The position numbers and the translations under genes were made by a program. The notes under the pieces were generated by a model. It did no database searches. It was not told the origin of the DNA and was given only the letters and a program-made list of their open reading frames with translations. A stretch of 64,000 nucleotides of DNA from Arthrobacter sp. Marseille-P9274 (GTDB taxonomy: Bacteria; Actinomycetota; Actinomycetes; Actinomycetales; Micrococcaceae), in assembly GCF_946892675.1 (NCBI RefSeq), contig NZ_CAMPOV010000001.1:1772033-1836032 (forward strand), written 5' to 3'. This document shows positions 1-64,000 of this stretch, piece after piece. Within the stretch, counting starts at the first letter, position 1. Every line of letters starts with the position of its first letter.

Positions 1-186
1 CGCCGCTGGTTCACGCGGGCCTACTTCCAGGCCCCGGCCAAGAGCGGCGGCCACCGGGCCTTGGGCGACATCAAGGATTCGATCAACGAACTGCGCTACT
101 ACCGGCAGGCCGTCTTCGTCCCCTCCCCCGGTCCCGACTCGGCGGCGGCCAAGCAGATCGCCTCGACCGTCTCCGCCGTGGAGTAG
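1..186 (+). CDS. orn: Oligoribonuclease, C-terminal fragment
   Basis: The window opens inside this gene, and its last 61 codons are visible, ending in TAG. The readable sequence contains RRWFTRAYFQAP, then the block KSGGHRALGDIKDSINELRYY, which carries the conserved His and Asp of the DEDDh exonuclease motif III, and then a short actinobacterial tail. Family knowledge: Orn degrades 2-5 nt RNA fragments to mononucleotides in the cytoplasm and is usually essential in actinobacteria. The N-terminal DED residues lie outside the window, so integrity cannot be judged. A hairpin 30 bp downstream probably ends the transcript before tRNA-His. Confidence 0.9.
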   Translation, partial: RRWFTRAYFQAPAKSGGHRALGDIKDSINELRYYRQAVFVPSPGPDSAAAKQIASTVSAVE

Positions 187-217
187 CGCCGAATGTTAGG
201 TGGGACACATTTGGCGG

Positions 218-242
218 AATTCGGGCCGAAAGCGCCCGAATT
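218..242 (+). terminator. Stem-loop after orn
   Basis: AATTCGGGC (218-226) pairs perfectly with GCCCGAATT (234-242) around a 7-nt loop. It lies 31 bp after the orn stop. No long T tract follows, so factor-independent termination is inferred from position and stem strength. Confidence 0.55.
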
Positions 243-294
243 GGCCAAAACCACCCCGCCGGGCATGTAGACTATTCTGCGTTGCCTTTTGTGG

Positions 295-321
295 TTGAAG
301 ACCGGCAGGAACCGCTAGAGT
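295..321 (+). promoter_or_regulatory. Candidate tRNA-His promoter
   Basis: A TTGAAG hexamer (295-300) and a TAGAGT hexamer (316-321) are 15 bp apart and lie about 30 bp before the tRNA. Both resemble housekeeping sigma elements, but the spacing is short, so this is a candidate only. Confidence 0.4.
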
Positions 322-352
322 GGAGTCTGCCGGGAGGAACAAAGAGGCATAT

Positions 353-429
353 GGTGGGTATAGCTCAGCTGGCAGAGCGCCTGGTTGTGGTCCAGGAGGT
401 CGCGGGTTCAATCCCCGTTACTCACCCCA
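353..429 (+). tRNA. tRNA-His (anticodon GTG)
   Basis: A full cloverleaf can be folded. The acceptor GTGGGTA pairs with TACTCAC (one G-T pair), the D arm is GCTC-AGCTGGCAGA-GCGC, the anticodon loop TTGTGGT carries GTG, and the T arm is CGCGGGTTCAATCCCCG. G353 faces C426, giving the extra -1 base pair specific to tRNA-His. CCA follows at 427-429, so the 3' end is genome-encoded. Confidence 0.96.
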
Positions 430-524
430 TTTAGTGTTGGCGTCCACGCCTACCCAGCAAGAGCCGCATGGAACATCTCCAGGCGGCTCTTCGCTTTTTC
501 CGGCCGTGCCACATGAGGAGAAGC

Positions 525-1097
525 ATGACGATCCGTCCCGTCACCATCACCGGGGAGCCGGTCCTGCACCGCCGCGCAGCCGTCGTGGAAGATTTCAACG
601 ACGAACTGCGCGAACTCGTCCGGGACATGTACGAGACGATGGACGAGGCCCACGGCGTCGGCCTCGCCGCGCCGCAGATCGGCGTCGGTCTCCGCCTCTA
701 CACCTACCACTACGCCAACGACGACGGCGTTCCCGAACGCGGCGTCGTCGTCAACCCTTCGCTCACGCTGGGCAAGGTGTCCGGCGCCGAGCCGGATCCG
801 GACGACGAGGTCGAAGGCTGCCTGTCGGTGCCCGGGCTGTCCTATCCGCTCAAGCGGGCGGAATGGATACGCGTCCGCGGCTTCGACGAGCACGGGAACC
901 CGCTGGACTTCGAGGCCACCGGCTGGTTCGCGCGGGTCATGCAGCACGAATACGACCATCTGGACGGCAAGCTCTATATCGACCGCCTCGACGGGCGCTG
1001 GGGCAAGCGGGCCCGCAAGCACATCAAGAATGCCGGCTGGGGCATCCCCGGGCAGACCTGGATGCCCGGCGTGGACCCGGACCCGTTCGGGCACTGA
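525..1097 (+). CDS. def: Peptide deformylase
   Basis: The 190-aa protein removes the formyl group from the N-terminal methionine of new proteins at the ribosome exit. All three metallo-hydrolase motifs are present: GVGLAAPQ (residues 44-51), EGCLS (97-101, metal ligand Cys99) and HEYDH (141-145, two His ligands and the catalytic Glu). The ATG at 525 is chosen because GAGGAG lies just upstream (515-520) and residue 1 fits the family; an in-frame upstream ATG at 468 has no such site. The C-terminal tail ending in PDPFGH is typical of actinobacterial forms. The gene follows tRNA-His and is probably monocistronic. Confidence 0.96.
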   Translation: MTIRPVTITGEPVLHRRAAVVEDFNDELRELVRDMYETMDEAHGVGLAAPQIGVGLRLYTYHYANDDGVPERGVVVNPSLTLGKVSGAEPDPDDEVEGCLSVPGLSYPLKRAEWIRVRGFDEHGNPLDFEATGWFARVMQHEYDHLDGKLYIDRLDGRWGKRARKHIKNAGWGIPGQTWMPGVDPDPFGH

Positions 1098-1133
1098 GCA
1101 TCATGCGGCGCTAGGCACCAGGCCAGGCCGCCG

Positions 1134-1340
1134 TCAGTAGTCGGTGAAGCCGGAGCGGTGTTCCTTTTCGCACCGGAGATAGTCCTCCGTGGCGATCTCC
1201 TTGAGCCTGGTGAGCTCGTCCACGCGCTTCTGCGGGACTTCCCCCCGGGCAAACGCCGCCTTGGCATCCTCCAGCAGGCGGACGGCTTCCTTGTGGTTGG
1301 CCTGCGCCTTTTCCCAACGCGTGAGCTGTGTCTCAGTCAT
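1134..1340 (-). CDS. Small helical protein of unknown function
   Basis: This 68-aa charged protein reads as two alpha-helices (TQLTRWEKAQANHKEAVRLL, then RVDELTRLKEIATEDYLRCE). It has no signal peptide, no membrane segment and one cysteine. No family is recognised with certainty. Codon use matches the neighbouring genes, and the frame is open from an ATG, which supports a real gene. The 3' end lies 37 bp from the convergent def gene. A strong terminator (1388-1426) separates it from gapB upstream, so it is transcribed alone. Confidence 0.6.
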   Translation of the reverse strand: MTETQLTRWEKAQANHKEAVRLLEDAKAAFARGEVPQKRVDELTRLKEIATEDYLRCEKEHRSGFTDY

Positions 1341-1387
1341 GGGGACATTCTAGGAACACGGCTGCGGCAAAGCCATAGCCACATACG

Positions 1388-1426
1388 AAAGTGCCGGCCG
1401 CGCCACAGGGGCGCGGCCGGCACTTT
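1388..1426 (-). terminator. Terminator of gapB
   Basis: A perfect 17-bp stem, AAAGTGCCGGCCGCGCC (1388-1404) with its complement at 1410-1426, closes a 5-nt loop. Read on the minus strand the stem ends in A/T pairs, 24 bp after the gapB stop, as expected for an intrinsic terminator. Confidence 0.85.
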
Positions 1427-1449
1427 CAGCCTGACCTGCGAGGGTCAGG

Positions 1450-2925
1450 TCAGCCGATAGCCTCGGCGAGCGGCTCGTTGGCGACCACGGGGAACTGCTG
1501 CGGGTGGACGCCCGCAATTTCCTCGAGGACGCGGATGACCTGGCAGCTGTAGCCGAACTCGTTGTCGTACCAGACGTAGAGCACGGCGTTCTTGCCGTTG
1601 GCGATTGTCGCCAGGCCGTCCACGATGCCGGCGCGGCGCGATCCGACGAAGTCCGTGGAGACGACCTCCGGAGAAGCGATGTAGTCGATCTGCTTGTGCA
1701 GGTCGGAATCGAGCGACACCGCGCGGAGGTAGCTGTTGAGCTCGTCCTTGGTTGCTTCCTGCTCCAGGTTGAGGTTCAGGATGGCCATGGAGACGTCCGG
1801 GGTGGGAACACGGATGGCGTTGCCGGTCAGCTTGCCCTCCAGCTCGGGCAGCGCCTTGGCCACGGCCTTGGCGGCGCCGGTCTCGGTCAGCACCATGTTC
1901 AGCGCTGCCGAACGGCCGCGGCGGGAACCCTTGTGGAAGTTGTCGATCAGGTTCTGGTCATTGGTGTACGAGTGCACGGTTTCGACGTGGCCGTGGATAA
2001 TGCCGTACTTGTCGTTGAGCGCCTTGAGCACCGGGGTGATCGCGTTGGTCGTGCAGGATGCGGCCGAGACGATCTTGTCCTCGGCGGTGATGTCCTTGTG
2101 GTTCACGCCGTGGACGATGTTCTTCAGGTTGCCCTTACCCGGGGCCGTGAGAACAACGCGGGATACGCCCGGGCACTGCAGGTGCTGGGACAGCCCGGCC
2201 TCATCGCGCCACTTGCCGGTGTTGTCGACGACAATCGCGTCCTCGATGCCGTACTGGGTGTAGTCCACCGTGGACGGATCGTTGGAGTAGATGAACTGGA
2301 TCAGGGTGCCGTTGGCGAGGATGGTATTGGCTTCCTCGTCCACCGAGATGGTGCCCTCGAAGGGTCCGTGGACCGAGTCGCGGCGCAGCAGGCTGGCACG
2401 CTTGACCAGGTCGTTCTCGCTGCCCTTGCGGACCACCACGGCGCGCAGCCGCAGGCCATGTCCGCCGCCGGAATGCCCGATCAGGATCCGGGCGAGCAGG
2501 CGGCCAATGCGGCCGAAGCCGTACAGCACGACGTCGGTACTGGTGCGGGTGTCTTCACCGCGCTTGCCCACGATCCCGGAGAGTTCCCCGCGCAGGAACT
2601 CCTTGAGGTCGCGGCCTGCACCTTCGTCCTTGAACTTGCCCAGCAGGCGGGCCAGGTCGACCGAGCCTGCGCCAAGCTCGAGTTCGGTCAGAGCCTGCAG
2701 CACGGGGAAGGTTTCTTCCAGCGGCAGCTCCACCTCGTCGATCTGCCGGGCGAAGCGGTGGGCCTTGAGAATGCCCACGACGGACTGGTTGATCAGGCTG
2801 CGGCCGTGGATGGACGTGACCACATTGTTTTCGCGGTACAAACGGCCAATCAGCGGAATCATCGTTTCAGCGAGCGCTTCGCGGTTGATCCACGTATCCA
2901 AGGCCGCTTCAGACTTCTGGTTCAC
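1450..2925 (-). CDS. gapB: Glyceraldehyde-3-phosphate dehydrogenase, long GapB type
   Basis: This 491-aa enzyme interconverts glyceraldehyde-3-phosphate and 1,3-bisphosphoglycerate. The Rossmann motif GFGRIGR lies at residues 136-142, the catalytic SAASCTTN places the nucleophile at Cys291, and His318 (HVETVHSY) is the expected base. Classical GAPDH has about 335 residues. Here an N-terminal helical extension of roughly 128 residues precedes the catalytic core. This matches the 480-aa GapB of Corynebacterium glutamicum, known for the gluconeogenic direction, so the same role is inferred. The gene is monocistronic between two terminated units. A perfect CRP/GlxR-type palindrome about 195 bp upstream suggests carbon-source control. 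Cofactor preference cannot be read from the sequence. Confidence 0.93.
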   Translation of the reverse strand: MNQKSEAALDTWINREALAETMIPLIGRLYRENNVVTSIHGRSLINQSVVGILKAHRFARQIDEVELPLEETFPVLQALTELELGAGSVDLARLLGKFKDEGAGRDLKEFLRGELSGIVGKRGEDTRTSTDVVLYGFGRIGRLLARILIGHSGGGHGLRLRAVVVRKGSENDLVKRASLLRRDSVHGPFEGTISVDEEANTILANGTLIQFIYSNDPSTVDYTQYGIEDAIVVDNTGKWRDEAGLSQHLQCPGVSRVVLTAPGKGNLKNIVHGVNHKDITAEDKIVSAASCTTNAITPVLKALNDKYGIIHGHVETVHSYTNDQNLIDNFHKGSRRGRSAALNMVLTETGAAKAVAKALPELEGKLTGNAIRVPTPDVSMAILNLNLEQEATKDELNSYLRAVSLDSDLHKQIDYIASPEVVSTDFVGSRRAGIVDGLATIANGKNAVLYVWYDNEFGYSCQVIRVLEEIAGVHPQQFPVVANEPLAEAIG

Positions 2926-3080
2926 AGAGTTACCTTCCTACATCAGCCGGGGTCTTCCTCGATCCCGGTTGTACCCGCCGCGAATTCCGCGGCGAAACCC
3001 CGCAGCGAAGTCGAATCCACTCCGCGCAGAATACACAGTCGCCTCGGCTGGCTCAGTGCTGTTGGGCGTTGCCCAGTTCC

Positions 3081-3134
3081 ATTTTAGGGAATCCGGTCAC
3101 ACCCACGAGTCGGTTACGTGTGAAGTCACTCACA
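3081..3134 (-). promoter_or_regulatory. CRP/GlxR-type operator and -10 element upstream of gapB
   Basis: TGTGAAGTCACTCACA (3119-3134) matches the TGTGA-N6-TCACA consensus of cAMP-receptor-type regulators in all ten specified positions. On the minus strand it is followed by TAAAAT (3081-3086), a good -10 hexamer without a clear -35. If transcription starts about 7 nt after the -10, the operator is centred near -52. An activator role for gapB is inferred. The site lies in the 222-bp gap between rnpB and gapB; nothing else was recognised there. Confidence 0.6.
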
Positions 3135-3147
3135 GCGGCCGCACAAA

Positions 3148-3547
3148 GTGGGACAGGTTGGCCTGTGAGCCGGGTTCTGTCACCTGCACCGGTTCCCCGT
3201 TGCAGGGTAGCGATCATCCATCTAGGAGCACCGTTGCCGATGCCCTCAAGCGGCCTACCCGGGCACTCGGGCGGGCGGCCCTCAAACGTGCCCTGTCTGG
3301 CCTTGCTCCGGGTGGGGTTTACCTAGCTGTCCCGGTCACCCGGGACACTGGTGGTCTCTTACACCGCCGTTTCACCCTTACCAGGCGCCGCGCAAGCGGC
3401 CCTGGCGGTCTGTTTTCTGTGGCACTTGCCTGCGGGTTTCCCCGAGTGGGCGTTACCCACCACCCTGCCCTGTGGAGCCCGGACTTTCCTCGGCAGCTGC
3501 CCGCGGGCAGCCAACGCGATCGCCCAGCCAACCTGTCCTTGTCCCAC
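3148..3547 (-). ncRNA. rnpB: RNase P RNA, bacterial class A
   Basis: The catalytic RNA of tRNA 5' maturation is recognised on the minus strand. The 5' and 3' ends (GTGGGACAAGG and CCTGTCCCAC) pair as helix P1. The universally conserved block GAGGAAAGTCCGGGCTCCAC follows about 60 nt in, with ACAGAAAACAGACC in the core and the conserved CAGAACCCGGCTCACAGGCC near the 3' end. Length is about 400 nt, normal for actinobacteria. The ends are set by P1 and may be off by a few bases. Confidence 0.95.
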
Positions 3548-3625
3548 AATACAGCCGCCCGCGTCCCGGCCCGTCATCCGCGGGGGCCGGACCCGGGGGT
3601 CGCGGCTGCGGGTCTGTAAGCTCTT

Positions 3626-4393
3626 ATGGTGCTGATTCTGCTCCCACCCTCCGAAGGAAAGACGGCCGCTGAGACGGGCCAACCGTTCGAACTCTCCGAG
3701 TTGAGCTTTGCCGAACTGAACGGTCCGCGCCATGACGTCCTTGGCGCGCTGGCCAGCGCGAGTTCCCATCCGGAAGCCCTGGCGCTGCTGGGAGTAGGGG
3801 CGTCGCTGGCCGAAGAGGTCGAGCGGAACAGGCGCCTGGAGGCCGAGCCATCGGCGCCGGCGCACACGGTCTACTCAGGGGTCCTGTACGACGCGCTCGG
3901 CTACGCCAGCATGACCTCCGCGCAGAAGCGCAAGGCGGATGCCGCCGTCGTCGTTATCTCCGCGCTCTGGGGCGCAATCGGCTTCGCCGACCGCATTCCC
4001 GCCTACCGGCTGTCCATGTCCGTTGGGCTCCCCGAGACGGGCAAGCTCGCCAGCTACTGGAAAAAGCACCTGCCCGCCGCGCTGGACGGCCGCGCCGACG
4101 GCCAGCTGGTCGTCGACTGCCGCTCGAGCAGCTATGCCGCCGCCTGGGCGCCGCCGGCGGATAGCACGGTAGCGGTCAACGTCTTCCAGGAGCGGGCCGG
4201 AAAGCGCACCGTCGTCTCGCACTTCGCCAAGCACACCCGCGGAGAACTCGCCCGGCACCTCCTGACCCGCCGCGGCAAGGCTCCCGCGACGCCTGCGGCG
4301 CTGCTCAAGGCCGCGACGGAGAAGTGGCGGGCCGAACTCACCCCCGGCTCCGGACGGAAGCCGCACGCCCTGAGCATCATTTTGGAGGGCTGA
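3626..4393 (+). CDS. yaaA: YaaA family peroxide-stress protein (UPF0246/DUF328)
   Basis: The 255-aa protein starts with MVLILLPPSEGKT, the family's hallmark (PPSEGK), and continues through LYDALGYASM, LWGAIGFADRIPAYRLSM and the basic segment SHFAKHTRGELARHLL. In E. coli the homologue limits free iron and DNA damage under H2O2 stress, and the family binds DNA; that role is carried over by homology. There is no signal peptide or membrane segment. No clear ribosome-binding site precedes the ATG. The next gene starts 4 bp after the stop and uses a GGAGGG inside the yaaA end, so the two are co-transcribed. Confidence 0.9.
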   Translation: MVLILLPPSEGKTAAETGQPFELSELSFAELNGPRHDVLGALASASSHPEALALLGVGASLAEEVERNRRLEAEPSAPAHTVYSGVLYDALGYASMTSAQKRKADAAVVVISALWGAIGFADRIPAYRLSMSVGLPETGKLASYWKKHLPAALDGRADGQLVVDCRSSSYAAAWAPPADSTVAVNVFQERAGKRTVVSHFAKHTRGELARHLLTRRGKAPATPAALLKAATEKWRAELTPGSGRKPHALSIILEG

Positions 4394-4397
4394 ACGG

Positions 4398-6170
4398 ATG
4401 ACGAGGGAACAAACCGAGCACACGCTGGTCCACGAGGGCGTGACGGTCCACTGCAAGAGCCGCCCCGCCAAGCTCGACCGGCGGCATCTGGTGGTCATGT
4501 TCGCCGGAATCCGGCCGATCGACAGCTACGAGTTCGACGGCCGGGGTTCGCGGGACAGCCAGGCGAACTGGCTGTGGCTGAAGGATGATTTTGGCGGCCA
4601 GTACTCCTACTACCTCTGCAACGGCCTGGACTTCTCCGTCGAGCGGGCGGTGATCGCCGCCATCGACCGGGAACTGGAGCGGCTGGGGCTGGGACACGAA
4701 AACTGCACGCTGGTGGGCTTTTCGAAGGGCGGGTTCGCCGCGCTCTACTACGGCATCAAGTACGACTTCCCGAACATTGTCGCCAGCGCTCCCCAAATCT
4801 ACGTCGGCAGCCACACGGCTAAGCACCGGCCGGTCATCCACCGGCACCTGACCCGCACCGGAAGCGACGAAGAGCTGCAGCTGCTCGACAGCCTGCTGCC
4901 CCATGCGGTCGCCAAGGACGCCCGCCGCGACCGGAATATCTATCTGTTCAGCTCGGTACAGGACCAGTTCCACGCCGAGCAGGTGGAGCCCGCGCTGCCC
5001 CTGCTGCGGCGATACTCCAACTTCAACTACATCGAGACGGATTCCGACCTCGTCAACGAGCATTCGGACATCACCCGCTACAACATGCCGCTGCTGCTGT
5101 CCGTGCTGTACGCGCTCGGCGAGAACGTCGCACCCCGGTACGGCGAAGTGCGCAACGGCTTCCGGCAGGATCCGGAGGTAGCGGCGGCCGGCCTGCGGAC
5201 GCAGCGAAGCTCCTCGGCGGCTGTCGTGGACCTGCGGGCCGGCAGGATGGCCGGTCCGAAATTCTTCCCGCAGGGAGTGGCATTCCTGCGCGGCCATGCC
5301 GCGGACCGGCCCGCGGCCTTGGCGACGTCCTTGGTCCTCGCGGGCGACGCGGGGCGGTACGAATATCCGCTGGTCCAGGTCCAGGATCGCGGCATCTACC
5401 AGACGCACTACGAGGACTATTTCTGCGACTACCGCTTCGGAAAGTTCCAGGCGTCCAGCGACGGAGTGGACCTCTCCGGCTTGCCCCGCGGTGACTACGA
5501 GGCCTCGCTGGCGCTCACGGCGGAATCAGCCGAGCGGACGGCCGCCTGTGTCTCCACCAAACGGACCACCGCGGAGAGCAACGACGGCGGCGACCTCATC
5601 ACTTTCGCGTCCGACAGCAGAGGCAGCGTACTCCGCAAGCGCCCGATCCTCGGGACCGCGCCGCACCAGGCCGTCTTCAACATCAGGAGCCAGTGGGCGC
5701 GCGGGGACCGGGTCCATTTCGAAGGTACCTTCGCTGTCCGGGGTACATCGATGACCGGCTGGGAATCCGGCCGCTACTACCTCGTGCTGGCCTCCGGTGC
5801 GGGCGTCCGGTCCGTGCCGCTGGCCGGTGCCCGGGTCACCGATCCCGCCGACTATTTCGGCGACGGCAGGAACAGTCACACCCACGCCCGCTTCGCCACT
5901 CCACGCTTCGCCGGGGTGTCCCTGGCAGGCGTGGAGCCCGGGCTCTACGAGGCCCACGTCTCGCTCAGCGCCGGCGGGGCCCTCCACACGATCGCCACGG
6001 GCCGGCGGATCAGGCTTCGGGAGGCGCCGGATGGGAGCCTCGAGGCTTCCCTGCTCGGTCCTCGTCCGGCCGTTTCCAAGCGGGTCCGTGCCCGGCGGCT
6101 CATCCGCGCGGTGAAGCGCAGGGCGGACCGGGTGCGAGGAAGAAGCCAAGCGGGCGGGACGCCTAACTAG
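4398..6170 (+). CDS. Asp2-like alpha/beta hydrolase with C-terminal beta region
   Basis: The 590-aa protein has an alpha/beta-hydrolase N-terminal half resembling the accessory Sec protein Asp2. The nucleophile motif is GFSKGG (residues 107-112, Ser109), with Asp189 (SSVQDQFH) and His222 (NEHSDI) as candidate triad partners. Residues 250-580 look like two beta-rich modules, followed by a very basic tail (RVRARRLIRAVKRRADRVRG). In Gram-positive cocci Asp2 acetylates and helps export serine-rich glycoproteins beside SecA2/SecY2. None of those partners is here, so this is an orphan relative of unknown substrate, perhaps acting on a surface glycan. It follows yaaA with GGAGGG as ribosome site and ends on a CTAG shared with the opposite gene's stop. 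Confidence 0.65.
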   Translation: MTREQTEHTLVHEGVTVHCKSRPAKLDRRHLVVMFAGIRPIDSYEFDGRGSRDSQANWLWLKDDFGGQYSYYLCNGLDFSVERAVIAAIDRELERLGLGHENCTLVGFSKGGFAALYYGIKYDFPNIVASAPQIYVGSHTAKHRPVIHRHLTRTGSDEELQLLDSLLPHAVAKDARRDRNIYLFSSVQDQFHAEQVEPALPLLRRYSNFNYIETDSDLVNEHSDITRYNMPLLLSVLYALGENVAPRYGEVRNGFRQDPEVAAAGLRTQRSSSAAVVDLRAGRMAGPKFFPQGVAFLRGHAADRPAALATSLVLAGDAGRYEYPLVQVQDRGIYQTHYEDYFCDYRFGKFQASSDGVDLSGLPRGDYEASLALTAESAERTAACVSTKRTTAESNDGGDLITFASDSRGSVLRKRPILGTAPHQAVFNIRSQWARGDRVHFEGTFAVRGTSMTGWESGRYYLVLASGAGVRSVPLAGARVTDPADYFGDGRNSHTHARFATPRFAGVSLAGVEPGLYEAHVSLSAGGALHTIATGRRIRLREAPDGSLEASLLGPRPAVSKRVRARRLIRAVKRRADRVRGRSQAGGTPN

Positions 6171-6904
6171 CTCCAGTCGGCCGAGCGTACGAGGATGCAG
6201 CCGGAGTCCGGGCAGAACACGATCTCATCCGCGGCAGCGCCGCGGATCTCGTTCAAGTCGCCCGGGCTCAATTGCATGCCGGAACCTTCCGACTTGCCGT
6301 GGAACAGCCGCGCGGCGCCGATCCCCCGATGCGCGCGGGTCTTCTCGTAGACAGCGAGCAGCGGCGCCTCGAAAGTGGCGGCCAGCTCCGTTCGGGCGGC
6401 CTCGACATCCTGGCGTTCAGCGGCGATGCCGGCCAGCTCGTCATCGCGGGTCTTTTCCAGCGCCACCAGCTCCTGCGCGAGGGCATCGTTCGACTGCTGG
6501 TGTTCCGCCTGGCGGACCCGTACGGCTTCCAGGCGCTCCATGATCTCCAGCTCCGCGTCCTCAAGGTCCGAACGGCGCTTATTCAGCGACACCAGCTCGT
6601 TCTGCAGCGCGGACAGGTCCTTGGGCGACCCGGTCCCGCTGTCCAGGCGCTGCTGGTCCCGGTCGATGCGGGCCTGGACCACTTCGACGTCAGTCTCCGC
6701 CCGCTTGAGCTGCATCGCCGTATCGCTGGCTTCGGTGTTGATGGCCACGAGCCCGGAGTCCGCGGCGGCGAGCTTTTCCTTCAGCGCCGCGATGTCCGCG
6801 TTGGCCGAAACCGCGGCGGCACGCCGGTCCAGCTGCGTCAGCTTGCTGTCCAACGCCTGAAGGTCAAGCAGCCTCAGCTGCTCGGATGCTGGTGCCTTCG
6901 CCAT
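6167..6904 (-). CDS. DUF164 coiled-coil protein with degenerate zinc ribbon
   Basis: The 245-aa protein has a long antiparallel coiled coil (about residues 10-175) and then the C-terminal block GIGAARLFHGKSEGSGMQLS ... EIVFCPDSGCILVR. In DUF164 relatives such as M. tuberculosis Rv2229c this block is a C4 zinc ribbon (CxxC ... CxxC). Here the expected ligands are Ser205, Ser208, Cys231 and Ser234, with an extra Cys236, so a normal zinc site is unlikely. The function of the family in actinobacteria is unclear. It lies 71 bp after nif3, the order known from mycobacteria, so both probably form one operon. Its stop overlaps the convergent gene's stop. Confidence 0.85.
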   Translation of the reverse strand: MAKAPASEQLRLLDLQALDSKLTQLDRRAAAVSANADIAALKEKLAAADSGLVAINTEASDTAMQLKRAETDVEVVQARIDRDQQRLDSGTGSPKDLSALQNELVSLNKRRSDLEDAELEIMERLEAVRVRQAEHQQSNDALAQELVALEKTRDDELAGIAAERQDVEAARTELAATFEAPLLAVYEKTRAHRGIGAARLFHGKSEGSGMQLSPGDLNEIRGAAADEIVFCPDSGCILVRSADWS

Positions 6905-6975
6905 GGATTTCCTTCCGAATGCGGCCGTGCCCTCGCGGCCGGCATTGTCCTAGCCTATCGCCTCGCCCCGTCGGC

Positions 6976-7881
6976 TCAGCCGGGTGTGAGGATGAAGTCC
7001 CAGGGGTCGGTGTTGATCCCGCTGACGCTGACCTCGACGTCGTACCCCTGGTCGCGCAGCACGTTGTCCAGCGCCTCGGCCGCCGGCGTCAGCCAGAGCC
7101 ATTCGCTGCCGAAATGCGAGACGTCGATCAGATACGGCCTCCCCTCCACAGCTCCCTCGCGTGCCTCCGAGGCCGGGTGGTGGCGCAGATCCGCCGTGAC
7201 GTACACGTCGGCCTGCGCGGCGCGGACGGCGTCGAACAGGGAATCTCCGGCGCCTCCGCAGACGGCGACCGTGCGGACCAGCCCGTTGCGGTCCCCTGCT
7301 ACCTTCACTCCCCCGGCAACCGCCGGAAGCATGCCGAAAACGACGGCGGCGAAGTCGCCCAGCGTCGTCGCTTCCGATAGCTCGCCGACCCTACCGATGC
7401 CTTCTTCCGGCAGCCCCTTGTCGGCCGGCACCAGCGGCTTGACCCCCTGGAGTCCCATCGCGTCCGCCAGCACATCCGAAACGCCTCCGACGGCGCTGTC
7501 TCCGTTCGTGTGCACCGTCACCAGGGCGCAGCCGCCCTCGATCAGCCGGTGCACGGCCTCCCCCTTGAAGTGTGACGCCGCCACGGAATTCACCGGCTTG
7601 AGCAGCAGCGGATGGTGCGTGACCAGCAGGTCCGCCTGCCAGGCCAGCGCCTCGTCGATGACTTCGGCCGTCGGATCGACGGCGAAGAGGACCCGCTTCA
7701 CCTCGGACGCCGTCCGGCCGACCACCGGTCCCACTGCGTCCCAGGGCTCGGAGAGCGACTGGGGCCACAGCTCTTCAATGGCCAGCAGCACGTCTCCCAG
7801 GACGGGTGTGCCGCCCGGCTGGGCTTCGGCGGCCGGTTCCTGGGCATCCGCGCCATTCTGCGCTCGATCGTCGTCGTTCAT
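6976..7881 (-). CDS. Nif3-like dinuclear metal-centre protein
   Basis: The 301-aa protein belongs to the NIF3/YbgI (DUF34) family. These are toroidal hexamers with two metal ions per subunit and are annotated as GTP cyclohydrolase 1 type 2 homologues. Metal-binding motifs are visible: THHPLLLKP (His89, His90), TVHTNGD (residues 122-128) and DVSHFGSEW near the C-terminus. The first 25 residues are acidic and Ala/Pro-rich, so the true start could be internal, but AAGGAT precedes the ATG at 7881. It is first in the operon with the DUF164 gene. The physiological reaction of the family is unsettled. Confidence 0.9.
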   Translation of the reverse strand: MNDDDRAQNGADAQEPAAEAQPGGTPVLGDVLLAIEELWPQSLSEPWDAVGPVVGRTASEVKRVLFAVDPTAEVIDEALAWQADLLVTHHPLLLKPVNSVAASHFKGEAVHRLIEGGCALVTVHTNGDSAVGGVSDVLADAMGLQGVKPLVPADKGLPEEGIGRVGELSEATTLGDFAAVVFGMLPAVAGGVKVAGDRNGLVRTVAVCGGAGDSLFDAVRAAQADVYVTADLRHHPASEAREGAVEGRPYLIDVSHFGSEWLWLTPAAEALDNVLRDQGYDVEVSVSGINTDPWDFILTPG

Positions 7882-7981
7882 AGATCCTTTTCTACCCCAA
7901 ACGACTGCGCCCCCGCGCGATCATTTCGGGGCGGTCCCCCGCGCCGGGAATCTTAGCGAACACTCTGACATTGTTAAAACC

Positions 7982-8506
<525 letters not shown>

Positions 8507-8542
8507 CGGCCGCGGGCGGCGCTGGCTAGGCTGGCTTCAACT

Positions 8543-8577
8543 GTGCCTTGGCGGCCTGCCGGCCTCTGCCGAGGCAC
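8543..8577 (+). terminator. Stem-loop between msrA and cysK
   Basis: GTGCCTTGGC (8543-8552) pairs with GCCGAGGCAC (8568-8577), with one G-T pair, and encloses a second small GGCC/GGCC stem. It may terminate msrA or lie in the cysK leader; no T tract follows. Confidence 0.45.
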
Positions 8578-8618
8578 GTCACTGCACTAAGCCCACTGGG
8601 CGGGAAGAGGCACCTTTC

Positions 8619-9554
8619 ATGGCAAGAATTTACGACGACGTCACCCAGATTGTCGGAGGCACGCCACTGGTCAGGCTCAACCGGCTGGCCGAAGGCCTCC
8701 CCGGCAAGGTGGCGGTCAAGCTTGAGTTCTACAACCCCGCCAACAGCGTCAAGGACCGCATCGGCGTAGCCATCGTCGACGCCGCGGAAAAGGCCGGAGC
8801 CCTGCACCCCGGCGGCACGATTGTGGAAGGCACGTCCGGCAACACCGGCATCGCGCTGGCCATGGTTGGAGCCGCCCGCGGCTACAAGGTCATCCTGACC
8901 ATGCCGGAAACCATGTCCACCGAGCGCCGGGTGATGCTTCGCGCCTTCGGTGCGGAAATCGTCCTGACCCCCGGTTCCGAGGGCATGCGCGGCGCGTTGG
9001 AAAAGGCCAAGGAGATCGTCGCGAGCACGGAAAACTCCATCTGGGCGCAGCAGTTCGCGAACCAGGCGAACGTCGCCATCCACCGCAGCACCACGGGCGA
9101 GGAGATCTGGGCCGATACCGAGGGCGCGATCGATATCTTCGTGGCGGGTATCGGCACCGGCGGCACCATCACCGGCGCCGGCGGACTGCTGAAGGAGCGC
9201 AAGCCGGGCCTTAAGGTCGTCGCCGTGGAACCGCAGGACTCCGCGATCCTGACCGGTGGAACCCCGGGCCCGCACAAGATCCAGGGCCTCGGCGCCAACT
9301 TCGTTCCCGAAATCCTGGACACCGAGGTGTACGACGAGGTGCTGGACGCCCCCACCGACGCGTCGGTCCGCACGGCCCGCGAACTCGGCATCAAGGAGGG
9401 CATCCTCGGCGGCATCTCGGCCGGCGCCGCCGTTTGGGCCGCCCTGGAGGTCGCGAAGCGCGAAGAGAACGCGGGTAAGCTGATTGTGGCCGTGGTCCCG
9501 GACTTCGGAGAGCGCTATATCTCCACGATCCTGTACGACGACATCCGCGGCTGA
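8619..9554 (+). CDS. cysK: O-acetylserine sulfhydrylase (cysteine synthase A)
   Basis: The 311-aa PLP enzyme makes cysteine from O-acetylserine and sulfide. The PLP lysine is Lys45 in NSVKDR, the substrate-binding loop GTSGNTG is at residues 71-77, and the phosphate-binding glycine loop GIGTGGT is at 178-184. Length is normal for CysK. It is followed 48 bp later by cysE, so both steps from serine to cysteine are encoded together and probably form the cysteine synthase complex. A GGGAAGAGG stretch serves as ribosome site before the ATG. Confidence 0.97.
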
Positions 9555-9602
9555 TTATCCGTAACGGCAACGGCGGCGGTCACCGCTGAAGAGGAAGTGG
9601 CA

Positions 9603-10190
9603 ATGGGATTCACAGCGCGCCTGCGGGAAGACCTTGAGGCTGCGAGGTCGCACGACCCGGCGGCCCGCGGCCAGATCGAGAACGTCCTGGCCTATTCCGG
9701 TCTGCACGCGATCTGGATCCACCGGCTCACCCACCGAATGTGGGCTAACCAGAACCTGCGGTTCCCCGCCCGCCTGCTGTCGCAGTTCGGCCGGTTCCTC
9801 ACCGGCATTGAAATTCACCCCGGCGCCGTGATCGGGCGGCGGTTCTTCATCGACCACGGCATGGGCGTCGTGATCGGCGAAACGGCCGAAATCGGCGAGG
9901 ACGTCATGATCTACCACGGCGTGACCCTCGGCGGCCGCTCCTTGGCCAAGGTGAAGCGGCACCCGACCATCGGCGACCGCGTGGTTATCGGCGCCGGCGC
10001 CAAGGTCCTCGGACCGGTGGTCATCGGGGCCGACAGCGCCATCGGCGCCAACGCCGTCGTGGTCAAGGACGCACCGGCCGAGTCGATCATCACCGGCATC
10101 CCGGCAACGTTCCGGCATCGCGACCCGCAGAAGGAAACGAAGCCGGCCGTGGACCCGGCCGAGTACATCGACCCCGCGATGTGGATCTGA
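9603..10190 (+). CDS. cysE: Serine O-acetyltransferase
   Basis: The 195-aa protein makes O-acetylserine for CysK. It is the short form lacking the long N-terminal helical domain of the E. coli enzyme. The left-handed beta-helix is seen from about residue 75 ([49 protein letters not shown]), with the catalytic His in IDHG and YHGVTLGG. The C-terminus ends in Ile (AMWI), as needed for docking into CysK. The ATG at 9603 is preferred over the GTG at 9597 because GAGGAA (9591-9596) is correctly spaced only for it. The gene ends 10 bp before a terminator stem now split by an insertion sequence. Confidence 0.95.
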
Positions 10191-10200
10191 CCACTGCAGC

Positions 10201-10228
10201 ATGAGGCCCCGGGCCGCTCTAAACTGAG
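10201..10228. terminator. Left half of terminator split by IS copy 1, with target duplication
   Basis: ATGAGGCCCCGGGCCGCTC (10201-10219) is the exact reverse complement of 11668-11686 on the far side of the IS. TAAACT (10220-10225) was the loop. GAG (10226-10228) is the target duplication repeated at 11668-11670. Without the IS, the site is a perfect 19-bp stem with a 6-nt loop between the convergent genes cysE and gnd. Confidence 0.93.
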
Positions 10229-10230
10229 TG

Positions 10231-10285
10231 AACTGCTCCCCAGAAGTTGGACTGAGAAATTCAGTTCCACTTCCGGGGAGCAGTT
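10231..10285 (+). promoter_or_regulatory. IS left-end stem-loop covering the orfA ribosome site
   Basis: AACTGCTCCCC (10231-10241) pairs with GGGGAGCAGTT (10275-10285), and inside it ACTGA pairs with TCAGT around GAAAT. T residues continue to 10288, directly before the orfA ATG. The 3' arm contains GGGGAG, the only ribosome-site candidate, 8 nt from the ATG. The structure could end incoming transcription and hide the ribosome site in any read-through RNA. Confidence 0.75.
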
Positions 10286-10288
10286 TTT

Positions 10289-10777
10289 ATGGATGCACGT
10301 AGTTCGTTGTCGGAGAACCAGCGGGAGGCCGCTGTAGCGTGGTTTGAGAAGGGTGTCGCCGACAGTGCGGCGGCGAGACTACTGGGTGTGTCTCGTTGGC
10401 CAGTCAAGCTTCTCTATCGGCGATGGAAAATCCACGGTCGAGGAGCGCTCATGGCCAAACCGACACGGCAGTCGTACCCGTTCGAGTTCAAGATCGCATT
10501 GGTCAAACGATTCCTTGCTGGTGAGACCGCTCAGGACCTCGCCGCGGAGACGGGCTTGTCCTCGGCTCGCCTGCTCGATCACTGGGTACGGAAGTATCGC
10601 CGGGAGGGTGCCGACGCTTTGCGCCCGAAGCCTAAGGGCAGACCACGGAGACCCGACGCTCCACCGCCTGCGGAGCCATCTGAGCTGGAACGATTGCGCC
10701 GGGAGAACGAACGGCTGCGGGCAGAAGTAGCCTACCTGGGAAAATTACGGGCCTTGAGGGCACCAAAACAACGGTGA
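10289..10777 (+). CDS. IS3-family transposase OrfA, copy 1
   Basis: The 162-aa protein has two helix-turn-helix units (ADSAAARLLGVSRWPVKLLY, residues 24-43, and AQDLAAETGLSSARLLDHWV) and a C-terminal leucine-zipper-like helix (ELERLRRENERLRAEVAYLG). In IS3 elements OrfA binds the terminal repeats and regulates transposition. Its stop TGA overlaps the GTG of orfB (GTGA at 10774-10777). orfB is in the -1 frame, so an OrfAB fusion by frameshift is expected for the family, though no canonical A6G slip site is seen. It is only about 80 percent identical to the OrfA of copy 2, with nearly all changes in the first 125 residues. Confidence 0.93.
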   Translation: MDARSSLSENQREAAVAWFEKGVADSAAARLLGVSRWPVKLLYRRWKIHGRGALMAKPTRQSYPFEFKIALVKRFLAGETAQDLAAETGLSSARLLDHWVRKYRREGADALRPKPKGRPRRPDAPPPAEPSELERLRRENERLRAEVAYLGKLRALRAPKQR

Positions 10778-11628
10778 AGGTTCAGGCCATCATCGCCCTC
10801 AAGGCCGACTTTTCACTCCCGGTTCTGCTGCAGGTCGCCGGCCTTGCAAGATCGACGTTCTTCTACCACCAGGCCCGACTCAGGGCTCCCGACCCGAAGG
10901 AAGCCATCAAGACCGCCGCCACGAAGATCTTCACCAACAACCACGGCAGATACGGGCACCGCCGCATCCACACTGAACTGACCAAGCAAGGCTGGACGAT
11001 CGCGAAGAAAACCGTACTGAAGCTCATGCGCTCCCTGCAGCTCGTCTGCAAGGTCCGGCAAAAGAAACGCTACAACTCCTACCAAGGCGAACAGGGCAAA
11101 ACTGCCCCCAACCTGCTGAACCGGGACTTCGACGCTGATGCCCCGAACCAGAAGTGGGTAACGGATGTGACCGAGTTCAGAGTCGACGGCCGAAAGCTCT
11201 ACCTTTCACCCGTCATGGACCTCTTCGACCGGCAGATCGTCTCCTACACCGTCGGCCTGTCCCCGAACCTGGCGCTCACCAACACCTCACTGCGTATTGC
11301 GCTGAGAACGCTCGAGCATGAGCAGAAACCGATCGTGCACTCAGACCAGGGATTCCAATACCAGCACGCCTCATGGCGGAGACTCTTACAGCACGCCAAC
11401 GCCATCCAATCGATGTCCCGCAAGGGCAACTGCTACGACAACGCAGTGATGGAAAACTTCTTCGGACACCTCAAGGAAGAACTCTTCCACCACGTCCGAT
11501 TCCTCAGCACCAGCGCACTGGAATCAGCACTCCACGACTACATCCGCTGGTACAACACCGAAAGGATCTCCACAAAGCTTGAGGGCCTGAGTCCGGTGCA
11601 ATACCGTGCTCAGGCCCTCGCGGCTTAG
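10774..11628 (+). CDS. IS3-family transposase OrfB (DDE integrase), copy 1
   Basis: The 284-aa protein holds the retroviral-type integrase core. It has an HTH_21-like region (HGRYGHRRIHTELTKQGWTI), then the catalytic triad Asp131 (WVTDVTEF), Asp191 (HSDQGFQYQ) and Glu227 (MENFFGHLKEE), with 35 residues between the last two as in IS3 elements (DD35E). It ends with the usual WYNTERISTKLEGLSPVQYR. It starts at a GTG overlapping the orfA stop and is probably made by coupling or as an OrfAB fusion. An 11-bp inverted repeat (11581-11591 with 11609-11619) lies inside the gene's last codons and could stop transcripts entering from the right. Confidence 0.95.
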   Translation: MKVQAIIALKADFSLPVLLQVAGLARSTFFYHQARLRAPDPKEAIKTAATKIFTNNHGRYGHRRIHTELTKQGWTIAKKTVLKLMRSLQLVCKVRQKKRYNSYQGEQGKTAPNLLNRDFDADAPNQKWVTDVTEFRVDGRKLYLSPVMDLFDRQIVSYTVGLSPNLALTNTSLRIALRTLEHEQKPIVHSDQGFQYQHASWRRLLQHANAIQSMSRKGNCYDNAVMENFFGHLKEELFHHVRFLSTSALESALHDYIRWYNTERISTKLEGLSPVQYRAQALAA

Positions 11629-11667
11629 GCTCTTATTTATCCGGTCCAGCTTCTGGGGACCAGTTCA

Positions 11668-11686
11668 GAGCGGCCCGGGGCCTCAT
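11668..11686. terminator. Right half of terminator split by IS copy 1
   Basis: GAGCGGCCCGGGGCCTCAT is the perfect complement of 10201-10219. Its first three bases are the target duplication. In the unoccupied chromosome this arm would close the hairpin shared by cysE and gnd, 19 bp from the gnd stop. Confidence 0.93.
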
Positions 11687-11705
11687 TGTTCCGGAATCCC
11701 GTGTC

Positions 11706-13142
11706 CTAGTGCGTGTCGACCGCTGATACTTCGGACTTGTCCCCGCTCCAGAGCGTGTGGAAGGTGCCCCCGGTATCGATCCGGCGGTAGGTGTGCGCCC
11801 CGAACAGGTCGCGCAGGCCCTGCGTCAGCGCGGCCGGCAGCCGCTTGCGGCGCAGGCCGTCGTAGTACGCCAGCGAACTGGAGAAGACCGGCACCGGAAT
11901 CCCCAGCTGTACCGCCGTGGCGACGACGCGCCGCCAGGCCGGAACGGCGTCGGCGATTGCGGCGGCGAAGGCCGGGTCGAACAGCAGGTTCGCGGGCTTG
12001 TCCTCGTCCGCGTACGCCTTCATGATGTCGTCCAGCAGCTCAGCGCGGATAATGCAGCCGGCCCGCCACAGGGAGGCGATCTCATCCAGCTTCAGGTCCC
12101 AGCCGTACTCGGTGGCGGCGGCGGTGAGCATGTCGATTCCCTGCGCATAGCTGACCAGCTTGGAGGCGAACAAGGCCTGCCGGACGTCGTCGACGAAGCC
12201 CTCCGGCACCTGGACCCGGTCCTCGTGGCCGACGAGGATGTCCTGCGCCAGTTCCCGCTGGTCGCGCTGCGAGGACAGCCCGCGGGCAAACACGGACTCG
12301 GCGATCCCGGACACCGGGGACCCCAGTTCCAGGGCGGACACTACGGTCCAGCGCCCGGTACCCTTCTGGCCCGCGGAGTCGACAACGACGTCGATAAACG
12401 GTTTCCCGGTCTTCGCATCCTGGTGGGCCAGGACCTCGGCGGTGATTTCGATCAGGAACGAGGATAGCGGTCCCTTGTTCCACTCGGTGAAGACCTCAGC
12501 CTGCTGGACCGGCTCCAGTCCGGCAGCCGAGCGCAGCAGGTCCGAGGCCTCGCCGATGACCTGCATGTCCGCATACTCAATGCCGTTGTGCACCATCTTG
12601 ACGAAGTGCCCTGCACCGTCGGTACCCACCCACCGGCAGCAGGGATCGCCGTCGTACTTCGCGGCAATCTTCTCCAGCATCGGTCCGAGGGAATCGTAGG
12701 ACTCGCGCGAGCCGCCCGGCATGATGGACGGCCCCAGCAGGGCGCCCTCCTCGCCCCCGGAGACGCCGATGCCGACGAAGTGCAGGCCCTTCTCCGCAAG
12801 GGCCGCCTCGCGCCGCCGGGTGTCCTCGTAATGGGAGTTGCCGGCGTCGATGACGATGTCGCCCTCGTCCAGCAGCGGGACCAACTGGTCGATCACCGAA
12901 TCCACCGGCCCTCCGGCCTTGACCATGATCAGCACGCGGCGGGGCTTTTCGAGGGCCTCGACCAGTTCGGCGAGGGTCTCCGTGCGGATGAAGTCGCCCT
13001 CATCGCCGTGGTTCTCCAGCAGTGCGTCCGTCTTGGCTGCCGAGCGGTTGTGCAGCGCCACGGTGTAGCCGTTGCGGGCGAAGTTGCGGGCAAGGTTGGC
13101 GCCCATGACGGCCAGGCCGGTCACGCCGATGTGTGCACTCAT
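11706..13142 (-). CDS. gnd: 6-phosphogluconate dehydrogenase, decarboxylating
   Basis: The 478-aa enzyme converts 6-phosphogluconate to ribulose-5-phosphate and CO2 in the pentose phosphate pathway. The Rossmann motif GLAVMGANLARN is near residue 8. ALHNRSAAKTD carries the Asn-Arg typical of NADP-using forms. GVSGGEEGA and HNGIEYADMQ hold active-site residues (the His-Asn and Lys in HFVKMVHNGIEY), and the C-terminal substrate loop HTYRRIDTGG is intact. The ATG at 13142 follows GGAGAC, and an upstream ATG at 13247 would add a non-conserved stretch. It converges on cysE through the terminator now interrupted by the IS. A zwf gene is also in this window. Confidence 0.96.
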   Translation of the reverse strand: MSAHIGVTGLAVMGANLARNFARNGYTVALHNRSAAKTDALLENHGDEGDFIRTETLAELVEALEKPRRVLIMVKAGGPVDSVIDQLVPLLDEGDIVIDAGNSHYEDTRRREAALAEKGLHFVGIGVSGGEEGALLGPSIMPGGSRESYDSLGPMLEKIAAKYDGDPCCRWVGTDGAGHFVKMVHNGIEYADMQVIGEASDLLRSAAGLEPVQQAEVFTEWNKGPLSSFLIEITAEVLAHQDAKTGKPFIDVVVDSAGQKGTGRWTVVSALELGSPVSGIAESVFARGLSSQRDQRELAQDILVGHEDRVQVPEGFVDDVRQALFASKLVSYAQGIDMLTAAATEYGWDLKLDEIASLWRAGCIIRAELLDDIMKAYADEDKPANLLFDPAFAAAIADAVPAWRRVVATAVQLGIPVPVFSSSLAYYDGLRRKRLPAALTQGLRDLFGAHTYRRIDTGGTFHTLWSGDKSEVSAVDTH

Positions 13143-13288
13143 TAAGTCTCCATTGCTGCTCTGCGGTCCGGCAGCGGTTGTGCCGGACAGTGGGATTCCT
13201 GCGTCCAGCCTAATGGGAGCCCCGGCACGAGGGAAAAGCGGTTGCACTATTTTGTCCGCGTTTGTCCGCGCGGACGGCGGCGGCCTTG

Positions 13289-14191
13289 CTAGAGGTCGTG
13301 GACGATCGCGGCTACGTCCTCCACGAGGGAGACGCCGTCGTCCATTTCGGCGCTGCCGGCCGAGAGCACGGCGATGCTGTATTCAGCGTTGCCCTCGCTG
13401 ACATGGCCAATGCTGTTGACGTTCCACAGACCGTCCTCGTCCTGCAGCCATCCGTTCTTGACAGCGACGGCGGCGTCGCGTGTTCCCGCGGGAACGCCCC
13501 AGTACTGCGATCCCTCCACGGAGTTCATGAGCTCGACCAGATAGCCGCGCTGGTCTTCGTCGAGCCAGTCCGTGCCTTTGGTGACCGCCTCGACGACCTT
13601 GAGCTGGTCTTCGGCCGTGGTCAGCGAGCCGCCCCAGCCGGGGCCGGATTCGGTACTGGACATCCCGAGCAGCTGGTAGGTCTCGTCCAGTCCGACGTTT
13701 CCGCCGATCCTCGCGTACAGCTCGTTCGTTGCGTCGTTGTCGCTCTTCGTGATCATCTGCCTCGAGAGCTCGATTTCCTCGGCCGAGAGCCCCCTGCCCT
13801 CTTCGGTGGCCTGGCGGATCAGCGACAGGACGATGGAGACCTTCACCACGCTGGCCTCCATGTAGCGCCGCTCGGACTCGTAGGTCCAGGTCTGGCCGGT
13901 GGCATCATCACGGACTGCCACAGAGAACGTCTGGCCGGCCCCCGCCGCCTGCTCAGCCATGGCCGCGCGGAACTTCTCCTCCCGGGTGCCGGAGCCATCG
14001 GCAGCCTGCGGCTCGGCGGCCGGAGGCTCGGTCGCCACTTGATCCGCCACGACGTCCTGGGCAGCGTGGGCGGTCGACGCGAGGATGGAACGGCCATCGT
14101 GACCAGCCAATCCCACGGAGGACGCCGTGAGCGTGGCGGCCGTCGCGGCGGCCAGGGTTCCGGCTATGGGCGGGGCAATGCGTTTGGGCAT
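13289..14191 (-). CDS. Exported class A beta-lactamase-like serine hydrolase
   Basis: The 300-aa protein has a signal-like start (MPKRI, then an Ala-rich hydrophobic run) with possible cleavage after AHA (residue 43), a Pro/Ala-rich linker to about residue 68, and a penicilloyl-serine hydrolase domain. Motifs in order are SVVK (114-117, nucleophile Ser114), SDN (150-152) and KNG (245-247, in place of KTG). The omega-loop Glu166 of true class A beta-lactamases is not evident. It is therefore more likely a peptidoglycan-related or uncharacterised hydrolase than a resistance enzyme. It is monocistronic between gnd and tRNA-Val. Confidence 0.8.
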   Translation of the reverse strand: MPKRIAPPIAGTLAAATAATLTASSVGLAGHDGRSILASTAHAAQDVVADQVATEPPAAEPQAADGSGTREEKFRAAMAEQAAGAGQTFSVAVRDDATGQTWTYESERRYMEASVVKVSIVLSLIRQATEEGRGLSAEEIELSRQMITKSDNDATNELYARIGGNVGLDETYQLLGMSSTESGPGWGGSLTTAEDQLKVVEAVTKGTDWLDEDQRGYLVELMNSVEGSQYWGVPAGTRDAAVAVKNGWLQDEDGLWNVNSIGHVSEGNAEYSIAVLSAGSAEMDDGVSLVEDVAAIVHDL

Positions 14192-14352
14192 ATCAACCTA
14201 GGGTCGGAAATTTTCCTCTACCTTGGTATCAAGCCGGGGCGTGCCTTGGCCAACCGGGAGGACGGTGTGTCGCCGGGACGGGCCGCCGTGACACACTAAA
14301 CGGGCGCCGCGCTTAAACGCGAACAGGACCCCGTCTCCGAGGTCCTGGCGGG

Positions 14353-14425
14353 TGGGTCCTACCGGGATCGAACCGATGACATCCACGGTGTAAACGTGGC
14401 GCTCTACCAGCTGAGCTAAAGACCC
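14353..14425 (-). tRNA. tRNA-Val (anticodon TAC)
   Basis: On the minus strand GGGTCTTTAGCTCAGCTGG starts the gene. The anticodon arm CCACG-TTTACAC-CGTGG holds TAC. The T arm CGGTTCGATCCCG and acceptor AGGACCC with discriminator A complete the cloverleaf. CCA is not encoded (CCC follows). Confidence 0.96.
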
Positions 14426-14486
14426 GTTGCGATGTCTTGTACAGTGCCGCAATGCGTTATCCGCCGCAACATCACAAGGAAATACC

Positions 14487-15365
14487 TTACCTGATAACCG
14501 GACCCGCTTGCCAATCGGACGCGCCCGAAGCAGGTTCAGCGGGCTCCGGAAGTTCGGCGGACAACGCCTGCAGCGATTCCGAGGTTCCGGCCTCGACCTT
14601 GACCGTGGCCAAGTCGTCTCCGCGAGTCCGGCCGCGGTTGATGATCACGACCGGCTTGTTCTGTTTGGCCGCGTGCCGCACGAAGCGCAGGCCGCTCATC
14701 ACGGTCAGCGACGACCCGGCCACCAGCAGCGCCGCCGCCGCGTCCACCAGTGCGTAGGCGGCCGCTACACGGTCCTTGGGAACGTTCTCGCCGAAGTACA
14801 CGAAGTCGGGTTTGAGCATCCCCCCGCAGATTTCGCAGGCGGCAACCACAAAACCCTCGGTATCGGAGACGTCCGCATCGGCGTCGGGAGCGACGTCCCC
14901 GGCATCGGACCGACCGGCCATCCAGCCCGCGTTCAGTTCCTCGAGCCGGAGCGCCAGGGCGGCGCGATCCACCGTTGTCCGGCAGTTGAGGCAGATTACC
15001 CGGTCGAAACGCCCGTGCAGGTCGATGACCTTTCGGCTGCCTGCGGCCTGGTGCAGCCGGTCAACGTTCTGGGTGATCAAGCCGGTCAGCACGCCCCGCT
15101 GCTCCAGCTCCGCGAGGGCGAAATGCCCGCTATTGGGCTCCGCCCGCCGCATGTGCCGCCAGCCGGCATGATTCCGCGCCCAGTACCTCCGGCGCAACGC
15201 CTCATCGGAGACGAACTGCTGGTAGGTCATGGGATTGCGCGGCACCGACCCCGGTCCGCGGTAGTCCGGGATGCCGGAGTCCGTGCTGAGCCCTGCCCCG
15301 GTCAGGACGGCCAGGTGCCGCCCGGAGAGCAGCTCCAGCACCTCAAGCAATTGGCCGCGGTCCAT
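14487..15365 (-). CDS. Sir2-family NAD-dependent protein deacylase
   Basis: The 292-aa protein contains the complete sirtuin signature: GAGLSTDSGIPDYRG (residues 23-37, NAD binding), TQNVDRLH (98-105), catalytic His117 in DLHG, and a structural zinc site Cys125, Cys128, Cys177 and Cys180. FGENVPK and the GSSLTV loop follow. An acidic insertion (about residues 150-170) between the zinc cysteine pairs is longer than usual. It removes acyl groups from lysines using NAD; its targets are unknown. The gene precedes tRNA-Val and has only 13 bp between it and the ahpE end, so it lies downstream of DUF3052-ahpE only if oriented together, which it is (all minus). Confidence 0.93.
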   Translation of the reverse strand: MDRGQLLEVLELLSGRHLAVLTGAGLSTDSGIPDYRGPGSVPRNPMTYQQFVSDEALRRRYWARNHAGWRHMRRAEPNSGHFALAELEQRGVLTGLITQNVDRLHQAAGSRKVIDLHGRFDRVICLNCRTTVDRAALALRLEELNAGWMAGRSDAGDVAPDADADVSDTEGFVVAACEICGGMLKPDFVYFGENVPKDRVAAAYALVDAAAALLVAGSSLTVMSGLRFVRHAAKQNKPVVIINRGRTRGDDLATVKVEAGTSESLQALSAELPEPAEPASGASDWQAGPVIR

Positions 15366-15378
15366 GGGCCGACCCCGC

Positions 15379-15837
15379 TCAGAGTTCCTTGAGGATGCGG
15401 TGGTATTCCTGAATGTCGCGCGCTTGGGTCCGCGGGTTCACGATGATGTGCCGAAGGATTCCCTCGGCGTCGATGATGAAGGTGCCCCTGGTCGCCATGC
15501 CGGATTCGTCGTCGAACACGTCGTATGTCCTGGCAACGCCGCCGTGCGGCCAGAAGTCGGCCAGCAGGTCGAAGTCGTAGTTTTCCTTCTCCGCGAAGGC
15601 GCGGAGCGCGAACTTGTGGTCGACCGAAATGCCCAGGACGCGGGCATTCTCGCTCTTGAACGACTCGAGATCATCGCGCAGTTCGCACAGTTCACCGGTG
15701 CAGATGCCCGAGAACGCGAACGGGTAGAAGACCAGGACGATCTTTTCGCCGCGCAGTGCCGACAGCCTGACGGGCTCCCCGAACTGGTTGGAAAGCTCGA
15801 AATCCGGTGCAGGCTGGCCAACTGTGAGTTCCGCCAC
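15379..15837 (-). CDS. ahpE: AhpE-type peroxiredoxin
   Basis: The 152-aa protein reduces hydroperoxides. The peroxidatic cysteine is Cys46 in AFSGICTGEL. The block LLADFWPHGGVARTYDVF is very close to M. tuberculosis AhpE (Rv2238c), as is the gene order ahpE / DUF3052 / aceE. Unlike that one-Cys enzyme, this protein has Cys51 five residues later, the position of the resolving Cys in alpha-type BCP. An intramolecular disulfide is therefore likely. The GTG at 15837 is chosen because AAGGGG in the end of the DUF3052 gene is well spaced. It is co-transcribed with DUF3052, 4 bp apart. Confidence 0.9.
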   Translation of the reverse strand: MAELTVGQPAPDFELSNQFGEPVRLSALRGEKIVLVFYPFAFSGICTGELCELRDDLESFKSENARVLGISVDHKFALRAFAEKENYDFDLLADFWPHGGVARTYDVFDDESGMATRGTFIIDAEGILRHIIVNPRTQARDIQEYHRILKEL

Positions 15838-15841
15838 GGCG

Positions 15842-16264
15842 CTACCCCTTGTTCCGCTTGCTGACCAGCCGCGCCGCTGCCCAGTCGTCGGAGACACCCG
15901 CGGAGGACGTGGCATGCAGGCCGGCGGTAGGAGCGGCCTCCTGGATTTCCGAGGGCGGTACATAACCGTCGCGCCCCGACTTAGGCGTGAGGACCCACAC
16001 CTGGCCTCCGGCGTCAAGCGTGGTCTGGGCATCCATCAGCGCGTCGACGAGGTCGCCGTCCCCATCACGCCACCAAATTATGACGGAGTCGACGGCCTCC
16101 TGGTCGTCTTCCGCCAGCAACTCGGAGCCGGTGAGTTCCTCAATGTCGTCGCGGAGATCAAAATCCACGTCGTCGTCGTAGCCGAACTCCTGTATCAGGT
16201 CCCCTTTTTTGAAACCCAATCTGCCCGCCACATTGTCAACCGCGGCGGTCTCGGCCTCGCTCAC
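15842..16264 (-). CDS. DUF3052 family protein
   Basis: This 140-aa acidic protein belongs to an actinobacterial family found next to aceE (M. tuberculosis Rv2239c/Rv2240c region). Recognisable parts are VAGRLGFKKGDLIQEFGYDDDVD, DSVIIWWRDGDGDLVDALMDAQ and VWVLTPKSGRDGYVPPSEIQEAA. There is no signal peptide or membrane segment. The function is unknown; conserved neighbourhood with the pyruvate dehydrogenase E1 gene and a peroxiredoxin suggests a link to central metabolism or stress, which is inference. It starts the ahpE transcript and is divergent from aceE. GAGGAG lies before the ATG. Confidence 0.9.
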   Translation of the reverse strand: MSEAETAAVDNVAGRLGFKKGDLIQEFGYDDDVDFDLRDDIEELTGSELLAEDDQEAVDSVIIWWRDGDGDLVDALMDAQTTLDAGGQVWVLTPKSGRDGYVPPSEIQEAAPTAGLHATSSAGVSDDWAAARLVSKRNKG

Positions 16265-16590
16265 TGTGCTCCTCCTCGTTGCAATTCGCTGCGCCCGGTA
16301 CGGACGCTGTTATGGATATTACAAGCCAACACCCTATTTGTGGTTGCTTCAAGCCGCATGACGGGCAGCAGTCAAAACCGACGGCGGCCCCGCGCCTGCG
16401 TGAAGGCCGTCACGTACTGCATAGTGGTTAGGCAAACGGTTAGAGTTGCACCAGTTGTACCGTCGGCGGAACCGGCCGCAGGAAACAACAGCCGACGCCT
16501 CCGGCGAAGAGGCCGAACCCGCCGTACCATCGGCCGGGACGCTTAATCAGAAAAGGCGCAGACACAATCTGCACATCAGAGAGGTTGGAC
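16265..16590. other. Divergent promoter region between DUF3052 and aceE (326 bp)
   Basis: This gap must hold promoters for both directions. No convincing sigma -35/-10 pair, operator palindrome or RNA structure could be assigned by eye. No open frame with coding character was found. GAGAGG at 16579-16584 is the aceE ribosome site. Confidence 0.5.
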
Positions 16591-19332
16591 GTGAGCGCAG
16601 GAGAAGACACCTCGCACATCCTGAGCGGCCTGACAAGCCAGCTGCCGGACCGTGATCCCGAAGAGACCGCCGAATGGGTGGAGTCTCTGGACCAGCTGAT
16701 CCAGTCCCAAGGCACTGAGCGGGCACAGTTCATCATGCGTTCGCTGCTGCAGCGAGCCGGCGCTCAGAGCGTTGGCGTACCCATGGTGACGACCACGGAC
16801 TATGTGAACACCATTCCCGTGGACCAGGAGCCCGCCTTCCCCGGCGACGAGGAAATCGAGCGGCGCTACCGTGCATGGATGCGCTGGAACGCCGCCATGC
16901 TCGTGCACCGGGCCCAGCGGCCCGAAATCGGCGTAGGTGGACATATCTCCACGTATGCCGGCGCCGCGACGCTCTACGAAGTCGGCTACAACCACTTCTT
17001 CCGCGGGAAGGACCATCCCGGCGGCGGCGACCAGATCTTCTTCCAGGGCCACGCCTCCCCCGGCATGTACGCCCGCGCCTTCATGGAAGGCCGCTTGACC
17101 GAGGAAGACCTGGACGGCTTCCGCCAGGAGAAGTCCCGCGAGGGGCATGCGCTGCCGTCCTATCCGCACCCGCGGAACATGCCGCACTTCTGGGAATTCC
17201 CGACCGTCTCGATGGGCATCGGCCCGGCCAACGCCATCTACCAGGCGCAGGTCAACCGCTATCTGCACAACCGCGGCATCAAGGACACGTCCGACCAGCA
17301 CGTCTGGGCCTTCCTGGGTGACGGCGAGATGGATGAGCCGGACTCGCGCGGCTTCCTGCAGCTGGCGGCGAACGAAAAGCTCGACAACCTCACCTTCGTG
17401 ATCAACTGCAACCTTCAGCGGCTCGACGGACCGGTCCGCGGCAACGGCAAGATCATCCAGGAACTCGAAGCCTTCTTCCGCGGCGCCGGCTGGAACGTCA
17501 TCAAGGTCGTCTGGGGCCGCGAGTGGGACAGCCTGCTGGGCAAGGACAACGACGGCGCCCTCGTGGACATCATGAACTCCACACTGGACGGGGACTACCA
17601 GACCTACAAGGCCGAATCCGGTGGATTCGTGCGCGAGCACTTCTTCGGCAAGACCCCGCAGACCAAGGACATGGTCGCGGACATGACCGACGAGCAGATC
17701 TGGAACCTTAAGCGCGGCGGCCACGACTACCACAAGGTCTACGCCGCCTATAAGGCTGCCACCGAGTTCAAGGGAAAGCCGACGGTCATCCTGGCCCAGA
17801 CGGTCAAAGGCTACGGCCTCGGAACCCACTTCGAGGGCCGCAACGCAACCCACCAGATGAAGAAGCTGACCCTCGACGACCTGAAGGGGTTCCGCGACCA
17901 CCTGCGCATCCCGATCAGCGACGAGGCGCTCGAGGCCGACCCGTACCGCCCGCCGTACTACCACCCGGGACAGGACGCTCCCGAGATCAAGTACATGATG
18001 GAGCGGCGTGCCGCCCTCGGCGGCGCCGTACCGGAGCGGCGGACGAAGCACACAGCGCTGCATCTGCCCGGAGACAAAGCCTACGAAGTCGCCAAGCGCG
18101 GTTCGGGCAAGCAGCAGGCGGCGACGACCATGGCATTCGTCCGGCTGCTGAAGGACCTGATGCGGGATAAGGACTTCGGCGCCCGCGTCGTCCCGATCAT
18201 CCCGGACGAAGCCCGGACCTTCGGCATGGACTCATTCTTCCCCACGGCCAAGATCTACAACCCAAAGGGACAGAACTACCTCTCGGTCGACCGCGACCTG
18301 GTGCTCGCGTACAAGGAATCGCCGCAGGGCCAGATCCTGCACACTGGCATCAATGAGGCCGGCTCTACCTCCGCCCTCACCGCTGCCGGCACGTCCTATG
18401 CCACGCACGGCGAGCCGCTTGTGCCGATCTACATCTTCTACTCGATGTTCGGCTTCCAGCGCTCGGGCGACTTCTTCTGGGCCGCCGCGGACCAGATGGC
18501 CCGTGGCTTCGTCATCGGCGCGACCGCCGGCCGTACCACCCTGACCGGCGAAGGCCTGCAGCATGCGGACGGCCACTCGCCGTTGCTGGCCTCGACCAAC
18601 CCAGCCGTCGTCACCTACGACCCGGCCTACGGTTACGAAATCGGGCACATCATGAAGTCCGGCCTGGAGCGGATGTACGGCGGGAACCACCCGGATCCCA
18701 ACGTCATGTACTACCTGACCGTCTACAACGAGCCGATCGTGCAGCCTGCCGAGCCCGAAGAACTGGACGTCGAGGGGCTCGTCAAGGGCATCTACCTGCT
18801 GGCGCCGGCGAAGATCGATGGTCCCCGCACCCAGCTGCTGGCCTCCGGTGTCTCCGTTCCGTGGGCCCTCGAGGCGCAGCAGATCCTGGCCGAGGACTGG
18901 AACGTCTCCGCCGACGTCTGGTCCGTCACCAGCTGGAACGAACTGCGCCGCGAGGCGGTCGCCGCGGAGGAGGAAGCGTTCCTCAACCCCGGCCAGGAAG
19001 CGCGCAAGCCGTTCGTCGCCCAGCAGCTTGAGGGAGCCACCGGCCCGATCGTGGCCGTCACCGACTACATGAAGTCGGTGCCGGACCAGATCCGCCAGTT
19101 CCTGCCCAACGAATTCGCGACGCTCGGCGCCGACGGGTTCGGTTTCTCCGACACCCGCGCGGCGGCACGGCGCTTCTTCAAGATCGATAGCCATTCGATC
19201 GTGGTGCGGGCACTGCAGATGCTCGCCCGCCGCGGCGAGGTGGACCAGAACGCACCGCGTGAAGCCTTTGAGCGCTACAAGCTCACCGACGTCAACGCGG
19301 GAACCACAGGAAACGCCGGCGGCGAATCCTGA
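16591..19332 (+). CDS. aceE: Pyruvate dehydrogenase E1 component, homodimeric
   Basis: The 913-aa thiamine-diphosphate enzyme decarboxylates pyruvate and passes the acetyl group to the E2 lipoyl domain. The ThDP motif runs from GDGEMDE (residues 243-249) to NCN (272-274). [20 protein letters not shown] and the [22 protein letters not shown] block near residue 620 are diagnostic of the AceE type rather than the alpha2-beta2 E1. The GTG at 16591 is taken as start because GAGAGG is 6 nt upstream; a TTG at 16585 lacks spacing. It is monocistronic with its own terminator. E2 and E3 genes are not in the window, as is common in actinobacteria. Confidence 0.97.
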
Positions 19333-19364
19333 CCTCGCGGCCGGCTTAGCCCGGACAGCAAGGC

Positions 19365-19398
19365 TGCGGCGGACACCCCTGAACGGGTGTCCGCCGCA
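19365..19398 (+). terminator. Terminator of aceE
   Basis: TGCGGCGGACACCC (19365-19378) pairs perfectly with 19385-19398 around a 6-nt loop, followed by GGCATTTT. A classical intrinsic terminator 32 bp after the aceE stop. Confidence 0.9.
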
Positions 19399-19500
19399 GG
19401 CATTTTCCGGCCTCCCGCAGCTACTGCCCGCCGGTGATTTAGTAGGAAACGCACAAAGCCCTGAATGGAGCCGGGACCGGCAACTGCGTATGCTCAATGC

Positions 19501-20772
19501 ATGCCCCGCCCTCGGACCGATTCCTCCGCTGCACCCTCCGGTGCGCGGCGGGCGGTGTCCCGCAGCACCAAAAGTGCGCCGGACAAGGCCGCCCCGGCCA
19601 ACACCGCCACCCTGGACAGACTGCGCTCCCGGATCGGGGCGCTGTCCACCACCACCCTCAAGCGGCTAGAGAACGATCTGCCCTGGTACCGCAGCCTGCG
19701 TCCGGATGAGAGGGCAGCCCTCGGCCTCGTGGCGCAGAAAGGCATCGCCTCCTTCGTCACCTGGTACGAACGACCGGCCTCCCCCGCCTGGGTCATGAAC
19801 GATGTCTTCGGCACCGCCCCGACCGAGCTAACCCGCTCCATCAGCCTGCAACGGGCCCTGCAGCTCATCCGGGTGGTCGTCGAGGCCGTTGAGGACCAGG
19901 TGCCGGATCTCGCGGGCGGGAACGATGAAGCGGGCCTTCGGGAGGCCGTGCTGCGGTATTCGCGCGAGGTCGCCTTCGCCGCGGCCGACGTGTACGCCAG
20001 GGCGGCGGAGACGCGCGGCGCCTGGGACACTCGACTGGAAGCGCTGGTCGTGGACGCCATCCTGCGCGGTGAGTCCTCCGATGCTCTGCGATCGCGCATC
20101 GCCGCCGTCGGCTGGAAGTCCTCCGGCCGGATCACGGTCATGGTGGGCAGCTCGCCGGGCGAGCCCAGCCCCACATTCGTTGCGGAGGTGCGCCGCGCCG
20201 GGTCCCGCTTCGCCGACGACACGCTCGTCGGGATCCAGGGTGACCGCCTGATCCTCGTCCTCGGCGGCATCTCCGACCAGGGCCCCGCCTTCCTGAGGCT
20301 GAGCGAGCTCTTTGGCCCCGGCCCCGTTGTCTACGGCCCGGAGTCCGGCTCCCTGGTGGACGCCAGCCTCTCCGCCCAGGCAGCGTTCGCCGGCCTGACC
20401 GCCGCTCGGGCCTGGCCCGCGGCGCCGCGGCCCGTGGCCGCCAACGATCTGTGGCCCGAACGGGTGATGTCCGGCGACGAGGCCGCCCGCCGCGACCTGT
20501 ACAAGCACATCTACGTTCCGCTGCTTAACGCGGGCAACGGCCTCGTCGAAACCCTCTCCAGCTACCTGGCCCTCGGACATTCGCTCGAAGCCACGGCCCG
20601 GGAGCTCTTCGTCCACGCCAACACCGTCCGTTACCGGCTCCGGCGGGTCAGCGATGTCACGGGCTGGGACCCGCTGCTGCCCCGCGAAGCCTTCGTCCTG
20701 CAGACGGCCCTCGTTGTCGGCCGGCTGGTCGGTTCGCGCGCCACGCAGGACCGTCCACCTACTCGGCAGTAA
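19501..20772 (+). CDS. fasR: PucR-type transcriptional regulator of fatty-acid synthesis (FasR-like)
   Basis: The 423-aa protein has a C-terminal PucR helix-turn-helix (LSSYLALGHSLEATARELFV then HANTVRYRLRRVSDVTGWDP, about residues 350-395) behind a GGDEF-like central region. Its place directly before fabD-fabH-acpP-fabF matches FasR of Streptomyces coelicolor and Rv2242 of M. tuberculosis, which control these genes; the role is inferred from that synteny. A TATGCT -10 hexamer ends exactly 6 nt before the ATG at 19501, which suggests a leaderless mRNA and decides this start over an upstream ATG at 19465. The first 40 residues are Ser/Pro/Ala-rich. Confidence 0.85.
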   Translation: MPRPRTDSSAAPSGARRAVSRSTKSAPDKAAPANTATLDRLRSRIGALSTTTLKRLENDLPWYRSLRPDERAALGLVAQKGIASFVTWYERPASPAWVMNDVFGTAPTELTRSISLQRALQLIRVVVEAVEDQVPDLAGGNDEAGLREAVLRYSREVAFAAADVYARAAETRGAWDTRLEALVVDAILRGESSDALRSRIAAVGWKSSGRITVMVGSSPGEPSPTFVAEVRRAGSRFADDTLVGIQGDRLILVLGGISDQGPAFLRLSELFGPGPVVYGPESGSLVDASLSAQAAFAGLTAARAWPAAPRPVAANDLWPERVMSGDEAARRDLYKHIYVPLLNAGNGLVETLSSYLALGHSLEATARELFVHANTVRYRLRRVSDVTGWDPLLPREAFVLQTALVVGRLVGSRATQDRPPTRQ

Positions 20773-20867
20773 CTTCGCCGCCTTGTAGACTTCCTACAAA
20801 GCGGCCCGGTGAGCTTCGTCCGCCGAAACACCCTTGGAACTGCACCCTTTTTGGAAAGCTGGATAAC

Positions 20868-21845
20868 GTGCTTGCTATCGTCTGCCCCGGCCAGGGGTCC
20901 CAATCGCCCGGTTTCCTGTCCCCGTGGCTCGAAGTTCCCGGGGTTGCAGACCATCTCGGCTTGCTGAGCGATATCGCGCAACTGGACCTCGTGGCCCACG
21001 GAACGACTTCCGACGAGGAAACCATCAAGGACACCGCTGTCGCCCAGCCGCTGATCGTCGCGGCCGGACTCGTCACAGCCAAGGCGCTCACCGCGAATGA
21101 CCCGCTGGACTTGTCAACCGTCATCGCCGGGCACTCAGTCGGCGAGATCACTGCCTCCGCCATCGCGGGCGCCCTCAGCGAAAACGACGCAATGGCTTTC
21201 GTCCGTGAGCGTGCTAACTCCATGGCCCGTGCCGCCGCGCAGACCCCCACCGGAATGAGCGCTGTCCTTGGCGGGGACCAGGCGGAGGTGTTCGCCGCCA
21301 TCGAGGCTGCCGGCCTCACTCCGGCGAACGCCAACGGCGGCGGCCAGGTAGTGGCAGCCGGCACCCTCGAGCAGCTGCAGGCCTTCGCGGCCAACCCGCC
21401 GGCCAAGGCCCGTGTTATCCCCCTGAAGGTGGCCGGCGCCTTCCATACCACCCACATGGAGCCCGCCGTCGGAGCGCTGGAGGCGCTGCGGCCGCAGCTG
21501 TCCCCCTCCTCCCCCGCCCTGACGCTGCTATCCAATTACGACGGCGAACCCGTGGCGGGCGGCGAGCAGAACCTTGACAGCCTCATCGCCCAGGTTTCCC
21601 GCCCGGTCCGCTGGGACCTCTGCATGGAGGAGATGCTCTCCGTGGGCATCACCGGCCTGCTTGAACTGACGCCGGCAGGGACCCTGACGGGCCTGGCGAA
21701 ACGCGGCATGAAGGGCGTGGCAACGCTGGCGCTCAAGACGCCCGAGGATTTGGAAGCGGCGCGGGACTTCGTGGCCGAGCACACGCGGCAAACGCCTCAG
21801 GCCGCAACAACTGTCGAAGAAAAGTCTGGAGACATCCACCAGTGA
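20868..21845 (+). CDS. fabD: Malonyl-CoA:ACP transacylase
   Basis: The 325-aa enzyme loads malonate onto the acyl carrier protein. It starts LAIVCPGQGSQSPG, has the nucleophile Ser90 in GHSVGE, and a catalytic His in GAFHTTHM (residues 191-198). The start is a GTG preceded by GGAAAG. The fabH GTG overlaps its TGA (GTGA), so translation is coupled. It is first in the operon fabD-fabH-acpP-fabF. Confidence 0.96.
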   Translation: MLAIVCPGQGSQSPGFLSPWLEVPGVADHLGLLSDIAQLDLVAHGTTSDEETIKDTAVAQPLIVAAGLVTAKALTANDPLDLSTVIAGHSVGEITASAIAGALSENDAMAFVRERANSMARAAAQTPTGMSAVLGGDQAEVFAAIEAAGLTPANANGGGQVVAAGTLEQLQAFAANPPAKARVIPLKVAGAFHTTHMEPAVGALEALRPQLSPSSPALTLLSNYDGEPVAGGEQNLDSLIAQVSRPVRWDLCMEEMLSVGITGLLELTPAGTLTGLAKRGMKGVATLALKTPEDLEAARDFVAEHTRQTPQAATTVEEKSGDIHQ

Positions 21846-22909
21846 GCACCCCCGTTCTGCGCCAGTCACAGCTGCACGATCATTCACGCATCCTCGGATA
21901 CGGTGCCTACCGTCCGGACGTCGTCGTCACTAACGAAGATGTCTGCCAGTGGATCGAATCCTCCGACGAGTGGATCCGCCAGCGCACCGGCATCGTCACC
22001 CGCCACCGCGCCGGAGCGGACACGTCGCTGCTGGACATGGCAGAAGGCGCTGCGACGGAGGCCCTGGCAAAGGCCGGCATCGAGGGGTCCGAGCTGGGTG
22101 CCGTCATCGTCTCGACGGTTTCGCATCCCTACGCTACGCCCTCGGCGGCAGCGGCCCTGGCGGACCGCATCGGCGCGACGCCGGCTCCCGCCTTCGATAT
22201 ATCGGCTGCCTGCGCCGGCTACTGCTATGGCATCGCGCAGGCCGACGCGCTGGTTCGTTCAGGAGCGGCCGAATACGTGCTGGTAGTGGGCGCTGAAAAA
22301 CTCTCGGATGTCATCGACAACACCGAGCGCACGATTTCGTTCCTGCTCGGCGACGGCGCCGGCGCCGTGGTGATCGGCCCCTCCGACACGCCGGGCATCG
22401 GCCCGTCGGTCTGGGGCTCTGATGGAAGCAAGTGGGATGTCATCAGCATGACCCACTCGCTGAACGAGGTCCGGGATCTCTCACTCGCCGCCGAAGCAGC
22501 CGGGTCGCTCAGTGCCGCCGTGGCCGAGCGCGGAGAGCCGGACCACAAGCTCTGGCCGACCCTCCGGCAGGACGGCCAATCCGTCTTCCGCTGGGCCGTC
22601 TGGGAAATGGCCAAGGTGGCCAAGCGTGCATTGGAGGCTGCCGGCGTCGAACCCGGTGACCTCGCAGCGTTCGTCCCGCACCAGGCGAACATGCGCATCA
22701 TCGATGAAATGGTCAAGCAGCTGAAGCTGCCCGAAAATGTCGTGGTGGCCCGTGACATCGCCGAGGCCGGCAACACGTCGGCGGCGTCCATCCCCCTGGC
22801 TACGCACCGACTGCTCAAGGAGCACCCGGAACTCAGCGGCGGGCTTGCCCTCCAGATTGGTTTCGGCGCAGGCCTCGTCTTCGGTGCACAGGTCGTGGTT
22901 CTGCCGTAA
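21842..22909 (+). CDS. fabH: 3-oxoacyl-ACP synthase III
   Basis: The 355-aa enzyme condenses a starter acyl-CoA with malonyl-ACP to begin each fatty acid. The triad is Cys124 (ISAACAGYCYG), His280 (PHQAN) and Asn311 (AGNTSAAS). Starter choice (branched starters in this group) cannot be read by eye. It overlaps fabD by 4 bp and is followed by a 107-bp gap with a hairpin before acpP. Confidence 0.96.
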   Translation: MSTPVLRQSQLHDHSRILGYGAYRPDVVVTNEDVCQWIESSDEWIRQRTGIVTRHRAGADTSLLDMAEGAATEALAKAGIEGSELGAVIVSTVSHPYATPSAAAALADRIGATPAPAFDISAACAGYCYGIAQADALVRSGAAEYVLVVGAEKLSDVIDNTERTISFLLGDGAGAVVIGPSDTPGIGPSVWGSDGSKWDVISMTHSLNEVRDLSLAAEAAGSLSAAVAERGEPDHKLWPTLRQDGQSVFRWAVWEMAKVAKRALEAAGVEPGDLAAFVPHQANMRIIDEMVKQLKLPENVVVARDIAEAGNTSAASIPLATHRLLKEHPELSGGLALQIGFGAGLVFGAQVVVLP

Positions 22910-22948
22910 TATCGCAGCGTCGCGGCACAGCAGGAAAGTTTGCCGATC

Positions 22949-22969
22949 CAAACCGCAGTCTGCGGTTTG
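22949..22969 (+). promoter_or_regulatory. Small perfect hairpin upstream of acpP
   Basis: CAAACCGCA pairs with TGCGGTTTG around GTC. It lies between fabH and acpP. It could be a processing or attenuation site that lets acpP RNA levels differ from fabH; no T tract follows. Confidence 0.5.
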
Positions 22970-23016
22970 ACAACCCACGCCGGACAGCGCGCCGGCTACA
23001 AGAAAAGGAGCCTTCC

Positions 23017-23262
23017 ATGGCTAGCAACGAAGAAATCCTGGCAGGACTGGCAGAGATCGTGAACGAGGAGACCGGCCTGGCTCCCGAAGCGGTTGAACTG
23101 GATAAGTCCTTCACCGACGACCTGGACATCGACTCCATCTCCATGATGACCATCGTCGTCAACGCCGAGGAAAAGTTCGGTGTCCGGATTCCGGACGAAG
23201 AGGTCAAGAACCTCAAGACCGTTGGCGACGCCGTCGACTTCATCGCCAAGGCCCAGGCCTAG
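23017..23262 (+). CDS. acpP: Acyl carrier protein
   Basis: The 81-aa acidic four-helix protein carries the growing acyl chain. The phosphopantetheine serine is Ser40 in DLDIDSISMM, where the usual DSLS is DSIS. Length and charge are typical. AAAGGAG precedes the ATG. Hairpins flank the gene on both sides, which may allow a separate abundant mRNA. Confidence 0.97.
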   Translation: MASNEEILAGLAEIVNEETGLAPEAVELDKSFTDDLDIDSISMMTIVVNAEEKFGVRIPDEEVKNLKTVGDAVDFIAKAQA

Positions 23263-23279
23263 CCTCCCGCAGGGAAGCC

Positions 23280-23329
23280 GGCGGCCGGACACCCGCCACA
23301 GCAGTTCCGGCCGCCGCCCATTGCTTTTT
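23280..23329 (+). terminator. Terminator-like hairpin between acpP and fabF
   Basis: GGCGGCCGG (23280-23288) pairs with CCGGCCGCC (23307-23315), then TTGCTTTTT follows. The loop is 18 nt. It has the form of an intrinsic terminator inside the operon and would reduce fabF relative to acpP. Confidence 0.6.
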
Positions 23330-23357
23330 CCGCCCATCCCCCTGAGAGATTGAGTAC

Positions 23358-24593
23358 ATGGCACGCAAAGTAGTCATCACCGGCCTCGGCGCCACCACGC
23401 CCATTGGCGGCGACGTCCCCACCACCTGGCAGAATTCGCTCAAGGGTGTCTCGGGAGCCCGCACGCTTGAGGACGAGTGGGTTGCCCGGTACGAACTGCC
23501 GGTGACTTTTGCCTGCCGGGCGAGCAACAAACCCGACGAGGTCCTCAGCCGGGTCGAAGCCAAGCGCATGGACCCGTCCACCCAGTTCGCCGTCGTCGCG
23601 TCACGTGAGGCGTGGAAGGACTCGGGCATCGAGGACATCGACCATGACCGGCTGGCTGTTGCCTTTGCAACCGGCATCGGTGGTGTCTGGACTCTCCTCG
23701 ACGCCTGGGATACCCTGCGCGAACGCGGCCCCCGCCGGGTGCTCCCGATGACGGTGCCGATGCTCATGCCCAATGGTCCTGCGGCGGCAGTCAGCATGGA
23801 TCTCGGTGCCCGCGCCGGTGCCCACACGCCCGTCTCGGCCTGTGCCTCCGGAACGGAAGCAATGTCGATGGGTATTGAACTCATCCGGGCCGGCAAGGCA
23901 GACGTGGTCATGACGGGTGGCGCCGAGGCTGCCATCCATCCGATGCCGATCGCCGCTTTCAGCGCCATGCAGGCTCTGTCCAGGCGGAATGACGATCCGG
24001 AGCACGCCTCCCGTCCCTACGACATCGACCGCGACGGATTCGTGATGGGCGAGGGCGCAGGCGCTCTCGTCCTCGAAGCCGAAGAACATGCGCTGGCCCG
24101 GGGCGCCCGTATTTACGCCGAGCTGGCCGGCTCCGGCGTGACCGCGGATGCCTACCACATCACCGCCCCCGATCCCGAAGGCCTGGGCGCTACACGGGCG
24201 CTCAAGGCCGCCCTCTTCGACGCGCGGGCCCAGGCCACCGACGTCGTGCACGTCAACGCGCACGCCACTTCGACCCCGGTGGGCGACAAGCCCGAGTACA
24301 CGGCCCTCAGGGCCGCCTTGGGGAACCACGTGGACAATGTCGCCGTCTCGGCTACCAAGTCGCAGACCGGCCACCTCCTGGGGGCCTCCGGCGCCGTCGA
24401 ATCAGTGCTGACGGTCATGGCCATCTACGAGCGCAAGATGCCGGTGAGCATCAACCTGGAACGCCAGGACCCCGAAATTCCCCTGGACGTCGTCACGTCG
24501 GTTCGGGACATGCCCAGCGGCGACGTCGTCGCGCTGAACAACTCCTTCGGCTTCGGCGGCCACAACGCCGTCGTCGTTTTCCGCAACGTCTGA
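23358..24593 (+). CDS. fabF: 3-oxoacyl-ACP synthase II
   Basis: The 411-aa condensing enzyme elongates acyl-ACP. The active site is Cys162 (VSACASGTEA), His in VNAHATSTPVGD, and the lysine and second His in ATKSQTGHLLGASG. It keeps the GFGGHNAVV C-terminal motif. It is last in the fatty-acid operon and is closed by a strong terminator shared with the convergent DUF3145 gene. Confidence 0.96.
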   Translation: MARKVVITGLGATTPIGGDVPTTWQNSLKGVSGARTLEDEWVARYELPVTFACRASNKPDEVLSRVEAKRMDPSTQFAVVASREAWKDSGIEDIDHDRLAVAFATGIGGVWTLLDAWDTLRERGPRRVLPMTVPMLMPNGPAAAVSMDLGARAGAHTPVSACASGTEAMSMGIELIRAGKADVVMTGGAEAAIHPMPIAAFSAMQALSRRNDDPEHASRPYDIDRDGFVMGEGAGALVLEAEEHALARGARIYAELAGSGVTADAYHITAPDPEGLGATRALKAALFDARAQATDVVHVNAHATSTPVGDKPEYTALRAALGNHVDNVAVSATKSQTGHLLGASGAVESVLTVMAIYERKMPVSINLERQDPEIPLDVVTSVRDMPSGDVVALNNSFGFGGHNAVVVFRNV

Positions 24594-24621
24594 CCGTACC
24601 GCCCGCACGGGCGTACGGGCA

Positions 24622-24660
24622 CGATGAGGCGGCCGGGCTGAAAGCCCGGCCGCCTCATCG
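24622..24660. terminator. Bidirectional terminator between fabF and DUF3145
   Basis: CGATGAGGCGGCCGGGCT (24622-24639) pairs perfectly over 18 bp with 24643-24660 around GAA, followed by TTATTT on the plus strand. It is the same architecture as the two terminators hit by the IS, but is unoccupied. Confidence 0.9.
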
Positions 24661-24696
24661 TTATTTAAAGGAGGATGCGGAAGCTCCGCCAGTGGC

Positions 24697-25200
24697 TTAG
24701 CCCACCTGGTGGAGCCAACGGACCGGCGCGCCTTCGGCGGCGTGCCGGAACGGCTCGAGTTCTTCGTCCCACGCCTCGCCGAGTGCCAGCGAGAGCTCGT
24801 GGTAAACGGCGGCCGGATCCCCCGCGCCCGATTCGTAGGCGTAGCGGATGCGGTCTTCCGAGACCATGATGTTGCCGTGGACGTCCGTGACGGCATGGAA
24901 AATACCGAGTTCGGGGGTGTGCGACCAGCGTCCGCCGTCCACACCTGCGCTGGGCTCTTCCGTCACTTCGTACCGCAGATGGGCCCAGCCCCGCAATGCG
25001 GAAGCCAGCAGGGCCCCGGTACCCTGGGCACCAACCCACGACAATTCCGCGCGGTACATCCCGGGCGCGGCAGGCTGCTGCGTCCACTCAAGATCCGTGC
25101 GCTTATCAACCACCGACCCGATAGCCCACTCGATATGCGGGCATAGCGCGGTCGGCGCCGAGTGCACGAATAGCACACCACGCGTCATCACAACAGACAT
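24697..25200 (-). CDS. DUF3145 family protein
   Basis: The 167-aa protein starts MSVVMTRGVLFVHSAPTALC and contains PHIEWAIGSVV, RYEVTEEPSAGVDGGRWSHTPELGIF and EDRIRYAYE. This is the actinobacterial DUF3145 family, regularly found beside fabF (as in Streptomyces). The function is unknown; a link to lipid synthesis is guilt by association. The ATG at 25200 is chosen because GGAGG lies 5 nt upstream; an ATG 36 bp further out has no such site. Confidence 0.88.
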   Translation of the reverse strand: MSVVMTRGVLFVHSAPTALCPHIEWAIGSVVDKRTDLEWTQQPAAPGMYRAELSWVGAQGTGALLASALRGWAHLRYEVTEEPSAGVDGGRWSHTPELGIFHAVTDVHGNIMVSEDRIRYAYESGAGDPAAVYHELSLALGEAWDEELEPFRHAAEGAPVRWLHQVG

Positions 25201-25402
25201 CCCATCCTCCATTTGCTGTAGGTACGTCTTCCCCAACGACCTTCAGCCCGCGGATAGAACTCTGGTGCGGTACCGTATACGTTCCGGTAGCAGCAGCTAC
25301 GGGAATTCTATTTCGTCAAATCGTTTGATTCCCGACTCATTCTGCCGCATGTCCTCGAATTGCGCCACTGTAACTCCACTGGCGTCCCGAAACGGACGCA
25401 TC

Positions 25403-26368
25403 TTAGGCCCGGGGATGGGCCTGCCGGTAGCTGGAGTTCAGCCGTTCCACCGATACGTGGGTGTAGAGCTGGGTGGTTGCGAGCGAGGTGTGCCCGAGGA
25501 TTTCCTGGACGGCGCGCAGATCCGCACCGCCGTCGAGCAGGTGCGTGGCCGCGCTGTGCCGCAGGGCATGTGGCCCGCTGGCCGCCGTGTCGGGAACAGC
25601 CGCCAGCAGCCCGGCGGCCACGGATCGGACCTGCCGGGGATCAATGCGGCCACCCCGCCGGCCCAGGAAGAGCGCCGGGCCGCTCCCCGCTACCACCAGG
25701 CGGCCGCGTCCGCGCCGGAGCCAGTCATCCAGGGCCGTCGCCGCCGGGACTCCGAAAGGGACGGAGCGCTCCTTATTGCCCTTACCCAGGACCCGCACGA
25801 GACGACGGTCGTGGTCGACATCGTCGACGTCCAAGCCGGCCAGCTCGCTGACTCGAATGCCCGTGGCATACAGCAGTTCCACCATGGCCCGATCCCGCAG
25901 CGCTACCGGATCACCCTCCGCGGCCTGGTCCGACAGCGTTGCGAAGAGCTGGTCCATCTGGCGCCGTTGAAGCACCTCCGGCAACGCGGATTGGCGTCGC
26001 GGGGCCTTCAGCCGCTGTGAAGGATTCTCGGCAATCAGCTCTTCCCGCAACGCCCAGGCCATGAAAGTCCGCGCAGCGACGGCTCGCCTCGCCAAGGTCG
26101 CGCGGGCCATGCCGGCCGTATTCATGCTCCCCAGCCAGGACCTCAAGACGGACAGGCTGAGATCCGCCAGGTGCTGCGCCGATCCGGCGGCCGCGAAACC
26201 CAGCAGATTCGCCACGTCGCCCAGATAGGCACGGATTGTATGTTCCGACCGCGCCCGTTCCGCCTGCAGGTACCGGCCGAACGCTTCAAGGGCGGCGGCG
26301 AACTCCGCCGGCAGTTCCTCGCCTTCTATCCCGTCGGCGGCAGCCGCTGGGTCGTCCCGTTCAGTCAC
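25403..26368 (-). CDS. xerC: Tyrosine recombinase XerC
   Basis: The 321-aa recombinase resolves chromosome dimers at dif together with XerD. It has an N-terminal SAM-like core-binding domain (about residues 22-110) and a catalytic domain with Arg172 (TGIRVSEL), a beta-hairpin lysine in GKGNKER, His267 and Arg270 (HALRH), His293 (LGHTSLATT) and the nucleophile Tyr302. The N-terminal 20 residues are acidic. No dif-like site was recognised here. The gene is last in the minus-strand series and is separated from dprA by 351 bp, most of it a tandem repeat. Confidence 0.93.
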   Translation of the reverse strand: MTERDDPAAAADGIEGEELPAEFAAALEAFGRYLQAERARSEHTIRAYLGDVANLLGFAAAGSAQHLADLSLSVLRSWLGSMNTAGMARATLARRAVAARTFMAWALREELIAENPSQRLKAPRRQSALPEVLQRRQMDQLFATLSDQAAEGDPVALRDRAMVELLYATGIRVSELAGLDVDDVDHDRRLVRVLGKGNKERSVPFGVPAATALDDWLRRGRGRLVVAGSGPALFLGRRGGRIDPRQVRSVAAGLLAAVPDTAASGPHALRHSAATHLLDGGADLRAVQEILGHTSLATTQLYTHVSVERLNSSYRQAHPRA

Positions 26369-26536
26369 TCTCCAACTTTGGTGGATCCGGCGACCCGGCT
26401 CAAGCAGGCGCGCGGATCATCGACTGGAAGCACTCTCCCAGGTCCACCGGCCAGCATCCCGAAACGGCTCGAGTTCCATGTCATTGCGGCGGGGATCAGG
26501 CAGGCAACCACATGCGATCATGCCTCCGCGCCCCCG
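26369..26536. other. Non-coding stretch upstream of xerC
   Basis: Together with the repeat that follows, this makes a 351-bp gap before dprA. I see no reading frame, clear promoter or terminator in this part. A xerC promoter should be here if the repeats block read-through from dprA. Confidence 0.4.
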
Positions 26537-26739
26537 GGGCAGCCCGGGGTCTACGTTCGGCGGGACCCGCGGGCAGCCCGGGGTCTACGTTCGGCGGGAC
26601 CCGCGGGCAGCCCGGGGTCTACGCTCGGCGGGACCCGCGGGCAGCCCGGGGTCTACGCTCGGCGGGACCCGCGGGCAGCCCGGGGTCTACGCTCGGCGGG
26701 ACCGGCGCCAGCCCGGGGTCTACGGTCTGCGCGCACGGC
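26537..26739. repeat. 34-bp tandem repeat array (about six units) at the end of dprA
   Basis: Units begin at 26537, 26571, 26605, 26639, 26673 and 26707. The plus-strand unit starts GGGCAGCCCGGGGTCTACG and ends CGGCGGGACCCGC. Units 1 and 2 differ from 3 and 4 at one base (TTCGG or CTCGG), unit 5 ends ACCGGC, and unit 6 is diverged and overlaps the dprA stop. Each unit holds two small inverted repeats (CGGG-CTG-CCCG type and GCGGG-T-CCCGC), so the RNA would fold strongly. Read on the minus strand, every unit repeats the TAG that ends dprA. Confidence 0.95.
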
Positions 26740-27919
26740 GCCAGCCGAAGCCATCCTGCCGTGCCAGGCCGCGCGACTCAAGCCTGCCGAGTCCGGCCAG
26801 GACACTGCGTGCGGGCAGCCCTGCCACGGGGGCGAGCTTGTCGACGCTGACGCCCTGCCGGATCGGCAGGGCATCCAGCAGCAGCAGGTCTTCCACGCCA
26901 AGGCCGTCATGGTCGGCCAGCGCTTCCTGCTGAGGCGGCGCACCCGTGGCGTCGAAGGGGCCGGCCAGCTCGGCTACTTCCGCCGCATCCGTGACACACG
27001 TGGCGCTGCCGTCGCGCAACAGCCGGTGCGTGCCGGCCGAATTCGCGGAGTACACGGACCCCGGCACGGCGCCGACAGGACGGCCGAGGCCGGCCGCGTG
27101 ATGCGCGGTGTTCAAGGCGCCCGAGCGCCATCGCGCTTCCACCACAACGGTGGCACCGGCCAGGGCCGCGATCAGCCTGTTGCGCTGGAGAAACCTCCAT
27201 CTGGTCGGTGCCGAGCCCGGCGGTACCTCTGCGAGGATGATTCCGCGAGCAGCGATGGACCGCAGCAGGTCCTCGTTGCCCGCAGGGTAGTAGCGGTCCA
27301 GGCCGCACGCCATGACAGCCATGGTCGGCACACCATTGGAGTCATCTGCTGCCGCGAGCGCGGATCGGTGGGCCTGGGCATCGATGCCGTACGCTCCTCC
27401 GGAAATGACGCAGTAGCCGCGCTGGACCAGGCCGGCAGCCATGTCTCCGGTCACGGAATTGCCGTAGTTGGTGCTGTCCCGGGATCCGACCACGGCAACG
27501 TTGCGGTTCAAGGCCGGAACACCTTGGTCAACGCTTCCGCGCATCCACAGGCATACCGGCTCCCCCAGTTCCAGATCGCCCAGCGCCGGAGGCCAGAGGT
27601 CGTCGGATGGAATAACCAGCCGCCCGCCCAGCCGTTCCATGGTGGCAAGGTCCCGCTCCGGAGCCAGGTCCTTCACCCGAGGAGCCCATCGCTGGAGTGC
27701 ATCCACCAGCAATGATTGTTGGGGCCCGCCCGCCTGCCGGTCGAGCACCCGCCGCAGCTCGCCTTCCAGCTCCTGGCCTGGTCCGATCGCCCCGGTGGCA
27801 ACCCGGAGTGCGTCGACCGGACCGAGGGCCGCGATGAGGGCCAGGCCCACCCAGTCCGACGGTTCCATGAGTCGGGCCAGGGCCGCCCGGGCCCGTCGCT
27901 CCTCCAACGCTTCGGCCAT
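26720..27919 (-). CDS. dprA: DNA-processing protein DprA
   Basis: The 399-aa protein protects incoming single-stranded DNA and loads RecA during transformation. It has an N-terminal helical region, the DprA/Smf Rossmann fold (VAVVGSRDSTNYG, SGGAYGIDAQAHRSAL, LDRYYPAGNEDL, RFLQRNRLIAALA) and a C-terminal winged-helix segment (LDALPIRQGVSVDKLAPVAGL). The ATG overlaps the comM stop (TGATG), which fixes the start and implies coupling. The last codons and stop fall within the last unit of the 34-bp repeat. Competence itself is not shown by the window; DprA and ComM are kept in many non-competent actinobacteria. Confidence 0.94.
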   Translation of the reverse strand: MAEALEERRARAALARLMEPSDWVGLALIAALGPVDALRVATGAIGPGQELEGELRRVLDRQAGGPQQSLLVDALQRWAPRVKDLAPERDLATMERLGGRLVIPSDDLWPPALGDLELGEPVCLWMRGSVDQGVPALNRNVAVVGSRDSTNYGNSVTGDMAAGLVQRGYCVISGGAYGIDAQAHRSALAAADDSNGVPTMAVMACGLDRYYPAGNEDLLRSIAARGIILAEVPPGSAPTRWRFLQRNRLIAALAGATVVVEARWRSGALNTAHHAAGLGRPVGAVPGSVYSANSAGTHRLLRDGSATCVTDAAEVAELAGPFDATGAPPQQEALADHDGLGVEDLLLLDALPIRQGVSVDKLAPVAGLPARSVLAGLGRLESRGLARQDGFGWRRARRP

Positions 27920-29466
27920 CACGCGGCCATCCTTTCGTTCTGGCGGTAGGCCAAGGCCATGCCGACGCAGTCCCGGTCCGGGGCGGCTTGACCGGCCAAG
28001 TCGGCGATGGTCCAGGCCACCCGCAGGACTTTGTTGTAACCGCGGGCCGTGAGGACGTTGTTGTCCATGGCCCGGTCGAGGTCCACTGACGTCCGACGCG
28101 GCAGGCGCAGGGGACCTTTGAAGAGCTCGGCGGGCACCTCGGCGTTCAGAGCGTGGCCCCACCGACCCAGACGATCGCGCTGGGCCTGCCGCGCCCGGCC
28201 GACTCTGGCCGCCACCATCGCCGTACTCTCTTGGCCCTCTGCGGAAGTCATATCGCTCCGTCGCAGGCGCGTCAGTGACAGCTGAAGGTCGATCCTGTCA
28301 ATCAGCGGGCCGGAAAGCTTGCCGAAGTACCGGCGGCGCTGGGTAGGGGTACAGGTGCAGTCGATACCCTTCTCGTCCGACCGGCCGCAGGGACACGGGT
28401 TGGCGGCCAGCACCAGTTGGAAACGGGCCGGATATGTGGCGGTCCCCGCGGCACGGTGAAGCACCAGCTCTCCGCTCTCCAGTGGCTGCCGCAGCGCGTC
28501 AAGCACCGCGCGGTCGTATTCGGGCGCCTCGTCGAGGAAGAGCACGCCGCGGTGGGCGCGGGAAGCCGCCCCTGGACGGGGCATTCCGCAACCTCCGCCG
28601 ATAATGGACACGGCGGTCGCCGTGTGATGCGGATTCTCGAACGGCGGGCGGCGCAGCAGCGCGGTCAGCCTTGCGGCCGTGCTGCTCAGGGAATGCACCG
28701 CCGTCACTTCCATCGCATGATGGTCCGGCAGGTCCGGCAGAAGCCCTGGCAGCCGTTCGGCCAGCATCGTCTTTCCGGCGCCCGGCGGACCGACCAGCAT
28801 GATGTGGTGCCCTCCGGCGGCGGCCACCTCGAGCGCGGTCCTGGCCTCATGCTGGCCGGCGATATCTGCCATGTCGGGAGCCCGTCCCGCGGCCGCGGCC
28901 GGCGCATCGGGACCCACGCCCTCCTCCGGTTCCTCCGGCGGCAGGACTATCCGGGCCGGATCGGCGCCGAAGGCCAGCAGCAGTTCGGCCACCGTGGAGA
29001 AGCTGCGGACGCAGGCACCCGGCACAAGGTCCGCCTCGGCACGGTTCCTGTCGGCCACGACCACGTCGGGGCGTCCCGCCTCGACGGCGGCCATAACCGC
29101 CGGGAGGATGCCGCGAACCGGCCGCAGCCTGCCGTCCAGCCCCAGCTCCGCGAGGAAAACGGTGCTGCCGCTGGGACCGACGTCCCCTGCGGCCTGGAGG
29201 GCGGCCATCAGCATCGCCAGGTCGAACCCCGAGCCCTTCTTCGGCAGCGATGCCGGAATCAGGTTGATAGTGAGCTTGCGGCGGCTCAGCGGTATACCGG
29301 CGTTCTTGGCGGCCGAGCGGATCCGGTCCTTGGCCTCAGTAAGGGACGCATCGGGAAGCCCAAGCAGCACAAAGGCCGGCAGCGTCTGGCCGATATCCGC
29401 CTCCACCTCGACAATGTGGCCGGCCAGCCCGACGAGCGCGACCGAGAAAGACCTGCCCAGCCCCAT
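27919..29466 (-). CDS. comM: YifB/ComM family AAA+ ATPase
   Basis: The 515-aa protein is a hexameric helicase-like ATPase, shown in Vibrio to drive branch migration in natural transformation. It has an N-terminal ChlI-like domain (residues 20-140), Walker A GPPGAGKT (about 230-237), Walker B GVLFLDEAPEYDR, the sensor segment RFQLVLAANPCPCG, four-cysteine loop CPCGRSDEKGIDCTC and a C-terminal Mg-chelatase domain. It overlaps yraN upstream (TGATG) and dprA downstream, so the three are co-translated. Confidence 0.94.
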   Translation of the reverse strand: MGLGRSFSVALVGLAGHIVEVEADIGQTLPAFVLLGLPDASLTEAKDRIRSAAKNAGIPLSRRKLTINLIPASLPKKGSGFDLAMLMAALQAAGDVGPSGSTVFLAELGLDGRLRPVRGILPAVMAAVEAGRPDVVVADRNRAEADLVPGACVRSFSTVAELLLAFGADPARIVLPPEEPEEGVGPDAPAAAAGRAPDMADIAGQHEARTALEVAAAGGHHIMLVGPPGAGKTMLAERLPGLLPDLPDHHAMEVTAVHSLSSTAARLTALLRRPPFENPHHTATAVSIIGGGCGMPRPGAASRAHRGVLFLDEAPEYDRAVLDALRQPLESGELVLHRAAGTATYPARFQLVLAANPCPCGRSDEKGIDCTCTPTQRRRYFGKLSGPLIDRIDLQLSLTRLRRSDMTSAEGQESTAMVAARVGRARQAQRDRLGRWGHALNAEVPAELFKGPLRLPRRTSVDLDRAMDNNVLTARGYNKVLRVAWTIADLAGQAAPDRDCVGMALAYRQNERMAA

Positions 29467-29822
29467 CAGCCGACAGCCTTGAGGTGCTCAATGACCGGCG
29501 GATTGTCGCCGTCATCCAGGACGGCAACCGCGTCAATGCGGTAGCCGTTGGAGGACATTCCGTGGGCCCGCAGCCACTGCCTCGCGAGGATCTGCAGCCG
29601 CTCGACTTTGGCCGGGGTGATGGCTTCCAGCGGATGGCCGTAGTCCACCGACCTTCGCGTCTTGACCTCGGAGACGACGACTGTGGCCCCTTCCAGGGCT
29701 ACGATGTCGATTTCCCCGGCGGGTCCACGCCAGTTGCGGTCCACCACCCGCTGTCCCGCTTGTTCCAGGTAGGCCGCGGCCAGCGTTTCGCCGGACCTGC
29801 CGAGTTTGTCTTTAGCTCTCAT
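29466..29822 (-). CDS. UPF0102 (YraN) nuclease-fold protein
   Basis: The 118-aa protein has the restriction-endonuclease-like core of the YraN family: QRVVDRNWRGPAGEIDIVAL (Asp and Glu of the active site) and VVSEVKTRRSVDYGHP (EVK). Its substrate is unknown. It is placed before comM and dprA, as in most actinobacteria. GGAG lies just before the ATG. Confidence 0.92.
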   Translation of the reverse strand: MRAKDKLGRSGETLAAAYLEQAGQRVVDRNWRGPAGEIDIVALEGATVVVSEVKTRRSVDYGHPLEAITPAKVERLQILARQWLRAHGMSSNGYRIDAVAVLDDGDNPPVIEHLKAVG

Positions 29823-29880
29823 AGGCTCCAGCGTGCGCCGCTTATCGGCGCTCCGCGGGAACCCATTCGCCTATGTGGAA

Positions 29881-29901
29881 AGCCCGTCAGCAAGGCGGGC
29901 T
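29881..29901 (-). terminator. Hairpin between DUF2469 and yraN
   Basis: AGCCCGTC pairs with GGCGGGCT (one G-T pair) around AGCAA in a 96-bp gap. It may attenuate read-through into yraN-comM-dprA; evidence is structural only. Confidence 0.45.
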
Positions 29902-29918
29902 GTGGAGGAGGACTGGCC

Positions 29919-30245
29919 TCAGTTGCCCAAGTTGCCGTCCTTCGGCAGGGTCAGGTCGTCCGACTTGGTCAGTTCTTCGATGTTGACGTCCTTAAAGGTC
30001 AAGACGCGGACCTTCTTGACGAACCGGGCCGTCCGGTAGATGTCCCAAACCCAGGCATCCTGCATCGTTAGGTCAAAGTAGACCTCGCCGTCGGCAGAAC
30101 GAGCTTGGAGATCGACGTGGTTGGCCAAATAGAACCGCCGCTCCGTCTCCACAACGTAGCTGAAGAGCCCCGCGACGTCGCGGTATTCCCGGTAGAGCTG
30201 CAGCTCCATGTCCGTTTCATAATTCTCAAGGTCTTCAGCGCTCAT
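29919..30245 (-). CDS. DUF2469 family protein
   Basis: The 108-aa protein starts MSAEDLENYETDMELQLYRE and contains VVETERRFYLANHVDL, VYFDLTMQDAWVWDIYR and RFVKKVRVLTFKDVNIEEL. This is the DUF2469 family (M. tuberculosis Rv2901c), highly conserved in actinobacteria next to rnhB and lepB. The function is unknown. There are no membrane segments or signal. Confidence 0.93.
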   Translation of the reverse strand: MSAEDLENYETDMELQLYREYRDVAGLFSYVVETERRFYLANHVDLQARSADGEVYFDLTMQDAWVWDIYRTARFVKKVRVLTFKDVNIEELTKSDDLTLPKDGNLGN

Positions 30246-30308
30246 GAATCCATCTTCTCGCAGATCGGTAGGGGATGCCGCCGGCGGCGCGGGATACCGC
30301 TGGCGGTG

Positions 30309-31268
30309 CTAAGCCAGGCTGGGGGCGGGCGCCGCCTGCTCCGGGACCGTGCCGGGATACTCCGCTTCAGCCTCCGGGTCGGCGGCGGGAGAGGCTGCCG
30401 CAGACTCCGGGCCCGTGCCGGGATACACCGCTTCAGCCTCCGGGTCGGCGCCGGGAGCCACCCGCTCGGAGTGCTCGCCGCCCTGCGCCCCGGGAGCCAG
30501 TGCGGCCTCGACATTCCGCACAGCTGGAGCGACGGGTGCCTCCCCTGCCGCCCCCAGACCGGCGGCCTCGACATCCGGCTCGCCGGCGACGTCCAGCAGC
30601 TCCGCCGGAATCAGGCGCCAGCTGCGTCTGTGGACGGCCGACGCACCGTGCGCGGTCAACGCCGTCCGATGGGCGGCCGTCGCATATCCCTTGTTGATTT
30701 CCCAGCCGTACTCGGGATGAGTCCGGGCCAGCTCGGCCATGAGGTTGTCGCGCTCCACCTTGGCCAGCACGCTGGCCGCCGCGACGCTGAGGCAGTTCAG
30801 GTCCGCCTTGATTTTCGTCTGTACCGGTGCGTCGCATCCGGTCCCGGTGCCCGCATCGAAGAGGGTGGGTTGCTCGACCGGCGAGAGCCAGTTGAAGTTT
30901 CCGTCGAGGATCACGACGTCGGGGCGGGACGTTTCCAGCACCGCCTGCCACGCGCGGGTGCCGGCGAGCCTGAGCGCCGCCGTCAGGCCCATGGAGTCGA
31001 TCTCGTCCGGGGAGGCGTGGCCGACTCCGTAGGCGACCGCCCAGGTGCGGATCCGGGGGACCAGCAGCTCGCGGTCCCTGGGGTTGAGCAGCTTGCTGTC
31101 CCGAACGCCTTTCAGCGGTTTGACGGCGCCGGCATCAATGAGCACCATTCCGACGGTGACGGGCCCGGCCAGCGCGCCCCGGCCGACCTCGTCGGCGCCG
31201 GCAACCATGCGGAACCCCTGTGACGTCAGGGAGCGTTCGAACCGCAGATGCGGGTTCTTGGGTGTCAC
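30309..31268 (-). CDS. rnhB: Ribonuclease HII with repetitive C-terminal tail
   Basis: The 319-aa enzyme nicks RNA in RNA-DNA hybrids, including single ribonucleotides. Catalytic residues are Asp26 and Glu27 (GADEVGRG), Asp122 (VILDGN) and Asp156 (KADLNCLSVAAASVLAK). The family core ends near residue 225. A further 94 residues are Ala/Glu/Pro-rich and include two near-repeats (ADPEAEAVYPGTGPE and ADPEAEAEYPGTVPE). The tail looks disordered. The GTG start overlaps the lepB stop (GTGA), so the gene is coupled to the signal peptidase upstream. Confidence 0.94.
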   Translation of the reverse strand: MTPKNPHLRFERSLTSQGFRMVAGADEVGRGALAGPVTVGMVLIDAGAVKPLKGVRDSKLLNPRDRELLVPRIRTWAVAYGVGHASPDEIDSMGLTAALRLAGTRAWQAVLETSRPDVVILDGNFNWLSPVEQPTLFDAGTGTGCDAPVQTKIKADLNCLSVAAASVLAKVERDNLMAELARTHPEYGWEINKGYATAAHRTALTAHGASAVHRRSWRLIPAELLDVAGEPDVEAAGLGAAGEAPVAPAVRNVEAALAPGAQGGEHSERVAPGADPEAEAVYPGTGPESAAASPAADPEAEAEYPGTVPEQAAPAPSLA

Positions 31269-32017
31269 TCTGCGCCCTCCTGCTCCGATCGTCCGGAAGG
31301 CGTGTTGGCCGGTGCTGAACCGCCGCCCTCGGCAGGCGGTACGGTATCGAACACCTCCGGATAGTTGCCGATCACGCCCATCCGGTCCAGTGGCCAGGCG
31401 ATGACGGCGGCTTTGCCTTCCACCGCGTCGAGGTCGATGAAGCCTCCGGAGGCTTCATCGCGGTGTTCCCGGGAGTCGGCCGAATGGTTCCGGTTGTCCC
31501 CCATGACCCAGATTTTACCGTCGGGAACCACGACGTCGAATGGCTGGCTTTCGTTCGTAGACTCGGGGTGCAGGTAGGGCTCCTCCAATGCCGCCCCGTT
31601 CACCGTGATCCGGCCGTCCGCGTCGCAGCAGACCACCCGGTCTCCGCCGATGCCGATCACGCGCTTGACGAGGTGCTGCTCGGAGCTGTCCGGCAACAGC
31701 CCGACAAAGGTGAGCGCCTGCTGGAACCAGTTCCCGCCGTCGTTGCTGGCACCGTTGGCCGGCAGCCACCCCAGGTCGTCGCGGAAGACCACTACGTCGC
31801 CCCGCTCGAGGCCGATGGGCTGGGGCACCAGAAGGTTGACGAAGATGCGGTCATTGACCTCGAGGGTGTTTTCCATCGAGGTGGACGGGATATAGAAGGC
31901 CCGGAAGAGGAAAGTCTTGATCAGGAAGGACAGCAACAGTGCGACGACGACAATGATCCCGATTTCCTTCAGCCAGGCCAAAGCCGGGTTCCTGCGCTTT
32001 TCTGCCGCCTGCTCCAT
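31265..32017 (-). CDS. lepB: Type I signal peptidase, second in tandem
   Basis: The 250-aa membrane protease cleaves signal peptides on the outer face of the membrane. It has one membrane segment (IGIIVVVALLLSFLIKTFLF, residues 19-38), the catalytic Ser47 in PSTSM, the general base Lys118 in LVKRVIGIGGD, and the box GDNRNHSADSR. An inserted loop (about 85-110) and an acidic C-terminal tail distinguish it from the paralogue directly upstream (2 bp away). It overlaps rnhB. Confidence 0.93.
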   Translation of the reverse strand: MEQAAEKRRNPALAWLKEIGIIVVVALLLSFLIKTFLFRAFYIPSTSMENTLEVNDRIFVNLLVPQPIGLERGDVVVFRDDLGWLPANGASNDGGNWFQQALTFVGLLPDSSEQHLVKRVIGIGGDRVVCCDADGRITVNGAALEEPYLHPESTNESQPFDVVVPDGKIWVMGDNRNHSADSREHRDEASGGFIDLDAVEGKAAVIAWPLDRMGVIGNYPEVFDTVPPAEGGGSAPANTPSGRSEQEGAE

Positions 32018-32019
32018 GT

Positions 32020-32727
32020 CTATTTTCCTTCATCCGACCCTGTTCCCAGGGCGATTCGTTCCAGCTCGCCGGACCTGTCCAGCGGCCAGATAATGTGTGT
32101 CGGCCTCCCGATCACCCGGTCCGTCGGAACCATGCCGCCGCCGGGTGCTCCGAGAAGGCCCCGGGAATCGGCAGACACCGACCGGTGGTCCCCCATCAAC
32201 CACAACCTATCCTGTGGCACGCGGACGGAGAACTCCAGGTCGCTCGGCGCGTCTCCCGGCTGGATATAGGGCTCGGCCAAGGCCTCGCCGTTGACCTCCA
32301 GCAGGCCCTCGGCAGTGCAGCATTCCACGGAGTCGCCGGGCAGCCCGATGACCCGCTTCACGTAGGTTGTGCCGTTTCCCGCGAACCCGAACCACTGCCC
32401 CACCTGCAGCAAAGCATCGACGTAGGCCGGATTCCCGCTGCGGAGCGGGGCAAACGAGCCGCGGCCGTCGAAAACAACCAGGTCCCCCCTGCGGATCGGG
32501 CCGTAGTGGTAGTCGGTCCGCGAAACCAGGACGCGGTCGCCCTCTGTCAGTGCGGGTTCCATCGACGCCGACGGAATGTAGTAGACGTCAACAAAGGTTG
32601 CCCGGACCACCGCGCTCAGCACGATGGCGGCAACCAGGGCCGTGAAGACAAAACGCCAGCCCGGAAACCCGGGCCGGCGTTCTGAGCGCTCCCCGGCGTT
32701 TAGGCGGGGAGCTGCATGGTCTTGCAC
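32020..32727 (-). CDS. lepB: Type I signal peptidase, first in tandem
   Basis: The protein has about 235 residues with a membrane segment FVFTALVAAIVLSAVVRATF, catalytic Ser in IPSASMEP, Lys in TYVKRVIGLPGD and the box GDHRSVSADSR, where GDN is replaced by GDH. The GTG at 32727 is a choice: an ATG at 32799 would place 18 codons inside rplS and read like out-of-frame sequence. No strong ribosome site precedes either, so coupling to rplS (19 bp upstream) is likely. Two different signal peptidases in series suggest divided substrate sets. Confidence 0.85.
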   Translation of the reverse strand: MQDHAAPRLNAGERSERRPGFPGWRFVFTALVAAIVLSAVVRATFVDVYYIPSASMEPALTEGDRVLVSRTDYHYGPIRRGDLVVFDGRGSFAPLRSGNPAYVDALLQVGQWFGFAGNGTTYVKRVIGLPGDSVECCTAEGLLEVNGEALAEPYIQPGDAPSDLEFSVRVPQDRLWLMGDHRSVSADSRGLLGAPGGGMVPTDRVIGRPTHIIWPLDRSGELERIALGTGSDEGK

Positions 32728-32746
32728 CGTGAAGTCGAGGAAGGTG

Positions 32747-33106
32747 CTACTTGGCGGAGCCGAAGTCGCGCTTTTCCTTGATCTTGGCGGCCTTGCCATG
32801 GCGGTCGCGCATGTAGTACAGCTTGGCGCGGCGGACGTCGCCCTTGGTCAAAACTTCGATCCGGTCGATGATCGGAGAGTGGACCGGGAACGTACGCTCG
32901 ACGCCGACGCCGAAGGAAACCTTGCGGACGGTGAAGGTCTCGCGAACGCCGTCGCCCTGGCGGCCCATGACAAAGCCCTGGAATACCTGGATACGAGCGT
33001 TCTTGCCTTCAACGATGTTCACGTGGACCTTGACGGTGTCACCGGCGCGGAACTCGGGAATGTCGCTGCGCAGCGAGGCTGCGTCGACGGAGTCGAGGAT
33101 GTGCAT
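32747..33106 (-). CDS. rplS: Ribosomal protein L19
   Basis: The 119-aa large-subunit protein lies at the 30S-50S interface. It starts [25 protein letters not shown], and continues with [25 protein letters not shown] and [21 protein letters not shown]. The ATG at 33106 has AGGAGTG upstream. A 223-bp gap with a candidate promoter separates it from trmD, so rplS and the signal peptidases can be transcribed independently. Confidence 0.97.
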
Positions 33107-33256
33107 GCTTGTCACTCCTGGTGAACGCCACAGGTCATTCACGTTGGTCACGGCGCGGAAGCCGGCAACCGCCGCTTCTTCCAGCACCGAAAATCAGTGG
33201 ACCGGCGGGTCCGGGATTTGGCCGCCGGCGTGTCTGGCTGTTGGCACGTACGCCCC

Positions 33257-33304
33257 CTGTGGCAGGCGCAAGCCCAGCAAACACAATGACCTATTCTGCC
33301 ACAG
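33257..33304 (-). promoter_or_regulatory. Inverted repeat and possible promoter upstream of rplS
   Basis: CTGTGGCAG (33257-33265) and CTGCCACAG (33296-33304) are perfect complements 30 bp apart. On the minus strand a CAGAAT hexamer lies at one arm, with TTGGCG about 18 bp upstream of it. This could be the rplS promoter with a leader structure; evidence is weak. Confidence 0.35.
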
Positions 33305-33329
33305 AGCAGTCCTGCGCCGCCAATCCGGA

Positions 33330-34160
33330 CTACCGTTCCTGCGAGTCCTGCAGCTCCTGCCGACCGGCGGCTTCGGCCAGGACGGACTGGTCCGACGCAG
33401 TCAGCTGCTCCGGCGCCAGGGCGCCGGCCAGGTCCGGCCGGCGGAGGGCCGTGCGGCGTAGCTGTTGATCGCGGCGGAAGCGCGCAATTTTGGCGTGGTT
33501 GCCGCTGAGCAGAACCTCGGGCACGGCCCGGCCGCGCCAGACCGAGGGCTTGGTGTAGACAGGGTACTCGAGCAGCCCGTCGGCGTGGGACTCTTCGACC
33601 AGGGACTCGGGATTCCCCACGACACCCGGAATCAGCCGGCCGATCGCCTCGACCATTGCCAGGACAGCCACTTCGCCGCCGTTGAGCACGTAGTCGCCCA
33701 GGCTCATGGGCCTGACCCGGAAGGAGCCCGCGGCCCACTCGAGGACACGCTCATCGATTCCCTCGTAGCGGCCGCAGGCGAACACAAGGTGCTGCTCGGC
33801 CGCCAGCTCGTGGGCGATCGACTGCGTGAAGACCTCGCCGGCGGGCGAGGGAACGATCAGCACGGGGCGGCGGTCGTCCGCCGCGCTGTCCGGGCCAGGT
33901 TCGGCACCGTCGGCGGGGGCCCCTGCCCCCGCCGATTCCAGCACCGCTTCGAGCGCCAGCGCCCACGGCTCGGGCTTCATCACCATGCCGGCCCCGCCGC
34001 CGTACGGGGTGTCGTCCACCGTCCGGTGCCGGTCCGTCGTGAAGTCGCGCAGGTTGCGAACGTTGAGTTCCAGCAGCCCGTCCTGCCGCGCCTTGCCGAT
34101 GAGGGAGAGCTCCAGCGCGTCCAGATACTCGGGAAAAATGCTGACGACGTCGATGCGCAC
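33330..34160 (-). CDS. trmD: tRNA (guanine-37-N1) methyltransferase
   Basis: The 276-aa SPOUT enzyme prevents frameshifting by methylating G37. It has [14 protein letters not shown] at the start, [13 protein letters not shown], the knot motifs [11 protein letters not shown] and [15 protein letters not shown], and [19 protein letters not shown] Pro/Ala/Asp-rich insert (about residues 80-95) is longer than in E. coli. The GTG start directly follows the rimM stop with no gap, so translation is coupled. Confidence 0.96.
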
Positions 34161-34706
34161 CTAGCGCTCCCCCTCGCCGTCGTCCGGTTCGGTCCGGTGT
34201 TCCGGGCTGTTGACTTCGAAAAGTCCGGGCGGCGGAGTCAGGCGGACGAAGCCTTGGTCGACGTCGACTTCCGGCACGATCTGTTCTACGAACGGCACCA
34301 GGATCTCTTCGCCGTTGGCTGCCTCAATGACCAGCTGGTCCTGTGCGGGCAAGGTGTTCAGGCCGGTCACACGGCCGACCTCTTCGTCGCCGACGAGTGC
34401 CTTCAGCCCCACCAGCTCGTGTTCGTACCACGCGTCCTCGTCCTCATGGTCATCGCTGTCCACGAAGAGCTTCACGCCGCGCAGTTCCTCGGCGCCGTTG
34501 CGGTCGCCCACTTCGTCGAAACCGAGCAGCAGGATCTCCTTGTTCCACCGCGCCGACCGGACGGTCAGAGGACCGAGCCGTTCCGGCTCCACCACAAGCC
34601 GGGCACCGGGAGTGAACCGTTCCTCGGGCGCATCGGTGAGGACCTGGACGGTGACTTCTCCTCTGATCCCGTGCGGTTTGCCGATCCTGGCAACCTGGAC
34701 GTGCAT
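34161..34706 (-). CDS. rimM: 16S rRNA processing protein RimM
   Basis: The 181-aa protein assists 30S head maturation. It has the N-terminal RimM barrel (HVQVARIGKPHGIRGEVTVQ) and the PRC-barrel domain (ELVGLKALVGDEEVGRVTGL ... ILVPFVEQIVPEVDVDQGFV). AGGAGA precedes the ATG. It is followed directly by trmD. Confidence 0.95.
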   Translation of the reverse strand: MHVQVARIGKPHGIRGEVTVQVLTDAPEERFTPGARLVVEPERLGPLTVRSARWNKEILLLGFDEVGDRNGAEELRGVKLFVDSDDHEDEDAWYEHELVGLKALVGDEEVGRVTGLNTLPAQDQLVIEAANGEEILVPFVEQIVPEVDVDQGFVRLTPPPGLFEVNSPEHRTEPDDGEGER

Positions 34707-34750
34707 GGACTCTCCTGTCGGATAGGTACTGAACGGTCTGGTGAAATGCG

Positions 34751-34786
34751 TCCGGCCCCGCCACCATATCTGGTGCCGGGGCCGGA
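34751..34786 (-). terminator. Hairpin between khpA and rimM
   Basis: TCCGGCCCCG (34751-34760) pairs with CGGGGCCGGA (34777-34786), extended inside by CCACC/GGTG pairs around TATC. It lies in the 105-bp gap downstream of rpsP-khpA and may end or attenuate that transcript. Confidence 0.55.
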
Positions 34787-34811
34787 TGGCTCGACTGGTG
34801 TCGCCGGTGGA

Positions 34812-35054
34812 TCAGCGGCGGCGGTCCGTGTCCACCACGTCCACGCGGACCGGTTCACCGTCTGCCAGGGCAGAGATGACGGTCCGCAGTGCGCGGGCGG
34901 TGCGGCCCTGCCTGCCGATCACGCGGCCCAAATCATCCTGGTTGACCCGCACCTCGATGATTTCCGAGCGGCGGTTGCTTTTGACCGTGACCTTGACGTC
35001 CTCGGGACTGTCAACGATGCCACGGACCAGGTGTTCGAGCGCTTCGGCCAGCAT
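34812..35054 (-). CDS. khpA: KH-domain RNA-binding protein KhpA
   Basis: The 80-aa single KH domain has the GxxG loop in VIGRQGRTARALR and the family start [20 protein letters not shown]. KhpA binds RNA, with KhpB in Gram-positive bacteria, and affects cell-envelope genes. Its ATG overlaps the rpsP stop (TAATG), the universal rpsP-khpA arrangement. Confidence 0.95.
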   Translation of the reverse strand: MLAEALEHLVRGIVDSPEDVKVTVKSNRRSEIIEVRVNQDDLGRVIGRQGRTARALRTVISALADGEPVRVDVVDTDRRR

Positions 35055-35488
35055 TACTCAGCCTTAGCGGTCTCGTCAGCTTCCTCGGCCGGAGCTTCAG
35101 CAGCAGCCTCGTCAGCGTCTTCCTTCTTGGCCTTCGGGGTGATGGCCTCGGGGATGATGACAGATTCCTTCTCGGGGGCCACGAAGGCCTCCTTCGGAGC
35201 CTTGGTCTTGAGGGTGCCTTCCTGGCCCTCAATGCCCTTGAACTTCTGCCAGTCACCGGTGATCTTGAGCAGAACCTCGGCCTGCTCGGTCGGCTGGGCA
35301 CCGACACCGAGCCAGTACTGGGCGCGCTCGGAGTTGATCTCGATGAACGAGGGCTCCTGGGTCGGGTGGTACTGCCCGATCTCTTCGATGGCACGACCGT
35401 CGCGCTTGGCGCGGGAATCCATGACAACGACGCGGTAGTGGGCAGAGAACTTCTTACCGAAGCGCTTAAGGCGAATCTTTACGGCCAC
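35054..35488 (-). CDS. rpsP: Ribosomal protein S16 with acidic tail
   Basis: The 144-aa small-subunit protein starts [13 protein letters not shown] and contains [23 protein letters not shown]. The conserved core ends near residue 85; an extra tail rich in Ala and Glu ([21 protein letters not shown] type, about 55 residues) follows, as in many actinobacteria. The GTG at 35488 has an upstream AGGAGTG at a long spacing; in-frame codons further upstream are not conserved. Confidence 0.95.
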
Positions 35489-35673
35489 TTTTGTGGTCAC
35501 TCCTGGTTCTGAAAATGGGCGAACCCGTATGTCTGCTCCCGTGGGGCGGGCCATGGTTGGGGTTCAAAGGACAAGATGCATGCACGGAGAGAGGGGCCGC
35601 GCAGATCGAGTACCTGTCTATTGTGCCAGACGGGAGCCAATCCGCGCGAGTCGGCGGATTGGCTCCGCGCCGG

Positions 35674-36159
35674 TCAGGCTTCCGCCGTGCTGCTCCAGAC
35701 GTACAGCTGGAGACGGTCCCCCTCTTCGGCCTGCCGGGCCAGTTCCGCCAGGCGGCGGACGTATTCCTCGGCGACGTCCCCGCTGAAGGGCATGTCCTCC
35801 TCCGAGGCCCACAGGGAGGCGACCTCCGGGATCGCGGATTCTCCGCCGTCGTCAACGTACGTCAGCAGTTCCGCCAAGGACTCCACCATGGAATCCGGGG
35901 CCACCATCAGGTAATCGCTGGAGACGTCTGCCATGTCCAGAGTGGCATCGCCGGCGGCACCGATGGCTTTGGCCGCCAGCCCCCCGAGGATCTCGATCTC
36001 CAGGTCCGTGATCCCGTTGATCCGCGCATTCGGGGCGTCCTCGATGGCTACGCTGGAGGCATCCGTGTCCGCACGGGCATCGAAGCTGGCTTCCAGGGCG
36101 GCGGCGCGCCGCACGGCCGCATCATGGGTGGCGACGAAGACTTCAGTTGTACCGGGCAT
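35674..36159 (-). CDS. Hypothetical acidic protein
   Basis: This 161-aa protein is not recognised. It starts MPGTTEVFVATHDAAVRRAA and is rich in Ala, Asp and Glu, with predicted helices and the segment DLEIEILGGLAAKAIG. There is no signal peptide, membrane segment or cysteine. Frame length, codon use and a usable upstream region (AAGGGA before the ATG) support a gene. It stands alone between rpsP and the VOC gene. Confidence 0.65.
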   Translation of the reverse strand: MPGTTEVFVATHDAAVRRAAALEASFDARADTDASSVAIEDAPNARINGITDLEIEILGGLAAKAIGAAGDATLDMADVSSDYLMVAPDSMVESLAELLTYVDDGGESAIPEVASLWASEEDMPFSGDVAEEYVRRLAELARQAEEGDRLQLYVWSSTAEA

Positions 36160-36201
36160 TGGGCGTCCCTTCGCGGTTAGGCAGGCTGGTGCGTCTTCAG
36201 C

Positions 36202-37092
36202 CTAGCCGACGGCGACGCGCAGCTGGTTGCGCCACGGGTCTTCGAAGCGGAGCTCGGCGCCGGTGTGGTGGTGGCCGATCTTGGCGCTGGAGAGCCGCTC
36301 GGCCAGCGCGCCGACTTCGTCCTCGCTCGGCACCTGGATCACGACCTCGCCGAGCCCCAGAGTATCCTTGCGCGGACCGGCGCTGCGGCTGTTCCAGACG
36401 TTCATGGCCATGTGGTGGTGGTAGCCGCCGGCGGAAACGAACAGGGCCTGGCCGTGCCAGCCCGCGGTGCGCTCGAAGCCGAGGGTCTTGACGTAGAAGT
36501 CCTCGGCAACCTCGGTGTCGCCGACCTGGAGGTGCACGTGGCCGATCTCCGCCCCCGCCTCGCGCTGCCCGGCCAGGGAGGCCTCGGTCAGGTGGTTCTG
36601 CAGGTACAGCTGCGGCGGCAGGGCCACGTTGTCCATGTGGACTTCGCGGCTGCCGTCGGCGCCGGTGTTCCACTGCCAGCTCTCGCGGGGCTTGTCGAAG
36701 TACAGCTCGATGCCGTTCCCTTCGGGATCGGTGAAGTAGAACGCCTCGCTGACCAGGTGGTCCGCACTGCCGGCGAACCGGCGCGGGTCATACTGGGCCG
36801 CGGTTGCGACCGTGGCGGCAAGGGAGGAACGGTCCTCGAAGAGGAACGCGGTATGGAACAGGCCCGCTTCGCCTCGGGAAGGCAGCTGGAGGCCCGCCGC
36901 CGGGGCCAGATGGACCAGCGGGGTGGAGCCGCGGCCCAGATAGACGCCGCCGAGGCCCTCGCTCAGCGGTTCCAGTCCGAGCGCCTGCTGGTAGTAGGAA
37001 GCCATGGTCTTCATATCGCCGACCTTGAGCATCACGGTGCCCATGCTGAGGTCGGCGGGCAGCAGGTCCTGGGCATTTACTTGAAGATTCAT
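36202..37092 (-). CDS. VOC-family ring-cleaving dioxygenase or glyoxalase (two-domain, CatE-like)
   Basis: The 296-aa protein has two vicinal-oxygen-chelate modules, residues 13-135 (MGTVMLKVGDMKTMASYYQQ ... FYFTDPEGNGIELYFDKP) and 163-296 (IGHVHLQVGDTEVAEDFYVK ... ELRFEDPWRNQLRVAV). Metal-ligand candidates are His165 and the Glu in GIELY or LRFED. It resembles the CatE/MhqO group, which opens catechol or quinone-type rings in Bacillus. The substrate here is unknown. No ribosome site precedes the ATG, and the upstream palindromes match those before the LigB-type gene at 47989, suggesting common repression by a quinone- or redox-sensing regulator that is not in the window. Confidence 0.82.
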   Translation of the reverse strand: MNLQVNAQDLLPADLSMGTVMLKVGDMKTMASYYQQALGLEPLSEGLGGVYLGRGSTPLVHLAPAAGLQLPSRGEAGLFHTAFLFEDRSSLAATVATAAQYDPRRFAGSADHLVSEAFYFTDPEGNGIELYFDKPRESWQWNTGADGSREVHMDNVALPPQLYLQNHLTEASLAGQREAGAEIGHVHLQVGDTEVAEDFYVKTLGFERTAGWHGQALFVSAGGYHHHMAMNVWNSRSAGPRKDTLGLGEVVIQVPSEDEVGALAERLSSAKIGHHHTGAELRFEDPWRNQLRVAVG

Positions 37093-37120
37093 ACAAGTAA
37101 CAATACTTGAAGCTTCACGT
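37077..37120 (-). promoter_or_regulatory. Tandem palindromic operators at the VOC gene start
   Basis: ACTTGAAG-CTTCACGT (37105-37120) is a 16-bp palindrome with one mismatch. TTACTTG (37077-37083) and CAAGTAA (37094-37100) are perfect complements that span the start codon. A TATTGT -10-like hexamer ends 7 nt before the ATG. The TTGAA-N2-TTCA core is shared with the operator at 47955. Confidence 0.65.
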
Positions 37121-37153
37121 TTGTTCCAGTCCCCGGCTCACGGGCGTTCCAGG

Positions 37154-38371
37154 TCAGCGGCGGCGGAATTTCAGGTAGCCGTAGAGGGCCAGTTCGCTGG
37201 CGGCCTCGGCCGCGAGAGAGAGGGCGCCGGCACGCAGCAGGCCGCCGTTCCGGCGCAGGGGACGGCCGGAGGCCCGCAGCAGAACGACTGCCGCCCCTGC
37301 CGCGACGGCGGCGCTGCCGGCGAGCAGCTCCGGATGAGCGAGGATGCGGCGGTGCCAGCGGGCCAGCGGAGAACTGCCGGTCATGGGCGTAGCCATCAGT
37401 TCCAGCACGGCCTTGCCCAGGGGAAGCGCCGGCATGTGTTCCGGGACGGCGCGGGCCGACTGGCCCGATTCCGCCAGCTCCCCTGCCAGCCGCGGCAGGC
37501 CCAGGGCTTCGGCGGTCTGCGCGAGCACGTCTTCCGACTCCTCGCCCAGCAGCAGCCCGGAGAGGCGGGCCTCGGCTTGCCGGTCCAGCCCGAAGGCCCG
37601 CGCGAGGTCTCCCGTATGCGGATCCGCCGAACGAATGAGCGTGCCGAGGAGCCGAAGCGCCTCGGCCGAAGCCCGGTCCGTGCTCGGGAAGGGCTTGGGC
37701 TGCGGCTGCCACGCATGCCAGAAATTGTTGGCCGGATCCTTCCGTGTCCCCGGCAGCCAGGCCTCGACGGCGCGCAGGCCGTCCAAGTTCATGAAGGCGG
37801 CCATCGGCTTTGCCTGCTCCGGCCAGTTGTACAGCCCGGGCGAGGCACCGCCATGAACGACGACGATCCGGCGCCCGCGTTCGCCGTCGTCCTCGAAGAC
37901 GTCCAGCGGCGCCGAGTTCAGGGCACCGAACATCAGCAGGTCCTCGCGCCGGAACCGTCCGACCATAACGGTGCGCAGCACGGGTGGCTCCGCAACTTCC
38001 ACGGAGTCCAGCGCCGTCCCGCCTTCGGAGGGGTCCAGCTCGAGGGCCGCGTCCGCCGCCGGCGCCTCGTATTCGAAGCCGTCGATGTCCACGGCGCCAC
38101 CGGCGGCCAACGAGAGGCTTTGGGCCAGCATCCGGTAGTCAGGGCCGGCCACCGCCGCCCCCTCCGGATCCAGGACGGCGACCCGGCCCGAGGGGTCGCG
38201 GGCCAGCAGGAACTCGACGACGGTCTGGCCGGCCGCCGGGTTACCCGCTGCGAAGGCGCCGAGCAGGGAACGGTCCGCGAACTCTCGGAGCAGGGCCCGG
38301 GCGCCGGGTCCGTCCAGGGGCCACGGCCACCAAAGCTGCCCGGATACCGGCTCCCAGCCAAATGCGTTCAT
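37154..38371 (-). CDS. Hypothetical protein with C-terminal membrane segments
   Basis: The 405-aa protein is not recognised. The N-terminal half is soluble-looking (MNAFGWEPVSGQLWWPWPLD, FLLARDPSGRVAVLDPEG, RRIVVVHGGASPGLYNWPEQ, GLRAVEAWLPGTRKDPANNF). Near residue 345 it has a hydrophobic Ala-rich run (LLAGSAAVAAGAAVVLLRAS), then a second near residue 375 and a basic end (YLKFRRR), so it is probably membrane-anchored. It has no cysteine motifs. It stands between the VOC gene and the alpha/beta hydrolase, 34 bp after the latter's stop, and could be co-transcribed with hydrolase and NUDIX gene. Confidence 0.7.
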   Translation of the reverse strand: MNAFGWEPVSGQLWWPWPLDGPGARALLREFADRSLLGAFAAGNPAAGQTVVEFLLARDPSGRVAVLDPEGAAVAGPDYRMLAQSLSLAAGGAVDIDGFEYEAPAADAALELDPSEGGTALDSVEVAEPPVLRTVMVGRFRREDLLMFGALNSAPLDVFEDDGERGRRIVVVHGGASPGLYNWPEQAKPMAAFMNLDGLRAVEAWLPGTRKDPANNFWHAWQPQPKPFPSTDRASAEALRLLGTLIRSADPHTGDLARAFGLDRQAEARLSGLLLGEESEDVLAQTAEALGLPRLAGELAESGQSARAVPEHMPALPLGKAVLELMATPMTGSSPLARWHRRILAHPELLAGSAAVAAGAAVVLLRASGRPLRRNGGLLRAGALSLAAEAASELALYGYLKFRRR

Positions 38372-38405
38372 GACACAACGCTAGCAAGAGCGGCGGTAGC
38401 CGCGG

Positions 38406-39086
38406 CTACTGTTCGAAGTTCAGCAGGAATTCTGTCAGCAACCCGTGCCCCTCGGCACGATCCTGGGGCCGATGATGGCCGGGCGCATGCCGGTGCACCG
38501 CCCCAGTGGTGGCCAGGTACTCGCCGACTTCTTCGTAGAGCGGCTCCCAGCCTCCGGTGACGACCAGGGTCGGAAGGCCGGGGACGATGCTGAGCGGCGC
38601 GGCCCAGGGCGCCTCCTGCAACCGCAGGCGCCGGGCCTCCCGGCGCTCCTGCCGGGTGCGCAGCGGCCCGGGACGGGAGCCGAACATGAGCCAGCTGAAC
38701 TCCCGCTGGTACTGCTCGTCCGTCAGCTCGGCCCGGGCAGCATACAGCGGTGCCAACCGCTCCCGCTGCGCCCGGGTGGCCGGCAGGTCTGCCGTCAGGG
38801 ACAGGCAGGCGGGCTCGAAGAGCGTCAGCGACCGCACCAGGTCCGGCCGCTCGACGGCGGCCATCATCGCGGAGATCGCACCGTGGGAATGGGCGACGAC
38901 GTGTCCGCCTTCCCCGAGATTGGCAAGCACGATGTGCATGTCGGCCTGGAAATCCGTCGGCAGCGGCGCGGCCGTGGGCGCGAAGCCGTGCCGGCGCAGG
39001 AACAGGCAGTCGTACTTCCCTGCCAGCCGATGCTGGTACGGCCAGGCGGCGGCGCCGAAGCGGCCCGGTCCGTGCACGAACACCAC
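38406..39086 (-). CDS. Alpha/beta hydrolase
   Basis: The 226-aa protein has the oxyanion segment VVFVHGPGRFG, the nucleophile elbow AHSHGA (the first Gly of GxSxG is Ala), and an Asp/His pair candidate in LVVTGGWEPLYEEV and AEGHGLL. The lid region is short. The substrate is unknown. A GTG at 39086 is the start; another GTG follows immediately. It lies 32 bp after the NUDIX gene and is probably in one operon with it. Confidence 0.8.
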   Translation of the reverse strand: MVFVHGPGRFGAAAWPYQHRLAGKYDCLFLRRHGFAPTAAPLPTDFQADMHIVLANLGEGGHVVAHSHGAISAMMAAVERPDLVRSLTLFEPACLSLTADLPATRAQRERLAPLYAARAELTDEQYQREFSWLMFGSRPGPLRTRQERREARRLRLQEAPWAAPLSIVPGLPTLVVTGGWEPLYEEVGEYLATTGAVHRHAPGHHRPQDRAEGHGLLTEFLLNFEQ

Positions 39087-39117
39087 GCGCGTCTTCCCGG
39101 CGGACCGGGAGGCCCAT

Positions 39118-39651
39118 CTAGCGGCCAGGGCTCAGCGTCCCATCGAAACCGGCGATGAGTTCCCGCCGCGGCACGTCCCGCTGCACGGTTTCCAGCGGCT
39201 GACCGTTCCGCAGTTCGAGGACCGTGAGCAGCTCGTGGGCGTCCAGCGCGGCCTTCAGCTGTGCCGCCTGCGTCCGGTCCAGCTCCATCAGCGCGAGCTG
39301 GAAGTCCAGGAAGCCCGCCTGTCCCCCGGCCGCCGCCGCGAGTTCACCGCCCTCGTACGTACCGCCGTCGTAAATAAAGGTGAAGGCCTCGGCGGGCGAG
39401 TCCGGCACCTGCTGGTAATCGATGGCCAGAATCCGGCCCAGCGGCAGTTGCAGTGACGTCCCGTCCAGGACTCGAGCGGCCGCCCCGCGGGGATCTTCGC
39501 CGCTCTTGACCAGGCCGGCCGGCAAGGCCAAGCCGCCCTTGGGGTCCGGGGCCAGCAGGACCGACCCGCCGACCGTGCGGACGATGACGGCCACCGAGGC
39601 AGGCCGTTTCCAGACGGAACCGTAGAATCCATCCAGGTGCTGCTTGGTCAC
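39118..39651 (-). CDS. NUDIX-fold protein with degenerate NUDIX box
   Basis: The 177-aa protein shows the fold start SVAVIVRTVGGSVLLAPDPKGGLALPAG, but the box that should read GX5EX7REUXEEXGU is LVKSGEDPRGAAARVLDGTS, lacking the REXXEE glutamates that bind magnesium. Hydrolase activity is therefore doubtful. It may be a binding or scaffold member. It is encoded 76 bp after ffh on the same strand and leads the alpha/beta hydrolase. Confidence 0.7.
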   Translation of the reverse strand: MTKQHLDGFYGSVWKRPASVAVIVRTVGGSVLLAPDPKGGLALPAGLVKSGEDPRGAAARVLDGTSLQLPLGRILAIDYQQVPDSPAEAFTFIYDGGTYEGGELAAAAGGQAGFLDFQLALMELDRTQAAQLKAALDAHELLTVLELRNGQPLETVQRDVPRRELIAGFDGTLSPGR

Positions 39652-39727
39652 AACTGCCCTCCCTGCTCGGCCTGCCTCGGCGCGCTGCAGCAGGATCCGG
39701 CAAAGCCGCCGGACCTTGCGTTGAAAG

Positions 39728-41311
39728 CTACTTACCGAGGAATTTCTCGAAACCCTTCGGCAGGTTCAGCGCCGATGGGTCGAACTCCTCCTGCTGCTGG
39801 CCGAAGGCGGCGCCCGTGGGCAGCGCGTTCCGGGCGCTCGCCCGGCGCTCCTCGGCCTCGCGCAGCTCCTGGGCGGCCTTGGCCGGGTTGCCAGAGCGGG
39901 CCTTTTTCTTGCCCTTGGCCACCTGCTTGCCCTTGCGCGCACCGCCGAAGCCGCCGGGACCCGCCATCCCGGGCATGCCTGGGATACCGCCGCCCTGGGC
40001 CATCTTCTTCATCATCTTCTGGGCCTGGCCGAAGCGCTCCAGCAGGCCGTTGACCTCGGAGACGTGGACGCCGGAACCGCGGGCGATGCGGGCACGCCGG
40101 GAGCCGTTGATGATCTTGGGCGCCAGGCGTTCGTGCGGCGTCATGGAGCGCACGATCGCCTCGACCCGGTCGATCTCCCGCTCATCGAAGTTCTCCAGCT
40201 GCTGCCGCATGCCGGCGGCGCCCGGCATCATCATGAGCATCTTCTTCATCGAGCCCATCTTGCGGATCTGCTGCATCTGCGCGAGGAAGTCCTCGAGCGT
40301 GAAGTCCTCCTGGTCGACGAATTTCTTCGCCATCCGTTCGGCTTCGCCCTTGTCCCAGGATTTCTCGGCCTGCTCGATCAGGGACAGGATGTCGCCCATG
40401 TCCAGGATGCGGTTGGCCATGCGGTCCGGGTGGAAGATCTCGAAGTCGTCCAGGCTCTCGCCGGTGGATGCGAACATCACGGGCTTGCCGGTGACGGAGG
40501 CCACCGACAGCGCCGCACCGCCCCTGGCGTCGCCGTCGAGCTTGGAGAGCACCACGCCGGTGAAGTTGACGCCCTCGTTGAAGGCCTGCGCGGTGTTGAC
40601 CGCGTCCTGGCCGATCATGGCGTCGATGACGAAGAGGACTTCGTCCGGGTTGATGGCGGCGCGGATGTCGGCTGCCTGCTGCATCATTTCGGCGTCGATG
40701 CCCAGCCGGCCGGCGGTGTCCACGATCACCACGTCATGCAGCTTCGCGCGCGCCTCCGCCACGCCGTCGCGGGCTACAGCCACCGGATCGCCGGTGGGTG
40801 CCTCGAACTCGGACTGGACTCCCGGGTGCGGCGCGAAGACCGGGACGCCGGCGCGCTGGCCGTTGACCTGGAGCTGCGTGACAGCGTTGGGCCGCTGGAG
40901 GTCCGCCGCCACGAGAATGGGGCTGTGGCCCTGGCCCTTGAGCCACTTGGCCAGCTTGCCGCCGAGGGTGGTCTTGCCGGCACCCTGCAGGCCGGCCAGC
41001 ATGATGACGGTCGGCGGGTTCTTTGCCAGCCGGATGCGCCGGGTCTCGCCGCCAAGGATGCGGACCAGCTCGTCATTGACGATCTTGACGACCTGCTGGC
41101 CGGGATTGAGGGCGGCGGAAACTTCCTCGCTCAGCGCCCGTTCCTTCACATGGGCGGCGAACTCACGCACCACGGAAACGGCGACGTCGGCATCGAGGAG
41201 GGCGCGGCGGATCTCGCGGACGGTGGCGTCGACGTCGGCTTCGGACAGGCGTCCCTTGCCGCGCAGGTTCTTGAAGGTTGAGGCCAACCGGTCAGAGAGT
41301 GAATTGAACAC
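39728..41311 (-). CDS. ffh: Signal recognition particle GTPase Ffh
   Basis: The 527-aa protein targets membrane proteins with 4.5S RNA. It has the N domain, G domain motifs GLQGAGKTT, DTAGR and TKLDGDARGG, and the methionine-rich M domain with the RNA-binding RIARGSGVHVSEVNGLLERF. The C-terminal region after residue 435 is Gly/Met/Lys-rich (GGGIPGMPGMAGPGG then GKQVAKGKKKARSG). The start is GTG. The receptor gene ftsY is in the same window. The 4.5S RNA gene was not seen. Confidence 0.97.
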   Translation of the reverse strand: MFNSLSDRLASTFKNLRGKGRLSEADVDATVREIRRALLDADVAVSVVREFAAHVKERALSEEVSAALNPGQQVVKIVNDELVRILGGETRRIRLAKNPPTVIMLAGLQGAGKTTLGGKLAKWLKGQGHSPILVAADLQRPNAVTQLQVNGQRAGVPVFAPHPGVQSEFEAPTGDPVAVARDGVAEARAKLHDVVIVDTAGRLGIDAEMMQQAADIRAAINPDEVLFVIDAMIGQDAVNTAQAFNEGVNFTGVVLSKLDGDARGGAALSVASVTGKPVMFASTGESLDDFEIFHPDRMANRILDMGDILSLIEQAEKSWDKGEAERMAKKFVDQEDFTLEDFLAQMQQIRKMGSMKKMLMMMPGAAGMRQQLENFDEREIDRVEAIVRSMTPHERLAPKIINGSRRARIARGSGVHVSEVNGLLERFGQAQKMMKKMAQGGGIPGMPGMAGPGGFGGARKGKQVAKGKKKARSGNPAKAAQELREAEERRASARNALPTGAAFGQQQEEFDPSALNLPKGFEKFLGK

Positions 41312-41483
41312 GTGCCGTGCACTTCTTTCGTCGATCTTCGGTCAGATCCGGCGGGCATGGCCGGAGTACAGCTTTTCCAGCGTACCAAGTATGGACTTGA
41401 GGTTGGTCCCGGACGCCCCGATGGCGGATCCGAAATCGGGCCAAGCGGGCGACAGTTCGCCCATCCGGTGGCATGGTGTGAAT

Positions 41484-42935
41484 GTGACGAACCCCGCGAG
41501 CACGCCAACCACCAACCAGAATCCCGGCCCGGAGCCGGTGCGGACGCTGCTGATCCTGGGCGCGTCCGGCGACCTGACGGGGCGGCTGCTGCTGCCCGGA
41601 CTGGGCAAGCTGATCGCCCAAGGGCGGACGCACGGCCTGAAACTGGTCGGCGCGGGCTCGGACGACTGGGACACGGCCAGGTGGCGGGACCGGGTTGGGG
41701 CGGCGTTCACCGACTGTGCGGGGAACGCTAACGACGCCGGCAGGCAGGACCTGCGCTCCGTCCAGGAGAGCACGGAATACCACGTGGTGGATGTCACGGC
41801 GGACGGGGCCCTCGCACGCCTGATCGACTCCGTCGAGGCACCGGTGGCGGTCTTCTTTGCGCTGCCGCCGGCCGTTAGCCAGAAGGCCTGCGAACTGCTG
41901 AAGCCGCAGGACCTGCCCGCGGGGACCCGCCTGGTGCTGGAGAAACCGTTCGGCACGAGCCAGGAATCCGCGGCTTCGCTCAACCGCACGCTGCTCTCGC
42001 TGGTTCCGGAAGACCGGATCCACCGCGTCGACCACTTTCTCGGTAAGGCCACGGTCTTCAACATCCTTGGCCTGCGGTTCGCCAATCGGCTCCTCGAACC
42101 GCTGATGAACAACCTGCACGTCGAGAAGGTCGAGATCTTCTACGACGAATCGCTGGCGCTGGAGGGGCGTGCCCGCTACTACGACAAAGCCGGCGCGCTG
42201 CGCGACATGATCCAGAGCCATCTGCTGCAGATCATGGCGCTGATGGCGATCAACGCGCCGGCCTCGCTGACCGAACGGGACCTGCGGGACCATATCGGCA
42301 GTGTCCTGCGGGCGAGTTCCGTCAATCCGGACTACGCCGGAAGCACGCGTCGCGCCCGCTACTCCGCCGGGCAGATCGACGGACGCGACGTTCCGGACTA
42401 TGCGGCAGAAGACGGCGTCGACCCGGCGCGCGACACGGAAACGCTCGCGGAAATCGAAGTCTCCATCAACAACTTCCGCTGGGCCGGCGTGCCCTTCATC
42501 CTGCGCTCGGGCAAGGCCCTGGGCGAGCAGCAGAAGGAGGCCATCGTGACCTTCAAGCCGGTGCAGGTCCCGGCGGGGTTCAAGGGCGTTGATGCTCCGA
42601 CCCGGCTGCGGGTCGGCTTCGGACCCGAAACGCTGCAGCTGGAAATCGACGTGAACGCCCCGGGCGACCTCTTCACCCTCGATCGGGTGGCACTGGAGGC
42701 GGCGATGCACGCCCCGGACCTGCTCCCCTACGGCGAAGTCCTCGAGGGCGTCCTGCGTGGAGACCCCCTGCTCTCCGTCCGGGGCGACATCGCAGAAGAC
42801 TGCTGGCGGATCGTCGAACCTGTCCTCAAGGCCTGGGCCGCCGGCGACGTCCCGCTCGAGGAGTACCAAGCCGGAAGCCGCGGCCCGCAAGGCTGGGAAA
42901 CCTCCCGTCCCGACAGCGCCCTGCCGCGGAAATGA
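41484..42935 (+). CDS. zwf: Glucose-6-phosphate dehydrogenase
   Basis: The 483-aa enzyme oxidises glucose-6-phosphate. It has the dinucleotide motif LLILGASGDLTGRLLLPGL, the lysine-containing LVLEKPFGTS, and the catalytic RIHRVDHFLGKATVFN (E. coli consensus RIDHYLGKE, here Ala replaces Glu). The C-terminal half is typical but slightly short. No opcA, tal or tkt gene is next to it, unlike the usual actinobacterial zwf-opcA cluster, so it may be a second G6PDH. GTGs at 41478 and 41484 are possible starts without a strong ribosome site. It is divergent from ffh and convergent with glnB. Confidence 0.88.
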   Translation: MTNPASTPTTNQNPGPEPVRTLLILGASGDLTGRLLLPGLGKLIAQGRTHGLKLVGAGSDDWDTARWRDRVGAAFTDCAGNANDAGRQDLRSVQESTEYHVVDVTADGALARLIDSVEAPVAVFFALPPAVSQKACELLKPQDLPAGTRLVLEKPFGTSQESAASLNRTLLSLVPEDRIHRVDHFLGKATVFNILGLRFANRLLEPLMNNLHVEKVEIFYDESLALEGRARYYDKAGALRDMIQSHLLQIMALMAINAPASLTERDLRDHIGSVLRASSVNPDYAGSTRRARYSAGQIDGRDVPDYAAEDGVDPARDTETLAEIEVSINNFRWAGVPFILRSGKALGEQQKEAIVTFKPVQVPAGFKGVDAPTRLRVGFGPETLQLEIDVNAPGDLFTLDRVALEAAMHAPDLLPYGEVLEGVLRGDPLLSVRGDIAEDCWRIVEPVLKAWAAGDVPLEEYQAGSRGPQGWETSRPDSALPRK

Positions 42936-42996
42936 GAAGGGCCGCCCCGGGAACGACAGCCACGATATTCGTGCTGCGCCCCGGGGCGGCCCTTCT
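42935..42996. terminator. Bidirectional terminator between zwf and glnB
   Basis: AGAAGGGCCGCCCCGGG (42935-42951) and its perfect 17-bp complement (42980-42996) enclose a 28-nt loop that itself can pair partly (CACGA/TCGTG). It begins at the last base of the zwf stop. Confidence 0.85.
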
Positions 42997-43034
42997 GCTT
43001 CCGGCCTCACCGTCCTGCGTGCCTGCCGGATAGC

Positions 43035-43373
43035 TCAGATGGCGGCTTCGCCCCGTTCTCCGGTGCGGACCCGCACGGCTTCCTCGACGTTGATCAGCCA
43101 TACCTTGCCGTCGCCGGCGCGGCCCGTGTTGGCGGTGGCGACGAGGACGTCGACGATGTCGTTGGCCCATTCGTCGGCCACCAGGACCTCGATCCGCAGC
43201 TTCTTCAGCAGGTCGACGGTGTACTCTGCGCCGCGGTAGACCTCGGTGTGTCCGCGCTGCCGACCGTATCCGCTGGCTTGGCTGACCGTCAGTCCCTGGA
43301 CGCCGTAGCTCTCCAGGCTGCCGCGGACGTCTTCGAGCTTTTCCGGGCGGATGATGGCGGTGACCAGTTTCAT
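43035..43373 (-). CDS. glnB: Nitrogen regulatory protein P-II
   Basis: The 112-aa trimeric sensor reports 2-oxoglutarate and ATP/ADP. The T-loop is RQRGHTEVYRGAEYTVDLL with the modifiable Tyr51, and the C-terminal signature GDGKVWLINVEEAVRVRTGERG is present. Its ATG overlaps the amtB stop (ATGA), the standard amtB-glnK arrangement in which P-II plugs the ammonium channel. The glnD gene that normally follows in actinobacteria is absent here. Confidence 0.96.
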   Translation of the reverse strand: MKLVTAIIRPEKLEDVRGSLESYGVQGLTVSQASGYGRQRGHTEVYRGAEYTVDLLKKLRIEVLVADEWANDIVDVLVATANTGRAGDGKVWLINVEEAVRVRTGERGEAAI

Positions 43374-44674
43374 GCCGTTACCTCTTCCTTGGAACCTTCG
43401 TGGGCGCTGCGGTCGGTGGCCGGGTGCGGGACGAACGTTCCGCCGGTGCCCAGGCCGCCGAACTCGTAGGCGCTTTCTGCATGCTGCGTCAGGTCCACGC
43501 CGGTGACTTCCTCTTCCTCGCTGACCCGGAAGCCCACGGTCTTGTGGATGGCCAGGCCGATGAGGACCGTCAGGATGGCGCAGTAGACGACGGAGACGAC
43601 TGCAGCAACAACCTGGGCCCACAGCTGGGCGAAGCCGCCGCCGTAGAAGAGGCCGCCGCCGGCGCCGTCGACCGGGAGGGCGATGAAGCCCAGGGCGAGC
43701 GTACCGACGATACCGGCGACCAGGTGGACGCCGACGACGTCGAGGGAGTCGTCGTAGCCGAGCTTGTACTTCAGTCCAACACCCAGGGCGGCGAGGACAC
43801 CGGCGACCAGGCCGAGGCCGATCGCGCCGACCGGCGACACGTTCGCACAGGCCGGGGTGATGGCGACCAGTCCGGCCACCACGCCGGAGGCTGCGCCGAG
43901 CGAGGTCGGGCGGCCATCGCGGATGCGTTCGGTTACCAGCCAGCCGAGCATGGCAGCGGCCGGGGCGGCCATGGTGTTGATCCAGATGAGGCCGGCTTCC
44001 TCAGCAGTGCCGGCAGCTCCGCCGTTGAAGCCGAACCAGCCGAACCACAGCAGCGCAGCGCCGAGCATAACGAACGGGATGTTGTGCGGACGCTGCGCCG
44101 GGTCCTTGCCGAAGCCCTTGCGCTTGCCGAGGATCAGGGCGAGGATCAGCCCGGCCATGCCGGCGTTGATGTGGACCACGGTGCCGCCGGCGAAGTCGAT
44201 GGCCTCCCCGGCCCAGGAGCCGATGGCGCCCTCTGCGCTGAGCAGGCCGCCGCCCCAGACCATGAAGGCCAGCGGGCAGTAGACCAGCGTGACCCAGATC
44301 GGGACGAAGAGGGCCCAGGAGCTGAACTTGGCGCGATCGGCGATGGCTCCGGAGATGAGCGCTACCGTGATGATCGCGAAGGTGGCACCGTAGCCTGCAC
44401 CGATCAGGTCCTCGGTGTTCAGCAGGCCTTCCATGCCGAAGGAGGCGAACGGGTTGCCGAACAGCTGCGCCACCCCGTCGCCGCCGCTCATGGAGTAGCC
44501 CCACAGCACCCACACCACGGCGACCAGACCGATGGAAATGAAGCTCATCATCATCATGTTCAAGGCGGCCTTGGCACGGGTCATGCCGCCGTAGAAGAAT
44601 GCCAAACCTGGCGTCATGAGCAGCACAAGGGCCGCCGAGATCATTACCCAGACGTGACCTGCTGACAGATCCAT
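43370..44674 (-). CDS. amtB: Ammonium transporter
   Basis: The 434-aa membrane protein has about 11 helices. It starts MDLSAGHVWVMISAALVLLM and contains TPGLAFFYGGM, DFAGGTVVHINAGMAGL (pore His) and GVHLVAGIVGTLALG (second pore His). The ATG at 44674 is preceded by GAGAGG; an ATG at 44761 would add a non-membrane extension. The first gene of amtB-glnB. Nitrogen-responsive control is expected from the family, but no AmtR/GlnR box was identified. Confidence 0.95.
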   Translation of the reverse strand: MDLSAGHVWVMISAALVLLMTPGLAFFYGGMTRAKAALNMMMMSFISIGLVAVVWVLWGYSMSGGDGVAQLFGNPFASFGMEGLLNTEDLIGAGYGATFAIITVALISGAIADRAKFSSWALFVPIWVTLVYCPLAFMVWGGGLLSAEGAIGSWAGEAIDFAGGTVVHINAGMAGLILALILGKRKGFGKDPAQRPHNIPFVMLGAALLWFGWFGFNGGAAGTAEEAGLIWINTMAAPAAAMLGWLVTERIRDGRPTSLGAASGVVAGLVAITPACANVSPVGAIGLGLVAGVLAALGVGLKYKLGYDDSLDVVGVHLVAGIVGTLALGFIALPVDGAGGGLFYGGGFAQLWAQVVAAVVSVVYCAILTVLIGLAIHKTVGFRVSEEEEVTGVDLTQHAESAYEFGGLGTGGTFVPHPATDRSAHEGSKEEVTA

Positions 44675-44849
44675 TTTCACGTCCTCTCGTCCATGGGCGG
44701 GCTGTTCCCGCATCTGCATCAAGATTGCCGGGCACGTGTTTCCTGCGATGGGTGGCCACATTGCGGGAAAGTTACAAGGAATGCGCGCAGGTAAAACCCG
44801 CTTGTCGTGCGTGTTTCAGACGTGTTTCACACCCGGCTAGGGTTGATCC

Positions 44850-46106
44850 ATGCCCCTCTTCCGCCGGTTGGTGACCGTTCCGGGCGCCCCTCGAGACGTC
44901 CGCGACAAAGTGTCCCGCGCCCCGCTACCGCGGGACATCAAGGTCCTGATCGCCGCCGCGTTCGTTATCGCCCTTGGCTATGGCATCGTCGCGCCGGTCC
45001 TGCCACAGTTCGCCGCGAGTTTCAACGTAGGCGTGGCAGCCGCCAGCGTCATCGTCAGCGTCTTCGCCTTCATGCGCCTCGTCTTCGCTCCCGTCGGCGG
45101 TGCCCTCGTCGGCAAGTGGGGCGAGCGCCGTGTCTACCTCATTGGCCTGCTGATTGTTGCGGTCTCGACCGGCGCCTGCGCCATCGCACAGGACTACTGG
45201 CAGCTGCTGCTGTTCCGCGGCCTTGGCGGCGCCGGTTCCACCATGTTCACCGTCTCCGCAACCGCCCTCATTCTCAGGCTCGCCCCGCCGAACAACCGGG
45301 GCAGGGTGTCCGGCGCCTACGCGTCAACCTTCCTCCTGGGCGGTATCCTCGGCCCGGTCGCCGGCGGCCTGCTGGCAGGGTTCGGACTGCGCATGCCCTT
45401 CATCGTCTATGCCGTCGCGCTGGTCATTGCCGCCGCGGTGGTCGCCGTGATGCTGAAGAAACCGCCGGCCGGAACCGGCGAGGACGTCCCCGTTCCCGAG
45501 CCGATGGCCGTGCGCGAGGCGTTGGCGGACCCCGCCTACAGGGCGGCGATCGTATCCTCGTTCGCGAATGGCTGGGCGACCTTCGGCGTCCGGATGGCGC
45601 TGATTCCTATTTTCGCCGCGGCCGTACTGGGAGCCGGGCCGGCGACCGCCGGCCTTGCGCTCGCGGTTTTCGCCGTGGGCAACGCACTGGCCCTGACATT
45701 TTCCGGCAGGCTCTCCGATTCCGCCGGGCGGCGGCCTTTGGTGATCGTCGGGCTGGTCATCGCGGGGCTGTCCATAGCCGCCATTGGATTCACCGAGTCC
45801 GTCCCGCTCTTCGTGGCCGCTTCCATAACGGCGGGTTTCGGTTCGGGCCTCCTCGGTCCGGCCCAGCAGGCCGCGGTCGCCGACATCATCGGCAATGACC
45901 GCACCGGCGGCAAGGTGCTGGCGGTCGTTCAGATGGCTACGGACGGCGGCGCCATCCTCGGCCCGGTGCTGGCCGGCGTCCTGGCAGACCGCCTCGGCTA
46001 CGACTGGGCCTTTGCCGCCACCGGAGCCGTCGCGCTGGCCGCGGCGCTGCTGTGGGCGCTGTTCGGCCGCGAAACCCTGGCCAGGCCCTCCCCGCCGAAG
46101 TCCTGA
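44850..46106 (+). CDS. MFS transporter
   Basis: The 418-aa protein has 12 predicted membrane helices in two halves. The motif-A-like loop between helices 2 and 3 is GGALVGKWGERRVYLIG, and the second half repeats it in SGRLSDSAGRRPLVIVG. The first 28 residues are polar and basic. The drug/sugar efflux type is likely; the substrate cannot be told. TAGGGT ends 6 nt before the ATG, with TTCAGA 17 bp upstream, so a leaderless transcript is likely. It is divergent from amtB (175 bp). Confidence 0.87.
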   Translation: MPLFRRLVTVPGAPRDVRDKVSRAPLPRDIKVLIAAAFVIALGYGIVAPVLPQFAASFNVGVAAASVIVSVFAFMRLVFAPVGGALVGKWGERRVYLIGLLIVAVSTGACAIAQDYWQLLLFRGLGGAGSTMFTVSATALILRLAPPNNRGRVSGAYASTFLLGGILGPVAGGLLAGFGLRMPFIVYAVALVIAAAVVAVMLKKPPAGTGEDVPVPEPMAVREALADPAYRAAIVSSFANGWATFGVRMALIPIFAAAVLGAGPATAGLALAVFAVGNALALTFSGRLSDSAGRRPLVIVGLVIAGLSIAAIGFTESVPLFVAASITAGFGSGLLGPAQQAAVADIIGNDRTGGKVLAVVQMATDGGAILGPVLAGVLADRLGYDWAFAATGAVALAAALLWALFGRETLARPSPPKS

Positions 46107-46121
46107 CCCATTAAGGCACCC

Positions 46122-46468
46122 ATGCAGGACGATCAGGTAGACCGCAACCTCAAGGGAACGGACGATCTCGACGTCGACGGCTGGAACAAGGCCGACTGGA
46201 ACGGCGTCTTCGCCCACCACCATACGGACGACGTCCTCGTCGATTGGAAGGGCTAGGAACCCACGCACGGCGTCATCGAGCATATTGACGCGATGAAGGC
46301 GTGCGTGCAGGCCGCAGATGGGACACCGCCCCGCATCCCCGCCCACCCATCCGCTTCGGATCAGGCGAGTGGACCTGCGTCATCGGGGAATTCGAAGACG
46401 GCAGCCGAAGGGTGACTGTGGCCAAATGGAAGGACGGCGCGATCGCCGACGAGTATATTTGGGCCTAG
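46122..46468 (+). pseudogene. NTF2/SnoaL-like protein, disrupted
   Basis: Translation from ATG 46122 gives a SnoaL-like start (WNKADWNGVFAHHHTDDVLVDWKG) of 44 codons, then an in-frame TAG (46254). The family sequence continues through the stop (EPTHGVIEHIDAMKA) and then shifts frame near 46336-46350 into GSGEWTCVIGEFEDGSRR and VAKWKDGAIADEYIWA, ending at TAG 46466. One nonsense mutation plus one frameshift, with homology kept on both sides, marks a recent pseudogene of a small polyketide-cyclase-like or steroid-isomerase-like protein. It lies 15 bp after the MFS gene. Confidence 0.8.
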
Positions 46469-46481
46469 ACCCCGCAGCGAA

Positions 46482-46514
46482 CGAAAGCCGCCCACCCTCG
46501 CTGGGCGGCTTTCG
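46482..46514 (+). terminator. Terminator after the pseudogene
   Basis: CGAAAGCCGCCCA (46482-46494) pairs perfectly over 13 bp with TGGGCGGCTTTCG (46502-46514) around a 7-nt loop. It closes the MFS-pseudogene transcript. Confidence 0.85.
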
Positions 46515-46612
46515 TAGTGAGGACAGTGGCCCGGCCGAAGAGTGAACCGCGGCTGGATGGGCAGGAAACCCAGCCGGCAAGGCAGGACCGGCCGGAGCAA
46601 GAGAAGGGAAGC

Positions 46613-47950
46613 ATGGACACCGCCACGCTCACCTTCGCGCCGCCCTGCGGTCCGGTGCACGCGCGGGATGACGGCGCCGTCGTCCGGGCCACCGGCATTC
46701 CCTACGCGACCGCAGACCGCTTCGCCGTCCCGGTCCCGTCGCGGGACCGGACAGAACCGTTCGTGGCGGCGGAACCGTCGCCGGCCTGCCCGCAGGTCCG
46801 CTCACGCTTCCTCGCCGAAGTCCTTGGCGACGCGCTGGCGGGCCTCCGCCAGGATGAGCATTGCCAGCGGCTCTCCATCACGCTGCCGCGTAATGTGCGA
46901 ACCGACGAGCGTCTTCCGGTCATGGTCTGGATCCATGGAGGTTCGTATACCACCGGGGCCGGCGACGCTCCGATCATGGACCCGGCCCGGCTGGTCGCCG
47001 AACAACGCGTAATCGTGGTGGCGGTGACGTACCGGCTGGGTCTCTTCGGCTTCCTGGGATCCGGGCACACCCGGCCCGCCAACCTCGGGCTGCTGGACCA
47101 ACTCCAGGCCCTGCGCTGGGTGCAGCGCAACATCCCGGCCTTCGGCGGCGATCCGGACCGGGTCACCCTGTTTGGCCAGTCCTCGGGCGGCGACGCCGTC
47201 GCCCATCTCATGGCGGCTCCCGGGGCGGAAGCGCTGTTTCGCAGGGCCATCCTCCAGAGTCCGCCGCTGGGCATCTCCCGCGGCCGGCACAGGATGCACG
47301 CCGCCATGGCCCGGGCGGCGGAGGCGGTCACCGCCGATATGCCAGCCGACGAGGTCGTCGCGCTGCAGTCCGAGGTCCAGCGGCATGCCGCTTCGTTCGG
47401 GCTTATGGGGCAGATGGCGTTCGGCACCCAGTACGGGCACCATCCCCTGCCGGCGGAACACGGGATCAATGCGGCCTGGGACCGCACAGCCCCGCAGATC
47501 GACATCCTCATCGGCCACACTGCCGAAGAGGCGCGGCTCTATCTGCCCACGGTGCCTGCACTGCAGCGGGCCATTCGGGTGCCGCTGATCGGTGCCCTGA
47601 TCCGCCGCGCCATCGTCAGGACCGTGACGGCGGCGGTCTACTCCCGGGCCATCCGCCGGTTCGCCAGGCGCCATGCACGTGCCGGCGGCATCGCCCACAG
47701 GTACGTGATCTCCTGGGCCGCCCCCGGCAATCCGTACGGCTCTGCCCACACAATCGACCTGCCGCTGCTGCTCGGCACCCGGCAGTCCTGGGCCGCGTCG
47801 CGGTTGCTGGCCGGGGTCTCGTGGGAGACCGTCGACGAACAGGGCCGGCGGCTGCGGCAGTTGTGGGCCGATTTCTCCCGCGGGGTCCCGCTGCAGGAGA
47901 GGGGCCGCATCCCCGGCCTTCTGAGCTATCGCCGGATCAAGCGTCGGTGA
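46613..47950 (+). CDS. Type B carboxylesterase
   Basis: The 445-aa protein has the type B esterase layout: oxyanion HGG (residues 108-110), nucleophile Ser190 in FGQSSGG, Glu in HTAEEARLYLP, and catalytic His in GSAHTIDLPLLLG. The usual GESAGG elbow is GQSSGG. There is no signal peptide, so it is cytoplasmic. GAGAAGGGA precedes the ATG. Substrate unknown. It ends 4 bp before the operator of the dioxygenase gene. Confidence 0.9.
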   Translation: MDTATLTFAPPCGPVHARDDGAVVRATGIPYATADRFAVPVPSRDRTEPFVAAEPSPACPQVRSRFLAEVLGDALAGLRQDEHCQRLSITLPRNVRTDERLPVMVWIHGGSYTTGAGDAPIMDPARLVAEQRVIVVAVTYRLGLFGFLGSGHTRPANLGLLDQLQALRWVQRNIPAFGGDPDRVTLFGQSSGGDAVAHLMAAPGAEALFRRAILQSPPLGISRGRHRMHAAMARAAEAVTADMPADEVVALQSEVQRHAASFGLMGQMAFGTQYGHHPLPAEHGINAAWDRTAPQIDILIGHTAEEARLYLPTVPALQRAIRVPLIGALIRRAIVRTVTAAVYSRAIRRFARRHARAGGIAHRYVISWAAPGNPYGSAHTIDLPLLLGTRQSWAASRLLAGVSWETVDEQGRRLRQLWADFSRGVPLQERGRIPGLLSYRRIKRR

Positions 47951-47952
47951 AT

Positions 47953-47982
47953 ACTTGAAACTTCAATAAAAAACCGTACACT
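47953..47982 (+). promoter_or_regulatory. Leaderless promoter with overlapping operator, dioxygenase gene
   Basis: TTGAAA (47955-47960, -35) and TACACT (47977-47982, -10) are 16 bp apart; the ATG follows after exactly 6 nt and no ribosome site exists, so the mRNA should start at the ATG. TTGAA-AC-TTCAA (47955-47966) overlaps the -35 and matches the operator at 37105-37120, as expected for a repressor. Confidence 0.7.
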
Positions 47983-47988
47983 GGAACC

Positions 47989-48786
47989 ATGCCTGAAACC
48001 GCCACTCTCCCCCCTGTCCTCTTCCTCAGCCACGGCGCTCCCCCGCTGGCGGACGACGCAACGTGGACGCGGCAGCTGGCCGACTGGTCCACCGGCTTCG
48101 ACAAGCCGAAGGACATCCTGATGGTGTCCGCGCATTGGGAGAACGCCCCCGTCACGCTGAGCGCCACCGAGCGGAAGACCGACCTCGTCTACGACTTCTG
48201 GGGTTTCCCGCAGAAGTACTACGACGTCACCTACGACGCCCCGCTGGCCCCGGAACTGGCTTCCGAGGTGGACCGGCTGGTGTCCGTGCACGGCCATCAC
48301 GTGGAGCACGACGAGTCCCGCGGCCTCGACCACGGCGCCTACGTTCCGCTGGTGGAGATGTTCCCGGACGCGGACGTTCCTGTGGTGCAGATGTCAATGC
48401 CGACACTGGATCCGCAGGGCCTGTTCGAGCTCGGTAAGTCCCTGGCCCCGCTCCGCGAGCGCGGTACGCTGATCGTGGGCTCCGGCTTCACCACCCACAA
48501 CCTGCGCTGGTTCAACCCCGCGGCGGGCCCGGACACGACCCCGCCCGCGGCCTCGAGCGAGTTCGACCACTGGGCCGAGGAGGCGATGGCCCGCGGCGAC
48601 GTCGATTCAATCCTCGACTTCCTGCATAAGGCGCCGGCCGCGCGGGAGGCACATCCGCGTTCCGAGCACTGGGCCCCGCTGTACGTTGCCCTCGGAGCCG
48701 CCTACGCCTCCAGCGGCATCGAAGCCAAGACGGCGATCGACGGGTTCTGGTTCGGCCTCTCCAAGCGCTCCTGGACGCTGACCTAG
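47989..48786 (+). CDS. LigB/DODA-type extradiol dioxygenase (YgiD-like)
   Basis: The 265-aa protein belongs to the class III extradiol ring-cleavage family. Metal-ligand candidates are His15 (LFLSHGAPP) and His49 (MVSAHWEN), with His in LDHGAYVPLVEMF and GSGFTTHNLRWF. Related enzymes open catechols or L-DOPA. The substrate here is unknown. It is monocistronic, leaderless, and shares an operator motif with the VOC gene. It ends 39 bp before a terminator split by the second IS copy. Confidence 0.9.
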   Translation: MPETATLPPVLFLSHGAPPLADDATWTRQLADWSTGFDKPKDILMVSAHWENAPVTLSATERKTDLVYDFWGFPQKYYDVTYDAPLAPELASEVDRLVSVHGHHVEHDESRGLDHGAYVPLVEMFPDADVPVVQMSMPTLDPQGLFELGKSLAPLRERGTLIVGSGFTTHNLRWFNPAAGPDTTPPAASSEFDHWAEEAMARGDVDSILDFLHKAPAAREAHPRSEHWAPLYVALGAAYASSGIEAKTAIDGFWFGLSKRSWTLT

Positions 48787-48825
48787 CAGCGGCCCGGGAC
48801 CGTGCGGCAACAGGCCCTCAATACT

Positions 48826-48845
48826 GAAGGCGCCTCCTGCGAATT
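48826..48845. terminator. Left half of terminator split by IS copy 2, with target duplication
   Basis: GAAGGCGCCTCCTGCG (48826-48841) is the exact reverse complement of 50289-50304 beyond the IS. AATT (48842-48845) is the target duplication and was the loop. Without the IS the site is a perfect 36-bp palindrome between the convergent dioxygenase and ftsY genes. Confidence 0.94.
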
Positions 48846-48847
48846 TG

Positions 48848-48903
48848 AAGTGCTCCCCGGAAGTTGGACTGAGAAATTCAGTTCCGACATCCGGGGAGCA
48901 CTT
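48848..48903 (+). promoter_or_regulatory. IS left-end stem-loop, copy 2
   Basis: AAGTGCTCCCCGG (48848-48860) pairs perfectly over 13 bp with CCGGGGAGCACTT (48891-48903), then TT and the orfA ATG. Compared with copy 1, the C-G pair in AACTG/CAGTT is G-C here (AAGTG/CACTT): both sides changed and the stem was kept. Confidence 0.78.
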
Positions 48904-48905
48904 TT

Positions 48906-49394
48906 ATGTATGCACGTAGTTCGTTGTCGGTTGTGCAGCGGGAGGCCGCTGTAGCGTGGTTCGAGAAGGGCATCGCAGATACGGCGACCGCAACCATACT
49001 GGGCGTGGCCCGCTGGCCGGTTAGGCACCTTTATCGGCGGTGGAGGATCCATGGTCGAGGAGCGCTCGTGGGCAAACCGACAAAAAAGGCGTACTCGTTC
49101 GAGTTTAAGCTCGCCTTGGTAGAGAAGTTCCTGGCCGGTGAGAGCGCTTCGGACCTCGCGGCTGAGGCGGACCTGTCCTCACCTCGTCTGCTCGAGACAT
49201 GGGTACGGGTATATCACCGCCAGGGCGCGGACGCCCTGCGTCCGAAGCCTAAAGGCAGACCGAGGAAGCCCGGCGCTCCACCGCCGGCGGAGCCATCTGA
49301 ACTGGAGCGGCTGCGCCGGGAGAATGAACGGCTGCGGGCGGAAGTGGCCTACCTGGGAAAATTGCGGGCCTTGAGGGCACCAAAACAACGGTGA
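48906..49394 (+). CDS. IS3-family transposase OrfA, copy 2
   Basis: The 162-aa protein has the same layout as OrfA of copy 1: N-terminal helix-turn-helix (ADTATATILGVARWPVRHLY), second helix-turn-helix (ASDLAAEADLSSPRLLETWV) and the leucine-zipper-like end (ELERLRRENERLRAEVAYLG). About 33 of the first 125 residues differ from copy 1, whereas the last 37 are identical. The TGA overlaps the orfB GTG. The DNA-binding half may therefore have been exchanged or evolved faster than the catalytic part. Confidence 0.93.
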   Translation: MYARSSLSVVQREAAVAWFEKGIADTATATILGVARWPVRHLYRRWRIHGRGALVGKPTKKAYSFEFKLALVEKFLAGESASDLAAEADLSSPRLLETWVRVYHRQGADALRPKPKGRPRKPGAPPPAEPSELERLRRENERLRAEVAYLGKLRALRAPKQR

Positions 49395-50245
49395 AGGTTC
49401 AGGCCATCATCGCCCTCAAGGCCGACTTTTCGCTGCCGGTTCTGCTGCAGGTCGCCGGCTTGGCCCGTTCGACGTTCTTCTACCACCAGGCCCGACTCAG
49501 GGCTCCCGACCCGAAGGAAGCAGTCAAGAGCGCTGCCACGACCATCTTCACAAAGAACCATGGCAGATACGGGCACCGCCGCATCCACACTGAACTGACC
49601 CGGCAAGGGTGGACGATCGCGAAGAAGACCGTGCTGAAGCTCATGCGTTCCCTGCAGCTCGTCTGCAAGGTCCGGCAAAGGAAACGCTACAACTCCTACC
49701 AAGGCGAACAGGGCAAAACTGCCCCCAATCTGCTGAACCGGGACTTCGATGCCGATGCCCCGAACCAGAAGTGGGTAACGGATGTGACCGAGTTCAGAGT
49801 CGACGGTCGAAAACTCTACCTCTCACCCGTCATGGACCTTTTCGACCGGCAGATCCTCTCCTACACCGTCGGCCTGTCCCCGAACCTGGCGCTCACCAAC
49901 ACCTCACTGCGTATGGCGCTGGCAACGCTCGAGTATGGGCAGAAACCGATCGTGCACTCAGACCAGGGATTCCAATACCAGCACGCCTCATGGCGGAGAC
50001 TCCTGCAGGGCGCCAACGCCATCCAATCGATGTCCCGCAAGGGCAACTGCTACGACAACGCAGTGATGGAAAACTTCTTCGGACACCTCAAGGAAGAGCT
50101 CTTCCACCATGTCCGATTCCTCAGCACCGGCGCACTCACATCAGCCATCCACGAATACATCCGCTGGTACAACACCGAAAGGATCTCCACAAAGCTTGAG
50201 GGCCTGAGCCCGGTGCAATACCGTGCTCAGGCCCTCAAGGTTTAG
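49391..50245 (+). CDS. IS3-family transposase OrfB (DDE integrase), copy 2
   Basis: The 284-aa protein keeps Asp131, Asp191 and Glu227 of the DD35E triad and differs from copy 1 at about 18 positions, mostly conservative and many near the C-terminus (STGALTSAIHEYIR, ALKV). It is intact and probably active or recently active. Start and coupling are as in copy 1. Confidence 0.95.
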   Translation: MKVQAIIALKADFSLPVLLQVAGLARSTFFYHQARLRAPDPKEAVKSAATTIFTKNHGRYGHRRIHTELTRQGWTIAKKTVLKLMRSLQLVCKVRQRKRYNSYQGEQGKTAPNLLNRDFDADAPNQKWVTDVTEFRVDGRKLYLSPVMDLFDRQILSYTVGLSPNLALTNTSLRMALATLEYGQKPIVHSDQGFQYQHASWRRLLQGANAIQSMSRKGNCYDNAVMENFFGHLKEELFHHVRFLSTGALTSAIHEYIRWYNTERISTKLEGLSPVQYRAQALKV

Positions 50246-50284
50246 GCTCTTAATTACCCAGTCCAGCTTCAGGGGACCAGTTCA

Positions 50285-50304
50285 AATTCGCAGGAGGCGC
50301 CTTC
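50285..50304. terminator. Right half of terminator split by IS copy 2
   Basis: AATT (50285-50288) is the second copy of the target duplication, and CGCAGGAGGCGCCTTC (50289-50304) is the perfect complement of 48826-48841. Confidence 0.94.
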
Positions 50305-50310
50305 TGTGCA

Positions 50311-50352
50311 CGGCGGGCGGCCAGCGGCGGGCGGCCAGCGGCGGGCGGCCAG
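50311..50352. repeat. 14-bp tandem repeat, three units
   Basis: CGGCGGGCGGCCAG occurs three times without change at 50311, 50325 and 50339, and a broken fourth unit (CGGCGGAGGCC) follows. It lies 18 bp downstream of the ftsY stop, between it and the split terminator. Confidence 0.95.
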
Positions 50353-50370
50353 CGGCGGAGGCCGCGGCGG

Positions 50371-51582
50371 CTAGTTCAGCAGTGCATCGACGAAGCCCTC
50401 GGCTTCGAACGGGGCCAGATCGTCCGCCCCTTCGCCGAGGCCGATGAGCTTCACCGGCACCCCGAGGCTGCGCTGGATTGCCACGACGATGCCGCCCTTG
50501 GCGGTGCCGTCCAGCTTGGTCAGCACGATGCCGGTGATGTTGACGACTTCGGAAAATACCTTGGCCTGGTTCAGCCCGTTCTGGCCGGTCGTCGCATCGA
50601 GGACCAGCAGCACCTCGTCCACCGTCGCCTGCTTCTCGATGACGCGCTTGACCTTGCCCAGCTCATCCATCAGGCCGACCTTGTTCTGCAGGCGCCCGGC
50701 GGTGTCGACCATAACGACGTCGACTTCCTGGTCGATGCCCGCCTTCACCGCTTCGAAGGCGACGGACGCGGGATCGGCCCCGTCGACGTCGGACTTCACC
50801 GTGGGCACGCCCACCCGCTGGCCCCACGTGGCCAGCTGCTCCGCCGCGGCGGCCCGGAACGTGTCCGCGGCGCCGAGCAGGACGTCCTTGTTTTCGGCCA
50901 CCAGGACGCGGGCCAGCTTGCCCACGGTGGTGGTCTTGCCCACGCCGTTGACGCCCACCACCATAACGACGGCGGGGCGGTCCGAGTGTCGGTCAACGGC
51001 AAGCGAGCGGTCCATACCCGGGTCGACGAGCTTGATCAGCTCCTCCCGGAGCATCATCTTGACGTGTTCGGGATCGCGGCTGCCCTCAACCTTGACCCGC
51101 TCGCGCAGCGCGTCGACCAGTTCCATGGTCGGCTCGGTGCCGAGGTCGGCCAGCAGCAGGGTCTCCTCGATCTCGTCCCAGACGTCCTCGTCGATGTCGT
51201 CGCGCGAGAGCAGGGCGAGCAGGCCCTTGCCCAGGGCGTTGTTCGACTTGACGAGGCGGGCGCGCAGCCGGGCCAGCCGGCCCTGGACCGGGGCGGGCGT
51301 CTCGACGGCAACGGTTTCCAGCCCGGCCAGGTCGTCGGCGACTTCGACGTCCGTTGCTGGAGCCTCGTCCGAAGGCACGGGCCGCGCGGGCGGCGCAGGC
51401 GGCGCCTCGAGCACATCCGTTCCGGCGCCCTGTCCGGCGGCGGGAGCCTGGTCATTGGCGTCCCGCGTCGTGGTGTAGGTGCCGGGCGGGGTCTTGCGGC
51501 CCTTCAACAGGAGAATGGCAACGGTTCCGACGACGGCTATGGCGATGACAGCGTACAGAATGATGAGGGTTACGTCGTTCAC
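50371..51582 (-). CDS. ftsY: Signal recognition particle receptor FtsY
   Basis: The 403-aa SRP receptor has an N-terminal membrane segment (TLIILYAVIAIAVVGTVAIL, residues 4-23), a Pro/Ala/acidic linker (A domain, to about 95) and the NG domain with GVNGVGKTTTVGKLA, DTAGRLQNK and TKLDGTAKGG. The membrane anchor is common in actinobacteria, while the E. coli protein lacks it. The GTG at 51582 starts directly before the membrane segment. It converges with the dioxygenase gene. Confidence 0.96.
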   Translation of the reverse strand: MNDVTLIILYAVIAIAVVGTVAILLLKGRKTPPGTYTTTRDANDQAPAAGQGAGTDVLEAPPAPPARPVPSDEAPATDVEVADDLAGLETVAVETPAPVQGRLARLRARLVKSNNALGKGLLALLSRDDIDEDVWDEIEETLLLADLGTEPTMELVDALRERVKVEGSRDPEHVKMMLREELIKLVDPGMDRSLAVDRHSDRPAVVMVVGVNGVGKTTTVGKLARVLVAENKDVLLGAADTFRAAAAEQLATWGQRVGVPTVKSDVDGADPASVAFEAVKAGIDQEVDVVMVDTAGRLQNKVGLMDELGKVKRVIEKQATVDEVLLVLDATTGQNGLNQAKVFSEVVNITGIVLTKLDGTAKGGIVVAIQRSLGVPVKLIGLGEGADDLAPFEAEGFVDALLN

Positions 51583-51794
51583 AGACCCTAGCTTCTCACA
51601 GCGGTCCCGGCGGCGGACCTGCGGCCCCGGTTCGTGCCGTCGGCCGGCGGCGCAGGGCATGACGATCGTTCACGCAGTGTTCACGACCCCCGGCTACAAT
51701 GTGACGTAACGCACGTCAGCCTGATCCATCGGGAGCGTCGCATGGCCTTCAGCGGCCGGAGAGCCTGTCCCCAGCGGGAACCGCTCCCCCATGC

Positions 51795-52022
51795 TCAGCC
51801 CGCGGTCCGACCGGCGCGGCGTTCTTCGGCCTTGATCCGGATGAAGGACCGGGCGGCGTCGGATACCTCGAAATGGTCCTGTTCAGGCGCGTCGCCAACC
51901 GAGGCTTTGATGGCATTGGCCACCGTGCGCGGCAGGATGACGGTGCCCGGATTGTCCATGAGCCACTCCCGGGTGCCCGGATCCAGCCGGCCCCACCACT
52001 GTTCGATCCGTGCAGCTTCCAT
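51795..52022 (-). CDS. Small hypothetical protein
   Basis: The 75-aa protein starts MEAARIEQWWGRLDPGTREW and ends in a basic helix (FIRIKAEERRAGRTAG). GGAGGGA lies 5 nt before the ATG at 52022, which decides the start although the frame is open further upstream. No family is recognised. It looks like a soluble helical protein. It is divergent from the CYTH-CHAD gene, 122 bp apart. Confidence 0.7.
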   Translation of the reverse strand: MEAARIEQWWGRLDPGTREWLMDNPGTVILPRTVANAIKASVGDAPEQDHFEVSDAARSFIRIKAEERRAGRTAG

Positions 52023-52144
52023 GGCTGTCCCTCCGTTGGTTGGCGCCTTCCACCAAAGATACTGCGTCGATGTGAACCGCGTGTTAACTCTTCCGCCGCT
52101 TTCCGGTCGGATGACCCGAATTATCCAGGGAACGGAGTCCTGAC

Positions 52145-53683
52145 GTGTCCAAAGCCGATACCGGTACCGTGCACGAGACGGTCGAGGTGGAACGAAAATA
52201 CGACGTCGACGAGTCCGTGTCCCTGCCACCGCTGCAGGATCTGCCCGGCGTGCAGTCGGTGGGCCAACCGGTTGAGCACCAGCTGGAGGCCACCTACTTC
52301 GATACCGAGGACCTGACGCTGGCGGCCCACGGGGTCACCCTGCGCCGCAGGACCGGCGGCGACGACGAGGGCTGGCACCTGAAGCTGCCGGCCGGCGACG
52401 ACGCGCGGCGCGAGCTGCACGAGCCGCTGGGCAAGGACCAGGAGAAGGTGCCGCTGCCGCTGCTGCGCCTGGTCCGTTCGCAGGTCCGGGACCGCCCTCT
52501 TGCCGCCGTTGCCCGCCTCCAAACGCGGCGCGTGGTGCATACGCTGCAGGGTGCGGACGGGGTCCTCGCCGAGGTCGCCGACGACCAGGTCGAGGCCACC
52601 GCCCTGCCACGGGAGGGCCGGTCGGAGGGCTCCACGATGCGGTGGCGGGAGTGGGAGATCGAGCTGGCCGACGGCCGGCGGGACCTGCTCGACGCCGCCG
52701 AGGAGGTGTTCCGTGCCACGGGCGCGGAGCCCTCCGTACACGCTTCGAAGCTGGCCAGGGCGTTGGGGCAGCAGCTTCCGCCCGCCGAGCCTGGCCTTCC
52801 GCGGCCGCAGCGGAAGGGAACGGCCGCCGACGTCGTACTGGCCTACCTGCAGGCCCAGGTCACGGCCCTGAAGGAGCAGGATCCGCTGGTGCGGCAGGAT
52901 GCCCCGGACGCGGTCCACCAGATGCGCGTGGCCACCCGTCGGCTGCGCTCCTCGCTGGCCACGCACCGCAGGCTCTTCGACGTCGATAGGACCACCGCGC
53001 TGCGCGAGGAGCTCAGGCTGCTGGGCGGGCTGCTCGGCGAAGCCCGCGATGCCGAGGTCATGCATGAGCGGCTGCGCACGATGGTCGGCGAAGAACCGCC
53101 GGATCTGGTGCTCGGTCCGGTCGCCCAACGGCTCGACGTCGACCTGGGCACGACGTACAAGTCTGCCCACGGTAAGGTGCTCAGGGCGCTGGAGCAGAAG
53201 CGCTATTTCCGCCTGCTGGACAGCCTGGACGAGTTCCTCGCGGATCCGCCGCTGGCCGAGGAGGCGCAGGGGCCGGCGGCGAAGGTCATCCCGAAGTCCG
53301 TCCGGCGGGACCTGAAACGGGTGCGCCGGGCCGTGAAAGAGGCCAAGCGGGCGCGCGGCACCGAGGCCGCCGATCCTGCGCTGCACGAGGCCCGCAAGAC
53401 GGCCAAGAGGCTGCGCTACGCCTGCGAGACCGCGGCACCTGTGTTCGGCAAGCGAGCCCTCAAACTGGAGAAAAACGCGCACGGCATCCAGCAGGTCCTG
53501 GGCGACCACCAGGACAGCTTCGTCGCCCGCCAATTGCTGCGGAAAGCGGGCGTAGAGGCCTTCGGGCAGCATGAAAACGGCTTTAGCTACGGCCGGCTGC
53601 ACGCACTGGAGGAAGCGAGGGCCGCCCGTTCGGCGAAGAAGTTCTGGCGCCGCTGGAAGGATTTCCCTGCCAAGTCCTGGTGA
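52145..53683 (+). CDS. CYTH and CHAD domain protein
   Basis: The 512-aa protein has an N-terminal CYTH triphosphate-tunnel domain with the signature VEVERKYDV (ExExK) at residues 13-21, and a C-terminal CHAD domain from about 235 (DAVHQMRVATRRLRSSLATH, LHEARKTAKRLRYACETAAP) with conserved His. CYTH enzymes hydrolyse triphosphates, and CHAD binds inorganic polyphosphate; a role in polyphosphate metabolism is the usual inference. The start is GTG with GGAG upstream. Confidence 0.92.
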   Translation: MSKADTGTVHETVEVERKYDVDESVSLPPLQDLPGVQSVGQPVEHQLEATYFDTEDLTLAAHGVTLRRRTGGDDEGWHLKLPAGDDARRELHEPLGKDQEKVPLPLLRLVRSQVRDRPLAAVARLQTRRVVHTLQGADGVLAEVADDQVEATALPREGRSEGSTMRWREWEIELADGRRDLLDAAEEVFRATGAEPSVHASKLARALGQQLPPAEPGLPRPQRKGTAADVVLAYLQAQVTALKEQDPLVRQDAPDAVHQMRVATRRLRSSLATHRRLFDVDRTTALREELRLLGGLLGEARDAEVMHERLRTMVGEEPPDLVLGPVAQRLDVDLGTTYKSAHGKVLRALEQKRYFRLLDSLDEFLADPPLAEEAQGPAAKVIPKSVRRDLKRVRRAVKEAKRARGTEAADPALHEARKTAKRLRYACETAAPVFGKRALKLEKNAHGIQQVLGDHQDSFVARQLLRKAGVEAFGQHENGFSYGRLHALEEARAARSAKKFWRRWKDFPAKSW

Positions 53684-53723
53684 CCTGCCGCGGGTGGTTC
53701 CGGCCGATGGGTAGCATCGAGGC

Positions 53724-54455
53724 ATGAAGCCCTTCCTGCTGCTGGCCACTCGAGCCCAGGACAAGGCGGCCGACGAGGAGTATGCCGCGTTCCTGCGCTT
53801 CGGAGGACTCGAGCCCGGCCAGCTGCACAGGGTCCGGCTTGAGGCCGGCCCGCTGCCCGCCGTCGACCTCGACCGATACAGCGGCATCATCCTGGGCGGC
53901 AGCCCGTTCACGGCGAGCGACCCGCCGGAGAGCAAGTCGGGAGTGCAGCTGCGCGTCGAAGCGGAGCTGATGGACCTGGTCGAGCGCGTGACCGCCGCCG
54001 ACTCTCCCTTCCTCGGCGCCTGCTACGGCATTGGCACCCTGGGCCGGCTGCGCGGCGGCCAGGTGGACGGCCGGTTCGGCGAGCCGATCAGCGCCGTGGA
54101 CGTGGAACTGGCCGACGGGGCGGCCAGTGATCCGCTGCTGGCCGGCGTGCCGCAGCGGTTCAAGGCGTTCGCGGGCCATAAGGAGGCCTGCTCGGTCCTG
54201 CCCGCCGGCGCCGTGCGGCTGGCCGGCTCCGCGGCCTGCCCGGTGCACATGTTCCGGTTGGGCAGCAATGTCTACGCCACCCAGTTCCACCCGGAACTGG
54301 ACGAGGACGGGCTGGTCACGCGCATCTCGGTCTACCGCCATGCCGGCTACTTCCCGCCGGACGAAGCTGATGAGGTCGTCGCGTCCGTCCGCGGCCACGA
54401 GGTGCATGTGCCGCAGCTGATCCTGCGCAATTTCGTCCTGCGCTACGGTTCCTGA
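53724..54455 (+). CDS. Class I glutamine amidotransferase-like protein
   Basis: The 243-aa protein has the nucleophile Cys100 in GACYGIG, and the His-Glu pair in YATQFHPELDEDG. The glycine strip GIILGGSP is also present. It resembles stand-alone GMP-synthase-like amidotransferases such as GuaA1-type or YfeJ proteins, whose acceptors are unknown. TAGCAT ends 6 nt before the ATG, so the mRNA may be leaderless. It is 40 bp after the CYTH-CHAD gene. Confidence 0.9.
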   Translation: MKPFLLLATRAQDKAADEEYAAFLRFGGLEPGQLHRVRLEAGPLPAVDLDRYSGIILGGSPFTASDPPESKSGVQLRVEAELMDLVERVTAADSPFLGACYGIGTLGRLRGGQVDGRFGEPISAVDVELADGAASDPLLAGVPQRFKAFAGHKEACSVLPAGAVRLAGSAACPVHMFRLGSNVYATQFHPELDEDGLVTRISVYRHAGYFPPDEADEVVASVRGHEVHVPQLILRNFVLRYGS

Positions 54456-54470
54456 AGCCACGGACGACTC

Positions 54471-54506
54471 CTCAAGCCGCGAACGAAGGCGTTCCCGCGG
54501 CTTGAG
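54471..54506. terminator. Terminator between the amidotransferase gene and smc
   Basis: CTCAAGCCGCG (54471-54481) pairs perfectly with CGCGGCTTGAG (54496-54506), and the loop can extend the stem (AACG/CGTT) past a bulge. It separates convergent genes. Confidence 0.85.
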
Positions 54507-54520
54507 TGCCGGGGGCGGAG

Positions 54521-58159
<3,639 letters not shown>

Positions 58160-58398
58160 ATTGTGTCTCCCGCAGCACTTTTCCTTGACACAATCTATCT
58201 TGTTTCCGCAGTATTCCCGGGAACTTGGCCCGGCCTGTACACAAACCCCTGCCTCAGTGGCACTGTGGAGGACAGGCCGTTTCCATATCCGGGCAGGCAT
58301 ATGCGGGAACGAGGCCCTTGGGTGCATAGTTAAGGATTCGGGGCTTCATCGGTGCTAGGACCGGCGGGGCGGGCAGACACACGAATAAAGGCTGGATA

Positions 58399-59424
58399 TT
58401 GAGCGGAAACGCGACGTTTCGACATGACAACACGGCGCTGCTGGCCGTCTCGAGCGTGGAGGCACCAATAGCCGTCAGTTCGGCCGAGTTCGACGAGCGG
58501 CTGGCCCCCAGCCTCAAGCGTCTGAAGCTTTCCAAGCGGCTCCTCGAGCGCGTCGCCGGAGTCAGCGAACGCCGTTGGTGGGCCCCGGGGTCATCCTTCG
58601 ACGACGGAGCGATCGAGGCCGGCGCCAAGGCCATGGCGGAAGCCGGCATCGAACCCGGCCAGATCGGCCTGCTGATCAACACCTCCGTGACGCGCCGCAA
58701 TCTCGAGCCTTCGGTCGCGGTCAAGATCCACCATGGGCTCGGCCTGCCATCGTCGGCCATGAATTTCGACCTGGCGAACGCCTGCCTCGGCTTCGTCAAC
58801 GGCATCACGCTGGCCGCCAACATGATCGATTCCGGCCAGATCAAATACGCCCTCATCGTCGCCGGCGAAGACGCCCAGTACACCCAGGAAACCACCTTCC
58901 GGCGGCTGAACAGCCCCGATTCGACCCGCGAAGACTACCTGCGCGAATTCGCCACGCTGACCCTTGGCTCCGGCGCAGCGGCCGCCGTCATCGGCCCCGC
59001 TGAAGGCCACCCGGGATCACACCGCATCCTCGGCGGCGTTTCCCGCGCCGGCACCGAGCACCATGGCCTGTGCGTCGGCGGCCACGATGGCATGTTCACG
59101 GATACCAAAGGCCTGCTCGACAACGGCCTCGAACTGGTGCTCAACGCCTGGCACGAGGCCCACGACGGCGGCTGGAACTGGACCTCGATGGACCGCTACG
59201 TCACCCACCAGGTCTCGTCCTCCTACACCAATGCCATCATCAACGCGGTCAACCTGGCCCCCGACCGGGTGCCGACCACCTTCCCGAAGTGGGGCAACGT
59301 CGGCCCTGCCTCGCTGCCGATGACCCTCGCCCAGGAGTCCCAGACCCTCCGCCCCGGCGACCGCGTGCTCTGCATGGGCGTAGGTTCGGGTCTGAACACC
59401 ACGATGATGGAGATTGCGTGGTAG
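58399..59424 (+). CDS. oleA: OleA, acyl-CoA head-to-head condensing thiolase
   Basis: The 341-aa FabH-fold enzyme joins two fatty acyl-CoAs head-to-head into a 2-alkyl-3-ketoacid. It has Cys129 (LANACLGF), the OleA-specific Glu103 (RRNLEPSV), His in VTHQVSSSY and Asn in KWGNVGPAS. The glutamate separates it from FabH. The start is TTG 58399 after AAGGCTGG. A TTGACA hexamer at 58185 may be part of its promoter, but the -10 (CAGTAT, 18 bp on) is poor. First gene of oleA-oleBC-oleD; the final product is a long-chain internal alkene. Confidence 0.93.
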   Translation: MSGNATFRHDNTALLAVSSVEAPIAVSSAEFDERLAPSLKRLKLSKRLLERVAGVSERRWWAPGSSFDDGAIEAGAKAMAEAGIEPGQIGLLINTSVTRRNLEPSVAVKIHHGLGLPSSAMNFDLANACLGFVNGITLAANMIDSGQIKYALIVAGEDAQYTQETTFRRLNSPDSTREDYLREFATLTLGSGAAAAVIGPAEGHPGSHRILGGVSRAGTEHHGLCVGGHDGMFTDTKGLLDNGLELVLNAWHEAHDGGWNWTSMDRYVTHQVSSSYTNAIINAVNLAPDRVPTTFPKWGNVGPASLPMTLAQESQTLRPGDRVLCMGVGSGLNTTMMEIAW

Positions 59425-62099
59425 CAGAGCTCTGGCCCGGCGTACCGGCCGCCTGGTCCCGCCGTGTCCGCGTCCCGTCCACCGCCGCCGCGGACCCCGC
59501 CGGCACCGTCCACGCGTGGCACCTGCTCGACAACGGCGCCGAACTGGCCGAGCGCGGCATCACGCCCGAAGGGACGCTGCTGTGCGTCCACGGCAACCCG
59601 ACCTGGTCCTATCTCTGGCGTACCGTGCTCGCCGCCGCCGGGGAGCGGGACAAGCCGTGGAGGGTGGTCGCCGTCGACCAGCTGGACATGGGCTTCTCCC
59701 GGCGGACCGGCCGCTTCCGCCGCCTCGCGGACCGCATCACGGACCTGGGCGACCTGACCGCGGAACTCGGCCTGGAGGGCCCGGTCGTCACCGTCGGCCA
59801 CGACTGGGGCGGCCTCATCTCGCTCGGCTGGGCGCTGGGGCACCGCGACCAGCTGGCCGCCGTGGTGCTGACCAACACGGCCGTGCACCCGGGCGGCTTC
59901 GAGGTGCCGGCACCCCTGCAGCTGGCGCTGCATCCGGCCGTCCACCAGTGGGGAACGACGACGTCGGCGGCCTTCCTGCGCGTGACCCACGCCCTGGCGC
60001 ATCCTGCCTTGGACAAGGGCGTCCGGCGGACCTTCATGGCTCCCTACCTGAACGCCGCCCGCCGCGAGGGCGTCGGCAATTTCGTAGCCGACATCCCCGC
60101 CGATCCGTCCGCACCCAGCTGGCCCGCCCTGGCCGAGGTCTCTGAAGGCATCCGCGGCCTGGACGTCCCGGCGCTGATCCTGTGGGGTCCCAAGGACCCG
60201 GTGTTCTCCGACCGCTACCTCCGAGACCTGCTGGAGCGGATGCCGCACGCCGCCGTGCACCGCTTCGAGGGCGCCGGCCACCTGCTGCCCGAAGACCGGG
60301 ACATCGCGGCTCCGGTCTTCGACTGGCTCGAAGGCACCGTGGTTCCCGCGCGCTCCGGCTCTGCGGCCGAAATGGACCGCGGTACCGATCGCCGCGCCGG
60401 AATCCACGCCGCGGGGCAAACCGCGGAAGCCGGTCGCGAGGAGACCTACCGCCCGATGCTCGCCGAACTCGACGAGCGCCGCACGGATAGCTCCCCCGCC
60501 GTCGTCGATATGGCCCCGCTGGAGGCTCCGAACGCGGGCCCGCGAACCCTCTCCTGGTCCGAGCTGGCGGGGCAGGTGGATCTGCTCGCCCGGGGCCTGC
60601 GGGCCCACGGCGTCCGCCCGGGCGACCGGATCAGCCTGCTGGTCCCCCCGGGGATCGAGCTGACCTCGCTCATCTACGCCTGCCTCAGGATCGGTGCCGT
60701 CGTGGTCGTGGCGGACGCCGGCCTGGGCACCACCGGGCTCAGCCGAGCCATCAAGGGCGCAGGCCCGGCCTTCCTCATCGGCATCGAGCGGGCCCTCGGG
60801 GGTGCGCGCCTGCTCAACTGGCCCGGCCGGCGCATCAGCGTCGCGGAGCTGCCGCCGGGCAAGCGGCGGCTGTACAACGTCGGGGCCACGCTGGCCGAAC
60901 TGCTGGCCGCGGGAGCCTCCGAGGGCCGCCCGGCCGCGACGGATGGAACGCCGGCGCCGGACGACGACGCGGCCGTCCTCTTCACTTCCGGGTCCACCGG
61001 CCCGGCCAAGGGCGTGGCCTACACGCACCGGCAGCTGGCGGCGATGCGGGATACCCTCAAGGACACCTACAAACTTGAGGCCGGGACCGCCCTGGTCGCC
61101 GGCTTCGCGCCGTTCGCCCTGCTCGGTCCGGCGCTGGGCGCCACCTCCGTCACACCGGCCATGGACGTGACCGCACCGAAAACGCTGACCGCGGCCGCGC
61201 TGGCCGACGCGGCGGCCGCGGTGCAGGCCACCGCCGTGTTCGCCTCGCCCGCCGCGCTGGCCAACGTCCTGGCCACCGCGGACGGCCTGCGCCCGGAACA
61301 CCGCGCCGCGCTGGACAAAGTGGAACTGCTGCTCTCGGCCGGCGCTCCCATCCCGGAACCGCTGCTGTCCCGGGTACAGCAGCTGGTCCCGGCCGCCTCG
61401 CTGCACACGCCGTACGGGATGACCGAAGCGCTGCCCGTCACCGACATCAGCCTCCCCGGGATCCGCGCGGCCGGTGCCGGCAACGGCGTCTGCGTCGGCA
61501 CCCCGGTGGTCGGGGCGCGCGTGGCCATCGCCGGGCTGGACGCCCTGGGCGTGCCCGGGGACGAGCCCTCCGCCGAACCGGGAACCACCGGCGAGATCCT
61601 GGTCAGCGCCCCGCACGTCAAGGACCGCTACGACCGCTTGTGGATCACGCAGGCCCACTCGGCCTCGCTGCCCGGGTGGCACCGCACGGGCGACGTCGGC
61701 CACCTCGATGCCGACGGCCGGCTCTGGGTTGAGGGCCGCCTCGCGCACGTTATCACCTCGTCCGGCGGCGTCATCACTCCAGTCGCCGCGGAACAAGCAG
61801 CGGAAACGCACGACGGCGTGCGGCTGGCCGCCGTCGTCGGCGTGGGTCCCGCGGGCGCCCAGGTTCCCGTGGCCGTCCTCGAAACCGTGCCCCGGGTGCG
61901 CCGGCCCGGCCCCGCCCCGCAGGAACTGACGCGGGCGGTCCGCTCCGCCGTGGCGCGGGCCACCGGCGTGGAGCTCACCGCCGTGCTGGTGCTGCCGGAA
62001 CTGCCCACCGACATCCGGCACAACTCCAAGATCGACCGGGCGAAGCTGTCCGCCTGGGCGTCCCGGGCCCTGGCCGGCGGCAGGATCTCCGCGCCATGA
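59418..62099 (+). CDS. oleBC: OleB-OleC fusion: beta-lactone decarboxylase and beta-lactone synthetase
   Basis: The 893-aa fusion joins two steps. Residues 1-315 are OleB, haloalkane-dehalogenase-like, with nucleophile Asp129 in GHDWGG and His in GAGHLLPEDRD. Residues from about 345 are OleC, an adenylate-forming enzyme with FTSGSTGPAKG, TPYGMTEALP, WHRTGDVG and the catalytic lysine region NSKIDRAKL. OleC closes the beta-hydroxy acid to a beta-lactone, and OleB removes CO2 to give the cis-alkene. A roughly 30-residue acidic linker joins them. The GTG at 59418 overlaps the oleA stop. Such fusions are known from Micrococcus. Confidence 0.94.
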   Translation: MVAELWPGVPAAWSRRVRVPSTAAADPAGTVHAWHLLDNGAELAERGITPEGTLLCVHGNPTWSYLWRTVLAAAGERDKPWRVVAVDQLDMGFSRRTGRFRRLADRITDLGDLTAELGLEGPVVTVGHDWGGLISLGWALGHRDQLAAVVLTNTAVHPGGFEVPAPLQLALHPAVHQWGTTTSAAFLRVTHALAHPALDKGVRRTFMAPYLNAARREGVGNFVADIPADPSAPSWPALAEVSEGIRGLDVPALILWGPKDPVFSDRYLRDLLERMPHAAVHRFEGAGHLLPEDRDIAAPVFDWLEGTVVPARSGSAAEMDRGTDRRAGIHAAGQTAEAGREETYRPMLAELDERRTDSSPAVVDMAPLEAPNAGPRTLSWSELAGQVDLLARGLRAHGVRPGDRISLLVPPGIELTSLIYACLRIGAVVVVADAGLGTTGLSRAIKGAGPAFLIGIERALGGARLLNWPGRRISVAELPPGKRRLYNVGATLAELLAAGASEGRPAATDGTPAPDDDAAVLFTSGSTGPAKGVAYTHRQLAAMRDTLKDTYKLEAGTALVAGFAPFALLGPALGATSVTPAMDVTAPKTLTAAALADAAAAVQATAVFASPAALANVLATADGLRPEHRAALDKVELLLSAGAPIPEPLLSRVQQLVPAASLHTPYGMTEALPVTDISLPGIRAAGAGNGVCVGTPVVGARVAIAGLDALGVPGDEPSAEPGTTGEILVSAPHVKDRYDRLWITQAHSASLPGWHRTGDVGHLDADGRLWVEGRLAHVITSSGGVITPVAAEQAAETHDGVRLAAVVGVGPAGAQVPVAVLETVPRVRRPGPAPQELTRAVRSAVARATGVELTAVLVLPELPTDIRHNSKIDRAKLSAWASRALAGGRISAP

Positions 62100-63178
62100 G
62101 CGGCGGCGTGGAAGGGACAAACCGCCGCAGCATCCTGGTCACCGGCGCCAGCGGCATGCTCGGCGGCGCCGTCGCCCGGTTGCTGCTGGACCAGGGCCAC
62201 CGCGTCCGCACCTTCCAGCGCCGGCCAGCCGCCGTTGCCGGTCCCATACCCGGGACCGCGGGAGTTGGCGGCCAGGCCGGGACTGGCGGCACTCCCGCCG
62301 CCGAGCAGGTCCTCGGCTCGCTCGCCGATCCGGCCGCCGTCGCCCGCGCCGTGAAGGGCATGGACGCGGTGATCCACCTGGCCGCCAAGGTCTCCTTCAC
62401 GGGCGAGTGGGACGAGTTCGTCGCGGTAAACATCGAGGGCACCCGCACCCTGCTGGACTGTGCCCGGGCCGCCGGCGTCACGGACCTGGTCTTCGTTTCC
62501 TCCCCCTCCGTGGCGCACTTCGGCGAGCCGATCGCCGGGGCCGGCGCGGGGGCGGCGGACCCGGAACGCGCCCGCGGCTACTATGCCCGGTCCAAGGCGT
62601 CCGCCGAGCTGCTCGCCCTGGGCGCCGACGCCCCCGGCTTCCGGGTCGCGGCCATCCGCCCGCACGTCGTCTGGGGCCCGGGCGATACGCAGCTCGTGGA
62701 ACGCGTCCTCGAACGCGCCAAGGCCGGCCGGCTGCCGCTGCTGGACCACGGCGCCGCCCTGATCGACACCACGTACATCGACAATGCCGCCGCGGCGACC
62801 GTCCGGGCCCTGCACCGGATGGAGCACGCCCACGGGCAGGCCCTGGTGGTGACCAACGGGGAGCCCCGGACGGTGGGCGAGCTGCTGGCCGGCATCTGTG
62901 CTGCGGGCGGCGTCAAGCCTCCGGCCTGGCGCGTCCCCGGGCGGGTGGCACGCGGCGCCGGGGCCGTGCTCGAGCGGGCCTGGCTGGCCGCGGGCCGCCG
63001 CGGGCTGGTCCGGGACGAGCCGCCCATGACGCGGTTCCTGGCCGAGCAGCTGTCCACATCGCATTGGTTCGACCAGCGCCGGACCCGCGAGGTGCTCGAC
63101 TGGTCTCCCGCCGTGAGCATCGACGACGGCCTGCGCCGGCTTGCCGAACACTACAACCGTCCCGGCCGGACGGCCTGA
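62096..63178 (+). CDS. oleD: OleD, 2-alkyl-3-oxoalkanoate reductase
   Basis: The 360-aa short-chain dehydrogenase reduces the OleA product to the beta-hydroxy acid. It has VTGASGMLGGAVARLL (NADP-binding glycine motif), SSPSVAHFGEP (catalytic Ser) and YYARSKASAE (Tyr-x3-Lys). An inserted Gly/Ala-rich loop (about residues 45-65) is longer than usual. The ATG overlaps the oleBC stop (ATGA), so translation is coupled, and the four activities form one operon. Confidence 0.94.
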   Translation: MSGGVEGTNRRSILVTGASGMLGGAVARLLLDQGHRVRTFQRRPAAVAGPIPGTAGVGGQAGTGGTPAAEQVLGSLADPAAVARAVKGMDAVIHLAAKVSFTGEWDEFVAVNIEGTRTLLDCARAAGVTDLVFVSSPSVAHFGEPIAGAGAGAADPERARGYYARSKASAELLALGADAPGFRVAAIRPHVVWGPGDTQLVERVLERAKAGRLPLLDHGAALIDTTYIDNAAAATVRALHRMEHAHGQALVVTNGEPRTVGELLAGICAAGGVKPPAWRVPGRVARGAGAVLERAWLAAGRRGLVRDEPPMTRFLAEQLSTSHWFDQRRTREVLDWSPAVSIDDGLRRLAEHYNRPGRTA

Positions 63179-63189
63179 GGAGGATACGC

Positions 63190-64000
63190 ATGGACAGCGT
63201 CACGCAGATCGACCAGTGGCCGGTGGCGAATGCCTCCACCGCCCTCGTGGGCAGGGACGGCACGGTGCTGGACGCGCACGGCAACCAGCACCGGCCCTAC
63301 CGGCTGGCGTCCGTGACCAAGCTGCTCAGCGCGTACGCCGTGCTGGTCGCCATCGAGGAGGGCGCGCTCGAGCTGGACCAGCCGGCGGGTCCGGAGGGCT
63401 CGACCGTGCGCCACCTGCTGGCCCACTCCAGCGGCTACGACTTCGGCGACCGGACCGTCCGCTTCGCCCCGGGCACCCGCCGGCTCTATTCGAACGCGGG
63501 CTTCGACGTGCTCGGCGAGACGCTCGAGCGGGCCACCGGCATGCCGTTCGCCGACTACCTGGGCGAAGGAGTCCTTCAGCCACTGGGCATGGGCGCCACG
63601 GAACTCAACGGCTCACCCGCCGCCGGTGCAACGTCAACGGTGGGGGATCTGTCCATCTTCGCGGCCGAACTACAGCAGCCGAAGCTCCTGGACCCGGCGA
63701 CGCTGGCCGAGGCCACCACCGTCGTGTTCCCGGGGCTCGCGGGCGTCCTGCCCGGCTTCGGCCGCCAGCCGCACAACGACTGGGGGCTCGGCTTCGAGAT
63801 CCGCAACGCCAAGGATCCGCACTGGACCGGCTCAGCCAGCTCGCCGGCGACGTTCGGACACTTCGGCCAGTCCGGGACCTTCCTCTGGGTAGATCCGCAA
63901 GCCGGTGCTGCGTGCGTGGTGCTGACGGACCGGGATTTCGGACCGTGGGCCGCCGAGGCCTGGCCGACGTACACCGACGCGCTGCTCGCGGACCTCGCCA
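63190..64000 (+). CDS. Serine hydrolase, class C beta-lactamase fold (truncated by window end)
   Basis: 270 codons are visible and no stop is reached. Motifs are SVTK (about residues 41-44, nucleophile Ser), YSN (RRLYSNAGFD) and HFGQSG in place of KTG, with the lid HLLAHSSGYDFGD. This is the beta-lactamase/esterase (EstB-like) family. There is no signal peptide, so an esterase or amidase role inside the cell is more likely than beta-lactam resistance. It follows oleD by 11 bp with a GAGGAGG site, so it is co-transcribed with the ole genes. Confidence 0.9.
   Translation, partial: MDSVTQIDQWPVANASTALVGRDGTVLDAHGNQHRPYRLASVTKLLSAYAVLVAIEEGALELDQPAGPEGSTVRHLLAHSSGYDFGDRTVRFAPGTRRLYSNAGFDVLGETLERATGMPFADYLGEGVLQPLGMGATELNGSPAAGATSTVGDLSIFAAELQQPKLLDPATLAEATTVVFPGLAGVLPGFGRQPHNDWGLGFEIRNAKDPHWTGSASSPATFGHFGQSGTFLWVDPQAGAACVVLTDRDFGPWAAEAWPTYTDALLADLA

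Follow-up and report, generated by a model that had tools for sequence, protein, structure and literature searches.

Most IS3 elements are regarded as choosing their targets weakly or only by region. IS1272, which enters the comparison below, belongs to a different IS family, IS1182. Group IIC introns insert beside terminator hairpins by RNA-based retromobility; they resemble the element described here in their preference for a terminator-like hairpin and differ from it in that it has a DDE transposase. IS1272 of Staphylococcus undergoes stem-loop-replacing transposition and targets inverted repeats of unrelated sequence, according to PMC5678879. The targets of the present element are likewise unrelated in sequence, but IS1272 removes the stem-loop without duplicating target bases, whereas the present element keeps the split hairpin and duplicates 3–4 bp. 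Within the IS3 family, IS1397 and ISKpn1 enter REP palindromic units, and PMC1525189 states that the transposase sets this choice. These elements share with the present one the family and an intergenic palindromic target; their target, however, is a repeated family of sequence-related palindromes, whereas the present targets are unlike one another and lie in many hosts. The comparison with IS1397 made in the first-pass annotation is apt for palindrome targeting and fails in that the two palindromes described below do not form a repeated family. A literature search for terminator-loop targeting by the IS150-like clade found none, REP targeting by IS1397 and ISKpn1 being already published.

The stretch analysed (the window) comprises 64,000 nucleotides of Arthrobacter sp. 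Marseille-P9274 (assembly GCF_946892675.1, contig NZ_CAMPOV010000001.1, positions 1,772,033–1,836,032, forward strand) and contains two copies of an IS3-family element (Table 1). The family assignment is supported by a DD(35)E core in OrfB, two overlapping frames with a helix-turn-helix in orfA, and TG...CA inverted repeats with a 3–4-bp duplication. OrfB matches the domains rve and rve_2 and the model NF033516 (323 bits, cut-off 160), its catalytic residues Asp131, Asp191, and Glu227 are invariant across 15 aligned sequences, and it groups with OrfB of IS150. The left-end hairpin of copy 1 continues into a T run that is followed by the start of orfA.

Table 1. Features of the two insertions, numbered from the first nucleotide of the window
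Feature	Position	Strand	Remarks
Gene left of copy 1	9597..10190	+	Hexapeptide transferase
Left palindrome half (putative terminator stem), copy 1	10201..10219		Pairs with 11668-11686
Target duplication GAG, copy 1	10226..10228 left, 11668-11670 right		Direct reading
IS3-family (IS150-like) element, copy 1	10229..11667	+	1439 bp; direct reading, inverted-repeat search, profile matches
Left-end hairpin, copy 1	10231..10285	+	Terminal inverted repeat and its complement, arms 88% complementary
orfA, copy 1	10289..10777	+	162 aa, helix-turn-helix
orfB, copy 1	10774..11628	+	284 aa, DD(35)E integrase core; 4-base overlap with orfA
Hairpin near right end, copy 1	11581..11619		Within 3' end of orfB
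Right palindrome half, copy 1	11668..11686		Begins with the right-hand GAG duplication
Gene right of copy 1	11706..13247	-	6-phosphogluconate dehydrogenase
Gene left of copy 2	47989..48786	+	LigB-type dioxygenase
Left palindrome half, copy 2	48826..48841		Pairs with 50289-50304
Target duplication AATT, copy 2	48842..48845 left, 50285-50288 right		Equals the whole loop
Second copy of element	48846..50284	+	1439 bp; 89% identical DNA
orfA, copy 2	48906..49394	+	162 aa
orfB, copy 2	49391..50245	+	284 aa
Right palindrome half, copy 2	50289..50304		Pairs with 48826-48841
Gene right of copy 2	50371..51660	-	SRP54-type GTPase, FtsY-like

Each copy splits a perfect palindrome, with 19 of 19 pairs and the loop TAAACT for copy 1 and 16 of 16 pairs and the loop AATT for copy 2, and each lies between convergent genes. 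The positions, stems, and duplications given for the two copies in the first-pass annotation proved correct to the base, as did the placement between convergent gene pairs. Judged by place and form, the split hairpins would be bidirectional terminators. In the closest congener, which is without the insertions, both palindromes are intact, and several congeners have different stem-loops at the same place; on this comparison of sequences, the hairpin predates the insertion at both window sites. The halves abut or include the duplication, as they would if the palindromes had been created by insertion or were part of a longer element end, but this explanation is hardly credible when the palindromes are whole in the insertion-free congener and the arms vary from copy to copy; element-borne palindromes were rejected on the former ground. 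The IS1272-type outcome, loss of the stem-loop with no duplication, is also absent, both halves and the duplication being present on comparison with the empty sites.

A single repeated palindrome family, like the REP units entered by IS1397 and ISKpn1, is a very improbable target. It has in its favor that those elements are of the same IS family (PMC1525189) and that three copies in one genome (L128–L130) have near-identical palindromic flanks. In the genome of Marseille-P9274, however, 17 bases of the copy 1 arm have exact matches only in their own two halves, with one further place at one mismatch and fifteen at two, which is close to what the control gave; 18 bases of the copy 2 arm and loop match only their own two halves at up to two mismatches. 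No second exact copy of either window palindrome exists in the genome, and the two lack the repeated-family character of the IS1397/REP type; the arms vary between copies, and several congeners carry different stem-loops at the same place; the explanation was rejected because the window arms are not a repeat family in the genome.

To score further copies, mismatch-tolerant complementarity centered on the insertion was used with a threshold of at least 8, since a measure restricted to perfect stems misses imperfect hairpins. Seven of the eight delimited copies in the Marseille-P9274 genome reach this stem score. A search for the close family gave 79 hits, from which seven were left out (the second L084 copy, with a miscalled right end; the inner hits in L151 and in L152; the second hit in L142; L145; L146; and L147). 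Among the remaining 72 copies, in which L128–L130 are not independent, 56 have a stem score of at least 8 as compared with 1.7% of nearby positions (n = 1800), so that most delimited copies do have a stem-loop and the two hits in the window are, as had been supposed from the sequence, not due to chance. Perfect stems of at least 9 bp occur in 41/72 copies, against 0.23% nearby and 0.14% when flanks are paired across different copies; a complementarity score of at least 9 is reached by 57/72, against 1.6% and 2.8%, respectively. The insertions are centered on the hairpin loops: over family and distant hairpin sites, the center of the duplication minus that of the loop has a mean of 0.48 (S.D. 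2.2), and the duplication lies in the loop to within 1 nt at 67 of 83 hairpin sites. At these 83 sites, the duplication is 3 bp in 67, 4 bp in 11, and absent in 5. Hairpins were found at only 1 of 13 well-delimited sites (duplication of at least 4 bp and clear ends) of control elements matching an IS481 model in the same genomes, a set of 18 scored rows, two with a score of at least 8, that represents three elements only. Further IS3 elements, at most 31% identical and with poorly called ends, gave a count of 0/9, which carries little weight for that reason. A phylum-wide draw of 396 genomes gave no match at E ≤ 1e-75 beyond the element's own genome.

Most of the insertions lie between convergent genes, and it might be supposed that insertion is near random, that only copies in such gaps survive, and that the hairpins are there as terminators are. 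Of the intergenic copies that could be classed by a GC3 heuristic, which left 27/72 copies unclassed, 32/42 are between convergent genes, and only three of 45 classed copies are in genes, as this survivorship would predict. When positions within the same gaps served as the control, however, 36 of the 42 copies hit a hairpin (6.05 expected), 25 of the 42 lie within 2 nt of a loop center (1.91 expected; P ≤ 5e-6), and 6/9 copies in gaps between tandem genes are still in hairpins. Survivorship alone was rejected by this control, and we regard it as very improbable. The hairpin is preferred and not required, because 16/72 family copies score below 8, among them L148 (same genome, 99% identical DNA), and none of the three copies in genes has a hairpin.

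A more substantial competitor, though in our judgment an unlikely one, is a dyad-symmetric double-stranded motif, for instance a C-rich and then a G-rich half-site, read by the transposase with no need for folding. In the aligned targets, A and C indeed prevail on the left side and G and T on the right, the trend running from A-rich through C-rich, loop, and G-rich to T-rich, and transposases are held responsible for target choice by IS1397 and ISKpn1 (PMC1525189). Up to 26 bases from the insertion, however, no column exceeds 0.82 bits and nearly all are below 0.7. A consensus alone fails to explain the pairing because cross-copy flanks lose the complementarity seen in the real ones. Given the compositional trend, partial sequence recognition may be involved. 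Because the target sequences differ, the hairpin would be their common cue. Element orientation showed no firm relation to terminator polarity at the 83 sites, of which 18 have a T-tract on the right only, 8 an A-tract on the left only, 12 both, and 45 neither.

For more distant relatives, 80 loci were reduced to 73 by removing by hand seven cut by contig ends, and to 33 by requiring an inverted repeat of at least 17 of 26, a margin of at least 2, a duplication of at least 3, and flanks of at least 60; L165 was left out as a duplicate of L132. In these relatives with clear ends, from five phyla and down to 43% identity, 27/33 have a stem score of at least 8 as compared with 3.4% nearby (n = 825), often with the A-tract, stem, and T-tract order of a terminator; the hand-removed L167 scores 10, and its inclusion gives 28/34. 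With no filter on end quality, a stem is present in 43/68. Ten plasmid copies taken from among 60 listed matches (2006 matching records) include six that score at least 8 (control 2.8%, n = 250); L344, one of those below 8, has unreliable ends, and the ISEcB1 and ISEnfa3 copies score 3 and 4. In the OrfB tree, an ingroup of 104 rows that includes InsK of Escherichia coli is separated from other IS3 elements with support of 97/95, the outer rooting being unsure because the outgroup branches are long, and the hairpin sites are spread over the entire IS150-like clade. The preference thus runs through this clade in five phyla; the reading in the first-pass annotation is supported, and the preference extends beyond an actinobacterial element. 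Of the two outcomes that annotation named as refuting, stemless flanks at most other copies and insertion-free genomes devoid of the palindromes, neither was obtained, the second being checked in the closest congener.

IS150 of E. coli itself lies within the clade, with an OrfB 46% identical, and hok/mok-type genes adjoin 12 of the 14 copies sampled. It is like the present element in that, in the four alignments shown, its junction is within a hairpin, that of sok. It is unlike it in that the sample has one kind of locus, the junction is on the arm or loop edge and not in the loop, and the flanks have loop-centered complementarity scores of 4 to 7.5, which is background level.

The evidence makes it likely that the transposase of this IS150-like element prefers the loop of a terminator-like stem-loop and generates the 3–4-bp duplication inside the loop or at its edge. 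The transposase (OrfA/OrfAB) would recognize a two-fold symmetric or folded target shape rather than a sequence. It may attack folded (cruciform or hairpin) DNA; against this, the DNA between convergent genes should become positively supercoiled, a state that disfavors cruciform extrusion. Insertion at a terminator would be safe for the host as well as for the element, and the terminator-like hairpins at the element's ends would replace the split terminator and shield the transposase gene from read-in. A broader proposal, which we hold tentatively and find nearly balanced, is that hairpin targeting is ancestral to the whole clade: a shape-reading DDE transposase would enter intrinsic terminators in many phyla, the left-end hairpin would restore termination, and targeting of REP by IS1397 and of sok by IS150 would be specialized forms. 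The background-level scores of the IS150 flanks make this proposal somewhat less likely.

In PMC5419217, IS150 insertions at hok/sok in several lineages are listed as inactivation of redundant functions, and IS150 hotspots are also mentioned; a target preference could yield such parallel insertions in evolution experiments without selection. If true, a hairpin-directed preference across phyla would help to explain how these elements are tolerated, would predict where they land, and would offer a tool for terminator-directed integration.

The window contains two copies, of 1439 bp each, of an IS3-family (IS150-like) element that has TG...CA inverted repeats. The frames orfA (162 residues, helix-turn-helix) and orfB (284 residues, integrase core) overlap by four bases; OrfB matches NF033516 with 323 bits and has a DD(35)E pattern, in which D131, D191, and E227 are invariant among the 15 relatives compared. 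The first-pass annotation held that this element had twice entered the loops of terminator-like stem-loops, and this is borne out: both copies lie between convergent genes and split perfect palindromes, the duplication lying within the loop or at its edge. Insertion into hairpin loops is real, strong, and wider than had been claimed.

Positions of the two element copies, the palindromes that they split, and the palindromes at the equivalent places in the nearest congener, G006
Feature	Position	Strand	Palindrome split	Palindrome in G006
Copy 1 (site 1)	10229-11667	+	19-bp perfect stem	15-bp stem, 10-base loop
Copy 2 (site 2)	48846-50284	+	16-bp perfect stem	15-bp stem, loop GTT

At both sites, the hairpin predates the insertion. 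Nine congeners were compared, and G006, the neighboring genes of which are 95 and 93% identical, lacks the element at either site and has each palindrome uninterrupted. Within the corresponding 110-base stretch, perfect stems of at least 10 bp are present in four of the nine congeners at site 1 and in seven of the nine at site 2 (G006 included in both counts). These stems mostly differ in sequence from the window palindromes, and the other congeners have imperfect or weak stems only. A search of the host genome with the palindrome arms gave no exact occurrence beyond each palindrome's own two halves.

The stem-loops expected around other copies are found at most of them. With a mismatch-tolerant stem score centered on the insertion (at least 8 counted as a hairpin), seven of the eight delimited copies in the host genome are in hairpins (scores 19, 16.5, 14, 14, 19, 15, and 11); the exception, L148, scores 4.0. 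A search of 245 family genomes located the element at 76 places in 31 genomes, and 72 copies were scored after flanks had been fetched and element ends set from the conserved repeat. Scores of at least 8 were obtained for 56 of these (nearby positions, 1.7%). A perfect stem of at least 9 bp is centered on the insertion in 41 of the 72, as compared with 0.23% of nearby positions and 0.14% of mismatched flanks, and a separate complementarity score reaches at least 9 in 57 of the 72 (1.6 and 2.8%, respectively). At insertions, 64-nt windows have a median folding energy of -35.2 kcal/mol, versus -19.4 kcal/mol in the control.

Individual copies have further features. L148 (C1:696423) is 99% identical to copy 1 in DNA, yet its place has no hairpin. 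L151 and L152, also in the host genome, are both disrupted by one second element of ~1.45 kb, inserted at an identical point; because they occupy different hairpins, each with its own duplication, the broken unit seems to have been mobilized in trans. In genome G131, the palindromes that hold three copies (L128, L129, and L130) are long and nearly identical and seem to be a repeated element.

IS3 and nine other families are over-represented between convergent genes, according to the available text of PMC9208149. The hairpin preference of the present element goes beyond a mere intergenic preference. Gene calling by a GC3 heuristic allowed 45 of the 72 copies to be classed: 32 lie between convergent genes (30 in hairpins), nine between tandem genes (six), one between divergent genes (none), and three inside genes (none). 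Random positions within the same 42 gaps would give 6.05 hairpin matches, whereas 36 were observed; within 2 nt of the loop centre, the corresponding values are 1.91 and 25. Control insertion sequences from the same genomes, IS481-model matches derived from three elements, have hairpin sites in 1 of 13 well-delimited cases.

One genome per species was also scanned, and the best 80 relatives (43-79% identity; more exist) were kept. Where the ends were clear and a duplication was present, 27 of 33 copies are in hairpins (control, 3.4%); scored regardless of end call, the count is 43 of 68. The hairpin relatives belong to Actinomycetota, Pseudomonadota, Bacillota, Bacteroidota, and Fibrobacterota. 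By identity band, hairpins account for 30/34 at 70% and over, 17/24, 11/15, 10/12, and 9/11 in four descending bands between 70 and 46.5%, and 6/9 below 46.5%. Six of 10 plasmid copies are in hairpins; those of ISEcB1 and ISEnfa3 are not (scores 3 and 4). The aligned hairpin targets of distant relatives have an A-tract before the stem and a T-tract after it, the layout of an intrinsic terminator that could be read from both sides.

The left end of the element itself looks like a terminator, because, among 90 distinct left ends, 84 have a complement downstream with which the terminal repeat pairs (median z of -7.4 against simple letter shuffles) and 72 have a run of at least four T at positions 35-75, near the orfA start. 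End hairpin scores of at least 12 occur at 95 of 125 left ends, 79 of 125 right ends, and 1.9% of interior positions. Such a hairpin might substitute for the terminator split by insertion and might conceal the ribosome-binding site from read-in transcripts. Larger forms of the element also exist. L111 and L112 (2770 and 2769 bp) occupy two different hairpins; the passengers of L112 are an ArsR-type regulator and a cation-efflux protein, and L111 has a similar efflux frame by eye. Additional sequence separates orfB from the right end in L086-L088, L090, L092, and L109 (1870-2141 bp) and in L091 (3027 bp); the form in L091 encodes an ECF-type sigma factor.

Insertion is centered on the loop, with a duplication of 3-4 bp, and the transposase would recognize symmetric or folded DNA. 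The main rival, sequence-biased recognition of the dyad, could also operate in combination with shape; the aligned targets have no position above 0.82 bits. Recognition of structure would be of a known kind: the available texts describe REP targeting by IS1397, ISKpn1, and others (PMC1525189) and stem-loop replacement by IS1272 (PMC5678879). Nothing on terminators as insertion sequence targets appears in the accessible parts of PMC6211511, PMC2817692, PMC5771124, and PMC5001619, and no description of terminator-loop targeting by the IS150-like clade was found in the open-access literature as available, although one may be in print elsewhere. Target choice would be structure-directed, with a putative folding step.

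Escherichia coli IS150, whose OrfB is 46% identical, falls within the clade in the tree. Fourteen IS150 places (L273-L286; 11 distinct flank sets) were picked from 40 listed of the 6053 that exist, and 12 of them (nine flank sets) adjoin annotated hok, mok, or Hok-family genes. The Rfam sok model gave matches above cut-off in seven of the nine loci supplied, and the four alignments displayed all place the junction in the 3' arm of the sok AAAAGCCCC...GAGGC hairpin. The mutual complementarity of IS150 flanks (4 to 7.5) is at background level. Therefore, IS150 is evidence for entry into hairpins but not for entry centered on the loop. Insertions of IS150 at hok/sok arose in an evolution experiment, as described in the available text of PMC5419217, and a target preference may be the source of such parallel insertions in evolution experiments.
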